Source of the DNA: Cymodocea nodosa
Taxonomy: Eukaryota > Streptophyta > Magnoliopsida > Alismatales > Cymodoceaceae
DNA length: 64,000 nucleotides
Assembly (NCBI GenBank): GCA_036874045.1
Contig: JAZBRI010000010.1
Coordinates: 1,818,001 to 1,882,000 of the forward strand
Reading direction: 5' to 3'
A model generated the notes under the pieces. It searched no databases, was not told the origin of the DNA, and was given only the letters and a program-made list of their open reading frames with translations. The position numbers and the translations under genes are program-made. This document shows, one piece after another, positions 1-64,000 of the stretch. The stretch's first letter is position 1. Each line of letters starts with the position of its first letter.

Positions 1-113
1 AATAAGCGACGAGGATATGCTCGTATGCGCAGCAGCGCAGAAAAGGAAAACACACAGAAACCCTAACATATATAATACAGAAACAAAGAGAAAACGAAAA
101 GAAAAGAACTTAC
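1..113 (-). other. Start of intron 1 of the N-acetyltransferase-like host gene
   Basis: Reading the minus strand, the coding exon at 114-335 is followed at once by GTAAGT (positions 113 down to 108), a canonical plant splice donor. The reading frame beyond it soon loses resemblance to the protein family, so the rest of this end is intron. The following exons lie outside the window. Confidence 0.75.
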
Positions 114-335
114 AGCCACGGTGACGCCCCTGAAGACGTCAAGCGAGACCAATCTTTGCGACGAGGAGGAGGAGAGACGGCCACACTCCGTTGACACCGG
201 CGGTGGATTGGGCTTGTTGCAAAGCTTGTCGCACTCACCCCCCTCGTTCAGCCATCCGCTCTCCTCGTCATTATCGTTGTCTCCGTCGGCACAAACACCA
301 GACTCTTTGTCCTTTGCAGTTTTCAACAGCTCCAT
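114..335 (-). CDS. First coding exon of a heparan-alpha-glucosaminide N-acetyltransferase-like membrane protein
   Basis: The exon encodes 74 residues: a polar, acidic N-terminal stretch, a serine run, then RLVSLDVFRGVTVA. The motif R-L-x-SLDVFRG-x-TVA is the signature at the first membrane segment of the HGSNAT/YeiB-like acyltransferase family. The animal member acetylates heparan sulfate in lysosomes; the plant substrate is unknown to me. The exon ends in phase 0 exactly at the Ala before a GTAAGT donor, so the membrane helix continues in exon 2. The ATG at 335 is the first in-frame ATG; the frame stays open upstream to about 464 but has no other ATG there. A TATA box and pyrimidine-rich leader lie upstream. 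This is the only convincing single-copy host gene in the window. Only its 5' end is present, so the rest of the protein cannot be judged. Confidence 0.82.
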
Positions 336-565
336 CTCCTCCTCTCCCTGTGAGCCTGTGCGTGTGCGTCTCCTCTTCTCTCCCTCCCAACAGATGAAAG
401 AAACGAAGAGAAAGAATGTATTAAAGCAGACGTACGAGTTCAAAATTGCACAACGATAAAGCACAATATGTGGATCAAGTAACGCCTCTCATTCTCTCTC
501 TAACTCCTCCTTTCCCTCAACCGTCTTTTTCTCTCTCTCTAATCCCTTCCCCCCTCTTGGCAAAG
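336..565 (-). promoter_or_regulatory. 5' leader of the N-acetyltransferase-like gene with a small upstream ORF
   Basis: This stretch lies between the predicted transcription start (about 30 bp downstream of the TATA box at 587-595) and the ATG at 335. It is rich in GA/CT runs on the coding strand. It holds one upstream ATG at 490-492, which opens a five-codon uORF (MRGVT, stop at 475-477). That uORF is out of frame and ends well before the main start, so it could dampen translation. The leader length of about 225 nt is inferred from the TATA position. Confidence 0.5.
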
Positions 566-586
566 GTAAGGAAGGCAACAGCTTGG

Positions 587-595
587 TATTTATAG
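587..595 (-). promoter_or_regulatory. TATA box of the N-acetyltransferase-like gene
   Basis: The minus strand reads CTATAAATACC here, close to the plant consensus TATAAATA. It lies about 250 bp upstream of the first in-frame ATG, with a CT/GA-rich leader in between. It is the best TATA candidate in the first 700 bp. Confidence 0.6.
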
Positions 596-599
596 TGTT

Positions 600-1735
600 G
601 TACCAGATAATAATAGAAATCATCTTGAATATGGCCGTTTCAATTATTGAAGAGTAGGAGCAAGTGAGCAGACGCACACGAAGATCGATCATTATCATTG
701 CCGAGGTGCTGACGTGCAAAAAAGGAAGCGCTTAATAATATCACGAATTTTAAGTGCACTTTCTTTTTTTGATAATTACGTCTTTTCGTTAATATTGCGA
801 AGCTGCAAAATACATTGATCTAAGCAATCAGATGTTACAGTTAGTTAATTTAAAGTTAAATTTCACCTCAGGAGTTTTCAATCACTGTGTATAATTAAGA
901 CTTCCAAATTCAAATAAAAAACCAACATTATGCCACATCTCGTATTTAAAGAAGAGAAGCAATGTCTGGCTCTTATGTGAATGAATGTATGTTAAGCTGA
1001 ATCAGATAAACATATATTTAACTGTTCATTTTAACTTTTATTCAATAAGCTATTCTCAAGATCGATCTGCTTTCAGAGGTGCGTGTGAGACTGGCATCTT
1101 TCGCAGATAATTTAGTCACAAAAGTTGATGATCTGGACGGGATAAAACATGCGAATTTTAAGGAAAACTCCAGAATACTTATAAGACAGAAAATAATAGT
1201 ATCGTAGATTTTAAGAGAATTTTGTGAGTACCGCTTCTTTCATAAGTTTTTAGCTTTTGCAATCTTTTCTATTTTTTGTCTTGATTTGATCATTTATTTC
1301 AATAACAACATGATATAATTACAACAAATGCCACCAGGTTTTCAAAAGACAACCCTAACAAAAAACTTGAAAGCCTATTGCATAATCATGATAAAAATCA
1401 ATGTTCTCATTCATGGCCTATAAATCACTAAATACATTAGAAATCATTGAATATCTCTTTGGAGACACCTCACTTTTACATAAGTCGGGCTAGACTCAAA
1501 ATCGAACCCCTCTTAACTAAGGCTTACCAAAATCGAACCCCTAGATGCTTACCTTATTACGATCTCAACATATGGAGCACATCAATCCTAAATATCGACC
1601 CTGTCGTTCACATCACTTCTATTTTTAAATACATTTTCACTCCAATCAGCATGGTTAAAATTGACAAGCAACTCAGTCAAAGTTAGTAGTCAACTATTTA
1701 CTAATGGTGACATCACTCCCTCCAACAACCTATGG
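600..1735. other. Intergenic DNA, no gene seen
   Basis: This is the 5' flank of the host gene up to the first retrotransposon LTR. Short open frames (for example 1447-1686) have no recognisable domain, no homology I can name and no conserved flanking signals. The stretch around 1490-1560 repeats the words AAAATCGAACCCCT and AATCGAACCCCT about 40 bp apart. No RNA gene or element boundary is supported. Confidence 0.5.
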
Positions 1736-3867
1736 TGTTAGATCGAGAATGCTTAAGATGGGGGTGAACTAAGAAGTCTAATCTTCTTTTGAAAAACTTG
1801 TTATAGTTTTGGAGTACAATCGATAAAACATCAAACTACTTTGATAAATTATAATGTACAAAAATAAAATATAGTAATTTTATAGTGATTCCTCAACCTA
1901 AGTCCATCTATTCCTTGAAATCTACTTAAGTATCTACTATGCACCTAAAGTTTTTAGTTTACTCCATGACCCAATGTTACAATCTTGTTTTTCTTAACTT
2001 AACACCAATAATAGCTTAAGGACAAATATTATGAACTTATAGAGTATTGATTTCGTCAAGTTCACCTAAATACTATGAACAAATAGAGCTCATACTCTAT
2101 TAAGTTTACTTGAACACCACGAACTAATGAGGTACAATACTCGTTATGTTCATATAAATACTATGAAAGTAACAACCTTTAGTGTTTAAGTACTACAAAC
2201 TAACAAAATCTTCTTTTTGTTAAGTTTGTCCTCCACTTACACCCTAAGTGGAATAGGTTTACATATCATTTGAAAAGGTTAGGAAAAAAACCTTAAGAAT
2301 TAAAAATATATAAAAATACTTATTTTTCTCAAAAACAATTGAAGCTCGATTGAGTTGGAAAAGTCTTTGCTTGATCAACTTTAATTTTCATGCTTCTCTA
2401 AAGATTGATCTACTATGCTCTCAATTAGATGCTCCTATGTGCTTGCTTTGGTGTTACTGGTGTTATTCTTTACTTCAGCATTATCATATATTTATAATTA
2501 TAAGATCAAATGACTTCACAAGAGGAGAGGTAAATTATAAATTTTAAAACTAAATCAGAGTAAATATAGTAGAAATCAAATTTGAGAAACAAAATACACT
2601 TTTTCAATCTTAAATCTTTTATTCAATCAATAAAACTTATAGAATTTATCTCTTATAAATTTAACCTTGACTTGATAGCATAGACAATTGGCACACGCTT
2701 CTTTTTTGAGCTTTGTACTATCTGGAATTTTGATTTCTTTACACTTCTAGCTTTAACTTGTCAACTTCTAGCTTCTTTGTAGCCTTCTATTGGTGTCTCT
2801 TCTATTTGCTTATGATGGTGTATTCTCTCTTGACAATTGGTTTTTCTTTCTTCTAGCATATCTCTCTTCTATTTGCTTATGATGATGTATTCTCTCTTGA
2901 CAATTGGTTTTTCTTTCTTCTAGCATATATCTCTCTTCTAGCATATCTCTCTAAAAAATTAGCTTCTAAAAATTGGTATATCGAACTTAATGACATACAC
3001 ATCTATTTATAGTCTAATTTATCAATCACACACGATTGATAATGGTACAATGTGGTTTATAGTTTGTAGTAGTATGACGTGGTTTACATTTCATAGTGGT
3101 ACAATGTAGTTTACAAAATAAATTCCTAAATTTATTCTTTAAGTTTCACATTCACTATTTTTAAATTATCCCACATTCATTCCTTCTAAATTTTCATGTT
3201 TAGTCTTGATCTCTACCATAATCTTTGATGTAAATAATATATCTTGAAAAATATCTAAAATATACTCTACAAATCATAGTTAATCATTAACAGATAAATA
3301 ATATTTAAAGAACAAGTCATACGGTGGAAAAACAAATTCGTAGATTGACTTTTTCAACATTGAAATTGTTTTATAAGAAATAACAAAAGGCATTAAAAAC
3401 TCATTGAGTTATCAATAACTAATACATAAATCTTGTTAGGTTAACAATAACTTTGCAACTTTTTAGCCTATCTCATATGAAATTTTAAGTTCCTCATGTG
3501 CAAACTAAACTTTAAAATCTCCACATGTCTTAAGTCTAGAATTTCTTATACTATTTAAATCTCACATGAATCTTTAAGTTATCCATGTGACTAGCCTTAA
3601 CTCTACGACTTTTATTACTTAATTCTACAAGTTTTAAACTTAACTCTACAACTTTCTAACTTATAAAACTCATAATTCTATGTCTTTTAGACTTAACATA
3701 TTCTTTAAGTTGTTCCTCTCTTGAATACTTAATCCTTTTACTAATTAAATATCTTGATCATATCCTTTCTTTCATTCTTTCTTTCTGCCTTTGTTATTTT
3801 AAATAATATAACCAATTTACTAATTAAATATCTTGGTCATATTATCATCCAAATATAATCCTTAATA
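1736..3867 (-). mobile_element. 3' LTR of a SIRE/Maximus-type Ty1/copia element, minus orientation
   Basis: The plus strand starts TGTTAGATCGAGAATGC, followed by a GGGGGTGAA tract typical of plant copia LTR ends. The other end lies directly against a polypurine tract (minus strand AAAAGGGGGGAGA at 3882-3870). The LTR's own first bases have decayed from TG to TA (minus strand TATTAAGG). Comparison with the better copia LTR at 24256, which has GGGGGAGATTGTTGAG at the same joint, fixes this boundary. Length is about 2.13 kb. It contains a 67-bp tandem duplication. Confidence 0.65.
2796..2929. repeat. 67-bp tandem duplication inside the copia LTR
   Basis: Two head-to-tail copies, about 2796-2862 and 2863-2929, share TCTCTTCTATTTGCTTATGA, CTCTCTTGACAATTGG and TTCTTTCTTCTAGCATAT, with very few differences. 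A further partial copy of the last 20 bp follows at about 2930-2950. Confidence 0.75.
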
Positions 3868-4428
3868 ATCTCCCCCCTTTTCGATGATGATAAAATATAT
3901 TTAATTAGTTACACCAAATTTTAAACATTTATCTCCCCTTTTTTGTCAATGACAAAAAAGGATAATAAATAACAATATTGAGAAATATGCATTCAGAAAC
4001 CTTTTCAACCATCTTAGTAACTTTAATAGGACTTGGATTCAAAAATGGCACTAGGGTTATGACTAAAAGGCAAACGATTGATAGAAATAAAAGGTTAACT
4101 TTACGAGTCTAATCAAGTTATTGGGTGAACATCAAAACTTTATAAGTTTATGCCTATAAAAACTCCAAGGGTTATGTTAATTATACGAGCTTTCAACTGA
4201 ATAGAACAAAGAGTTATCATAACCTTATGACTTTTCATGTCTATGACTAAACATAATATGTAGGAGAATGACCTGTTATGCACTAAATCTTAAATGCTCC
4301 CCCTACATGTATGCATGAAATTTTAAATAAAATAAAATAAAAACCCAATAAAACAGATAAATTATTTCATGAAATATAAATTACTGAAATTAAAATTTTT
4401 GTTTTGAAAATTCAAATGTCTACACCTT
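3868..4428 (-). mobile_element. Copia 3' internal remnant with two purine tracts, cut by an Athila fragment
   Basis: The polypurine tract at 3870-3882 borders the LTR. A second tract near 3928-3952 (minus strand GACAAAAAAGGGGAGAT) matches the internal tract seen downstream of the envelope-position ORF in the other copia element (about 23945-23960). The remainder to 4428 is noncoding and AT-rich. It ends where Athila homology begins at the words TTAGCACC (minus strand). Confidence 0.5.
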
Positions 4429-5331
4429 CCATCCAGGTGCTAATGATTGTGATTTACAAGATTCTTTGTCTTTCATTTCATTCGTTTGATCATTTTTAAT
4501 CTCATTTTCAGATTCAGATTTTTCTTCATTGATTTCTAAGTTTTTAGATATTACATTTTCATTATCATTTTGAATTTTGTTCTTATCCACCTTCATATTA
4601 CTTTCTTTTTGAATTCTTAGTGGTATATCAGTTCCAGATCTTAATGCTATACATACATCTTCTAGATTTTCATTACTTTCATGATGTTCTTGTATTTCAT
4701 TTTCATAATTTCAATCTTCAAGTGTTTTTAGTTTTAACTTACATTCTTTAAATTCTATTGCATTGGTATTTTCTTTTGTCTGTATGTCTTACAAATTATG
4801 CAAATTTGTAACATTAAAGTTTTCATTTGTATTTTCCTATTGCATAACTTGTAATTTCATTGTAATTTTGTCCAATACTTTTAGTTTTCTTTTCAAATAA
4901 TCTAATCTCATTACATTCAATTTTTAATCAATTTTCATTATGGTTTTTTCAATTTCGTATATGATATCAATTTTAGGTTCTGAATATTCTTTCCTATAAT
5001 TTAATTAGTTGACTTTTTGTTGCTGACACATGTATTGTTCCAATTTATCCATATTTTGTTCTAAACTACGCTCTAGTCTATCATACCTATCCCAAACTTC
5101 CTTGTCTCTCAACAAATTACATGTTCCAAACTAACCATTAGTTGGGTAAACTATAGGATTCTCATACTCAGCTCTATTATATTGAATATAATTCATTTGT
5201 TGTTCATGTGATCTAACAATCTGCATTCGTCTCAGTTTCAAGCAATCAGAGATGTCGTGACTTTCCGAATTGCAGAATTCACATATGTTAACTACAGGTT
5301 TTAGAAATCTTTGAGCATAAGCATATACCAT
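4429..5331 (-). pseudogene. Athila 5' reading frame: zinc knuckle and spacer (truncated, broken)
   Basis: The minus strand frame begins at the ATG at 5331, about 85 bp after the primer site. It carries a retroviral-type zinc knuckle C-x2-C-x4-H-x4-C (CEFCNSESHDISDC) within the first 30 residues. A long charged, Asn/Glu-rich stretch with coiled-coil character follows, then the word LRSGTDIPLR, which corresponds to the VTLRSGK motif before the protease in Athila polyproteins. There is no N-terminal Gag (matrix/capsid-like) domain ahead of the knuckle. Several in-frame stops are present. The frame breaks off just before the protease, at about 4429, where unrelated copia sequence joins. Three other copies in the window show the same arrangement. 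Confidence 0.7.
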
Positions 5332-5411
5332 ATTCTCAATTATAAAATAAAACACACAACAATCCTTCAGCTATTAAAACAAAACAACACTCATAGTTGC
5401 TTAGTTTCTCA

Positions 5412-5430
5412 TTCCTCGACAATAGTGCCA
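5412..5430 (-). other. Decayed Athila primer binding site
   Basis: The minus strand reads TGGCACTATTGTCGAGGAA, a degraded form of TGGCGCCGTTGCCGGGGAA. The intact form is complementary to the 3' end of plant tRNA-Asp and is the usual Athila primer site. It lies 8 bp inside the LTR end. Confidence 0.65.
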
Positions 5431-5438
5431 AAAAAACT

Positions 5439-7587
5439 TGTTTAGTTTGAATTATTAAACTTCTATTTGATTTGTTTTTATGCTTATATCAATAATTACT
5501 TTTAGAAGTAAACAAACAACCTTTCACATAGATTAGATGTTAAATCTAATTTGTATTTTTAACTACAAGTGCATAGTGTATATTATATTTGTGTGCAAGT
5601 ATAGATCGATCTCATAGAGATTAAGTAAGAATTGTGTATTGTTCTGATTTTTATATTGGAGTTTATATGTGTTCAGTTAAGCACTCCATTGAGTTACAGT
5701 TAACACAACAGACTTAGTTCATGCAATTATGGTTAACTCAATGGACTAACCTCGTAGACTTAAGTTAACTCCACAAACCTACCTTTCTAATTAAATACTA
5801 CTATTTACAAAGGAATTCAGCCAACCATTGGGTGGTTCCATAGAATGTAAATAACATCAATTAAGCTCTTTAATGTTAGTTAATATTAGATTTGTCATTA
5901 AGTAACACTAACATTCAGATATTTCAAACAGTAATCATTAAAATTTTTAAGTATCTGGAACGAATAATTTTAGTAAATAATAAAACTATTTTCTATTCTT
6001 TTGAATCAAACAAACATAAAACATTCACAATACTAACAATGATAACATTAATCATGATACAAAACAAACAATACAACACTTTAATACTAAATGTAAACAC
6101 AGATAATTTGTTCTTTTTGGTATTTTTGTTTTGATATGTTCTTGAAGATGAACGAAAGGCGAAATGTAAAAATCTCTATCGATAGTAAAAACTTCCATCA
6201 CTACATGTGACGCGATTACACCACTGAAAACTTAATCACTTACAATCTTGCCTCCTCTCCCTATAGAATTGCGAATCAAGAATTGTAAGATGATCTCCTC
6301 TTCAACATACTGGCATCAACCTGAAACCAAGGCTAGAAGCTTTACGATCTCCTGAGATGAGTCGATGCTTGGTGAAAATGTCTTCCCTTCCCACGATGCG
6401 ATCACTCCTTACAGTGGTTGTCAGTCACCATGTTTGGCTTGGAATCGACTTGACATCTAGAAAGTATCCTCATAGACCTCTGATGGTTGGTGATTTTGGT
6501 GGTGGTGTGGAGCTTCAAGGAACTTCTGACACTTCCTGCAGTTAGCGTAGTTCTCCACCTCTACACACACACTTTTTCTTCGTCTATCTCCTCTTCTTTT
6601 ATATTTCTTTCTGTATTAACTACTTCTACTTAAATGATCGATTGGATTTCCTTCATTCATATCAACAATTGTGATTTCTTCTTCATTCTACAAGTGAATT
6701 CCTATGTGATACTTGCAATTGTGGTTTTCCTTCGAATTCTATCTTCCTGTAATTCTTCTATTCTTACACCTGCAAAACACATGACTAATCAAGAAACTTA
6801 TCTGTTCGTTAGTCATTTTATAAAACTCAAACAATTATCCATTCATGCGTATAAAACTCGAACAGTTATCTAACTCTCCGATTTTTCATTACCAAACGCA
6901 CATGGAACACACGTGAAAACTTAAAACATTAAAATACACGTGTAGATAACTTAACTATACAAGTTTTTAACATAACTCTTCGACTAAAACGAAACATTAA
7001 CTATCTGAAAGTTTACTTTTCTTATTTCTACATAACAAAACACGTTACTTCAGTGTATATTCAAGTAACTCAACGCGTATAGTTATGCTAACTTAACGAA
7101 CTATACATGTGTAGCTCACGTGACATAATAAAGCATTTAAATTCAACACGTGTATAATCCTAACTTAACGAATTCAGATATTTTGGATACTTACAAACCT
7201 TAACTATCCGATGCTTAGACACATTTCGGATAGTTTTTAGATAACTTACCGAAAATTCACTTAAGTCATGCATTGAGGTTTCAACACATGTACTCTAGGA
7301 AATAATAAAATTTCTTTAAGCATTTAAAACATAACTGTCTGATATATTAAATATAACTCTTCGAAATAACAGAAAATTTAGATACTTAAAAATTTTAAAC
7401 TTGCAACTTACTAATAGTTCAGAAATACTTAATTAACATTAATTTCTTGAAATTATGCAAATTCTTTCATTAAAGTATATAACAGTGTAATTATAACATA
7501 ATGGCTTAATTTTCATATGATAAGCTAAATATTATGCAATTAACCATCATTTAATCATTAATATTATGCACTTTTTAATTCTAAACA
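5439..7587 (-). mobile_element. Athila-type LTR (5' LTR, minus orientation)
   Basis: The LTR is bounded on the plus strand by TGTTTAG at 5439 and CTAAACA at 7587, giving TGTTT/AAACA ends. Its 2149 bp align throughout with the Athila LTRs at 11114, 28947, 36984 and 51240. The shared parts are the U3 start with TGCATAATATT, arrays of TCGGATAGTTA and TAACTCAACG words, and a GC-richer R region. Unlike its relatives, it carries no extra primer-site-like units at its 3' end. It includes the copia-like block at about 7022-7170. Confidence 0.8.
6596..6603 (-). promoter_or_regulatory. TATA box of the Athila LTR
   Basis: The minus strand reads TATAAAAG. The same word sits at the same relative position in the other full Athila LTRs (11992, 30165, 38225, 52414), just upstream of the GC-richer segment likely to be R. 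Confidence 0.55.
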
Positions 7588-8016
7588 CATATCCAATCCC
7601 AATTGCAAATCTAGAAAAATTCTCCAACATTAGAAGAAGTTCAGAATTCCAAGTAATTTCAAAAAAGGAGCTGCAAATGCAAGAAGTTTGGAAATTCAAC
7701 AACTAGAGAAGAAGAGATACAAAAGTTGAGCAAAAAGAAGGAAAAGGAGCTATGTGCATAAAGATCAGATTTTATACAATTCGAAATTAGCTTAGAATAA
7801 GGATTTCATTTTCTCTTTAAATTGTATATCGGACCTTACCGTATCAAAACCGATAAGAAGGGAATTGAGCTGAAAAGAAATTGTAAATTCTTTCTTTAAA
7901 GTTTGTAAAGATTAGAATTTTATTTACGAGTGTTTTTGTGCTCTTATTTTATCTACTAGTAATATTAATTACTAAAGACACAATTCACTCCCCTCTTGTA
8001 ATACAACGATCTTACA
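7588..8016 (+). mobile_element. 3' part of a copia LTR (truncated)
   Basis: The end AATTCACTCCCCTCTTG followed by ACGATCTTACA closely matches the end of the copia LTR at 25801-25836 (ATTCACCCTCCTCTTG, ACGATCCTACA). The upstream part is cut by the Athila LTR end at 7587, so only the last 430 bp remain. Confidence 0.6.
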
Positions 8017-8083
8017 TAAATGAAAAACTATGATCTTAGATAGTTAAATCTATTGAATGAGATCAACCTACTCTAATATCAAT
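8017..8083 (-). mobile_element. Copia leader with initiator-Met primer site
   Basis: The minus strand immediately after the LTR at 8084-9231 reads TTGATATTAGAGTAG. This is a decayed TGGTATCAGAGC-type site, the usual copia site for initiator tRNA-Met. About 50 bp of leader remain before the junction with the unrelated LTR fragment at 8016. Confidence 0.6.
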
Positions 8084-9231
8084 TGTTAGGATCAAATGAC
8101 TTACCAAAGGAGGGTGAATGGTAATTTTTAGTTATATTAACAGTGTATTATGATCAGCACGAGTATGATTATCAATTTTACTGAAATACAATTGAATCTA
8201 TAGGTTGAAGCACGATAGAGAAGGATAAATAAAATACATAGAGAATTTTAAATGGTTCACCACTAATGACTAGTCAACCCCTAAGGATTACTTGGGATTC
8301 ACTAAGTATTTCCAAACTTACAATCACTTACTTTAAGGTCAAAGCAAGAACTAATCATTCACATTGAGCTTTCTAGTTGTAGCTCAAACCCACCAATCTT
8401 TAGAAGTTTTAAAGTTGAAACTTCAACAAACCAACTACTTGAATTAGAGATTTGATGTAAAGAGTTTTTCACTTGAATTTTCACTTGCTACAATTTAATT
8501 TAAAATATTTTTGTGTAGCTCTATGTATATGTGTGTATGATAAGTCATATATTTTCATTGTTACTTGTTGATCATACTTATACCAAGGGATGTAACAATC
8601 ATATTTCATTCAATGGTATTTGTCCTTTTGTACTTACTAAATCAGTCAATCTCAAATATAGTAAGTTACCATTGTATGAGTAATAGAGCTAAACCCTTCT
8701 GATATTTCTAAATTTTTGGATAGTTATCTCTAAAGATTTCCCTAAAACCTTTCGATTTTCCTAGAGAGTCTTTTTGTTTGTGTCACATAAGATTTTAAGT
8801 TAAACACATGAGTTCTCTTTAAGTTCAAATACTTGGATTTGTAACCTTCTGAAATGACTTAACTTTCAAATAGTTTAACTTCAAAACCTTCCAAAAGATC
8901 CTTCTAAACGTATCTGATATTTTTTTTGTTACTTTTCTACTTGTCATGTGAGTTTTTAAGTTCTTCACGTGAGCCCTCTTCAGTTTTGATTCACTATTTC
9001 AAACCTTCCAAAAAATCCTTCTCTTTTAGATAGTTAAACTTCAAACCTTTCCAAAGCTTTCTATAGAACCTTTCGAACATATTCTTCTTTCAGATAGATT
9101 CTCCTATAACTCTTCAAATTCCTTTTGTGAGGTGGTAATTACCTTTGCTTTCTTTCTAAGCTACTATTTGTGAAATACAATTTAAGTTCTCACATTGATT
9201 TTTACATTATCAAAATCCAAAGGTCCTTTCA
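8084..9231 (-). mobile_element. 5' LTR of a copia-type element, minus orientation
   Basis: The plus strand runs from TGTTAGGATCAAATGACTT to AAAGGTCCTTTCA, so minus-strand ends are TGAAAGGACC and CCTAACA. Both ends and much of the interior match the solo LTR at 44150-45697. Primer-site-like sequence follows its inner end. It contains decayed words of the TCGGATAGTT series, also seen in the Athila LTRs. Its right edge abuts an Athila LTR fragment without a matching left flank, so this is a rearranged copy rather than a clean insertion. Confidence 0.65.
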
Positions 9232-10330
9232 AGGAGTGATTGCGTTACAGGAAAGGACATTTTCACCAAGCATTAAATCATCTCTCAAGAGACAGTAAAG
9301 CTTCTAGCCTTGGTTTCGAGTTGATGCTACTATGCTAATAAGAGATCAACTTACAAAAGTCTAGGTTCGTAATCTAGTAGGGAGAGGAGTGCTTGATAGT
9401 AAGTAGTTATGTTTTCAATGGTGTAATCATGTCGTATGTAGTAACAAAAGTTTTTTTACTGTCAATAGAGAATTTTATCTTTCATCACTTGCTCATCTAA
9501 AGGAATGAAAAAAAAAAAAAGTAAAACAAAACTTATTATCTATTTTTATTCTTATCAAATTTGTGTTGTCATTTATGTTTATATTGTTAGTATTGTTGAA
9601 TGTTTATCTTATTTCAATTATAGAAAATCGTACTTTAGTACAAATCTTTGAAAACTTGATTTAAAAATCTACTATTTGGAGTATTGAATGCTAGAATCGA
9701 TCATTGATGAATGTAATATGAATTAGCATTCAAGAGCTTAATTGATGTTTGTAATATCTAGAATCGCTCAATGGATGGTTGTATTCTTCTACAAACTACA
9801 ATTTTAATTATAAGTTACCTGAGAGCTCATTGAGTTAACCATAACTTCACGAGATAAGTTCGTTGAGTTAACCACAACTTCACAAACTAAGTCCATTGAG
9901 TTAACTATAAATCAATGGAGTAAGCATATTGTGAATATACACTATACATTGGCAATGAAAATTTACAGAGCAAAGTGATTTCACTAATTCCCTATAGATT
10001 TGACCTATACTTGCACACTTATACAATAGACGTTGTACACTTGCAATAAATTTAACGAACTAAGTGATTGAAATTAGAAACAACTCGTGAAAATTACTTG
10101 TTACTTATAAAAAAATATACTTAAGCAAACAATACAGTACAACACTACACCCATTTCAAAGTATCCTAGAAATTGATTTTAAACACTCACTATGGTTCAG
10201 TCTATTCTTGCACACTTATTACAATTGGTACTATGAACTTACAATAAATTAAACGAACAAATTTACTAGATTTAAATCTTATTCAGGAGATTGCTTGTTT
10301 CTTTATAAAAACTAGTTTAAGCTGACAATA
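9232..10330 (+). mobile_element. Athila LTR fragment (R-U5 part) with an internal duplication
   Basis: From AGGAGTGATTGCG onward it parallels 12219-13110 of the Athila LTR at 11114-13201, including GTAAAGCTTCTAGCCTTG and the GGAGAGGAG word. It lacks U3 and the primer site. Its last 340 bp contain a diverged duplication of about 145 bp (about 9990-10140 and 10180-10330), each copy holding CTTGCACACTTAT and CAATAAATT. Confidence 0.65.
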
Positions 10331-11113
10331 CACCATCTATATCATCATTCAATTTTTCATTTTCAAATTCTCTTTTAATTTTTTAACATTTATATTATGT
10401 ATTTTTTCATACAAAATAGACTCATTAAATTTCAAGCTATACAAATGTGCAGCATGTTTTTCATTATCACTTTTAAACTTTTCTAAAGTTGTAGACAAGA
10501 AACAATTTTCTTTTTCCATAGTAGACAGAATTTCTAATACTTTTATTTTCCAATTTACAAACTTTAAGTTTATGTAATAATGTATTATAAGTACTTAATA
10601 ATTCATCAAAATCAAAATCTACATGAGTTTTAAGATTAGAATTTACCTCAGACTCATCTGCCATGAAGCAAACATTGATAATATCTTCTAATATTGTTCA
10701 AATTTTGAATATGAGGATTTTGATGATGATTCCTTAAATTTAGAGTCATCTAACATGTCATCCCAAGTAACCGTCAATGCTTTCTTCTTGTAAAAAATTT
10801 TCTAATTATTTTAAGACTACTTCTGATTTGTCTTACTTGATTTTTTATTTTTCTTCGTAGGATAGCTAGGTGAAAGATGTTCTGGTTTCTTGTAGTTATA
10901 GTAGACATACCTTCTAGATGAAGAATCTTTTTCATTCATTGATTTTGATGTAGAGGGCTTGTTCATTTTGTACTTTTAATGTCTCCAAGCTTTCTATGTC
11001 TTCTTGAATTTCCTAGTCAACAAAATCAAATCCTCATTAGAATTAGTTAAAATATTAGAATCTAAACTTACTTCAAATGCAATTTCTTTCTTCAATTTTG
11101 ATTTATTGTGACT
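10331..11113 (-). pseudogene. Copia (SIRE-type) gag remnant with decayed zinc knuckle
   Basis: In minus orientation the order is a degenerate zinc knuckle (YYNYKKPEHLSPSYP, most Cys lost), a Lys-rich stretch, a Ser/Asp-rich segment, then MADESEVNSN and a coiled-coil run containing VCKLENKSIRNS. This is the known order at the end of SIRE/Maximus Gag. The segment VCKLENKSIR also matches the gag part of the copia element starting at 15881 (CKLENKNIR). Several stops are present. The fragment is cut by Athila LTR sequence on both sides, at 10330 and 11114. Confidence 0.6.
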
Positions 11114-13201
11114 TATTTAGAATGAAAAGGTGCATATTATTAACGGTTAAATGATGGTTAATTGCATAATATCTAGCTTATCATATGAGAATTAAGCCAT
11201 TATGTTATAATTGCACTATTATATGCTTTAATTAAAGAATTTGCTTAATTTTGGGGAATTAATGTCAATTTAGTACATTTCTGAACTGTCGATAAGTTGC
11301 AGGCTATGAAATTCTTAAGTATCCAAATTTTCTGATATTTTGGACAATTATGTTTAACATACCGAACATATTTCGGATAGTTATGTTTAATAGACCAAAC
11401 ATGTATCGAATAGTTATGTTTATATTGCCGAACAGTTATGTTTTAAAAGAATATTTTATTATTTCCTAAAATACACGTGTCGAAACCATAATGCTTGACT
11501 TAAGTGAACTTTCAGTGAGTTAGCTGTAACTATCTGAAAATGCATCTGAGCATCAGATAGTTAGACCTGTAACTCTCCGAAATGTTTCTTTTATTATTAA
11601 ACTGTTGTTGACACGTGTCATGTTTTGGTAAAGTGACTTAAGTGGATTTTTGGTGAGTTATTTGTAACTATCCGAAATGCATCTAAGCATCAGATAGTTA
11701 AGTTTGTAAGTATCCGAAATGCACCTGAGCATCGGATAGTTAAATTTATGCATGTGTTTTATAGTTAAATCAACGAGGTAAGTCCGTTGAGTTATCTGTA
11801 ACTTCATGGACTATTTATTTTCTAATATGTCACTGTAGCAATTGCAGAAACAGGACAATTGGAAGGAACAACCACGATTGCACGTATCACCCGGGAATTC
11901 ACTCGTCGAAGGGAGAAGAAAGCATCGCCGTTGATATGAATGAAGGAAATCCAACCAACCATTCAAGTAGAAGCAGTTACTACTAAAGAAATATAAAAGA
12001 AAAGAAGAAAAAGAAGTAAAGTGTGTGATCGATGGACGGCTAGTGTGTACAGAGGAGGAGCACCGAGCTTTCTGCAAGCAGTATCGGTAATTCTCCAAAG
12101 TATAACACCAACCATCGTTACCATCACCACTACAATCACCAACCATCAGAGGTCTATGAGAATACTTTCTAGATGTCAGGTCGATTCCGAGCCAAACACG
12201 GTGCTTGACAACCACTGTGAGGAGTGATCGCATCGCGGGAAGGGAAGCCATTTTCACCAAGCGCCGACTCATATTTCAGGAGATCGTAAAGCTTCTAGCC
12301 TTGACTTCGGGTTGATGCTTGTATGTTGAAGAGGAGATTATCTTGCAATTCTGGACTTGCGATTCTATAGGGAGAGGAGAGAGGATTATAAGTGGTTTAA
12401 TTTTCAATGGTGTAATTGCGTCGTATGTAGTGACAGAAGTATTTACTGTCGATTGAGATTACTTTACATTTCACCTTTCGCCCATTTCCATGTTCATATT
12501 AAAACAAAAATACCAAAAACAACTTATCTGATATTGTATGTTGTATTTGAGTGTTGTATTGTTTGTGTTGTATCGTGATTAATGTTATCTTTGTCAGTGT
12601 TGTGATTGATTTATGTTTGTTTTAGTTTTACAGTTTACTCAAATTGGTTCATTCAAAAGACTTAAAGATTTTAATGGTTGCTGTTTGAATTATCTGAATG
12701 TTAGTATTGCTTAATGATAAATCCAGTGTTTACTAACATTAAAGAGCTTAATTGATGTTATTTACAATCTGTGGAACCGCCCAATGGTTGGCCGAATTCC
12801 TCTGTAAATAACAATATTTAAAAAGAAAAGATAGGCTCGTGGAGTTAACTTAAGTCTACGAGGTTAGTTCGTTGAGTTAGCTATAAGTCAACGAACTTTG
12901 TCTGTTGAGTTAATTGTAATTCAACAGAGGGCTTATTGAATATATAAATTTGATTGTTAACAAACGGATAGTTCTAAACTCTTAAGCAATTCCTTGTGGG
13001 ATCGACCTGTACTTGCATAATGATATAATAGACACTGTGCACTTACAGTTAAAGTACAAATTGGAATTAATATCTAAATTATATTAAAGGTTGTTTGTTT
13101 ACTTCTAAAAGAAAAATAATAGGCAAAAAGATAAATTAACTAAGTAAAAACAGAAGTTAACAAATCATAGTTTTTCTAGTGCTTTGCTGGAGATCCAAAC
13201 A
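11114..13201 (+). mobile_element. Athila-type 5' LTR, plus orientation
   Basis: It starts at TATTTAGAATG (TG mutated to TA) with the family's GTGCATATTATTAACGG word. It ends GAGATCCAAACA, identical to the end of the LTR at 36984 on the opposite strand. Length is 2088 bp. It includes TCGGATAGTTA arrays in U3 (11330-11740), a TATA box, a GC-richer R segment and TAACTCAACG-type islands (about 12830-12920). Its 3' end contains a primer-site-like unit. It lacks the copia-like block present in three sister LTRs. Confidence 0.8.
11992..11999 (+). promoter_or_regulatory. TATA box of the Athila LTR
   Basis: TATAAAAG follows an A-rich run and precedes a purine-rich stretch. Its position relative to the LTR ends is shared with the other family LTRs, which supports it as the transcription start region. 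Confidence 0.55.
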
Positions 13202-13260
13202 AGTTTTTTTGGTATCGTGCTAGCCAAGCGAAAAAGTTTTATGGCGCCATTGCCGGGGAA
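13169..13260 (+). repeat. Three tandem 33-bp primer-site-like units at the LTR/leader joint
   Basis: Units start with AGTTTT at 13169, 13202 and 13235. The third holds the real primer site TGGCGCCATTGCCGGGGA (13242-13259). The first holds TAGTGCTTTGCTGGAGA and the second TGGTATCGTGCTAGCCA, both readable as decayed versions. The first unit falls inside the LTR as defined by its AAACA end. Confidence 0.7.
13242..13259 (+). other. Athila primer binding site (tRNA-Asp type)
   Basis: TGGCGCCATTGCCGGGGA differs by one base from TGGCGCCGTTGCCGGGGA, the complement of the plant tRNA-Asp 3' end used by Athila elements. It lies 40 bp after the LTR end because of the extra primer-site-like unit in between. 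Confidence 0.8.
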
Positions 13261-13312
13261 TTGAATTGAATTGAATTGGATCGAATTGAATTGACTAGAA
13301 TTGAATTGATAT
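13257..13312 (+). repeat. (GAATT)n microsatellite after the primer site
   Basis: The leader just after the primer site is made of GAATT repeats with a few interruptions. Element B has the same expansion (63343-63377). The Athila 5' ends at 5400 and 28920 lack it. Confidence 0.75.
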
Positions 13313-13368
13313 AAGCAACTGTTAGAGCTGTTTCGTTTTAATAGCCAGAGTGTTGTGTGTTTTCTTCT

Positions 13369-15880
13369 ATGATTGAGAATATGCCATATGCTTATGCTCA
13401 AAGATTTCTGAAACCAGTAATTAGCATATGTGAATTCTGTAATTCTGAAGGACATGACATTTCTGACTGTTTGAAACTAAGACGTTTACAGATGGTTAGA
13501 TCCATGAACAACAAATGAATTATCCTCAATATAATAGAGCCAAGTATGAGAATCCTATAGTTTACCCAACTGATGGTTAGTATGGAATGTGTAATATGTT
13601 GAGAGACACTGAAGTTTGAGATAGGTATGACAGACTGGAGCATAGTATAGAGCAAAACCTGGACAAACTAGAATACTTTATGTGTCAGCAACAAGAAGTC
13701 AACCAATTAAACTATAAGGAAGCATATTCAGAACCTAAAAAGGATATAATTTACGAAACTTAAAAAACCATAATGAAAATTGATCAAAAATTGAATGCAA
13801 TGAGATTAGATGATCTAGAAAGAAAATTAAAAGCATTAGACGAATATACAATAAAAATACAAGTTATGCAACAAGACAATGAAAATTATAATATTATAAA
13901 CCTGCATAATTTGCAAAATATACAGCAAATAGAAAATATTAATGCAAGAGAATTTAAAGAATGCACTTTAAAACTAAAAACAATTGAAGATCATAATCAC
14001 GAAAATGATATACAAAAACATCATGAGAGTAACGAAAATCTGGAAGATGTTTGTGTAACATTAAGATCTGAAACTGATATACCACCAAGAACTCAAAATG
14101 AAAATAATATGAAGGTGGACAAGAGTAAAAATGAAAATGATAATGAAAATGTAATAACTGAAAATCTAGAAATCATTGAAGAACAATCTGAATCTGCTAA
14201 TGAAGCTAAAAATGATCAAACAAATCAACTGAAAGAAAAAGAATCTTTTAAATCATAATCTTTAGCACCCTATCCTGAAAGATTACAACAAATAATACCT
14301 GAAAAACAAGAAAAAATTAGAGAAATTTTTGAAAAAGTACAAGTTAACATTCCTTTTTTAGATCTATTGCAGAAAATGTCACCTTGTGCTAAATTTCTGA
14401 AAGATTGGTGTACTAGGAAAAGAGAGCGAAAAGTTCTTAGAAATGTCTTTTTAGCTGAGCAAAGTAGTTCCCTATTTCTACCACAAATCCCTAAAAAGTT
14501 ATCTAATCCTGGAATCCCTGTTATATCATGCACCATAGGAAATATCATTCTAGAAAGAACCTTAATAGACTTAGGTGCAGGTATAAATGTTATGCCAAGT
14601 GATATATTTGCATCCTTAGGATTAGAAAGCTTAATTCCTACTAGTAAAGTTATTCAATTAGTTGATAGAAGTATAAGATACCCTAGAGGAAAAATAGAGG
14701 ATGTCTTAATTAAAATCAAAAATTTAATATATCCTATTGATATTGTAATTTTGGATTCCCAACAAATTAAACATAAAAATAGTGATACATCTTTAATTTT
14801 GGGAAGGCCATTTTTAGAAACATCAAGGCCTGTTATAAATTGTAAAATTGGAGTAATGAAGTTAGCATATAGTAATGAGGATACTCAATTAAATATTTTC
14901 AAACCAGAAAGGTTTGAGGACTTAGAAATGTCCTTACATACCATAGACTTTTTAGAGGATGAATGAGATATGTTAGATGATGTGATTGAAGAAGAATTAA
15001 ATAGGCGAATCAATTCTGAAACTTTATAGGAAAGTGAAAGCATAAACATAGAAAGAGATCAAGAAGAAATTAATTAAGAAAATGATGATGTTCAATTAGG
15101 AGCTCTTGCTTCTGATGGGCAGCATTTAGAATTAAAACATTTACCTTCTAAATTAACCTATATATTTCTGGAAGATAAACGAACCTGTCCAATCATTATT
15201 GCTTCAGATTTAAAAGAGGATCAAATAGCTAAATTAAAAGATGTAGTAAAAAGTTATAAAGAAGCAATAGGATGGACTATGACTGATATAAAAGGGTTAC
15301 GTTCAACTTTATGCTGTCACCACATATATTTAAAAGAGAATGCTAAACCTGTTAGAATTCTTGAGAGGAGATTAAATCCAAATCTTAAAGAAGTAGTCAG
15401 GAAGGAAATAGTGAAATGGTTAGATAATGACATAATTTATCCGATTTCTAATAGCTCGTGGGTTAGTCCAATCCATGTAGTTCCCAAGAAATCAGGATTA
15501 ACAATTATTAAGAATGAAAGTCAAGACTTGATACCTACTAGAATTCAATCAGGCTAGAGAGTATGTATAGACTATAGAAAGCTGAATGTTGTGACTAGGA
15601 AAGATCATTTTCCCTTACCTTTTATAGATCAAATGCTGGAAAGATTAGCAGGGCAAGAATATTTTTGTTTCCTAGACGGGTATTCAGGTTATAATCAAAT
15701 TCCAGTAGCAATAGAGGATCAAGAGAAAATAACTTTAACCTGTCCTAATGGAACTTATGCTTTTAAGAGAATGCCATTCAGATTATGCAATGCGCCAGCT
15801 ACCTTTCAAAAGTGTATGCAGGGCATATTTCTTAGAATGACTGAAGATTTTTTAGAAATATTTATGGATGATTTTATTGT
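13369..15880 (+). pseudogene. Athila-type polyprotein remnant: zinc knuckle, protease, reverse transcriptase (3' truncated)
   Basis: The frame opens at the ATG at 13369. It has a CCHC knuckle (CEFCNSEGHDISDC), then a one-base deletion near 13500, then a charged coiled-coil region and LRSETDIPPR before the protease. The protease (about 14520-14870) keeps [10 protein letters not shown], with the catalytic Asp, and LILGRPFL. Reverse transcriptase follows: KEIVKWLDNDIIYPIS, FLDGYSGYNQ, MPFRLCNAPATFQ and FMDDF at the active site. The sequence stops at FMDDFIV (15880), where copia gag begins in the same frame. Stops at about 14256, 14964, 15027, 15075 and 15555 kill the frame. The N-terminal Gag domain expected of Athila is absent. 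It is flanked upstream by its own LTR and primer site and downstream by foreign sequence, so it cannot be autonomous. Confidence 0.85.
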
Positions 15881-18800
15881 ATGTAAACTGGAAAATAAGA
15901 ATATTAGAAAATCTTCATCCATTATGGAAGAAGAAAATTATTTCCTGTCTACTACTTTAGAAAAGTTTAAATGTGATAATGAAAATCATGCTAGAGATTT
16001 GCAAAAATTTAGATTTAATGAATGTATCTTGCATGAAGAAATACAGAATATAAATGCTAAAAAATTAAAGATAGAATCTGAAAATGAAATGTTGAGAAAC
16101 AATATAAATGAACTTGAATTAGAAATAGATAAATTAAAACAGAGAGAGCAAGATTTAAATTCTACTTTTGAGAAATGGAATTTAAGTCAAACTAAGTTAG
16201 ACAAACTAACTAGTACCCCTACGGTGTCTTATAAATTTGGCTTAGGATTTGATTATCCTGAATCTCAAGCTAATAAAGGATTTATTAGTTGTAGTTCAAG
16301 TAAATCTAAGACTAAAATTCCTTTTATTATGAAACAAGGTAATAAATATGTAGAAGTAGATACTTCAAGGGATGAATCATGTAGTAATAATATAAATCAA
16401 TGTGATTTGTCAAATTATACTTCCAACATGACTATAAATGTTTCTAAAAATCTTGTTTCTTGTTCTGGAAATTCAGTTTCTAATGTTTCTAAAATTTCAG
16501 GCAATTGTAGTAAATTGAAAATTCAGAAACCTGAGCATGTAATTCAATACACTGGTATTAGACAAATTACTCATTCTACATGTGAAAAAACAAAAAATTC
16601 TTGTGTAGAAAAAGATTTTGTATGTACGGAAAGTGTTAATACAAGTACAAAATCTTGATATGAACTTATAGAAATGTATAAGCATGACCAAAATAAATTA
16701 ACATCTGATAAAAATATGTTTGGTCTTGATTATACTACATCTAAAAACAAAAAGAAGAAATATGCGTTTAATGAACTTGGTCCTCAACAACATTGGGTAC
16801 CAAGAAAAAGTTTTTCTTAATTTGTGTTGTAGGAGAAAACAACATCAAAATGGATTTTGGACAATAGAGCGTCAAGTCACATGACCGGACAAAAAAGTCT
16901 ATTACAAAATTTTACAACTACCATGAAAGGAAGTGTAACATTTGGAAACAAAAGCAAAGATAAAATCATAGGTATGGGCAATGTTCAAATAACTCCTACT
17001 TGCGTTATTTCGAATGTACTATATGTAGAAAACCTAGGATTTAATTTGCTGAGTGTCATAAAACTAACTGAAAATGGATATTATGTAGTGTTTGAAGATA
17101 ATGTATGCAAAATAATTGATAAAAATACAGATGAAATTAAGTTTATTGCTAAAAAAAAAGGTTCTGTATGTATTTTATCTTTACCTTCTAATGTAGTTGA
17201 TTTAAATTCATGTTTGCTAGCTGAAACTAGTGATGTATATCTATGGCATAGAAGGATTGGGCATATAAATATGAGACTGTTACATAAACTATCTAGAAAA
17301 CATTTAGTGAGAGGTTTACCAAAGATTAAATACTCAAAGAACTTTATGTGTGATGCATGTGAGTTAGGTAAACTTCACAAAAACTCTTTTAAATCCAAAA
17401 CTAATATTTCAAGCAAGAGAGTCTTAGAACTTATACATATGGATCTATTTGGACTAACAAGAATCATGAGTCTTGGTGGTAAACGATATGTATTTGTTTT
17501 AGTAGATGACTTCTCTAGATACACTTGGGTATATTTTCTAGCATCTAAGACAGAAGTTTTTGAAAAATTTAAAATGTTTTGCAATTTTGTTCAAAATGAG
17601 CAAAGTGTCTCTATTCAAAAACTTAGGAGTGATCATGGAACTGAATTTGATAATGATCAAATGGATAACTATTGTAATGAGCATGGCATTGATCACAGAT
17701 TTTCTTTTCCAAGAGCACCATGTCAAAATGGTGTTGTTGAGAGAAAGAATAGATCACTTCAAGAAATGGCCAGAACTATGTTGAATGAACATAAGTTACC
17801 TCAAAATCTTTGGGCTGAAGCAGTAAATACAGCTTGTTATGTTATTAACAGAAGTCATTTAAGACCTCATGTTAATAAAACTCCTTTTGAAATTATGTTT
17901 AATAGGAATCCAAAAATTTCCTATATGAAACCATTTGGCTGCAAGTGTTTTATTCTTAATACTAAGAATAAAAGGGATAAATTTCAAGTCAAATCAGATG
18001 AAGGAATTTTTGTAGGTTACTCTACTAGAAGTAAAGCCTATTGAGTATATAACAAGACTTCTAGGACTATTAAAGAAACCCTCCATGTAAGCTTCAATGA
18101 AAATTCTCTTAGAGAATCTCAATCTAAAGCTGATAATGATGATATGATCAATTTTCCAAATGAGTTAGAGATCAATAGAGAGATTGATGATTTATCTGAG
18201 AAAATCAAAAATATGAACTTAAATGATCAAACTAATGATGAAAGTGATGGACTTTCAGATGTTGATGAGAATATTTAGGAAAATCAGAGAAATTTGCGTT
18301 ATTCTTCATCACATCCCATTACTCAAGTCATTGGTAATATTATTGAGGGAGTTAAAACTAGAGCTTCAGTAAATTTAAATAGTATGTGTATGTTTGTTTC
18401 TATGGTGGAACCAAGGAATATACAAGAAGCATTATCTGATGAAAATTGGATAGTGGCAATGCAAGAAGAACTAAATCAATTCATCAGAAATGATGTATGA
18501 GAATTAGTCTCTCCACCAGAAAATCAGTCCATAATAGGTACAAAGTGGATTTTTAGAAACAAAACTAACGAAACTGGTCAAATTATAAGGAATAAAGCTA
18601 GATTAGTTGCACAAGGGTATACACAAGAAGAAGGATTAGATTATGATGAAACATTTGCTCCTGTGGCTAGGTTAGAAAGTATTAGAATATTATTGGCCTA
18701 TGCTTGTTATATGGATTTTAAATTATATCAAATGGATGTAAAGAGTGCATTTCTAAATGGTTTAATTAATGAAGAAGTCTATGTAAAACAATCACCTGGA

Positions 18801-19925
18801 TTTGAAGATATTAAAAATCCTGACTTTGTGTATAAATTGAAGAAAGCCTTATATGGTTTGAAGCAAGCACCTAGATTATGGTATGAAAGATTATCTACTT
18901 TTTTAATAGAAAAAGGCTATATCATGGGAAAAGTGGATCATACTCTATTTATTAAGAGAGATGGTAAAGATCAGATTGTTGTTCAAATATACATAGATGA
19001 TATAATCTTTGGAGCAACCTCTGATAAGTTGATAGAAATATTCTCTGAAGAGATGACTAATCAGTTTGAAATGAGTATGATAGGAGAACTTTCATATTTT
19101 CTAGGACTTCAAATTAAGCAAATGGATAAAGGTATATTTTTAAATCAGGAAAAGTATGCAGATGAAATGCTTAAGAAATTTAATTTTAATGATACAAGGA
19201 TTTGAGGAACTCCTATAAGTACTACTTTAAAGTTAGATATTGATGACATAGGAAAATCTATAGATCAAAGAAAATACAGAAGTATGATTGGTTCTTTACT
19301 TTATTTGATTGCTAGTAGACCTGATATTATGTTTGCTGTGTGTGTTTGTGCTAGATTTCAATCTAATCCTAAAGAATCACACTTAATTGCAATTAAAAGA
19401 ATATTTAGATATATACAAGGAACTAAAAATTTCAGACTGTATTATTCTAAGGATAGTTCAATAGATCTTATAGGATATACTGATGCTAATTATGCAGGAT
19501 CTAAATCTGATAGAAAGAGTACCAGTGGCACGTGTTAATTATTGGGAAATAATTTGGTGTCATGGTTTAGTAAAAAGCAAAACTGTGTAGCACTTTCTAC
19601 TACAGAAGCTGAATATGTTGCTGCTGCACTGTGTTGCACTTAGATTCTATGGATAAGGCAAACTTTAGAAGTTTTTGGATTATCTTATGATACAACTAAG
19701 ATTTATTGTGACAGTAGTTCTGCAATAAATCTTTCCAAAAATCCTGTATTACATTCAAGAGCAAAGTATATAGAGGTTAGACATCATTTTCTAAGAGATA
19801 ACGTAATTAAAGGAAAAATTAAATTAGAATTTGTGTCTAGTAAAAATCAATTAGCTGATATATTTACAAAACCTCTAGACGAAAATACATTCTGCAACAT
19901 TAGATTAAAATTTAGGTATTTGTAG
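15881..19925 (+). pseudogene. SIRE/Maximus-type Ty1/copia Gag-Pol remnant (5' truncated)
   Basis: One reading frame runs 4 kb without a frameshift but with about nine in-frame stops (for example 16656, 16818, 16830, 18042, 18276, 18498, 19203, 19536, 19641). Order: coiled-coil end of Gag; protease with DNRASSHMTG, where the family has DSG; integrase zinc finger (HRRIGH, CDACELGK) and core with LVDDFSRYTW, SDHGTEF and GVVERKN; reverse transcriptase with ARLVAQGYTQ, MDVKSAFLNG and active site YIDDIIFG; RNase H with SRPDIMFAVC and STTEAEYVAA. The order protease-integrase-RT-RNase H is diagnostic of Ty1/copia. The 5' LTR, primer site and N-terminal Gag are missing. At 15880/15881 the frame is fused to an Athila reverse transcriptase. 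An envelope-position ORF and a 3' LTR follow downstream. Confidence 0.9.
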
Positions 19926-21528
19926 GCTATGTGATGTGTAAAATGCTTAAACTCCACATAAAAAGATAAATATTATTGATGATATTGTTCACCTCATAGA
20001 TATTATATACTTATTATAAATATCTAAAGTAATATCTAAACTGCTGCTTAAGATACTATGTATTTATTGTAAAATCATAGTAGTATCTTATTGATTTTAA
20101 GTAGTTTATCAATTTTAATGGTTTTTACGATTTTAAGTGGAAGTGTAAATGAAAAACATTAAATATTTCTGACATTCTGAAATTTTGATTAAATGTTTTC
20201 TTTGAATCAAGGAAAATGCATATGATCATGCATAAATTTGACTTAATTGATTAAACTTGTAGAATAAGTTATATGTAACTCATCTTAAACTGTTAATCTA
20301 AAGTATAAGCTTATTGAAACTGATTCATATTCTTAGTACAATCATAGAAGTAAAAATTGTATGAGATTTGTGTTTTATTGCATCTGTATTAATGGAATAC
20401 ATATATACTATGCTTAAAATGAAAAGTGCTTACAAAGTGAAAATCTTTGAGAGTTTATTGATCAGTTTGATCACGAGCCTTTTGTACTTGAGTAGATAGG
20501 TATGTAAGGATTGTTGTCCTGAAAAAGGATTCTTTAAATCTGGCAACCTAAGGTCCTGATCAGATCTGGCATTGTTGACTGAAAGCTCATTACACGGGTA
20601 CATTAGAAAGCTCTTGTATAATTCAAGCTTTTCAAACTAACTTTTAAAGAAAATTATCAATATTTACTGTTTTAAAAAGAAAAAGTTGTTTCATTAATTA
20701 CAGATATCTTTGAATCGCATATAGTTTATACCAATATGACTTCTGATTTATTGAATCAACATTAGTACTTTTGAAAACGTTTATTTGAGATACATTCTTT
20801 TATTCTCCTTGAATTAATCGAATTGAGTTCAAAGTTGTGTTTTGATTCATATAAAGTAGGAATTGATTCTGGAAATCATTTTTGATGATGTCAGGATAAC
20901 GGAAGTCTTTGAAAAGAAAATGTAAAAGTATAGTTATACTTAACATCTATTGTCACTACAAGTATATTTTGTATTTTGATTGAATATATTTGAAGTATAT
21001 TTGTAAGGGGAGCATTAACAATATCAAAAATAGATTAATATAATTTAAAATACAAATCTTAGTTAATCTGAATTAATGTCCTCTTAAAATCTTGATGAAA
21101 TAATTTAAAAAGACAAATAAACTATTCTAGATTCAAAAGACAAAATGTTCAAATAGTTTATAATGTTCTCAAGATAATATTAAGTTTAGCATGTGTGGTG
21201 TTTTCGAAAGGTTTTAGTTGGAAGCATCCGAAACTTGTTTAAGTGTACTAACTAGACGTTATATTAGATAAGGTAACGTGTAAAACTGCCACTAGACAGT
21301 GTTTTACTCGTTAGGTTCGTTAACTCAACGAGTTATACTTAAATATTTCGAGTACCTTGATTGAATAAACTTTATTCAATATTTATTTAATTTCTAAACC
21401 CGACTTATCTTCACGTTGAGTTATACGCCTAAAAACCCTATTTAAACACTTATAACATGGGGACTTAGGTTATTTGTAAACTTTGTCAAGAAAATCTTTC
21501 CCACTTGTTGCTGTTACAACCTGCGACG
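19926..21528 (+). other. Copia spacer between pol and the envelope-position ORF; contains a segment shared with Athila elements
   Basis: No coding frame is supported. About 20100-21130 is recognisably homologous, in inverse orientation, to 39245-40150 and 53345-54360 of Athila elements A and B; 20466-20492 matches 39920-39946 of A base for base. Around 21300-21415 lie GTTAACTCAACGAGTTATAC and CACGTTGAGTTATACG, the island words seen in the Athila spacers. TATTTAAACACTTATA follows at about 21440, 75-90 bp upstream of the next ATG, and may be a core promoter. Confidence 0.6.
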
Positions 21529-23766
21529 ATGGACTCCAAGTTCTACAAAGGTCGTGGCAGAGGAAAAGGCAAAAGCAGAAGAGATGCAAAAGGAAAAGAA
21601 ATAGAGAATAATGAAGTTCCACGTACTTGGTTCAAGAAAATATTTCGAGTGGACAAAAAGTTAGAAGAACTTTATAGAGATTACTTCTTTTCTCAGGATA
21701 TATTAGATGAAGTTAGACAAGAACTTCAACATACTGATACAAGTATTACATACATGAGTATTCGAAGTAAATATGATAGAGAATACAGAATGAAATGTGC
21801 TGAGATTGCATTTTTGGAACAATATGCAAAATATTTGGAAAAAGGTGTAGGTTCATCAAATAGAACTCCTCAAACTCGTATAAACGGTACAAGACTACAT
21901 GCATTTGAGGAAGAGCATGAATCAACTGTCCCTACTCCTTTATATTCAAAACAAGTAGAATCAGATATTGCTGTAGACAAAACAAAAGTTGATAGTCTTC
22001 GAAAGGCCGTTGCAATAGAAAGTGCCTTAGAAGAATTAAAGCAGAAAACTTTTATGGAGCAATTTGAAAAGAAAACAGCAATACTTGAAAAGGAGAAACA
22101 AAAATGTTATAGAAGAAGGAAAGTCAGAAAAATTATGTCTAAGGAAACAAAGTCTATTGAAAAAGGAAAATCAGATGAAAATTTATTTTCAAAGGACATT
22201 GTATGTCTAGACATTGTATTTTTTTGTGCATCTGATAAACTCATCAGTTCTGAACACACTGAAATTGATGAAGATAATGAGACTTTATTTTCCCTTGCTA
22301 GAAAGCTTGAGAAGAAATCCAAGTCAAATATAAGCTCAAGTTTTTCTATTAGTACAAATCTTGATGATGCAGAAATTGACAAATCATAGCATCAGGCACT
22401 TGACATTGAACAAGTTATTGCAGATATAATTGACAATGTTGAGGTAGTAACTAGTTTAAAGGCTGAATTATCTAGAGTAGCAGATATTGAAATTGTTAAG
22501 ACTCTAGAAGAGCTAAAAGTTAACCAGCCTTCTACAGAATCTATAGAAGCAGAGTCTGAGAATTCACAGCATGAATCAATGGAAATATCTGTTAAACAAA
22601 ATGAACAATTACAGACAGATACACCAGTTGTAGAATTTGTAGAAAAATTGTACTCTGAACATTCTATAGAGACTGAACAGATGAATGTTGAGCATATTGA
22701 CAATGTTCCTAACACTGTTGAAGCTGAAGAATCAAGCTTACCTGAGCAGCTTCAATATAATATTTTGGAAGAGGAACAACATGACATTCATTTTGAAGAA
22801 GAGGTTCCTAAAGATGAATTAAACTCTGAATCACGGCTTCAGGTATCACCTTCTTTGTGTACAATGTTAAACATTCAAGGTAAAACAATTCATTTTAGAT
22901 CTGAAGAAGCATTGCAAAAATACAATAATCTGATTACATGTTAGATTCTGCATGCTCGTCCAATAAAATTTAGAAATTTGATGGACATAAGAGATTTGTT
23001 TGAGTTTCAAGGACTCATTACATTCTTGCCAGTAGGAACGAAATGGAAGCAATACACAAAGCTTATTGCAACTTTTTATAGCAATCTGGTCAAGAATGGA
23101 AATTTTCTGAAAACTCAAATAAATGAACAAGAGTTTATATTGTCTCCTGAATTAATTTTTGAAGTTTTAGGATTAAAGAATGAAGGTGTTGTTGTTACCA
23201 ACAGATTTGACATGATAAGACAACTAGAATGGAACATTCAATCTTTATCAAAAATTCCAGATGTATATTCTGAAATGAGATTAATGGAAAATCTGAATGT
23301 AGAGGCAAGGTTTATTGCAAATATATTGCATGCAAATTTATTTCAAAGAGTTGGACACAATATGGAAGTCAGCAGAAGTTGTTTATATGCAACTTATAGC
23401 TTGCTGAATAAAATTCAAATCAATTGGTTTGATGTTTTCACTTCTCAACTACAGCATATGAGTTCAAAGTTATTTTATGGTGATGTTGTATGTAGACTCA
23501 TTGCAAGCCAATTGAATTTATCTGACTAGCCCTCTGAAACTAAAGGCATGAGAGCATTTAGTGTCAAAGATTTGCAAAAGTTCCAGGCCATGCATAAACC
23601 TCAACGACAATAACAACAACAACAAAGTTATTCAGTTCAAGCAGAACAGCAAACCCAGCTACCTCCTGACTTAGATGTAGTGCTTAACGATATCAGAAAT
23701 GATATTAGGCATCTAGGAGATAAAATATGTAATGCTATAAGTGATATAGTTAGGAGGGGTCGCTAA
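21529..23766 (+). pseudogene. Envelope-position ORF of the copia element ('putative plant transposon protein' type)
   Basis: The frame is 745 codons from the ATG at 21529 to a TAA at 23764, with four in-frame stops (22387, 22942, 23527, 23611) and no frameshift. The N-terminus is basic (GRGRGKGKSRRDAKGKE). The middle is acidic and coiled-coil-like. The C-terminal third has a conserved globular part: IHFRSEEALQKY, LFEFQGLITF, then PELIFEVLGLKNEG and a region with KLFYGDV. It matches the ORF downstream of integrase in the Athila elements here (FCSQEAYTKY, LFEFQGLLQF, PELLHNIFGLKNE). I recall this type being named a putative plant transposon protein domain; its function is unknown. I see no signal peptide or clear membrane segment, so 'envelope' refers only to its position. 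The start at 21529 is chosen because the frame upstream has no ATG. Confidence 0.75.
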
Positions 23767-24255
23767 CTGTTTTTGTTTGTTTCTGAATACAAAATGTAAT
23801 GTTTGTATTACTTGTTTGATTCATTGAACAATACATTTTTCTGTAAATGTCTTCAATTATTATTCTTGTTTACAGAAAGAGTTGTTGTAATTATATCTCT
23901 TATATATGTATATATATTCTTTGTAATTATCTTTTTGATTAATGACAAAAAGGGGGAGAAATATTATAAAAAGATGATTATGATCTTAATTGCATATATA
24001 TATTATAAAAGGAGATGCTATTTAAATGATTATTGTAATCTGACAGATGATAATTAGAAAACTGATACTTATATAATTATTGACATTTGAGAGTTTTTAG
24101 TTCTGAGAGGTAAAATTTACACAAACAATAGAAATAAGCTTAAATGAACTTAAGTCAACAAACAAGTTTGTTGACCCAACGAAGGTGCTTTGTTTAGTTA
24201 TACATATTTCATAATTGATTTAATATGGTTTTGTCATCATCAAAAAGGGGGAGAT
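23767..24255 (+). other. Copia 3' untranslated region with two purine tracts
   Basis: No gene is seen. An internal tract GACAAAAAGGGGGAGAA lies at 23944-23960. The real polypurine tract CAAAAAGGGGGAGATT (24241-24256) directly precedes the LTR start. The duplication of purine tracts is also seen in the copia remnant at 3868-4428. Confidence 0.7.
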
Positions 24256-25836
24256 TGTTGAGTATTTTTGTTTTGATGATGTGTGCTGAATGAAAATAAT
24301 CATATTTGCTCAATTACTATTGCTTGTGAAAAGAAATTAAAATCATCAATTAATACAGAAAAAGCTTACTGATATAAATACTTGTCTATATTGGATCTGA
24401 AGTTAATAACTAGTCATTTCATTGCATTAATTTCTCATTTAGCTAAACGTTAAGTTAACGTGTGTTTTTATTGAAAAGTATGATATGTTTTAATGTTATA
24501 TCTTCTGTATCATGAACAGTGCACATTTAGACAACTCGTTAAGTTAGAGTTTTGTTTGTACAGAGGTCACGTGAGAACTTGTTAAGTTAGAGGCTTAAAG
24601 GTTAAAATAGGTCACGTGATAACTCGTTGAGTTAGTGAGTAAAAGAAGAGACGAACTCGTTAAGTTAGTGTTATACACGTGGTGAAATTATAAGTTACGA
24701 ATGTTGTATTGTATCACGTGAGGTGCACATGTTTAACTCGTTAAGTTAACATAACTAAATGCATTGAGTTGCTATATTGAACACTAAGGCAACGTGTTAG
24801 GTTAGCGTTATAAACTTAAGTTGTTATTTTTGCACGTGTTAAAATTCTTATTATAAAAACATTTGTTTATTACTGGTTCGTTGAGTTATCATAAAACAAC
24901 GGAGATGGTCCGTTGAATTAGCATAACACCACAGACTTAGTTTGTTGAGTTAGCTACAGTACTTGTCACGTGAAATGGCACATGAGGAACTCGTTAAGTT
25001 AGAAACGTTAAGTTATATATATACTTGTGTTACTCGTTTAGTTAACATTAAAGTAACGACTTCTTATTACACTGATGAAAAACTTTTGGACGAAAAAGTT
25101 TATTTTGCAAGAAATTTTTCAGAGGTCCAGGACTGATGATTAAAGAAAATTCGAAATATAAACGTGGGTTAGAACGTGTGTGTTTCGATGAAGGAAAAAG
25201 AAAAGACGTGGAGAAGTGGAAAACTAGTGGTGGTTAAACGTGAAGGATATGCATGAAATGAAGATACAGTATAAAAGGCATAGAATTCTCGTTGATCAAT
25301 TTATCCTTGCACACAAAATGAAAAATCTTTTCAAGGATCAAACCATCCCTGCACACCAAAAGAAAAATCCTTTTCAGGGATCAAAAACACCTTCTCGGGG
25401 AAAATCTCTCAAGTGGAAGAAAGTTCAGTGAAGCATAAAAAGGTAAGATTTTCGTCACTAAAGATTTGAAGTATCAGAAGAAAGCAAATTCGGTGAAGCA
25501 TGAAAAGACAAGATATTAGTCACTGAAGAATTACTGAAGAAGAAAAAGAAGAAGAAGAAATATCTCAAACAGGGAGAAAAGTTTTAAATTTCGCAAATTA
25601 GTTTTCTCTGTTTGTAGTTATGAAATTGTTTAGATGATACATGGTATCGAAATATAATTGCATCTACAATTTCTGAGGAGAATTGAATTATATATTGTAA
25701 TTGAAACCTTGAATAAAAATGATTTTATGAAAACAATGTCTCGACTTGTTTTTGAGAATTAAAGTTTCAATTATATTTCAGAAAATATTAAAAATACATA
25801 ATTCACCCTCCTCTTGTGTAGCCATACGATCCTACA
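24256..25836 (+). mobile_element. 3' LTR of the SIRE/Maximus-type copia element
   Basis: The LTR starts TGTTGAGTATTTTTG right after the polypurine tract and ends ACGATCCTACA, giving TG...CA. Length is 1581 bp. Between 24510 and 25060 it holds many AACTCGTTAAGTTA / AACTCGTTGAGTTA words and CACGTG motifs. Part of this block (about 24700-24830) is also present in several Athila LTRs in the window. The right edge abuts an inverted Athila RNase H fragment. Confidence 0.8.
25270..25279 (+). promoter_or_regulatory. TATA box of the copia LTR
   Basis: TATAAAAGGC about 570 bp before the LTR end is the strongest core promoter word in this LTR. A weaker TATATATAT run lies near 25015. Confidence 0.5.
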
Positions 25837-28800
25837 ATAATGAATTACTCTAGGAGATTTTTCTATCTTCTATCCCAACACTGCTCCTACAGCAAAATCA
25901 AATGCATCGCACATTAATTCAAATGGATGGCTCTAATCAGGTGCTTGAATTATAGGAGTTGAAATTAAGCTAGTTTTAAGCTTGAAAAATGCTTCTTTGC
26001 AAATTTTATCAAAGTTGAATGATACATCTTTTAATAGATTAATTAAAGGTCTAGCTATTTTGCTAAAATCTTTAATAAATCTTATATAAAATCCAACATG
26101 TCCTAGAAATGATCTAATATCTTTTACTGATTTAGGTTCTGGTAGATTAGAAATTACTTCTATTTTAGCTTTATCTACTTCCAACCCCTTCTTTGAAACA
26201 ACATGACCCAAGACGATTCCTTGATTAACCATGAAGTGACATTTTTCCCAATTTAGAACCAGATTTTTTTCCACACAGCATTTTAATACTTGGTCTAAAT
26301 TATTTAAACACGCTTCATATGAAGTTCCATAAATAGTAAAATCATCCATAAATATTTCTAAAAAATCTTCAGTCATTCCAATGAATATGCCCTGCGTACA
26401 CCTTTGAAAGGTGGCTGGTGCATTGCATAATCTGAATGGCATTCTCTTAAAAGCATAAGTTCCAGTAAAACAGGTGAAAGTTGTTTTCTCTTGATCCTCT
26501 AATGCTACTAGAACTTGGTTATATCCTGAATACCCGTCTAGGAAACAAAAATATTCTTTCCCTACTAATTTCTCTAGCATTTGATCTATAAAAGGTAAGG
26601 GAAAATGATCTTTCCTAGTTTCAGCATTCAGCTTTCTATAGTTTATACACACTCTCCAGCCTGATTGAATTCTAGTAGGTATCAAGTCCTAACTTTCATT
26701 CCTAATTACTGTTAATCCTGATTTCTTGGGAACTACATGGATTGGACTAACCCATGAACTATCAGAAATTAGATAAATTATGTCATTATCTAGCCATTTC
26801 ACTATTTCCTTCCTGACTAATTCTTTAAGGTTTGGATTTAATCTCCTCTTAGAAATTCTAACAGGTTTAGCATTCTCCTCTAAATATATATGATGACAGC
26901 ATAAAGTTGGACTTAACCCTTTTATATCAGTCATAGTTCATCCTATTACTTTTCTATACATTTTTACTACATCTTTTAATTTAGCTATTTGATCATCTTT
27001 TAAATCTAAAGCAATAATGATTGGACATGTTCATTTTTCTTCCAGAAATATATAGGTTAATTCAGGAGGTAAAAGTTTTAATTCTAAATGTTGCCCATCA
27101 GAAGCAAGAGCTCCTAATTGAACATCCTCATTTGCTAAATTAATTTCTTCTTGATCTCCTTCTATATTTATGCTTTCACTTTTCCTTAAAGTTTCAAAAT
27201 TAAGTTGCCTATTTAATTCTTCTTGAATCACATCATCTAGCATATTTCCTTCATCCTCTAAAATATCTAAGGTATGTAAGGATGTTTCTAACTCCTCGAA
27301 CTTTTCTAGTTTGAAAATGTTTAATTGAGTATCCTCATTGTCATATGATAACTTCATTACTCCACTTGTACAATTTATAACCACCCTTGATGTTGCTAAA
27401 AATGGTCTTTCCAAAATTAAAGATGTATCATTATTTTTATACTTAATTTGTTGGGAATCCAAAATTACAATATCAATAGGATATATAAAGTTTTTAATTT
27501 TAATTAAGACATCCTCTATTTTTCCTCTAGGGTATCTTATACTTCTATCAACTAATTGAATAACCGTACAAGTAGGAGTTAAGCCTTCTATCCTAAGGAT
27601 GCAAATATTTCACTTGGCATAACATTTATACCAGCACTTAAGTCTATTAATGTTCTTTCTAGAATGGTATTTCCTATGGTGCATGATATAACTGGGATTC
27701 TAGGATCAGATAACTTTTTAGGAATTTGTGGCAGAAATAAGGAACTACTTTGCTCAGCTAAAAAGATTTTCCTTAAAACTTTTCGCTCTCTTTTCTTAGT
27801 ACACCAATACTTAAGAAATTTAGCACAATGTGGCATTGTCTGCAATAAGTCTAACAAAGGAATGTTAACTTGTACTTTTTCAAAAATTTCTCTAATTTTC
27901 TCTTATTTTTCAGAAAATGTTTGTTGTAATCTTTCAAGATAGGGTGCTAATGATTGTGATTTAAAAGATTCTTTTTCTTTCATTTGATTTGTTTGATCAT
28001 TCCTAGTCTCATTTTTTGATTCAGACTTTCCGTCATTGATTTCTATATTTTCAGATATTATATTTTCATTATCATTTTAATTTGTGTTCTTACCCATCTT
28101 TCTATTACTTTCTTTTTGAATTCTTGGTGGTATATCAGTTCTAGATCTTAATGTTATACATACATCTTCCAAATTTTCGTTACTCTCATAATGTTCTTGT
28201 ATATTATTTTCATGATTATGATCTTCAATTGTTTTTAGTTTTAAAGTACATTATTTAAATTCTATTGCATTGGTATTCTCTTTTGTCTGTATATCTTGCA
28301 AATTATGCAAATCTATAACATTATAATTTTCATTTGTGTTGTCCTATTGCATAACTTGTAATTTCATTGTATATTCGTCCAATGCTTTTAGTTTTCTTTC
28401 TAGATCATCTAATCTCATTGCATTCAATTTTTGATCAATTTTCATTATAGTTTATTCAGTTTCATAAATGATATCAATTTTAGGTTCTGAATATGCTTCC
28501 TTATAGTTTAATTGGTTGACTTCTTGTTGCTGACACATAAAGTGTTCTAATTTGTCCATGTTTTGCTCTATACTACACTCCAATCTGTCATACCTATCCT
28601 AAACTTCCGTGTCTCTCAACATATTACACATTCTATACTGACCATTAGTTGGGTAAACCATAGGATTCTCATTCTCGGCTCTATTATATTGAAGATAATT
28701 CATTTGTTGTTCATGTGATCTAACCATCTGCAGATGTCTTAGTTTCAAACAATCAGAAATGTCATGACCTTTAGAATTACAAAATTCACATATGCTAAGT

Positions 28801-28838
28801 ACAGGTTTCAGAAATCTTTAAGCATAACCATATGCCAT
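25837..28838 (-). pseudogene. Athila-type polyprotein remnant: zinc knuckle, protease, reverse transcriptase, start of RNase H
   Basis: In minus orientation from the ATG at 28838 the order is: CCHC knuckle (CEFCNSKGHDISDC); charged spacer; LRSRTDIPPR; protease with DLSAGINVMP, where the usual DLGA has become DLSA; a frameshift near 27600; protease end; and reverse transcriptase with FLDGYSGYNQ, MPFRLCNAPATFQ and FMDDFTIYG. It then goes further than the copy at 13369, through LGHVVSKKGLEVD and FIKDFSKIARPL into RNase H (PFELMCDAFDFAVGAVLG). It stops at SPRVIHY (25837), against the copia LTR end. Stops and frameshifts make it dead. It is the mirror image of the copy at 13369-15880 and likewise lacks N-terminal Gag. 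Confidence 0.85.
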
Positions 28839-28921
28839 ATTCTCAATTATAGAAGAAAACACACAACACCCCTCTTGCTATTAAAACAAAACAACACTCA
28901 TAGTTGCTTAGCTACTCAATT

Positions 28922-28939
28922 TCCCCGGCAACGGCGCCA
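28922..28939 (-). other. Athila primer binding site (tRNA-Asp type)
   Basis: The minus strand reads TGGCGCCGTTGCCGGGGA, the exact complement expected for plant tRNA-Asp. It lies 7 bp inside the LTR end at 28947. Two decayed relatives follow inside the LTR (about 28961-28973 and 28985-29003). Confidence 0.85.
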
Positions 28940-28946
28940 GAAAACT

Positions 28947-30984
28947 TGGTTGGATTTTTAGGCAGCACTAGAGATCTTATTTAGTTCCTCGACAACAACG
29001 CTAGAAAACTTGATTGCCTTGTTAACTTCTATTTGTAACTTAGTTAATTTATCTTTATGCTTATCATTAATTCCTTTTTAGAAGTCAACAAACCATCTTT
29101 TACACAAATTAGATATTAATTCCAATTTGTATTTTAACTGCAAGTGCACAGTGTATATTGTATTTGTGTGCAAGTACAGGTCGATCTCATAGAGAATTGA
29201 AGAAGAATTGTGTACTGTTCTATTTTTAATAATGAAATTTATATCTTCAGTAAGCGCTTCGTTGAGTTATAGTTAACTCAATGAACTAACCTCGTGAAAT
29301 TGAAGTAACTCAACGAAGTTATCTATCCAGATTAATACTGCTATTTACAAAGGAATTCGGTCAACCATTGAGTGGTTCCACAAATTGTAAATAACATCAA
29401 TTAAGCTCTTTAATGCTAGTTAATATTAAATTTATCATTCGGCAACACTAACATTCAGATATTTCAAACAGTAAACATTAAAATCTTTAAGTATCAGGAA
29501 CAATTCGATTTCAGTAAATTGTAAAACTATTTTCTTTTCTTTTTTTTAATTTTAAACAAACATGAAACATTCCAAACATTGACAATGATAACAATAATCA
29601 CGATACAAAATAAACAATACAACACTCCAATACTAACTATAAACACAAATAAGTTATTTTTGGTATTTTTGTTTTTATATGATCATGAAAATGGGCGAAA
29701 GGTGAAATGTAAAAGTAATCTCTATTGATATTAAAAACTTCCGTCACTACATGCGACGCGATTACACCACTGAGAATTTAACCACTTACAATTCTGTCTC
29801 CTCTCCCTATAGAATCGTGAGTCTAGAATTGCAAGTTGATCTCCTCTTCAGCATACTGGCATCAACCCGCAACCAAGGCTAGAAGCTTTACGATCTCCTG
29901 AGATATGAGTCGATGCTTGGTGAAAATGGCTTCCCTTCCCGCGACGCGATCACTCCTCATAGTGGTTGTCAAGCACCGTGTTTGGTTCGGAATCGACCCG
30001 ACATCAAGAAAGTATCCTCACAGACCTCCGATGGTTAGTGATTATGGTGGTGGTGGGGATGGTAGTGTGGAACTTTAGGGAACTTCTGTCGCTGCCTACA
30101 GTTAGTGCAGTTGTCCTCCTATATACACACATTGGCCACCCCCGTATATTCTTTTCTCCTTGTCCTTTATATTTCTTAGTAATAAATGCTTCTGCTTCAA
30201 TGATTGGTTGGATTTACTTCGTTCATATCAATGATGGTGATTTCTTCTTCCTTCCACGAGCGATTTCCTACGTGATACGTGCAATCGTGGTTTTCCTTCA
30301 AATGTCCTATTTCTATAACTGCTACAGTGGCATATTAAAAAATAAATGGTCTGTGGAGTTATAGATAACTCAACGGACTTACTTCGTTGATTTAATTATA
30401 AAACACGTGCAATAAAGAAATAAGCCGCTAACATAACGCGTTACTTTAGTGTGTATTCATGGAACTCAACGCGTACAGTTATGCTAACTTAACTAGTTAA
30501 ACATGTGCATCTCACGTGATATACTAAAGCATTTAAATTCAATACGTGCATAATTCTATCTTAACAAGTTCAAATATTTCGAACACTTACGAACCTACTA
30601 TCCAATGCTCAGATGCATTTCGAATAGTTACAGATAACCTTCCGAAAATCCACTTAAGTCATGTATTATAGTTTCAACACATGTAATCCAGGAAATAATA
30701 AAATATTCTTTAAGCATTTAAAACATAATTGTCTAGTACATTAAATATAACTCTCCGAAATAATAGAAAATTTGGATACTTAAGAATTTCACAGTCTGTA
30801 ATTTACCGACAGTTCAGAAATGTACTAAATTAACATTGATTCCCTAGAATTATGTAGATTCTTTTATTAAAGTATCTAACAGTGCAATTATAACATAATG
30901 GCTTAATTCTCGCATGATAAGCTAAATATTATGCAATTAACCATCATTTAACCGTTAATATTATGCACTTTTTCATTCTAAACA
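28947..30984 (-). mobile_element. Athila-type 5' LTR, minus orientation
   Basis: The plus strand starts TGGTTGGATTTTTAGG and ends CATTCTAAACA at 30984. The 2038 bp align along their length with the other family LTRs. It carries two primer-site-like units at its 3' (sense) end and the copia-like block at about 30430-30560. It keeps both alternative forms of the U3 segment (AAATGGTCTGTGGAGTTA and GCTAACATAACGCGTTAC), where most sisters have one. It pairs with the LTR at 11114-13201 as the outer part of a large inverted repeat. Confidence 0.8.
30165..30171 (-). promoter_or_regulatory. TATA box of the Athila LTR
   Basis: The minus strand reads TATAAAG, one base different from the TATAAAAG of the sister LTRs and in the same relative position. 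Confidence 0.45.
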
Positions 30985-31490
30985 AGTTTTAACATTAACC
31001 TAACGCATTACCTTAGTATTCAAATATACAACTCAACGCGTATAGTTATATTAACTTAATAAGTTAAACATGTGCAACTCACGTGATATAATATAACATT
31101 TGTAAAGTTAAAATTTAACATATACAAAATGCTAATTCAACGAGTTATTACATATAACTCAACATTTCAGTGCTAACTCAATGAGTTACGTGAAATTGTA
31201 ACATAACATTGTATTAATTCAACGAGTTGTTTACATGTACAGTATATGATACAAATGTATGAAATTAAAATATATCATACTTAACATTATAAAAACACAT
31301 TAACTCAACAACAAGTTGTATAAAAAGTTAGTATAACTCAACAATATATTATATAACTTAACACATATTTAGATTTAAATAGACAAATATATAACTTTAA
31401 AAATATTTTTTGTATAAATCAATGTTTTTAATTTAACTTTTTAAATAACAAAATTAATTGATTAAATATAATTACTTAACATTTTACATA
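30985..31490 (-). mobile_element. Copia LTR fragment, minus orientation
   Basis: Read on the minus strand this follows 24470-24815 of the copia LTR. It includes GTTAAGTATGATATATTTTAA near AACTCGTTGAATTA and GGTAATGCGTTAGGTTAA. It has lost both LTR ends and abuts the U3 end of the Athila LTR at 30984, as if Athila had inserted into a copia LTR. Confidence 0.55.
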
Positions 31491-31999
31491 TATCATCAAA
31501 ACATAATTCTCTAACACTTCCTCTTTTCTTCCTTTTGTCCTCTCTTCCTCTCCCTTTCTCTCTTTTTTCCTCTCCATTTACTTCTCCGTGTTTCACCCCC
31601 TTCCTCTTGTAAAGGAGAGGGAATAGGTGGTAAGATGAGGCCATCCTGTTTCTGTACCCTTTCTTTTTCTGCGTAATTGGCATGAAAGCCCTTACATTTT
31701 TATTTGATTACATATTGATCCTAATATTTACAACTGAAGAACGACAACTATTATTCCCTTCTTTTGGATGATTACAGAAAACAAGCAAGAAGCTTCGGTA
31801 CGTAGGTGGAAAGGCAGGGAGCCACGAGACGAGCTAGCGTCGCCTGGGAAGCGTTGAATGTGGAGGGTGACGCGGGTGGTGCGTGCGGACATTGATGTGC
31901 TGGCCAGAAAGAAGAAGACCAAGGAGGTGAGTATTAATGGTGGATCGACGATGGCTTCCGGGTGGGCTATATGCTCCGGCGGCCTCACTTTACATGCAT

Positions 32000-32047
32000 G
32001 GTCGGTCGGTTGGTCGGTCGGTTGGTCGGTCGGTTGGTCGGTCGGTT
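32000..32047. repeat. 12-bp minisatellite, four perfect copies
   Basis: GGTCGGTCGGTT is repeated four times head to tail without a mismatch, so it is probably young or variable. It sits in GC-rich sequence unlike the surrounding AT-rich elements. Confidence 0.9.
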
Positions 32048-32264
32048 CGATCTCTAGAAGCGAAGCGATCTGTGACGCAACAATGCCCTCTTAATTAATT
32101 TGTGAGTGAAGTGCTTCATTGAGTCTGCTTCGTACCGATTGAATGCAGCAAATAGATTAATAAAAGTGGCTGTGCGCCGTTAATTTACCTGGCGTTTTTC
32201 TTTCGTCCGTCTCATGCATGTTGCACGGAATCTGCATATGTGACGTATGCCTTGTATGTATGAA

Positions 32265-32266
<2 letters not shown>

Positions 32267-32290
<24 letters not shown>
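32267..32290. repeat. (TA)12 microsatellite
   Basis: Twelve TA dinucleotides in a row follow TGTATGAATG. It is likely to be length-variable. Confidence 0.9.
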
Positions 32291-32295
<5 letters not shown>

Positions 32296-32865
32296 GATGA
32301 GCTACGTGAGAAATATTAACGGAGAACCTCGATCAATCATGATGTTTACAGTGAAATTGAGATGTATATATATATGGTGGTCGTTGGAAGTTTGTTAGGA
32401 TGGCTGACGACATGATAATTAATTCTGGTCGTCGAAGCCTTTAATTTGTGGCCACAAATAAACGCACGTTAATTATTAAAGAAATGTTGCCTCTACCACT
32501 CCTCTCATTTTCCATTAACGTGATGTGATGTAATATAATATAATATAAAATTGTCTACTCTTCTTGGAAATCTTGGCATGTACAAACACTTATATTTAAA
32601 TTTACTTTAAATTCTTGTACAAGCACAAATATTGGAAAAGTTGGTCACAATATATAGGAAACTACTTTGTGGTACTTTTCATCAATTTCTATAAATTTAT
32701 TTTGAGTTCTATAATTTCTATACAAATAGACTCATAGTGAAGATACTTGCTGATTTTTCTAATCTCAACTTTATTTGTCATCTCCCCATTAATTAATTTT
32801 AAATTCCTGTTAAGAAATCGATCCAACGTTATGATCAACAACCTGTCATTTTCGAAGCACCCAGG

Positions 32866-32876
32866 TATATAAAAGG
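32866..32876 (+). promoter_or_regulatory. Possible orphan promoter: strong TATA box without a surviving gene
   Basis: TATATAAAAGG is followed about 30 bp on by a leader-like stretch (GGGAGCTAACTAGCTAGG, GCAAACCATG). The ATG at 32943 opens only ten codons before TAA. A 40-bp tandem duplication and transposon relics follow. It may be the promoter of a gene lost to rearrangement. Evidence is limited to the motif and its spacing. Confidence 0.3.
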
Positions 32877-32968
32877 TACTTCGCCAAATCCACTTGCATG
32901 GAAAGTGGAATGGTTGGGGAGCTAACTAGCTAGGTAGCAAACCATGCCTATTGTTGTGGGATGTGAGA

Positions 32969-33048
32969 GGATGTAATAGCTGGTTTATGATTGTTAAACA
33001 AGCAACCAGGATGTAATAGGTGGTTTATGATTGTTAAACAAGCAACCA
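32969..33048. repeat. 40-bp tandem duplication
   Basis: Two adjacent copies (32969-33008 and 33009-33048) of a unit starting GGATGTAATAG and ending AACAAGCAACCA differ at a single base (C/G). Confidence 0.9.
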
Positions 33049-33050
33049 TG

Positions 33051-34030
33051 GCTAAACTGTGAGTCATTCACTCACTTGCCAAGATTTTTGTGTTTGGAGC
33101 ATAGCACCCATGATTTGGGCTCTTAGAAACAACTTCATAAGATGTGATTGTTCCCTAACATGTACATGACTTTCTATTTTTCCAAGTGGACATAACATCT
33201 TATGTTGTATTTGATATAATGGAAAGAATTGGGTAATTAGAATATTGGAATCAGTCTTGAGATGGTTTTGTAGTAGGAATAACAAAGAATAACTATATTC
33301 TATTCTTGCATTTGGTACATTAGAATGTTAAATTTTGCGGTCTCGTAATTTAATCCCCACTGTTTATTTTCAACGGCCTTGATTTTATCTCTTACATATA
33401 TATACTATGTTTGATTGATCTAGGGTTATTAAGCTCTCTCCTGGCCCTTTCCCACTGCTTTCAACAAATCAAGTGTTGGCTGCCTCCAAAAAGTCGGAAG
33501 AGTTATCTACATATCAAGGCACTTTCAATTAAGTTAGCGTTTCCAAGTACAGATTATTTTGTCCTCCATTTTATGAGAAGGATGAAGCTTTATTAAGCTT
33601 CAAATAAGAAAATTTAGACCTTCCAAGTTTCTTGGTATACCACTTGACTATATGCATAAGCTTTTCTCTATGCCCTATGCTATATACCACTCCACGTTGG
33701 GTGGTCGTACTGTTCATCTCCAAAGTTGTATCCTTCTTATGAGTGGTCTTCTCCTTTCCATATGAGTGGTCTTCTCCTTGACAACTGTCCCATTAGTTGG
33801 CTTAAAAGAAGAAATTTTCAACCAGAGTTTCTTCCTAAACAGTAAGTCAAAAAGATCATCAAATGTGGCAGGAAGGTGAAAATGCAAGAAGTAATAAATT
33901 CTTTGTATTCCAATCTTAAATTGTCAGTGATGAAAGAAGTAATGAAATCTATGAAATTTGCATCTGACAAGGTAATTAGAGATGGACTTCGTTTGTAGAA
34001 GATAATTCAGCATCGACTAATTATTCTTCT
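33051..34030. other. Unassigned DNA, no gene seen
   Basis: Short open frames exist on both strands (for example 33064-33285 minus, 33411-33596 plus), but none shows a recognisable domain. The stretch 33290-33340 (AATAACAAAGAATAACTAT, TTGGTACATTAGAATG) resembles a terminal part of a small inverted-repeat transposon; I could not find a partner terminus. Confidence 0.35.
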
Positions 34031-34380
34031 TCAAGGACTGCAGTTGATCTCGAAGAGAACATATGTGAATCTTGGACGTAGGGGAAAACTATTTACCAAG
34101 AAATTCCCAAGCCTCAGTGTAGTCCAACAAGGCAAAAGAATGCTTTGGATCGAAGAAGCAATCGTCGCATCAGTAACTTGCTCAAAACGAGTCTCGGCCT
34201 TCTTCCCCTGAAAGTACTCTTCGGAAGGATTTTCAAAGTCCATAGGAGGCGTCAGAATAGTTAACGAAACAAAAACAATGTGATGAAGATCATGTATTTG
34301 CAAGACAGTAAGAAATTGAGACCTCCAATCAGAAAAGGAGTTTTGTCCATCGACCATGGAAATAGACTATCAATGTTGTT
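34031..34380 (-). pseudogene. Copia gag remnant, minus orientation
   Basis: The frame starting at about 34357 reads NSFSDWRSQFLTVLQIHDLHHIV. This resembles the N-terminal motif of Gag in many plant copia elements (NYxxWRSQFxxLLxxxDLxxxV, UBN2/gag-polypeptide type). The segment ASSIQSILLPCWTTLRLGN parallels the usual block preceding the W..L motif of that domain. About 108 residues remain, without zinc knuckle or Pol. It belongs to a different copia group than the SIRE-type element at 15881. It lies next to what looks like its LTR (about 34430-34690). Confidence 0.55.
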
Positions 34381-34429
34381 AGAAGAGTCGAATCCAATGT
34401 TGCGAACTTAGGAGAGGTCGCAAACAAAC

Positions 34430-34690
34430 ACATAGGGGTTTCGAATCTGATTAACATAGGGGTCTGAACAAACACATAGGGGTTTCCATGATAGAACAAA
34501 TTGTTGGATTGAAAGCTTTATAGAACTATACTCACACACAAATAGTAGACACAAGAAATTACAATTTAATTTCAAAAGAGAATCTGTTATGGTTTTTACA
34601 AACTATTGATTACTTATATAAGTGAGAAAAATAACTACTTTAAACTTCCGTAACTACACGTACATCAAACATAGAGTAACAAACTACATT
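34430..34690 (-). mobile_element. Probable short copia LTR between gag and RNase H relics
   Basis: This noncoding stretch separates an RNase H relic (upstream in minus sense) from a gag relic (downstream). It contains TTGTTGGATTGAAAGC on the plus strand and AT-rich U3-like sequence. Terminal bases could not be fixed, so the limits are approximate. Just beyond it lies a short repeat, CACCATTTCAC, at 34711 and 34731. Confidence 0.35.
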
Positions 34691-34899
34691 AACGATGTTT
34701 TATAAAGTTTACACCATTTCACCAACAGTTGCACCATTTCACGAAAAGTTGCAATCATTTCACGGAGAGTTGCATCATTCATTAACACTATCCCTTGATG
34801 CAAAGTTGGATACATTGAGTACTCGCTTGAACTTGCAAGACCTTGAAAAATTTAAGGCTTTAGTTAAACCATCAGTAACTTGCTCATTGATCGAGCAAT

Positions 34900-35500
34900 G
34901 TTTCAACATAATTAATTCAGTAGCTACAGCTTCATGAATGAAATGATAATGTAGTTCAATACTTAGTTCTCCGATGGAACACTGGATTCGTTGTCATGGA
35001 AATTGTGGTCTTATTGTCACAATATAATATTATTGGCTTCACTTGTTTTTGTTGCATATCATCAAGAATCCTTTGCATCCATATAGCTTGACAAATAAAA
35101 AAAGATGTTGCAATATATCTTACTTTAGAAGATGATAATGTTGTGCTCTCTTATTTCTTTGAACACCACCAAATAACTCCAGAACCAAGAGAGAAAACAA
35201 GCCCACTTGTACTTTTTTGATCATCAACAAAACATTCTTAGTCACCATCTCTGAAGCTAACCAAATTAAAGTTAGAGTTAGGTTTGTACCAAATTCCATA
35301 TTTGATTGTTTTCCAAATATAGTAGAGTATACTCTCAACTACCCCAAAATGATGTATTGAAGGATTCTGCATGAATCTTGAAACCAAACTTAAGTCATGC
35401 CACTCTATTTGAAGTTGGAATATAACTTAAATTAGTTTGCATGTTGACTAATGCAACATTAACATGAATGACTAAAATAGCATTTTCTAAGCAAGCATGA
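34900..35500 (-). pseudogene. Copia reverse transcriptase end and RNase H remnant
   Basis: Read on the minus strand from about 35370, the frame gives RMQNPSIHHFG, a YIWKTIKYGIWYKPNSNF block, KSTSGLVFSLGSGVIWW, SKKQESTTLSSSKVRYIATS and PIILYCDNKTTISMTTNPV. These match the ordered RNase H motifs of plant copia elements; SSSEAEYIA is the family form and is altered here. Stops and small indels are present. Together with the gag relic to its left, separated only by LTR-like sequence, it suggests two element copies sharing one LTR. Confidence 0.7.
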
Positions 35501-36400
35501 TGTATGCATTTACTTATAATTACTTGTCCTTGATTTAGATCAAACAATGCAAAGTATCAAATATTTTTATGTATGAGCATAACAAAAATGATTGACATAA
35601 GTAAGCAAGCAAACACTTGGGGAAGCAAACAAGTCTAATGATGATTGTGTAATTATCTGAAGACAAATAAATTCTTTGTTTGCACATGGAAACAAGTAAA
35701 GGGGTATTTAGTCTTTACTGTAGGTCATGCCAATTATCATAGAGCATTCTCATGCTATCTAAAGCATAGAGTCTCACCTTGGGCGTTTGTTGCCTCCTTC
35801 GATACCACTATCTAATCCACAACCTTTGCCAAGTCAACTTGTGCTCAACCTAAGGACTAATCATGAGGAGGGGGGAGCACTTCTTAATTTCTCCTGAGTT
35901 GTGGTGATGTTGTTGTAAATAGTATCGTAAACAAAAAAAACAAAAATGGTAAAAACCAAAAAAAATCTATGTTGTTTCTTATTATTGTCAATTGTTTTAT
36001 TGTTCGTAGCATATTTTAGTTACCCTTTTACTTTATCTTCTCAATTTTGATGTATTTGTTAGTTTTGTAGTTTCATTTGCATCACCAAGCAAGGTACCCA
36101 CTTCTACCCCAGACTTCTTTTTGATGCACTTGTATTACACATGTTATAGTATTCTTTCTTTAACATACTATTCAATCTTCATTGTATGTTTTAGGAATGA
36201 TGCATCTTATTATATTAAATGCGCACATGAATAATATGCTAGGTATGGGGGGGTATATTATCTTCTTGCTTATTATTTAGTTTTCTTTTTATGTTTCATC
36301 ATCCTTATGTATCTCTCTTTGCCTAAATGATTTTTTTTTACATTAAGGACAATGCAAGAATTAGGTATGAGGGGAGGCATGTCAACAATAATTTTTATAT
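35501..36400 (+). mobile_element. Degenerate gypsy-like 3' noncoding region (tentative)
   Basis: No coding frame is seen. Two words typical of sequence downstream of pol in plant Ty3/gypsy elements appear in plus orientation: GCTAGGTATGGGGGGG near 36238 and ACATTAAGGACAATGCAAG followed by GGTATGAGGGGAGG near 36340-36380. The same words flank the polypurine tracts of Athila A and B. No LTR could be delimited. Confidence 0.35.
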
Positions 36401-36870
36401 TTTTGTTAGTTGTATTTCTATAAACTTTTTCAAATTGTGGATAATAAGCTTGTGAAATATATTCTTGAAAATGTTGACTATCACTATAATTAATAGGTAA
36501 ATTTTGAACAGCAATAAAGTTAACATGTAATTCTCTAGCATTACTAGGATTATAATGTCATTGTGTTATATTACCTTCAATATTAAAATTAAGTTGTGTT
36601 TGAATCATTTTATTTTTTTCAACATTTTTAGATGAACAACTAGCTACATGTCTAGATAAATGACTTGTACTACTTGAAGTTTTGCATGAAAAGTCTGCAT
36701 TACAAACATTGTAGTAAGCCCTCTCTACTATAGTATCATCTCCCAACTCTTTCATCTTTATTGTAAACTTCGACCATAAATTTAACCTTCTTCTTGATTT
36801 AACAGTAATAGTTGAAGTCAGTGCTCCACCTTTTATAGTTTGAGCTTGAGAGTATTATTGTTCCTACTCA
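36401..36870 (-). pseudogene. hAT transposase N-terminal remnant with BED zinc finger
   Basis: The minus-strand frame reads RRRLNLWSKFTIKMKE, then ERAYYNVCNADFSC, then TSHLSRHVASC. The pattern W-x-F, C-x2-C and H-x4-C is the BED zinc finger at the N-terminus of hAT transposases, which binds the transposon ends. After one stop (near 36557) the same frame goes on with HYNPSNAREL, NFIAVQNLPINYSDS and QEYISQAYYPQF, matching the segment after the finger in plant hAT proteins. The DDE catalytic part and the dimerisation domain are missing. Athila element A begins about 110 bp upstream of it in minus sense. Confidence 0.7.
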
Positions 36871-36983
36871 AAATTGTCGCCATCATTAACAATGCTATTG
36901 AAGATGAAGTCGTTGAAGTTGTGTGTCACTTTTGCAAAGAATTTGACTTGAGAGTTAAAGAAAGTTGAAGCCTAAAAGATGAT

Positions 36984-39234
36984 TGTTTGGATCTCTAGTA
37001 TAGCACCAGAAAACTTGATTGGTTACCCAGCAACGTGCCAGAAAAACTTGGATTTGTTAACTTCTGTTTTTACTTAATTAATTTATCTTTATGCCTATAT
37101 CACTGAATTCCTTTTTAGAAGTAAACAAACAACCTTCCACACAAATTAGATATTAATTCCAATTTGTATTTTAACTGCAAGTGCACAATGTTTATTGTAT
37201 TAGTGTGCAAGTATAGGTCGATCCCATAGGAAATTGCTTAAGAATTGTGAACTGTTCCATTTTTAACAATCAAATTTATATATTCAATAAGCTCTCCGTT
37301 GAGTTATAGTTAACTCAATAGACTAAGTTCATTGAGTTATAGCTAACTCAACGGACTAACCTCGTAGACTTAAGTTAACTCTACGAGCCTGTCTTTCCTA
37401 TTTAATACTACTATTTACAAAGGAATTCAACCAACCATTGGGTGGTTCCACATATTGTAAATAACATCAATTAAGCTCTTTAATGTTAGTAAACACTAGA
37501 TTTATCATTAGACAATACTAATATTCAGATAATTCAAACAGTAACTATTAAAATCTTTAAGTCTTTTGAACGAACCAATTTCAATAAACTGTAAAACTAA
37601 AGCAAACATAAAACAATCACAACACTAACAAAGATAACATTAATCACGATATAAAACAAACAATACAATACCCAAATACAAAATACAAACACAGATAAGT
37701 TGTTTTTAGTATTTTTGTTTTGATATGAGCATGAAAATGGGCGAAAGGTGAAATGTAAAGTAATCTCAATCGACAGTAAATACTTCTGTCACTACATACG
37801 ACGCGATTACAGCATTGAAAATTAAACCACTTACAATTCTGTCTCCTCTCCTTATAGAATCACGAGTCCAGAATTGCAAAATGACCTCTTCTTCAATATA
37901 CAGGCATCAACCCGAAGCCAATGCTAGAAGTTTTACGATCTCTTAAGATATGAGTTGGCGCTTGGTGAAAATGGCTTCCCTTCCTGCGACGCGATCACTC
38001 CTCATAGTGGTTGTCAAGCACTGTGTTTGGCTCGAAATCGACCCGACATCAGGAAAGTATCATCACAGACCTCTGATAGTTGGTGATTATGGTGGTGGTG
38101 GAGTTGGTTGGTGTGGTACTTCAAAGAATTGTCGGCGTTGCCTGTAGAAAGTTCGGTGATCCTCCTCTGCACACATTGGCCACACCCATCGGCCACCCCC
38201 CCATGCTGCTTTTTTTCTTCTTTTCTTTTATATTTCTTCAGTGGTAACTACTTTTGCTTGAATGATCGGTTAGATTTCCTTCATTCATATCAATGACAAT
38301 GATTTCTTCTTCCTTCGACGAGTGAATTCCTGCGTGATACATGCGATCGTGGTTTTTTTTCTTCCAACTATTCTGTTCCTACAACCGCTACAATGACATA
38401 TTAGAAAATAAATGGTCTATGGAGTTACAGATAACTCAACGGACTTGCTTCGTTGATTTAACTATAAAACACGTGCATAAATTTAATTATCTGATGCTTA
38501 GCTGCATTTCGGATACTTACAAACTTAACTATCCGATGCCCAAATGCATTTCGGATAGTTACAGACTTAACTATCTGATACTCAAATGCATTTCGGATAG
38601 TTACAAATAACTCACTGATATATAACTTAAGTCAATCTTCCAAATCACGATACGTGTCATCAGTAGTTTTATAATAAAAAAATATTTCAGAGAGTTACAA
38701 GTCTAACTATCCGATGCCTAGATGCATTTTGGATAGTTAGAGATAACTCATCGAAAATCCACTTAAGTCATTCTTTCAGAACATGACACGTGTCGTCAAC
38801 AGTTTTATAATAAAAGGAGATTTCAAAGAGTTACACATATAACTATCTGATGCCCAACTGCAATTTCGGATAGTTAGAGATAACTCACCGAAAGTCCACT
38901 TAAGTCAAGCATCATGGTTTCGACACGTGTACTTGAGGAAATAATAAAATATTCTTTTAAAACATAACTATTTGGTACATGTTCGGTACGTTAAACATAA
39001 CTGTCTGAAATAATAAAAAATTTGAATACTTAAGAATTTCACAGCCTGCAATTTACCAACAGTTCAGAAATGCACTAAATTAACATTAATTCCTTGAAAT
39101 TAAGCAGATTCTTTCATTAAAGCATATAACAGTACACTTATAACAAAATAGCTTAATTCTCATATGATAAGCTAAATATTATGCAATTAACCATCATTTA
39201 ACCATTAATATTATGCACTTTTTCATTCTAAACA
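36984..39234 (-). mobile_element. Athila element A: 3' LTR, minus orientation
   Basis: The plus strand starts TGTTTGGATCTC, which reads GAGATCCAAACA on the minus strand as at the LTR end at 13201. It ends TTCTAAACA next to the polypurine tract. At 2251 bp it is the longest family LTR here. It carries two extra primer-site-like units (about 36995-37062), several GATGC...TTCGGATAGTTA repeats (38480-38900) and island words at 37290-37390. The copia-like U3 block is absent. The flank before it (36979-36983) is ATGAT, the candidate target duplication. Confidence 0.85.
38225..38232 (-). promoter_or_regulatory. TATA box of Athila A LTR
   Basis: TATAAAAG on the minus strand, in the position conserved among family LTRs. 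Confidence 0.5.
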
Positions 39235-39247
39235 CTCCCCCCATACC
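39235..39247 (-). other. Polypurine tract of Athila element A
   Basis: The minus strand reads GGTATGGGGGGAG directly before the LTR start TGTTTAG. The preceding word GGGACTAGCAAAATTTA is typical of sequence before the tract in this element group. Confidence 0.8.
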
Positions 39248-41252
39248 TAAATTTTGCTAGTCCCTTAGCAAACTAAGATCTAATTAATTGGTCTTTCTAA
39301 AAGTGCTAGAATTAATTCTTTCTTTTTTTCTTATGTTCAGCATAAGAACTTGTATTATTATATAGATATTTTGTATGTTTCATTAATCTATTTTAACATT
39401 GTTTTCTCCTCTTCAACCTGCAAATATACTTAGAATATATGCAAATTACATACAAAGTATATCATCATCACATAGGTATTAATTATATTATCGTTTGTTC
39501 TTCTTTTCATCATCTGTCATCCTGAATTTTCCAATAAGATTTCTAGAATAAATTTCTACAACATAGGAATCAAAATACAATCCAATTCAATATGATTAAG
39601 ACAAGTAGAATAAAGAATTGTATCTCCATTAAACAACTTCAAAAGTCTATTCTAAATTCATATTTCAACAATTTTAGATAACAGAAAATATACTCGATTC
39701 AAAAGATATCTGTATTTCACAAAACACTTGTATCTTTTCAGAACAGTATATGTATTTTTGAACTTTAAAAGTTAATTTGACAAGCTTGAATCATACAAGA
39801 GCTTTCTAATGTACCCATGTAACGAGCTTTCAGTCAACAATCCTAAATCTGATCAAGATCTTAGGTTGCTAGATTTCAAGAGTCCTTTTTCAGGTCAACA
39901 ATCCTTACATATCTATCTGCTCAAGTACAAAAGGCTCGTGATCAAACTAGTCAATAAACTCTTAGAGTTTTTTTTTTCTCTTTTTTTTTTTTCACATATT
40001 GTATATGTACGTATTTCATTAATACAAAAGCAATAAAACACCAATCTCATATAGTCCTACTTCTATCATTTACTGAAAATATGAATCCATAACAATAAGC
40101 TCATACTTTTTCTGTAGTTTAATAAGATCTACACATAAATCATTCTACAAGGTGCATTTACACCTACTATCAAGCATTGACTTCTATAAGAAATCTAGAG
40201 TTAACCGTGTTTGGGTGGGAGCAGAACCAAGATGGGTGATCACTTGGGAAGTTCTCGTGTAGTGTCTATGGGCAGTAGTATTGGCTTTGCTCAAGCATTA
40301 GCAAGTTGTAGCTGTGTACACCACTTACCAAAGTGGGCCTAATAAGGTCCCCTACAAGCTTTCGTCTCCTTGGATACTCCTAGTGTATACCAGGCCATTT
40401 GAGTGTCTGTTGAGACTCACATGTTATCACCACCGTGGATACTCTTGGTGTTCACCAGGTTGTTTGAGTGTCTAACGAGGACCCTTAAAAAAAAATAAAT
40501 AAATAAATAAATCATTCTGATTTCATTTTAAAATCGTGAAACTGTTAAACTCATGAAATTCAGAAAAAAGAATATAAGATATTATATCTAGATTTACATA
40601 AATATTAAATTCTATAGCATCTTATATAGCCTTCTAAATATAACATTCAAGCAGTTTCAGTTTATAAAAATTTTACAATCTCAATTATCGGATAGTTACA
40701 GCAAGTTCATAAAAAAAATTTCAATTTCCATAAACTTTCAGTACCATTTTAATTCCTTTAATTAACAAACTTACATGGTTGTTACTTTAATTACCTCCCC
40801 CCATACCTACATTTTGTGTTGTCCTCAATGTAAAAGATTTGACAATAAATACGATAATTGTAGCAGGTATGAATACAGTTTCGTTGATTTAGCACCTAAC
40901 TCAACAAATGATTTTAAATCTAAATTCAGGATAAGTAATCAGTTACATACCTTGTTTCGTTTGTATCTCCTTCTAAATATTCTGATTTTGATTCTGAAAA
41001 ACTTTTTATTCACAGATAAAAGCAGAATATATAACAAAATAACAGTTAACAAATATTTATAAATCATTGTCTTGTGTGGAACCTAGGCGCCTATGCCTTT
41101 GGTGGCTCACAAGCAAGCTAGTTGGTTTCCCAGCACAGACACCGACAAACTAGATTGATATTTTGTTTTTTTTTTATAAAATAAACTAAAACTAAAATTT
41201 TTCTAAAAGTAAATGCAGAAAACACACAACATTAAAAGTACAAAATCACAGC
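39248..41252 (-). other. Athila A spacer between F-box gene and polypurine tract
   Basis: No retroelement gene is seen. About 39245-40150 is the segment shared with the copia pol-env spacer. A retroposon with a 5S-like head interrupts it at 40151-40511. A second purine tract lies at about 40794-40807 (minus strand GGTATGGGGGGAGGTAA, preceded by CATTGAGGACAACAC). Element B has the same layout without the retroposon. Confidence 0.7.
40135..40518 (+). mobile_element. Retroposon with a 5S rRNA-derived head and (TAAA)n tail (SINE-like)
   Basis: The head, about 40151-40270, aligns along its whole length with plant 5S rRNA. A GGTGC start is followed by GAGTTAACCGTGTTTGGGTG (compare GAAGTTAAGCGTGCTTGGGC) and GATGGGTGATCACTTGGGAAG-type sequence (compare GATGGGTGACCTCCTGGGAAG). 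This covers the internal RNA polymerase III control region. A body of about 210 bp follows with a degenerate internal repeat (GGATACTC...TTTGAGTGTCT, twice), then an A/TAAA tail. ATAAATCATTCT flanks it on both sides (40135-40146, 40507-40518). Element B lacks it. A Cassandra-type LTR fragment is the alternative, but no TG...CA ends are visible. Confidence 0.65.
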
Positions 41253-42388
41253 TTAAGAACATGATTGAAAAGTAGACACAAATGGAATAAACGTGTCAAT
41301 CCAAGCAAACTTTTTAGGCATAATCCTTCTTGCTATTAATTCAGTTTTAATGCAGTTCGTGTTCCTTCTTAATTTGTAAACTTGCAATATATTATCAATG
41401 CTAAATACAAGTGTATTACCATTAATGAAATGAAATGCAAAAAGGGATCCTTTTCGGTTCCAGGATAATGTAGCAGTTTCTATTTCTACATCTATTTCAA
41501 TATATTCCTCTTCCCACTTCCATTCATTTATGTCTTTCATGATCCATATTTGAAATTTCATCAACTCATCCCACCATCTTATCAGACATAAAGTAGGATC
41601 ATCATATTTATTATACCACATCCCTATTTGAATTTTATCAAATTCTGCAGATGGTGGTTTAGCTATTTCTCTCGGTATAGGCAAAATTTCTATATATTCA
41701 TCATAACATCTATGCTTACTATGTATAAATCAGATCTAAATGCAACTGATATATTTGTGACTAGATATATATATCCATCAAGTATGACATGCATGCTGTT
41801 AATTAATGATTTCTGTCCTAGATATATCATAGTGTTTTCAGTCCAAGATCTATTCAGAAAATTATACACACTCAAGCATAAATCTTCATCCCAATTTCCT
41901 GTAGGTCTCTAATAATATAATTTTTCAAGAATGGTCAAATTTTTATCAGAAAATATTAAAGTCGACCCATAATTTTCAGTTGGTACTTCATATCTATTAG
42001 GTCTTCCTATATTTCATTCTTCTCTTGTGATAGGTTTTCTAATCAAAATATCAGGTAATAGAATTGCATACCTTGGTTTGGTCCTATATATAATTAATCC
42101 TTCATCCATCCCCATAATATGATCTATTCCTTCTAATGTATTGGGTGGAATTCTAGTAGTTTCTTCCATATTCAGATATTCATGGCTAATTGAACTACGA
42201 TTAAATGACTTCCATATGAATCCATCTCTAATCTTAGTCATTTTTGCAGCTTGTAGTCCATGAAAATATTTTTCTCTAACACAATCTTTAATTTCCTTTG
42301 ATACACAACACAACCTGCACAGATCTTTAGCTGACAAGTTACTTAATACTTCCCTTAGTGCATCCAGCGGTAATTGCATCAATTCCAT
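41253..42388 (-). pseudogene. F-box gene copy in Athila A (broken)
   Basis: From the ATG at 42388 the frame encodes an N-terminal F-box (LPLDALREVLSNLSAKDL) and a C-terminal F-box-associated region, as in element B. It is inactivated by two TGG-to-stop changes (near 42014 and 41911) and a one-base deletion near 41706, after which the frame resumes to the same C-terminus (FVSTFQSCS). The first 113 comparable residues differ from B at roughly 16 positions. F-box proteins are substrate adaptors of SCF ubiquitin ligases. The gene is intronless and lies about 190 bp downstream of the relocated gag, in the same orientation. Both copies end in the same stop. Confidence 0.85.
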
Positions 42389-42454
42389 TTGTTGATTCTA
42401 TATAACATAAACACAAAAATTTTAATAGAGACAAAAATTAACATAACTACTGCC

Positions 42455-42530
42455 CACCCTCGTGGAGTTAGGGCATAACTCAACGGACTAAGTTCGTTAA
42501 GTTAAGGACTAACTCTACGATACTATTAAC
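42455..42530. repeat. Inverted-repeat word island between gag and F-box (A)
   Basis: The island contains CCTCGTGGAGTTA, ATAACTCAACGGACTAAG, TTCGTTAAGTTA and TAACTCTACGA in succession. These can pair as stems of TAACTCAACG with CGTTGAGTTA. An island lies at the same joint in element B (56250-56310). Confidence 0.7.
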
Positions 42531-42576
42531 TACAAATAAACTTATATATATATATAGTTACTTTAGTTATATTGCT

Positions 42577-43860
42577 TCATTTAGCTACCCTCCCATAAGA
42601 GGTATCAATTTCATTAACAGTTCTATTGATAGGGTTAGACATTACTTGTATTGGCAATCCTCCAGTACGTCTAACTTCCATTGATTCCTTTTGTCTAAGC
42701 GATATGTTTGTATTCTGATTTTGAATTGCAGCATTTCCAAATACAAGATCCAAACGATTATTTAATTGTTGGATTATCTTTTCTAATTTCTTTATTCTAG
42801 ATCCTTATTCAACTAATGCTTCATAACTTATATTCTTCTCATTTACATTTTCTCCTCCTTGGAAATTATTGTTTCTCTAAGATAAATTTGGGTGATTTCT
42901 CCAATTAGGATTATAAGAATTTCCAAAGTTATCTTTCTTGTTTTTAGTATAAATAATATCTAGATCATTAATGTTTGCATTCTTTTCTGCTAGCTTTTGA
43001 TTTAATGATAACTCTTCTATTTTCTTTGTTAATTCAGTTAATTTCATTTCAAGCATAGTACTTGAATCTATTTCATGCATTCCTCTTGGCAATATTCTTT
43101 TATCTGCAATAGCTTCAACCGAGTTTTCCCATTGTGCAGCTCTTTTTGCAAAGTTTTCTAAATATGCCCATACTTCTTCACTACATAGTTTTAGAAATCC
43201 ATTTTGACAAATAGATTCTAATAAAGATTTTGTTGAAACATCTATGCCTTCATAAATTATGCCTATTAATTGTGCTTTATTCATTGCATGATGTAGACAT
43301 TGAGTCAGTAAATCTTTAATCTTTCAAAATATTTCCAAAATGATTCACCCTATTTTTGACTACACATTAATATTTCTTTTTTCTTTTTAATCATTTGATG
43401 TGTTGGATAATATTTTTCTAGAAAAACAGAGCAAAATTTAGTCCATGTAGAAATTGAATCAAGCGATAGAGTATATAATCATCTCTTAGCTGTGTCTTTT
43501 AAAGCAAAAGGGATATATCTAAGTTTAATAGCATCTATACTCATGTTCGACATTTTCATCATTTGACAAACTTTGTTAAATTCTCTAAGGAAATAATAGG
43601 CATCCTCTTTTTCTAATCCATGAAAATGTGGCAATTGACTAATATAATTAGATTTCAGTTCAAACCTATCTCCCTCAAAGTTTGGCAATCAAATACATGA
43701 AGGTTCATCAACTAATTCAGGGTATAGAATTTCTCCTAATGGTTTTTCTACTAGAGCAGTCATATCTACGTTCTCTTCTAAAGAAATGTTAGCTACACCC
43801 CAAAGGATTTCGTTAAAGTCCAGTTCAGAAAATGTTTCAGAACGCCTCTATGTTGAATAT
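42577..43860 (-). pseudogene. Relocated Athila Gag domain (A), 3' of integrase
   Basis: The minus-strand frame begins around NEILWGVANISLEENVD and contains FEGDRFELKSNYI, FHGLEKEDAYYFLREF, KLRYIPFALKDTAKR, a region around YYPTHQMIKKKKE and CQNGFLKLCSEEVW. It then gives GNSYNPNWRNHPNLSW and ends in a coiled-coil tail (RRVAK, stop at 42577). FHGL-x-x-E-D, FSL/FAL-x-D-x-A and YNPxWRNHPN-x-SW are hallmarks of Athila-type Gag. No zinc knuckle is inside; it sits in the 5' frame of this family instead. Normally this domain is the first thing after the primer site; here it follows integrase and the envelope-position ORF. Several stops and frameshifts break it. An F-box gene follows. Confidence 0.85.
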
Positions 43861-44079
43861 TCTTAGGTAAGTATTCTTACTAATCGTTTAGTGCTAAGAG
43901 AATGAGTCCATGTGCTCATAAATAAAATAGTAGATGATTAATTACATATCAGTCTGAAGCTTTCCATTCAATAAATATTTGTTGACGGATGAAGTTGAAT
44001 CAGCTGCTTCTCCTTCCAGTTCCCCAACACATTCTTCTTTCTTTCAAAAGTGCTGGTAACTCGTAAATAACATTCTGTT

Positions 44080-44091
44080 CTATATATATAA
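44080..44091 (-). promoter_or_regulatory. TATA-like box upstream of the relocated gag (A)
   Basis: The minus strand reads GCATTATATATATAGAAC, some 220 bp upstream of the gag frame. The equivalent in B (57888-57898) is a better TATATATATAAAAC. This suggests that downstream genes may have their own promoter. Confidence 0.35.
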
Positions 44092-44149
44092 TGCACATCC
44101 ATAAAGTAAATAAATCTTGTTGCAAGAACATGTCTTGTAACGTGTAGTG

Positions 44150-45697
44150 TGAAAGGACCTCTAGATTTTGATAATGCAAAAATCAATGTAAGGTTTTGAA
44201 TTGTATTTATCAGGTTTGGTCAGTACAGCAAAAAGATCAGAAGGTAGACAAATCAAAGCAGCAAACAGGTTGCAGTAAATCTCAGAATGTGCTGCTACAG
44301 AAAATCAGACAGTTAAGAAAGGATTGAATGATCAGAAAGTTAAGAAGTTAATTATCTGAAAGCTTAAAGGACTTTTCAGAAAGTTAGATAACTATTCGAG
44401 TTTTCTTTTCGAAGAGTTAGATAACTATTTGAGTTTTTCGGAGAGTTACAGGTATAACTTTTCAGAACTTAAGTCATCTTATTACACACGTGTAGAATGG
44501 AGAAGCCGTTAGTCAAAAGCTTAAAAGGAAAAATCGAAGAGTTAGATAACTATCCGAAATCTCGAAGAGAGTTTCAGTGAGTTACAGTTTAACTATCCGA
44601 AACTTAAGTCACTGAATTCCCGTGTAGAATTCCAGACAGAAGTTCATATAAGATTTCGGAGAGTTAGAAAGATAACTATCCGAACATTCAAGAGAGTTTC
44701 AGTGAGTTACAATTTAACTATCCGAAACTTAAGTCATTGAATTTCCCACGTGTAGAATTCCAGAGAGAAGCTCAAATAAGTTTTTGGAGAGTTAGAAAGA
44801 TAACTATCCGAAATCTTGAAGCATTTCGGTGAGTTACAGGGATAACCATCCGAAACTTCAGTCAGTCTTTTATGCACGTGCTAAATTAAAGCAATCGGAA
44901 AGTTAACGGAGGGTTACTATAGCCAACTATCCGATAGTTAAATAACTGTTCGGTAAGTTACAGTCTTAAGTATCTGATTGAATGACAGCTCATAGTATAT
45001 ATTCTAGAATCCTACATGGCAGAAAGGTTTAAGTGATCTTTCGGTGAGTTATAGATATTCTTCGGAGAGTCACACAGCTAACTACCCGAAAAGTTAAGAA
45101 AATCGAAAGGACATCTTGAAATAACTTTCTGAATGGTAACTTACCATATTTGGGACTGAAGTCTAATCAAGTACAGTAGAATACATCCGTTGGAAGAAAA
45201 TATGATCGTTACACATGTTTGGTATATATACAAGATACAGACAACGGATTTAGATAGCTTTTGCTCATATACATACTTACACCAAGCTCAACAGAAGAAA
45301 AGCTTTGGAGATCAAATCATCTTCAACGTTTACAAACTAAATTTCAGAAGCTCATCACGCACTCAACTCTGTTGTTCACAAGCTAGTGTTTACTAAAGTA
45401 CACGGATCAAAACATCAAAGAAAGGATTGATTGAAGCTTCGACAAGGAAGCTCAAGTGAATGGTTGGTTGTTTCTTACTTAAACCTTAAAGCAAGTGATT
45501 GTAAGTTTGCAAGAGTTTAGTGAAGCCCAAGTATCCCTTGGGGGTGAACTAGCCGTTAGTGGTGAACCACCTAAAAATCTCTATGTGAATTCTTTTATTG
45601 TGTGCTTACTATCTCTTTACATTAAACTACTTCTAAAAGGTTAAGAAACGAATTATTACCATTCACCCCCCCTCTAGTAAGCCTTAAGGTCCTAACA
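44150..45697 (+). mobile_element. Solo LTR of a copia-type element inserted in Athila A
   Basis: It starts TGAAAGGACCTCTAG and ends AGGTCCTAACA, 1548 bp. It has no internal element sequence and is flanked by TAGTG (44145-44149) and CAGTG (45698-45702), a 5-bp target duplication with one mismatch. Element B shows the uninterrupted site near 57955-57965 (CATCGTGGTTCTTG). The family is that of the LTR at 8084-9231. It is full of words such as AACTATCCGAA and GAGAGTTAGA that resemble the Athila U3 words. Confidence 0.9.
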
Positions 45698-46783
45698 CAG
45701 TGTGGTTCTTGTTTTTATGGATACGTGTACCACTACTAATTTCAAATTTTTGTAACTGCTAAGCTGACGAAGTTTTGTTCGTGGTTAGAAGAATAACTGT
45801 TCTACTTAATCCACGAATTAACCTCATTGAGTTACAGATAACTCAACGAAACAACGTCGGTTACTGTTGCTAACTCCACGAACTAACTTCGATTTAGTCG
45901 AACATTTATCCTTTAAGTCCTGTAAAAACTCAAACATTTATCCTTGAAGTCCTATAAAAACTCGAACACTTATCCTTTAACCCTTCAAGTTTTTGTACCT
46001 GCAAAACATGTGACTAAACAAAGAAATTTATCTATTCGTTAGTCCTTTTATAAAACTCGAACATTTATCTATCCATGCGTATCAAAACTCGAACATTTAT
46101 CTAACTATTCGATTTTTCATTACCAAACGCACCTGGAAAACATGTGACAACTTAAAACATTAAAAACACACGTGTAGATAACTTAACTATATGAGTTTCT
46201 AACATAAAGTATTCGACAAAAATGAGACGTTAACTATCCGAAAGTTTAATTACCAACGAAGTAATTTTATATTATATTACTGGCCTCGTGGAGTTAAGTT
46301 TAACTCAACGAACTTACTTCATTGAGTTAACACTTGGCAACCTCTAAGTCTACTCCTCGTAAGTACCTCTATTTTTTTTTTTTTCTCTCCTACACTCTGC
46401 TAATTGAAATAAAGTTAAATACATGTCATTAATGCAGCATTCTAATCAAAATTCCTTTAAATCTGAACATTATATAAATTTTTAACTTGCAGTTCATTTC
46501 ATGTTATGTAGAATTTACATTTTACCTTGCAGCATACAGATATTTTCAAGCATCTATTATTTAATCTTGTCATTCAGCAAACTATAAATATTTTTAAACA
46601 TTCATGCATAATGTTTCACAAATTATATAACATTCAATATAGTTCATCCATTTCATCATTCTAAACACGCATGAAAAATATATCTGAAAAACATATATTC
46701 ATTCATATGAATAAATTACAGTACAATCAAATCAGATATTTTTCATACAAATATATACAAGGACAAGTAGATGAACTATACAA
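45698..46783 (-). other. Athila A spacer between the envelope-position ORF and gag, with word islands
   Basis: No gene is seen. Islands of TAACTCAACG / CGTTGAGTTA words lie at about 45824-45895 and 46283-46335. B has corresponding islands at 58072-58245. A-only sequence between them (about 45900-46260) contains words otherwise found in the Athila LTR U3 at 6780-7020 (CACCTGCAAAACACATGACTAA type), so an LTR-derived piece has been inserted here. Confidence 0.6.
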
Positions 46784-49051
46784 TTAGCCTCTATTCCTAA
46801 GTTCATCTACTTCCTTCTAGAGTTTTTCTATTTGTTGCTCTAAGTGTTCTATCCTTTCTACAGCTCCAATAATGCCTCTAGAAGGTACAGATACTTTAGC
46901 TGCAGCATAATTTTTGTATTCTTTCACTGAAATGGTTCTTGATCTTATCCTTTTGGATGTCCATTTCGTGAAATCAATATAGTCTACCATCAATATAGGT
47001 ATCAAATCTCCATAAAATAATTTCTTCTTTGCAAACTTCATTTTGGATAGGAAGACTTGACACCAATTAACTTGAATTCTGTTCACAACTGCATAAGTGG
47101 CCCACTTGGCAAATTGACTCAGTTCAATGTCATGGCCCTGTCGTTGGTACACATTTTTAATCAAAATGTTAGCTATCATGTGTGCTTTACCATTTAAATG
47201 CTTCAGTCTATTTAATAATGGCACACCAGGATTGATAGCAAAATTGTCCTTGATTTCCTACTCTGTCCACTCAACGGTAGTTGTGCTTTCCAAAATTTCT
47301 TTTCCTTCATTCTTCAATCTAAAAATGTTGTGGAGAAGCTCTGGTGTTATCTGTACATCAGCCTCCTCCATGTTGGAAATTAATTGTCCTTCTTCTTCTC
47401 TTAAATTAGCATAAAAGCAGGGCACTAGATTTTCATATATTGCATGCCCTTTCTGTTGAGAAATAAATTGTAGTAGACCTTGGAACTCAAATAATTCCTT
47501 AATTACTTGCATTCCGTCCCAATTTACTGGTCTACTATATATGATATCATAACCCCTAATCTCTTGGTATTTATTATAAGCTTCCTAACTCCAAAATTAT
47601 ACTTCATTCAAAATTGTTGCTTCAGTCGGGTTAGGAATGTGACTTTGTTGTTCTAGAGGGGTTTGTTCTTGATCTTCCTCTTCCATAGGCGGAACTTAAA
47701 CTTGCTGAAAATGTTCTGCAGATTCCTGAATATTTGCTTTTGCTTTTGTTTGTGGTGGTGAGCCGGTAGAACTCTTCACTTTGTCTTGAAGTGTTTCATT
47801 AAGTTCAGTCGAATCTACAAAGTCATTTTTGTCCATATGGCTTTGTTCAGCTTCTTGTTCATTATCTGTTCTTTCTTCTTTCTCCTGACTACCAATCTAC
47901 ATTATCACTATTCTTTCTGATTCTTTGGCAGATTGGGATGGAGTCACGGGCAATTCAGTTTCTACCCTATTTTCTGTTTCTTCTTCTTGTACAGGCTACA
48001 AACTAATTCCAATCTGATTTTCTTCTTTTCTTTGCTCTTAAATTCCAGCTTGATTTTCTTCTTTTCTTTGCTCTTGCTGCTGCTACTCCTGCTCCACAGA
48101 ATCGAATAGCAGGTTCACCAAAATTGGCTCTACAGGCCTTGTTGATGTTGGTACTTTAGATTTAATCTCTTTTTGACATTCAAGCACTATCTCTTTTCCT
48201 TTCCTTCGTCTGATTAATTGTGTCTGGTCTTCCTCTTCTACTTCTGAGATTAAATCCATAAACAAAGGCTCTACACGCCTTTGAGCCACAGGTACTGGCT
48301 CTTCGTGTTTAATTTTTTCAATATTTGTTGGTCTCGAAGGACCAGCTTCAGCTTCTCCTCTTGCAGCAAATCTGACAATGGTTCATTGATGATGTTCAAC
48401 TTTAATTTTGTTTTGGGCTTTCAATTTTTCTGCAGCCCTCTTCTTGCAAAGTGCATCAACTACCAAGTGTATTTTAGCTACTACCACATCTTCTGGTTCT
48501 CCTTGATTTTTCCCAACTTGAACTAGTCCTTGAAATTTTCTTAATTCCTCTTCAATTGAAGGCCCCAACATTGCTGCTCGTGCCAACAGCCTGAATGGTG
48601 GAACTGAAGGTCCTAGCTGTTGTTCCTCAGGAACAGGTCTTTCAATAGTTGGCTCCTCTTGTTCTTCTTCTACTTGTTGCTGCCGCCTCATTTCACCCCT
48701 TGCACGACCAACAATGCGCCTTTTGAACCATAATATGACCTTGCATTGGATTAGCTGTAGGGCTACTTCGTTGTTTGGCCTAATTTTTCTTTCTTTACTA
48801 ACAGCAATTTCTGTTGCTACTTTGATTCTTATTTCCATTATCTGGGGTATTTGTATACCCAAATCTACTAAAACTCTTCTCAAGTCAAAAAGTTCAAATT
48901 CTACCTTATGTAGCTCTTTTTCTCTTGTCGTATTTCGAATTTTTTGTCGCGTGTGCAATTCCTCTAACTCTTTCAGAAATTCTGATGTGTCAACAGCATC
49001 TTCCCAAAACTCGGGCGTCATCTTCTTCATCATGGAATTACACAACGGCAT
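46784..49051 (-). pseudogene. Envelope-position ORF of Athila A ('putative plant transposon protein' type)
   Basis: One minus-strand frame of 756 codons runs from the ATG at 49051 to the TAA at 46784, with several in-frame stops and no obvious frameshift. Residues 1-120 are helical and charged (EFWEDAVDTSEFLKELEEL). The middle is acidic and Gln/Glu-rich. The C-terminal third holds a conserved globular part: IIYSRPVNWDGMQ, LFEFQGLLQF, PELLHNIFRLKNEG, KHLNGKAHMIANIL and KLFYGDLIPIL. It ends in a coiled coil (AVERIEHLEQQIEKL). It matches the ORF at 21529-23766 of the copia element. There is no signal peptide or clear membrane helix. It is the same type as the B copy at 58700. Its upstream region carries telo-box words (AAACCCTA) common in plant promoters. 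Function unknown. Confidence 0.75.
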
Positions 49052-49630
49052 GGAATCACTCTGATCTTTCTATTCTAAGTTCTAACTAATCTACCAGATA
49101 ACGCCCCCAAAACCCTAGGTTTTAAAATAAACCCTAATTTTAGGCAGGTAATCGGGTCATTTCCTGAACCAACTCTCACTCTCTCATCTGTGGAATTACA
49201 GATAACTCCACGGACTAAGTCCATGGACTTAACTACAGTACTCCGTTGAGTTACAATTAACTCAATAGAGTAAGCTCGTTAACTAACTCAAGACTCAATG
49301 GAGTAAGTTCGTTGAGTTAAGCGTAACTCAACGGACCTCTCGTATAGACAGATATAATAAAAAATACTTAAGATAATAGTTTTTTTTTCTTCGATTTTTA
49401 TCGATTTAACCGATACTATGTTTCGATCAAACTGATTTTTTTTCCGGTTGAACTGATACTATGTTTCGGTAAAACCAAAAATTTTTTTTTATACTAAAAA
49501 TTAATATAGATTTTTATGTTCCAGTCATACCGATGGTTCCAATCGATTGAACCATAACGATTTTTTTTATATTTTATAATTTTTTTATTTTTTAAATAAA
49601 AATGAAAATAAAATAAAAACTAATTTCTTA
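49052..49630 (-). other. Athila A spacer between integrase and the envelope-position ORF
   Basis: Near the ORF lie AAACCCTAGG (49110-49119) and AAACCCTAA (about 49129), telo-box-like words also conserved in B. An island of inverted words spans about 49196-49345. About 49400-49485 holds two copies of a unit with ACCGATACTATGTTTCG / CTGATACTATGTTTCGGT, with T-runs between them; B repeats this at 61198-61290. No coding frame is supported. Confidence 0.65.
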
Positions 49631-51239
49631 CTAAGTAAAGCTCGTGTAGTCTTCTACTTTTACTTCTATAATTCCAAAGGAGCTTTTTGGTATTTTCAGA
49701 ATAGGTCAAAGTCTTTGTCCATTTACTTTAAAGATATTCTAATTTTTAGGATTTTTAATCTCAATAGCTCATAAGGATAAATATTTCAAACTATGTAAGG
49801 TCCTACCCATCTAGATCTTAATTTTCTTGGATGGTTATGGAGTCTAGCCATGTAAAGATATACTTCATATCCTATTTCAAAGCTTTTTGGAATAATTTTC
49901 CTATCATGCCAGAATTTCATTCTCTTTTTCTCTTACAGTCTTCGAATAAGCTTTATTCCTAAATTCTTCTAATTCAATTAATTGCATTTTCCTATTTTCA
50001 GTAGCTTGATTTAAATTAGTGTTCAGAGTTTTTAATGCCCAATAAGCTTTATGTTCTATTTCAACTGGTAAATGACAACTTTTTCCATATACTAGCCTAA
50101 AAAGTGACATACCTAAGCTTATCTTATAAACAGTTCTATAAGGCCAACGTACATCTATCAATCTATTAGCCCAATCTATTCTAGTAGGATTTACTACTTT
50201 TTCTAAGATTAACTTAATTTGTTTGTTAGCACTTTCTACTTGTCCACTTGTTTGCGGATGATATGATGTTGAAATTTTGTGGTTTACTCTATATTTCTTC
50301 ATTAAGGCTTCAAAACTTCTATTACAGAAATGAGTTCCTCTATCACTGATAATAGCTTTAGGTATTCCAAATCTAGCAAATATATTAGTTCTTATAAATT
50401 GTATTACCACTTTGTTGTCATTAGTTTTTGTAAGAATAGCTTCTATCCATTTAGATACATAATCCACCCCCAACAATATGTAATTAAATTGATTAGACAT
50501 AGGAAATGGACCCATAAAATCTATTCCCCATACATCAAAGATTTCAACCTCAACAATAGGATTAAGAGGCATCATATTCCTCTTTGATATTCTTCCTATT
50601 TATTGACATCTTAAACAATTTAAGCAATATTTATGAGCATCTTTGAATAGTGTTGGCCAATAAAATCCACATTGCAGAATTTTTGTAGTAATTTTTCCTG
50701 AACCAAAATGCCCTCCACAAGCTTGGTCATGACAGAAAGACAATATGCTCTGATATTCAGTTTCTAGAACACACCTCCTTAAAACCAAATTAGGACATTT
50801 CTTAAATAAGTATGGGTATTCCCAATAGTAATATTTTACTCTTGAGAAGAACAATTTCTTATCCTATCTATTCCAATCCTTAGGTGTTAAACTAGTAACT
50901 AAGTAGTTAACTATGTCTGCATACCAAGGTATTGTGTTGATGATCATTAATTGTTCATTAAGAATATTATCCTTAATTTCAATATTTGATTTTTCTATTT
51001 GTAATCTTGATAAATGATCTGCTACTACATTCTCACAACCTTTTTTATCTTTAATTTCAAGATTAAATTCTTGTAATAATAATATCCATCGGATCAATCT
51101 AGGCTTAGTTTATTTTTTTGCTATTAGGTGTTTTAAAGCTACATGATCCGTGTATACTATTACTTTAGCTCTAATCAGATATGATCTAAACTTTTCCAAG
51201 GCAAACACAACAGCTAATAGTTCTTTTTTAGTAGTTGTG
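49631..51239 (-). pseudogene. Athila A polyprotein remnant: RNase H end and integrase
   Basis: From 51239 the minus strand reads TTTKKELLAVVFALEKF and VYTDHVALKHLIAKK (RNase H), then [20 protein letters not shown]. The integrase zinc-binding region follows (FCHDQACGGHFG, CLNCLRCQ), then the catalytic core with [16 protein letters not shown] and QTSGQVE supplying D, D and E. The C-terminal part has [21 protein letters not shown]-RNase H before integrase is diagnostic of Ty3/gypsy. Stops and small frameshifts are present (for example near 51110 and 50860). The upstream pol part is cut at 51239 by the LTR of element B and should resume beyond the window. Confidence 0.88.
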
Positions 51240-53326
51240 TGTTTGGGTTTTCCCAGCACTACACTAGAAAAACTTGGATTTGTTACTTCTGTTTTTACTT
51301 AGTTAATTTATATTCATGCCTATTCTTTCTTTTAGAAGTAAACAAACAACCTTTAATACAATTTAGATATTAATTCCAATTTGTACTTTAACTGCAAGTG
51401 CACAGTGTCTATTGTATCAGTGTGCAAGTACAGGTCGATCCCACAGGGAATTGCTGACAAACTTGAGAACTGTTTACTTGTTAAAAATCAAATTTATATA
51501 TTCAATAAGCTCTCCGTTAAATTACAGCTAACTCAACGGACTAAGTTCATTGAGTTATGGATAACTCAACGGACTAACCTCGTGGACTTAAGTTAACTCC
51601 ACGAGCTTGACTTTTCTTTCTAATATTGCTATTTACAAAGGAATTCGGCCAACCATTGGGCGATTCCACAGATTGTAAATAACATCAATTAAGCTCTTTA
51701 ATGCTAGTTAACATTGGATTTATCATTGAGCAATACTAACATTCAGATAATTCAAACAGTAACCATTAAAATCTTTAAGTCTTTTGAACGAACCAATTTC
51801 AGTAAACTGTAAAACTAAAATAAACATAAAACAATCACAACACTAACAAAGATAACATTAATCACGATACAATACAAACAATACAACATATAAACATAGA
51901 TAAATTATTTTTGGTATTTTTGTTTTAATATGAACATGGAAATGGGCGACAGGTGAAATGTAAAGTAATCTCACTTGACAGTAAATACTTCCGACACCAC
52001 TTGCAACGTGATTACACCACTAAAAATTAAACCACTTACAATTTTGTCTCCTCTTCCTATAGAATCGTGAGTCCAGAATTGCAAGATGATCTCCTCTTCA
52101 GCATACAGGCATCAACCCAAAGCCAAGGCTAAAAGCTTTACGATCTCCTGAAATATGAGTCGGCGCTTGGTGAAAATGACTTCCCTTCCCGCAACGCGAT
52201 CACTCCTTACAGTGGTTGTCAGGCACTGTGTTTAGCTCAGAATCGACCCAACATCAGGCAAGTATCCTCACAGACCTCCGATGGTTGGTGATTATGGTGT
52301 GGTGATGGTGATGTTGATGGTTGGTGTGGTACTTCAGAGAATTGTGATGATGATCCTCCTCTACACACACTGTCCGCCAAACGATCACACACCTCTTCTT
52401 TTTTTCTTCTTTTCTTTTATATTTCTTCAGTAGTACCTACTTCTGCATGAATGGTCGATTGGATTTCCTTCATTCATGTCAATGGCGATGCTTTCTTCTC
52501 CCTACGCGATTGAATTCCTGCGTGATACATGCAAACATGGTTTTTCTCTTCCAACTGTCTGTTCCTGCAACCGCTACAGTGGCATATTAGAAAATATAAA
52601 GAAATAAGCTGCTAACATAACGCGTTACCTTAGTGTAATATTCATGTAACTCAACGCATACAATTATGCTAACTTAACAAGTTAAACATGTGCATCTCAC
52701 GTGATATTCTAAAGCATTTAAATTCAACACGTGCATAAATTTAACTATCTGATGCTTAGGTGCATTTCAGATACTTACAAATAACTCACCGATATATAAC
52801 TTAAGTAAATTTACCAGATCTCAACACGCGTCAGCAGCAGTTTAATCATAAAATAACATTTCAGAGAGTTACAGGTCTAACTATCTGATGCCCAGTTGCA
52901 ATTTCGGATAGTTATAGATAACTCACCGAAAGTTCACTTAAGTCATTCATTATGGTTTCGACACGTGTACTTCAGGAAATAATAAAATATTCTCTCAAAA
53001 CATAACTGTTCGGCAATTTAAACATAACTATCCGATACATATTCGGTCTATTAAACATAACTGTTCAAATTTGTTCAGTATGTTAAACATAACTGTCCAA
53101 AATATCAGAAAATTCGAATACTTAAGAATTTCACAGCCTGCAACTTACCGACAGTTCATAAATGTACTAAATTAACATTAATTCTCCCAAATTAAGCAAA
53201 TTCTTCAATTAAAGCAAATAACAGTGCAATTATAACATAATGACTTAATTCTTATATGATAAGCTAAATATTATGCAATTAACCATCATTTAACCGTTAA
53301 TAATATGTACTTTTTCATTCTAAACA
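51240..53326 (-). mobile_element. Athila element B: 3' LTR, minus orientation
   Basis: The plus strand starts TGTTTGGGTTTTCCCAGC and ends CATTCTAAACA, 2087 bp, next to a polypurine tract. Its first 600 bp match the partial 5' LTR at 63402-64000 with about 18 differences by my count, nearly all transitions, which pairs the two as LTRs of one insertion. It contains one primer-site-like unit, word arrays in U3, and the copia-like block at about 52605-52740. The flank at 51235-51239 is TTGTG. Confidence 0.92.
52414..52421 (-). promoter_or_regulatory. TATA box of Athila B LTR
   Basis: TATAAAAG on the minus strand at the position conserved among the family LTRs. Confidence 0.5.
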
Positions 53327-53339
53327 CTTCCCCCATACC
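53327..53339 (-). other. Polypurine tract of Athila element B
   Basis: The minus strand reads GGTATGGGGGAAG directly before the LTR start TGTTTAG, preceded by GGGACTAGCAAAATTTA. Confidence 0.8.
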
Positions 53340-55047
53340 TAAATTTTGCTAGTCCCTTAGCAAATTAAGATCTAATTAATTGGTCTTTAAAAGTGCTAGA
53401 ATTAATTCTTCCCCTTTTGTTTTTCTTCTGTATAGCATAAAAATATATTCTGTATGTTTCAGTAATCAACCTACAAATATACTTAGAATACATGTAAATT
53501 ACATACCAAGTATATCATCATCATATATGTGTTAATTATATTATCGTTTGTTCTTCTTTTCATCATCTATCATCTTGAATTTTCCAATAAAATTTCTAAA
53601 AGAAATTTCAACAACATACGAATTAAAGTACAATCCAATTCAATCTGATTAAGACAAGTAGAATAAAGAATTGTATCTCCATTAAACAACTTCAAAAGTT
53701 AATTCCAGATTCATATTTCAGCAATTCTAGATAACAGAAAATATACTCAATTCATAAGATATCTGTATTTCACAAAACACTTGTATCTTTTCAAAACAGT
53801 ATATGTATATATATATATTTTTCCTACTTTAAAAGTTAATTTGACAAGCTTGAATCATACAAGAGCTTTCTAATGTACCCATGTAACGAGCTTTCAGTCA
53901 ACAATCTCAGATCTGATTAGGATCTTAGGTTGCTAGATTTTAAGAGTCCTTTTTCAGGTCAGCAATCCTTACATACCTATCTGCTCAAGTACAAAAAACT
54001 CGTGATCAAACAAGTCAATAACTCTCAAATTTTCCCTTTTTTTTTTCTTTTTTTTTTCCAATCAAAACTACAAACACAAAACAAAGCATTAATCACATAC
54101 TATATATGTATGTATTTCATTAATACAGATGCAGTAAAACGCAATCTCATATAGTCCTGCTTCTATCAGTTACTGAAAATATGAATCCATAACAATAAGC
54201 TCATACTTTTTCTGTAGTTTAATAAGATCTACACATAAATCATTCTACAAGTTCAATCAGTCAAATTAAATGTATCTTTAATCATATGTGTTTCATTTAA
54301 TCTAGAATTCACATCTCAGCTCTTTCAGGACTTCAGATAATTTATTGATTTTTTTCATTAAGCATTTTGATTTCATTTTAAAATCGTGAAACTGTTAAAC
54401 TCATGAAATTCAGAAAAACATAAGATACTGTATCTAGATTTGCATAAATAGTAAATTCAATAGCATCTTATATAGCCTTCTAAATATAACAGTCAAGCAG
54501 TTTATAAAAATTTTACAATCTCATTTATCGGATAGTTACAGCAACTTCATAAAAATTTTCAATTTTCAACTTACATGACAGTTACTTCAATTACCTCCCC
54601 CCCATACCAACATTTTGCATTGTCCTCAATGTAAAAAGATTTCACAATAAGTACAGTAATTGTAGCAAGCATGAATACAGTTTTGCTTGATTTAAAATTG
54701 AGGATGAGTAATTAGTTACATACCTTGTTTCATTTGTATCTCCTTTTGCATATTTCGATTTTTTATTCTGAAAAACTTTTCATTCATAGATAAAAGCAAA
54801 ATATAAAACAAAATAACATTTAACAGATATTAATAAATCAATGTCTTATGTGGAACCTAGGCTCCTATGCCTTTGGTGGCTCACAAGCAAGCCAGTTGAT
54901 TTCCCAGAACAGATACCAACAAATTGGATTGATATTTTGTTTTTTTTTTCTTTTATAAAATAAAAATGAAAACTATAAAATTTTTTCTCTTTTTTTTTTC
55001 TAACAATAAATGCAGAATACACAACATTAAACACACAAAATCACAGC
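53340..55047 (-). other. Athila B spacer between F-box gene and polypurine tract
   Basis: No gene is seen. About 53345-54360 is the copia-shared segment; TTTGATCACGAG and TGAAAGCTCGTTACATGGGT are easily found on the minus strand. A second purine tract lies at about 54594-54607 (GGTATGGGGGGGAGGTAA), preceded by CATTGAGGACAATGC. T-rich runs lie near 54030-54060 and 54940-55000. Confidence 0.7.
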
Positions 55048-56187
55048 TTAAGAACATGATTGAAAAGTAGAAACAAATGGAATAAATGTATCAATCCAAG
55101 CAAACTTTTTAGGCATAGTTCTTCTTGCTATTAATTCTGTTTTAATGCAGTTCTTGTTCCTTCTTAATTTGTAAACATGTAATATATTATAAATTCCAAA
55201 TACGAGTGTATTACCATTAATGATATGTAATGCATAAAGGGATCCTTTTTGGTTCCAAGGTAATGTAGCAGTTTCTATTTCTACATCTATTTCAATATAC
55301 TCCTCTTCCCACTTCCATTTATTTATATCTTCCATAATCCATATTTGAAATTTCATCAGTTCATCCCACCATCTTATCAGACATAAAGTAGGATCATCTT
55401 CTTCATTATACCACATTCCTATTTGAATTTCATTAAATTCTGCAGATGGTGGTTTAGCTATTTCACTTGGTACAGGTAAAATTTCTATATATTCATCATA
55501 ACTGTCTATGCTCACTATGTATAAATCAGATCCATATGCTAATGATATCTCCGTGACTAGATATATATATCCATCAAGTATGACATGTGTTTGGTTAATT
55601 AATGATTTCTGTCCAAGATATATCATAATATTTTCATTCCAAGATCTGTTCAGAAAATTATACACACTTAAGCGTAAATCTTCACCCCAATTTCTTGTAG
55701 GTCTCCAATAATATAATTTTTCAGGAATTGTAGAATTTTTATCAGAAAATATTAAAGCTGACCCACAATTTACAGTTGGTGCTTCAAATCTATTAGGTCT
55801 CCCTATATTCCATTCTTCTCCTGTTATAGGATTTCTTATCAAAATATCAGGTAATAATAAACTTACATACCTTGGTCTCGCCTTGTATATGATTAATCCT
55901 TCATCTATCCCCATAATATGATTTATTCCTTCTAATGTATTGGGTGAAATTCTAGTAGTTTCTTCCATATTCAGATATTCATGGCTAATTGAACTACGAT
56001 TAAATGACCTCCATATGAATCTATTTCTAATCTTAGTCATTTTTGCAGCTTGTAGTCTTTGAAAATATTTTTCTTCAATACAGTCTTTAATTTCCTTTGA
56101 TACATAACACAACCTACGCAGATCTTTAGCTGACAAGTTACTTAGTACTTCCCTTAGTAAATCCAACGGTAATTGCATCAATTCCAT
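55048..56187 (-). CDS. F-box protein carried inside Athila element B (uninterrupted)
   Basis: The intronless frame is 379 codons from the ATG at 56187 with no stop. Residues 5-45 form an F-box (LPLDLLREVLSNLSAKDLRRLCYVSK pattern), the Skp1-binding module of SCF ubiquitin ligases. Residues 60-330 resemble the plant F-box-associated region: GINHIMGIDEGLIIY, ILIRNPITGEEW, HVILDGYIYLV, LIRWWDELMKFQIWIM. Such regions bind the substrate, so a role in protein turnover is inferred from the family. It lies in retroelement orientation between the relocated gag and the polypurine tract. A T-rich stretch ending TTCTACAG lies 12 nt upstream of the ATG and looks like a splice acceptor. Element A holds a broken copy. 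Whether it is transcribed is unknown; the host parent gene is not in the window. Confidence 0.85.
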   Translation of the reverse strand: MELMQLPLDLLREVLSNLSAKDLRRLCYVSKEIKDCIEEKYFQRLQAAKMTKIRNRFIWRSFNRSSISHEYLNMEETTRISPNTLEGINHIMGIDEGLIIYKARPRYVSLLLPDILIRNPITGEEWNIGRPNRFEAPTVNCGSALIFSDKNSTIPEKLYYWRPTRNWGEDLRLSVYNFLNRSWNENIMIYLGQKSLINQTHVILDGYIYLVTEISLAYGSDLYIVSIDSYDEYIEILPVPSEIAKPPSAEFNEIQIGMWYNEEDDPTLCLIRWWDELMKFQIWIMEDINKWKWEEEYIEIDVEIETATLPWNQKGSLYALHIINGNTLVFGIYNILHVYKLRRNKNCIKTELIARRTMPKKFAWIDTFIPFVSTFQSCS

Positions 56188-56199
56188 TTGTCGATTCTG

Positions 56200-56215
56200 T
56201 AGAACACAAACAAAA
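56200..56215 (-). promoter_or_regulatory. Splice-acceptor-like site before the F-box start
   Basis: The minus strand reads CTACTAAA (branch-point-like), then TTTTTGTTTGTGTTCTACAG, then AATCGACAA and the ATG. Element A keeps the pyrimidine run and a TATAG end. This could allow a spliced subgenomic RNA for the F-box gene. It is supported by motif and conservation only. Confidence 0.4.
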
Positions 56216-56249
56216 ATTTAGTAGAGACAAAAATTAACATGATACTACA

Positions 56250-56310
56250 CACCCTCATGGAGTTAAGGCATAACTCAACGGACTAAGTTTGTTGAGTTAA
56301 AAATTAACTC
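56250..56310. repeat. Inverted-repeat word island between gag and F-box (B)
   Basis: The plus strand reads CTCATGGAGTTA, ATAACTCAACGGACTAAG, TTTGTTGAGTTA and TTAACTCTAC in order, matching the island at 42455-42530 of A. Confidence 0.7.
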
Positions 56311-56385
56311 TACAATACTATAAAAAAATAAAAAAAATAAAAAAATATATATATACATATAGATAGTTGCTTCAGATATGCTGCT

Positions 56386-57670
56386 TCATTCAGCTGCCCT
56401 CCTAGAAGAGGTATCAATTTCATTAACTGTTCTATTGACAGGATTAGGTATAGCTTGTATTGGCAATCCTCTAGTAGGTCTAACTTCCATTGGTTCCTTC
56501 TGTCTAAGTGATATATTTCTATTCTGATTTTGACTTGCAGCATTTCCAAATATAAATTCTAAACGATTGTTTACTTCTTGGATTATCTTTTCTAATTTCT
56601 CTATTCTAGCTCCTTGTTCAATTAATACTTCATAACTTATGTTCTTCTCATTTATATTTTCTCCTCCTTGGAAATTGTTGTTTCTCCAAGATAAATTCGG
56701 GTGATTTCTCCAATTAGGATGATAAGAATTTCCCAAGTTATCTCTCTAGTTTCTAGCATAAATAATATCTAAGTCATTTATGTTTGCATTCTTTTCTACT
56801 AGCTTTTGATTTAATGATAACTCCTCTATTTTCTTTGTTAATTCATTTAATTTCACCTCAAGCATAGTATTGGAATCTATTTCATGCATTCCTCTTGGCA
56901 ATATTCTTTTATCTACAATAGCTTCAACTGAATTTTCCCACTATGCAGTTCTTTTTGCAAAATTCTCTAAATATGCCCATGCTTCTTCACTACATAATTT
57001 TAAAAATCCATTTTGACAAGTAGATTCTAATAAAGATTTCGTTGAAACATCTATGCCTTCATAAATTATACCTATTAATTGTGCTCTACTCATTGCATGA
57101 TGTGGACATTAAGTCAGTAAATCTTTAAATCTTTCAAAATATTTCCAGAATGATTCACCCTATTTTTGGCTACACATTAATATTTCTTTCTTCTTTTTAA
57201 TCATTTGATGTGTTGGATAATATTTTTCCAGAAAAACAGAGCAAAATTCAGTCCATGTAGAAATTGAATTAGGTGACAGAGTATATAACTATCTCTTAGC
57301 TGTGTCTTTTAAAGAAAAAGGGATATATCTAAGTTTAATAGCATCTATACTCATGTTCGGCATTTTCATCATTTGACAAACTTCGTTAAATTCTCTAAGG
57401 AAATATTAGGCATCCTCTCTTTCTAATCCATGAAAATGTGGTAATTGACTGATATAATTAGATTTCAGTTCAAACATATCTCCCTCAAAGTTTGGCAATC
57501 GAATACATGAAGGTTCATCAACTAATTTAGGATACAGAATCACTCCTAATGGTTTTTCTATTGGAGCAACCATCTCTACGTTCTCTTTTAAAGAAAGGTT
57601 AGCTACACCCCAAAGAATTTCGTTAAAGTTCAGTTCAGAAAATTTTTCAGTACTCCTCTACAATGAAAAT
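56386..57670 (-). pseudogene. Relocated Athila Gag domain (B), 3' of integrase
   Basis: It has the same domain series as in A. FEGD, FHGLE, KLRYIPF and CQNGFLKLCSEEAW lead to GNSYHPNWRNHPNLSW and a coiled-coil tail (ARIEKLEKIIQEVNNRLEF) ending in RRAAE at the stop codon at 56386. In-frame stops occur before the last 116 residues (for example near 56748), so no full protein can be made. As in A, it lacks the zinc knuckle, which sits in the 5' frame at 63266. The matching order in two copies shows that the relocation predates their split. Confidence 0.85.
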
Positions 57671-58699
57671 TCCTAGGTAGGTGTTCTTACTAATCGTTTA
57701 GTGCTTAGAGAATGAGTCCATGTGCTCATAAATAAATAGCAGAAGATTAATTACATATTAGTCTGAAGATTTCCATTCTATAAATATTTGTTGTCGGATG
57801 AAGTTGAATCAGCTGCTTCTCCTTCCAGTTCCTCCAAAGCATTCTCCTTTCTTTTAAAAGTGCTAGTAACTCGTAAATAACATTCTGTTTTATATATATA
57901 CTGTGCATCCATAAAGTGAATAAATCTCATTGCAAGAACGTGGCTTGCAACATGCATCGTGGTTCTTGTTTATATAGGTACGTGTACCACTACTAATTTC
58001 AAATTTTGGTAGCTGCTAAACCGACGAAGTTTCGTTTGTGGTTAAAAGAATAACTGTTCTGCTTAATCCACGAACTAACCTCGTTGAGTTACAGAAAACT
58101 CAACAGAATACAGTCGGTTACTATTGCTAACTCCACGGACTAACTTAGTTGAGTTACAGATAACTCAACAGAGTGACTTTATATTATATTACTATCCTCG
58201 TGGAGTTACGGTTAACTCAACGAACTTACTTCGTTGAGTTAACACTTGGCAACATCTAAGTTTTACTCTCGTAAGTTTCTCTCTGTTCCTTTTTTTTTTT
58301 TTCATTCTGCTAACTGTAATAAAGTTAAATCTATGTCATTAATGCATCATTTTGATTAAAATTCATTTAAATCTAAATCTTATATAAAGATTTAACTCGT
58401 AGGTCATTTTATGTTATGCAAAATTTACATTTTACCTTATAACATGTAGAAATTTTTAAGCAGTTATCCTATCATTCCGCAAATTGTAAATCTATTACAT
58501 ATTCATTCATAAAGTTTCACAATAACATAATATTTAATAAATTCCTTTCATTTCACATCCAAAACACGTATGAAAATTGCATCTGAAAAATTTACATTCG
58601 TTAATATGAATCAATTACATTAAAAGTACATCATACAATTTTATACAATTTTACACAAGTAGACGAACAATACAATTTAATCTCTATGTCTATTTCTAA
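57671..58699 (-). other. Athila B spacer between the envelope-position ORF and gag
   Basis: No gene is seen. Word islands lie at 58072-58245, including three successive pairs of GTTGAGTTA and TAACTCAAC. A TATA box (minus strand TATATATAAA, 57888-57898) lies between the islands and gag. The site near 57960 is the empty counterpart of the solo LTR insertion in A. Confidence 0.65.
57888..57898 (-). promoter_or_regulatory. TATA box upstream of the relocated gag (B)
   Basis: The minus strand reads TATATATATAAAAC at the place corresponding to 44080-44091 in A. A leader of about 200 bp separates it from the gag frame. Confidence 0.4.
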
Positions 58700-60855
58700 T
58701 TAAAGCTCTAATTGATTAATCCTCTCTACTGCTCCTATAATTCCTCTAGAAGGTACAGCTAGTTCTGCAGCTACAAAATTTTTGTATTCTTTCACTGAAA
58801 TGGTTCTTGATCTGATCATTTTTTATGTCCATTTAGTGAAATTGATACAGTCCACCGTTAGTAGTGGAATCAAATCTCCATAAAATAATTTCTTCTTCAC
58901 TATTTTCAGCTTGGAGATAAAAACTACAGACCAATTTATTTGGATCTTATTTACAACTTCATATGTGGCCCATTTGACAAATTGACTTAATTCTATGTCA
59001 TGGCCCTATCGTTGATAAACATTCTTAATCAGAATGTTAGCTACCATGTGTGCTTTACCATTTAAATGCTTCAATCTGTTTAATAATGGCACACTAGGAT
59101 TGATAGCTAAACAATCCTTAATTTGTTGTTCAGTCCATTCAACTGCAGTTGTATCTTCCAAAATTTTTGTTCTTTCATTCTTTAAACCAAAAATGTTGTG
59201 GAGAAGCTCTGGTGTTATCTGTACATCAGCTTCCTCCACATTTGAAATTAATCCTCCTTCTCCTTCTCTCAAATTTGCATAGAAACAGGGCACTAAATTT
59301 TCATATACTGCATGCCCTCTTTCTTGAGATATAAATTGCAATAGACCTTGGAATTCAAATAATTCTTTGATTTCTTGCATTCCATCCCAATTTACTGGTT
59401 TACTGTAAATAATGTCGTAACCCCTTATTTCTTGATATTTGGTATAAGCTTCCTGACTACAAAAATGTACTTCATACAAAATTATTGTTTCAATCGGGTC
59501 AGGAAGGTGGCTTTGTTGCTCTAGAGGGGTTTGCTCTTGCTCTTCCTCTTCTATAGGCTGCATTTGAATATTTTCTATAGATTCCTAAATTTCTATTTTT
59601 GTTTGTGGTGGTGAGCTGGCAGAACTCTCCACTCTGTCTTGAATTCTATCCATAAATTGCTGAAGAGTTTTTTGTTCTTTAGTGGAATCTGTGAAATTAT
59701 TTTTGTCTAAATGGCTTCTTTCAGCCTCTTCATTTTCTGCTCTTTCTTTTTCCTCCTAACTACCAATCTGTTTTGTTACTGTTCTTTCTGATTCTGTAAC
59801 AGATTGGGATGGAGTCACGAGCAATTCAGTTTCTGCCCTAATTTCTGTTTCTTCTTGTACAGGCTGTAGACTAATTTCAGCCTGATTTTCTTCTTTTCTT
59901 TGCTCCTCCTCAGAATCGGATAGTAGGTTAAAAAAAATCTGCTCCATAGGCCCGGTAAAAATTGGTACTTCAGATTTAATTTCCTCATATTCAGGCACTT
60001 TTTCTTTTCCTTTCTTTTTTCTGATTAGTTGTGTCTATTCTTTCTCTTCATCTTCTGAAATTAAATCTACAAAAATAGGCTCTACAGGCCTTCGAGCCAC
60101 AAGTACTACCTCTTCCTGTTTAACTTTTTTTATAACTATTGGTCTCGAAGGACCAGCTTCATCTCCTTTTGTAGTAGGTTTGGCAGCAGTTCTGGCAGTA
60201 GCTTCGTGATGCTGTTCCAATTTGATTTTATATTGGGCTTTCAACTTTTCTACAGCCCTCTTTTTGTAAAGTGCATTAAACACTAGGTGTGCTTTGGCCA
60301 TTGCCAAATCTTCTGATTCTCCTTGGTTCTTCCCAACTTGAGCCAGTTCTGCAAATTCTCTTATCTCTTCTTCAGTCGAAGGCCCCATCATTTCTACACG
60401 TGCCAATGGCTTAAATGGTGGAACTAAAGATCAGGCTGCTGCTCCTCAAGAACGGGTCTTCCAGTAGTCGACTCCTCTTATCCTTCAGTTGCCTCTTGTT
60501 GTTCCTGCCGCCATATTTCCCAACTTCCTCAACCAGCAATGCGTTTCTTAAACCACAATCTGGCTTTACGTTGAATTAGCTCTAGGGCTACTTCATTGTT
60601 TGGCCGGATTTTTCTTTCTTTGCTAACTGCAATTTCAATTGCTACTCTGATTCGTGTCTCCATTATATGGGGTATTTGTATACCACAATCTACTAATATT
60701 TTTCTTAATCAAAAAAGTTCAGATTCTACCTTCTGTAACTCTTTTTCTCTCGTTGTATTTCTGATCTTCTACCTCGTGTGCCATTCTTCAGATTCCTTCA
60801 GAAACTATGCAGTGTCAACTGCCTCTTCCCAAAATTCAAGTGTCATCTTCCTCAT
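58700..60855 (-). pseudogene. Envelope-position ORF of Athila B
   Basis: The frame is collinear with 46784-49051 in A, from MRKMTLEFWEEAVDT at 60855 to a stop at 58700. The better-preserved part (59006-59563) gives FCSQEAYTKYQEI, IIYSKPVNWDGMQ, LFEFQGLLQF, PELLHNIFGLKNE and LNGKAHMVANIL. Stops and frameshifts lie mainly in the N-terminal half (for example around 60430 and 60710). The C-terminal coiled coil of A is shortened by a stop. It has no membrane helix or signal peptide that I can see. Homology to the copia ORF at 21529 is strongest in the C-terminal third. Confidence 0.75.
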
Positions 60856-61449
60856 CGTGGAGTTACATAACAGCACAGAATGGCTCTGATTTCTATTGTT
60901 CTAGATTCTAAATGATTTCCCAGATAATGCCCCCAAAACCCTAGGTTTTAGTTTAAATAAGCCCTAAGTTTAGGCGGGTAATTGGGTCATTTTTCGAACC
61001 AACTATTACTATTATATCCGAGGTCTTAGCTACAATACTCCGTTGAGTTATAGTTAACTCAATGGAATAAGCTCGTTGACTAACTCAAGACTCAACGGAG
61101 TAAGCTCGTTGAGTTAAGCGTAACTCAACGGACTCCCCGTACAAGCAAATATAATAATAAAAATATTACAGAGAATAGTTTTTCTTTTTTTTTTACCGGT
61201 TTAACTAATACTATGTTTCGATCAAACCTAAATATTTTTTTTATATTTTTTTTTTTTTTCGGTTGAACCGATACTATGTTTCGGTAAAACCAACATTTTT
61301 TTTCTGAAAATTAATATACAATTTTTATGTTCCGGTCATACCGATGGATCCAATCGGTTGAACCGCAACGATTTTTATGTTTTATATATATTTTTAATGT
61401 TTTTTTTATTTTTTTATTTATATATATAAACATAAAAACTGATTTCTTA
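60856..61449 (-). other. Athila B spacer between integrase and the envelope-position ORF
   Basis: It contains AAACCCTAGG (about 60937) near the ORF, an inverted-word island at about 61036-61130, and two copies of the ATACTATGTTTCGG unit (about 61208 and 61272) embedded in T-runs. The layout equals that of A (49052-49630). No coding frame is supported. Confidence 0.65.
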
Positions 61450-62010
61450 CTAAGTAAAGCTCGAGTAGTCCTCTACTCTAACTTCTTCTATAATTCCAAA
61501 GGAGCTTTTTGGTGCTTTCAGAATAGGTTTAAGTCTTTGTCCATTTACTTTAAATATATTCTGATTTTTAGGATTTTCAATTTCAATAGCTCCATCAGGA
61601 TAAACATTTCGAACTATGTAAGGTCCTGCCCATCTAGATTTCAATTTTCCTGGATGGTTATGGAGTCTAGCCATATAAAGTTATACTTCTTGTCCTATTT
61701 CAAAGCTTTTTGGAATAATTTTTCTATCATGCCAAAATTTAATATTTTCTTTTTCTCTTACAGTCTTTGAATAAGCTTCATTTCTAAATTCTTCTAATTC
61801 AATTAATTGCATTTTTCTATTTTCAGCAGCTTGATTTAAATTAGTGTTCAAAGTTTTTAATGCCCAATAAGCTTTATGTTCTATTTCAGTAGGTAAATGA
61901 CAACTTTTTCCATATACTAGCCTAAAAGGTGACATACCTAAGCTCGTTTTATAAGTTCTATAAGCCCAAAGTGCATCTATCAATCTATTAGCCCAATCTA
62001 TTCTAGTAGG
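61450..62010 (-). pseudogene. Athila B integrase C-terminal remnant
   Basis: It begins at [20 protein letters not shown], in the last part of the integrase core. It continues through [26 protein letters not shown] and [16 protein letters not shown] to the C-terminal tail [19 protein letters not shown]. It ends at a clean stop (61450). Only one stop, near 61681, separates the two open parts. The catalytic residues and all of RT and RNase H are missing, because the element jumps from protease to this point. Confidence 0.85.
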
Positions 62011-63266
62011 ATTTAAGCCTTCTAATCCTAAAGATGCAAATATATCACTTGGCATAACATTTATACCTGCACCTAAGTCTATTAAGGTTCTTTCTAGAAT
62101 GGTATTTCCTATGGTGCATGATATAACAGGGATTCTAGGATCAGATAACTTTTAGGAATTTGTGGTAGAAATAGGGAACTATTTTGCTTAGCTAAAAAGA
62201 CCTTTCTAAAAACTTTTCACTCTCTTTTCTTAGTACATCAATCCTTCAGAAATTTAGCACAAGGTGGCATTTTCTACAATAGATCTAACAAAGGAATGTT
62301 AACTTGTACTTTTTCAAAAATTTCTCTGATTTTTTCTTATTTTCCAGGAATTGTTTGTTGTAATCTTTCAGGATAGGGTGCTAAAGATTTTGATTTCCAA
62401 GACTCTTTTTCTTTCAGTTGATTTGTTTGATCATTTTTAGCTTCATTCGCAGATTCAGATTGTTCTTTAGTGATTTCTAGATTTTCAGCTATTACATTTT
62501 CATTATCATTTTGATTTTTACTCTTATCCACCTTCATATCATTTTCATTTTGAGTTCTTGGTGGTATATCAGTTCCAGATCTTAATGTTACACATACATC
62601 TTCCAGATTTTCGTTACTTTCATGATGTTTTTGTATATCATTTTTGTGATTATGATCTTCAATTGTTTTTAGTTTTAAAGTGCATTCTTTAAATTCTCTT
62701 GCATTAGTATTTTTTATTTGCTGTATATTTTGCAAATTATGCAGGTTTAAAACATTATAATTTTCATTGTCCTGTTGCATAACTTGTATTTTCATTGCAT
62801 TTTAGTCTAATGCTTTTAATTTTGTTTACAAATCATCTAATTTCATTGCATTCAATTTTTGATCAATTTTCTTTATGTTTTTTTTAGTTTCGTAAATTAT
62901 ATCCTTTTTAGGTTCTGAATATGCTTCCTTAAAGTTTAATTGGTTGACTTCTTATTGTTGACACACAAAGTATTCCAGTTTGTCCAGATTTTGCTTTATA
63001 CTATGCTCCAGTCTATCATAGCTATCCTAAACTTCAGTGTCTCTCATCATATTACACATTCTATACTTACCATCAATTGGGTAAACTATAGGATTCTCAT
63101 ACTCGGCTCTATTATATTGAGGATAATTCATTTGTTATTCATGAGATCTAACCATCTGTAAACGTCTCAATTTCAATCAATCAGAAATGTCGTGTCCTTC
63201 AGAATTGCAGAATTCACATATGCTAATTACAGGTTTCAGAAATCTTTGAGCATAAGCATATGCCAT
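62011..63266 (-). pseudogene. Athila B 5' frame: zinc knuckle, spacer, protease start
   Basis: From the ATG at 63266 the frame holds the CCHC knuckle region (CEFCNSEGHDISD, the next residue replaced by a stop). A charged coiled-coil stretch follows (62337-62795 is open for 152 residues), then VTLRSGTDIPPR. The protease start follows, with [29 protein letters not shown] and IFASLGLEG, interrupted by a one-base deletion near 62153. There is no Gag domain before the knuckle. The protease is cut after LGLEGL, where integrase sequence follows directly. Confidence 0.8.
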
Positions 63267-63376
63267 ATTCTCAATTATAGAAGAAAACACACTAACTCTG
63301 GCTATTAAAATGAAACATCTCTAATAGTTGCTTATATCTATTCAATTCAATTCAATTTAGTTCAATTCAATTCAAT

Positions 63377-63394
63377 TCCCCGGCAACGGCGCCA
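63377..63394 (-). other. Athila B primer binding site (tRNA-Asp type)
   Basis: The minus strand reads TGGCGCCGTTGCCGGGGA, 7 bp inside the LTR end at 63402, followed by GAATT repeats (63343-63377). Confidence 0.88.
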
Positions 63395-63401
63395 TAAAAC
63401 T

Positions 63402-64000
63402 TGTTTGGGTTTTCCCAGCACTACACTAGAAAAACTTGGATTTGTTACTTCTGTTTTTACTTAGTTAATTTATATTCATGCCTATTCTTTCTTTTAGAAG
63501 TAAACAAACAACCTTTAATAAAATTTAGATATTAATTCCAATTTGTACTTTAACTGCAAGTGCACAGTGTCTATTGTATTAGTGTGCAAGTACAAGTCGA
63601 TCCCACAGGGAATTGCTGACGAACTTGAGAACTATTTGCTTATTAAAAATCAAATTTATATATTCAATAAGCTCTCCGTTGAATTACAACTAACTCAATG
63701 GACTAAGTTCGTTGAGTTATGGATAACTCAACGAACTAACCTCGTGGACTTAAGTTAACTCCACGAGCCTGACTTTTCTTTCTAATACTGCTATTTACAA
63801 AGGAATTCGGCCAACCATTAGGCGATTCCACAAGTTGTAAATAACATCAATTAAGCTCTTTAATGCTAGTTAACATTGGATTTATCATTAAGCAATACTA
63901 ACATTCAGATAATTCAAACAGTAACCATTAAAATCTTTAAGTCTTTTGAACGAACCAATTTCAGTAAACTGTAAAACTAAAATAAACATAAAACAATCAC
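63402..64000 (-). mobile_element. Athila element B: 5' LTR (partial, runs off the window)
   Basis: The plus strand starts TGTTTGGGTTTTCCCAGC, as at 51240, and stays collinear with 51240-51838 to the end of the window. I count about 18 mismatches in some 599 bp (about 3 percent), all but one of them transitions. Confidence 0.92.

What the first reader, a model, noticed from the sequence alone, without database searches (positions are those of the whole stretch)
36984..63402. Athila-type family with Gag split in two: zinc knuckle in front of Pol, matrix/capsid-like domain behind integrase
Four separate 5' ends (5331, 13369, 28838, 63266) start with a CCHC knuckle about 85-130 bp after the primer site and have no Gag domain there. 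In elements A and B the FHGL...YNPxWRNHPN Gag domain lies 3' of integrase and the envelope-position ORF (42577-43860, 56386-57670). Athila elements normally have this domain first. Two copies with the same order show that the rearranged form was itself copied. Gag would then need its own RNA or promoter, or be supplied in trans.
Basis: partly seen in the sequence, partly recalled or inferred. Interest (0 to 1): 0.9.

Follow-up and report, generated by a model that had tools for sequence, protein, structure and literature searches.

The report
Jumping gene with capsid gene misplaced
A plant retrotransposon family carries its capsid (gag) gene near the wrong end, inside an intron next to a captured F-box gene, and many copies look like re-inserted spliced RNAs that lost gag.

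Summary
A and B are copies of an Athila-like Ty3/gypsy family with the order LTR–PBS–CCHC knuckle–PR–RT–RH–IN–ORF2–gag–F-box–LTR. Four further insertion events in the same genome have target-site duplications; three of them carry gag. Gag lies 3' of pol in 15 of 15 copies whose neighbouring genes were read. 17 of 18 LTR–PBS junctions start with the knuckle; none starts with gag.

New point: gag sits in a GT–AG intron of about 1.55 kb. Exon 1 (65 codons) continues in frame into the F-box exon. The exact exon–exon junction occurs at 187 places (reversed-pattern control 0). Junction copies are not one clade (AU p 0.00015, 20 copies), and the midpoint-rooted tree has gag-bearing A at its base. So spliced genomic RNA was probably reverse-transcribed repeatedly, leaving gag-less copies.

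Best model: intron-retaining RNA encodes Gag, spliced RNA encodes F-box, and Pol is made apart from Gag with its own knuckle. Intron removal rests on DNA footprints; Gag translation and F-box function are inferred. No RNA data were available, and the number of unspliced copies could not be counted.

The parts
63402..64000 (-). Element B, 3' part of its 5' LTR (continues beyond the window; its first ~1.1 kb is missing)
   Evidence: 97.0% identical to 51240-51838 over 599 bp; L029
63378..63394 (-). B primer binding site TGGCGCCGTTGCCGGGG
   Evidence: sequence; tRNA-Asp type as recalled and as stated for Calypso/Diaspora in PMC1142308 passages
62391..63266 (-). B 5' ORF: ATG, zinc knuckle, spacer to LRSG (start of the NC-PR-RT-RH-IN frame)
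61453..62387 (-). B protease start joined to integrase end (stretch between them deleted)
58694..60894 (-). B ORF2 (envelope position; weak PF20167 match, E 7e-4, below cut-off)
57759..57953 (-). B exon 1: 65-codon frame that joins the F-box frame when the intron is removed (B's donor GT itself is mutated)
56197..57758 (-). B intron (1562 nt) that holds gag
   Evidence: precisely absent from EL1, EL2, C11 and 187 junction places in all
56386..57729 (-). B gag (matrix/capsid-like domain, YHPNWRNHPN region, coiled coil; no knuckle)
   Evidence: PF03732 in the intact relative
55048..56196 (-). B F-box exon (open)
   Evidence: PF00646 E 7.9e-9
51240..53326 (-). B 3' LTR, 2087 bp, TGTTT...AAACA; inserted in A's RNase H
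50867..51239 (-). A, RNase H part next to the B insertion
49634..50863 (-). A integrase (H2C2, rve, C-terminal part)
   Evidence: PF17921 3.8e-12, PF00665 1.9e-15
46820..49069 (-). A ORF2
44150..45697 (-). solo LTR of another family inside A (not part of the family; explains the LTR-like sequence before A's gag)
   Evidence: TGTTAGG...CTTTCA, target duplication CACTG/CACTA, absent in B
42577..43919 (-). A gag inside the intron 43949-42398
41253..42397 (-). A F-box exon
   Evidence: PF00646 E 9.8e-12
36984..39236 (-). A 3' LTR (ends approximate)
28641..28868 (-). element D, knuckle-first 5' end
13348..13577 (+). element C, knuckle-first 5' end
5134..5370 (-). element E, knuckle-first 5' end

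Best explanation
This is an Athila-like Ty3/gypsy LTR retrotransposon family in which Gag has been split and moved. The 5' frame starts with the CCHC knuckle and runs through PR-RT-RH-IN. The matrix/capsid part is a separate, knuckle-less ORF behind ORF2, just before a captured F-box gene. gag lies inside a GT-AG intron between a 65-codon exon 1 and the F-box exon. Intron-retaining RNA would supply Gag (its ATG stands 17 nt behind the stop of the exon-1 frame); splicing removes gag and fuses exon 1 to the F-box protein. Spliced full-length RNA was also reverse-transcribed and inserted, repeatedly, giving gag-less copies that can only move with Gag from others. Pol, made without Gag, would be packaged through its own knuckle and RNA. 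Shown: order, its transposition as a unit, precise GT-AG loss, its recurrence on the tree used. Inferred: translation of Gag from unspliced RNA, trans-use of Gag, RNA-mediated Pol packaging, F-box function.
For: Order and TSDs in full-length copies (CATTG, ATCCT, GCTTG, GGGGC/GGGGT). 17 of 18 LTR-PBS junctions knuckle-first. Gag 3' of pol in 15 of 15 copies with readable neighbours. PF03732 7.8e-19. EL1, EL2 and the C11 element lack exactly ACTG|GTATGT...ACAG|AATCGAC. Three other deletions in the same families have 4-9 nt microhomology instead. Junction pattern at 187 places, 68 exact, control 0. Donor GT in 12 of 14 copies, acceptor AG in 10 of 10 minus one, that is 9 of 10, where the motif was found. 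Exon 1 in frame with the F-box; 444-codon open fused frame in EL2. One clade of junction copies rejected, AU p 0.00015, 20 rows. Gag dN/dS 0.27-0.34 between diverged subfamilies, frame controls 0.49-0.61 and 0.88-1.04; third-position excess.
Against: No RNA or protein data. The donor GT is mutated in A and B, and the acceptor motif was not found in L084-L086 at 5 mismatches or fewer. Among recent copies dN/dS does not separate gag, F-box or pol from frame controls (gag 0.47 vs 0.46 and 0.79; F-box 0.66 vs 0.47 and 0.80; pol 0.74 vs 0.29 and 0.62), and L083 gives no better value in frame than in frame +1. Most copies carry stops. How ribosomes reach a gag ORF several kb behind pol is not shown. 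The tree is midpoint-rooted and star-like, and 7 of 27 rows were dropped for poor alignment. The number of unspliced copies could not be counted (and later: busy).
Confidence: 0.8

Rival explanations
1. gag has a promoter of its own in the ORF2-gag spacer; the intron only concerns the F-box transcript. The gag mRNA would start near the TATA-like motif about 230 nt before its ATG.
For: TATA-like motifs and a 33-bp palindromic module (also in the LTR) lie before ORF2, gag and F-box. The module's core is enriched in the window: 121 near-matches vs 17-35 in 10 simulated sequences.
Against: Motif matches are not evidence of function; the TATA-like motif is not well kept in the diverged copies. The gag-less junction copies EL1/EL2 are full-length elements, so at least some splicing happens on LTR-driven RNA.
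Confidence: 0.25
2. The downstream Gag is a passenger; the family is moved by Gag of canonical relatives in trans.
For: Gag-less copies exist in number and one clade of six sampled junction copies multiplied. Many gag copies carry stops.
Against: gag is kept in 15 copies over subfamilies with dS about 0.2, with dN/dS 0.27-0.34 below frame controls; copies with an uninterrupted frame exist.
Confidence: 0.15
3. Polarity reversed: elements without gag are ancestral and gag was inserted into the exon-1/F-box gene with splice sites at its ends.
For: Clades of junction copies also sit near the base of the trees (s_L073, s_L076).
Against: Midpoint-rooted at gag-bearing A; junction copies do not form one clade (AU p 0.00015) and neither do gag copies (p 0.00044), so precise losses are needed either way.
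Confidence: 0.06
4. Nested-insertion artefact: Gag in A and B belongs to a separate element inserted behind pol.
For: A has an LTR-like stretch right before gag.
Against: That stretch is a later solo LTR with its own target duplication, absent in B; full-length elements with own TSDs carry the same order.
Confidence: 0.01

Closest known systems
Athila/Calypso/Diaspora lineage (Ty3/gypsy, OTA)
   Same: PBS of the tRNA-Asp type a few nt after the LTR, PR-RT-RH-IN order, extra ORF behind IN, CX2CX4HX4C knuckle, Gag of PF03732 type (PMC1142308 passages; PMC6317226 passages).
   Different: In those papers gag comes first, fused or next to pol; here the knuckle alone is first and the rest of Gag lies behind ORF2 in an intron, followed by an F-box gene.
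Ogre and EVADE/BARE: plant LTR elements with introns or a spliced gag RNA
   Same: Splicing of element RNA sets which protein is made (PMC12786077 passages).
   Different: There gag is in front and is exonic; here gag is in the intron and the spliced RNA lacks it.
Retand and other elements with extra 3' ORFs, and gag-less members
   Same: Extra ORFs between pol and the 3' LTR; some clusters without GAG (PMC11963269 passages).
   Different: No gag in that region is mentioned in the passages seen; no F-box (0 occurrences of the term there).
Foamy viruses (recalled, no call)
   Same: Pol made apart from Gag, Gag without Cys-His boxes, Pol packaged through RNA.
   Different: There Pol comes from the spliced RNA and gag is first; here the order is the reverse.

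Membership tests
Ty3/gypsy LTR retrotransposon | PR-RT-RH-IN order in one frame | tested here: met
   (RVT_1 1.2e-29, RT_RNaseH 6e-25, H2C2 1.3e-12, rve 7.2e-16)
Ty3/gypsy LTR retrotransposon | LTR pair, PBS, 5-bp target duplication | tested here: met
   EL5's duplication has one mismatch
Ty3/gypsy LTR retrotransposon | GAG first (GAG-PROT-RT-RH-INT, 8453 elements in PMC6317226, passage seen) | tested here: not met
   0 of 18 LTR-PBS junctions have Gag; Gag 3' of pol in 15 of 15
Athila lineage | RT/RH/INT phylogenetic placement | not tested
   no reference plant polyproteins at hand
Athila lineage | PBS of tRNA-Asp type near the LTR end | tested here: met
   TGGCGCCGTTGCCGGGG, 7 nt after the LTR; tRNA identity recalled / from PMC1142308 passages
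Athila lineage | Athila ORF-1 (PF03078) or related extra ORF | tested here: inconclusive
   no PF03078; PF20167 only below cut-off, none
Athila lineage | gag-pol in canonical order | tested here: not met
   as above; hence filed as Athila-like only
Spliced LTR element (Ogre/EVADE type) | GT-AG intron removed from element RNA | tested here: met
   DNA footprints only; RNA not available
Spliced LTR element (Ogre/EVADE type) | spliced RNA detected | not testable with these tools
   needs RNA reads

The most novel reading that the evidence does not exclude
An LTR retrotransposon that uses one intron as a switch: unspliced RNA makes Gag (particles), spliced RNA makes an F-box protein that could recruit the host's SCF ubiquitin ligase, perhaps against silencing factors, while NC-Pol is made apart from Gag and packaged through RNA. 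Each time the spliced RNA is packaged and copied, a gag-less parasite that still carries pol and F-box is born, so the element seeds its own non-autonomous competitors.
Probability: 0.4. Interest if true: 0.92.

Novelty: new variant of a known kind. Interest (0 to 1): 0.82.

Why it matters
Gag-first is treated as a rule of LTR retrotransposon anatomy (all 8453 Ty3/gypsy polyproteins of PMC6317226 were classed as GAG-PROT-RT-RH-INT, passage seen). A family that multiplied with gag 3' of pol, in an intron, shows that Gag and Pol can be uncoupled and that their ratio can be left to splicing. It gives a direct genomic record of splicing (187 junction places), of how gag-less parasites arise, and a candidate F-box effector carried by a plant element. 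Domain-order pipelines would call such elements defective.

Tried and rejected
Splice donor in the knuckle ORF: GTAAGT occurs in 1 of 4 copies only; dropped. Short intron ending at a gag acceptor: suggested by an in-frame stop shared by the 6 copies first compared, but three more copies have no stop there and the matching junction was found in 0 of the sequences searched; dropped. LTR relic between ORF2 and gag in A: a solo LTR of another family. Spliced removal of pol: the pol deletions in L026, L040 and the one in L050 have 4-9 nt microhomology, not GT-AG ends. dN/dS among recent copies: uninformative, frame controls as low or lower, also for pol. Related sequences elsewhere: F-box 0 hits, Gag one 91-aa fragment P0001 from a 511-bp ENA contig, 90% identity over 45% of the query, viral contigs none, PDB by sequence nothing of use. 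Species of the genome not identified. Uncounted: L022 holds a 31-residue gag-like fragment (61% identity) beside an LTR without PBS and with no other gene in 3 kb; it is not among the 15.

Papers: no gag 3' of pol and no F-box in an Athila element was seen in ten searches; listings were seen for all, passages for PMC7264820, PMC11963269, PMC1142308, PMC6317226, PMC12786077, PMC11728184. Wright and Voytas 2002 is not held. Subscription papers and preprints are not in the library.
Full report
WHAT IS THERE. The window is position 1818001-1882000 of contig C10 of a 374.6-Mb genome in 28 contigs; the species was not identified. A, B, D and E lie on the minus strand, C on the plus strand. B (51240 to beyond 64000) has a 3' LTR of 2087 bp, TGTTT...AAACA, and a 5' LTR part 97.0% identical to it over 599 bp. 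Directly behind the end of B's 3' LTR stands the RNase H of A. Right of the window, L029 has B's truncated 5' LTR, then PR/RT pieces, spacer, knuckle and an LTR in the order expected for A's 5' half. So B was inserted into A, and A too is knuckle-first. B itself lacks the stretch from within PR to within IN.

The knuckle frame starts at the ATG behind the PBS in four window copies. Downstream Gag of A and B is real: the window pieces gave no gag match in Pfam, but an uninterrupted relative gives PF03732 at 7.8e-19 and Ty3_capsid at 0.0035, below its cut-off.

THE FAMILY IN THE GENOME. The LTR query gave 40 long matches. Four insertion events have complete LTR pairs and target duplications: EL1/EL2 (CATTG; same flanks, so one insertion in a duplicated segment), EL3 (ATCCT), EL4 (GCTTG), EL5 (GGGGC/GGGGT). 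LTR pairs are 93.4-96.0% identical. Each has knuckle, spacer, PR, RT, RH, IN, ORF2, F-box in that order; EL3, EL4 and EL5 have gag between ORF2 and F-box, EL1/EL2 do not. Of the 40 LTR matches 18 have a PBS next to them (up to 4 substitutions in 25 bases): 17 go on with the knuckle, one (L028) with neither knuckle nor gag, none with gag (the window's B counted among the 17). Gag was seen with neighbouring genes in 15 copies: with ORF2 before and F-box behind in nine (A, B, EL3, EL4, EL5, L028/L063, L052/L064, L040/L056, L026/L062), with ORF2 only in two damaged copies (L058, L059), and with exon 1 before and F-box behind in four taken from along the list of 150 gag matches (L083-L086). A gag protein search scored 150 of 5197 candidates, 87-100% identical, so these are samples of a large family.

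GAG IS IN AN INTRON. EL1 and EL2 differ from EL3 by loss of exactly the stretch between ACTG|GTATGT and TTACAG|AATCGAC. The C11 element (L061/L051), at another insertion site, has the same junction (its 3' flank was not found, so its target duplication is untested). The intron is 1517-1562 nt in six copies, with a pyrimidine-rich end and a TACTAAA-like branch site. The donor GT is kept in 12 of 14 copies (mutated in A and B), the acceptor AG in 9 of 10 where the motif was found; in L084-L086 it was not found at five or fewer substitutions. The gag ATG stands 29 nt (30 in A) into the intron. Exon 1 has a 65-codon frame that, after splicing, runs into the F-box frame; in EL1 it is open through the junction, and in EL2 444 codons are open, beginning just behind a stop in codon 3 of that frame. 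Genome-wide the junction pattern with up to 2 mismatches in 28 occurs at 187 places, 68 of them exact; the reversed pattern occurs at none. Three other deletions in the family have 4-9 nt of microhomology at their ends, so ordinary deletion looks different here.

RECURRENCE AND POLARITY. Sixteen junction copies were fetched and joined in a tree of the F-box exon with EL1, EL2, C11 and eight gag-bearing copies. With all 27 rows the label needs 7 changes, no fewer than shuffled labels (311 of 500 as low), and long branches disturb it. After dropping seven rows with poor similarity or many gaps (L067, L068, L069, L070, L074, L075, L080), the label needs 4 changes, well-supported branches force at least 2, and holding the junction copies together is rejected (AU p 0.00015; gag-bearing copies together p 0.00044). 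Midpoint rooting puts gag-bearing A at the base, with L064 (gag-bearing) and L076 (junction) next. So gag in the intron is most likely old and was lost by splicing more than once. Six junction copies form a supported clade (100/98), which means that a gag-less lineage multiplied. The tree is shallow and star-like; the number of events is uncertain.

SELECTION. Between A and B dN/dS is 0.40 for gag, 0.41 for F-box, 0.17 for ORF2, with gag frame controls 0.55 and 1.08. Among recent copies the controls are as low or lower, even for pol, so that test says nothing. Between more diverged subfamilies (EL4-type against L084-L086) gag gives 0.27-0.34 against 0.49-0.61 and 0.88-1.04 in the other frames, with an excess at third positions such as 34/23/55; against L083 and B the true frame is no lower than frame +1. 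This favours a gag that worked after its move, moderately.

HOW IT MAY WORK. Inferred: from full-length or internal RNA, intron retention allows Gag and splicing allows the exon-1/F-box protein. Pol carries the only knuckle, so it could enter particles by binding RNA. Gag-less copies with pol and F-box need Gag from others; copies with gag but without pol exist too (L026/L062, L040/L056). The F-box protein would join an SCF complex; a role against silencing is only an idea, prompted by recalled viral F-box suppressors.

AGAINST WHAT IS KNOWN. PMC6317226 (passages) gives GAG-PROT-RT-RH-INT for its 8453 Ty3/gypsy polyproteins, with GAG not reliably found in 159. PMC12786077 (passages) names Ogre and EVADE as plant LTR elements with introns. 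None of ten searches listed a paper with gag 3' of pol or an F-box gene in such an element, in an open-access library only.

Noticed in passing
window 21469-23529: Long ORF set on the + strand with an ORF2-like protein (about 34% identical to A/B ORF2), behind a block (20219-21039) similar to the 3' non-coding end of A and B; similar ORFs at 85-89% in L057 and L060: a second, related family.
   Followed up: partly
window 15881-19925: Ty1/copia-like polyprotein (integrase, RT, RNase H look) that interrupts element C's RT.
   Followed up: no
window 49203-49335, 56271-56310, 58083-58241, 61042-61134 and in the LTRs: 33-bp module with palindromic core GTTGAGTTA/TAACTCAAC in the LTR and before ORF2, gag and F-box; 121 near-matches in the window against 17-35 in 10 simulations.
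   Followed up: partly
window 45973-46251 and 6745-7018: About 280-bp stretch, 85% identical, inserted in A's spacer and in E's LTR: probably a small mobile element.
   Followed up: no
G000 C3:15.03-15.14 Mb (L009-L012, L030, L031): EL1 and EL2 share flanks and target duplication, so a segment holding the element was duplicated.
   Followed up: partly
L026/L062 and L040/L056: Two copies with knuckle, ORF2, gag and F-box but pol deleted at 4- and 9-nt microhomologies: the mirror image of the gag-less copies.
   Followed up: partly
window 31999-32047: Pure GGTC repeat, about 12 copies.
   Followed up: no
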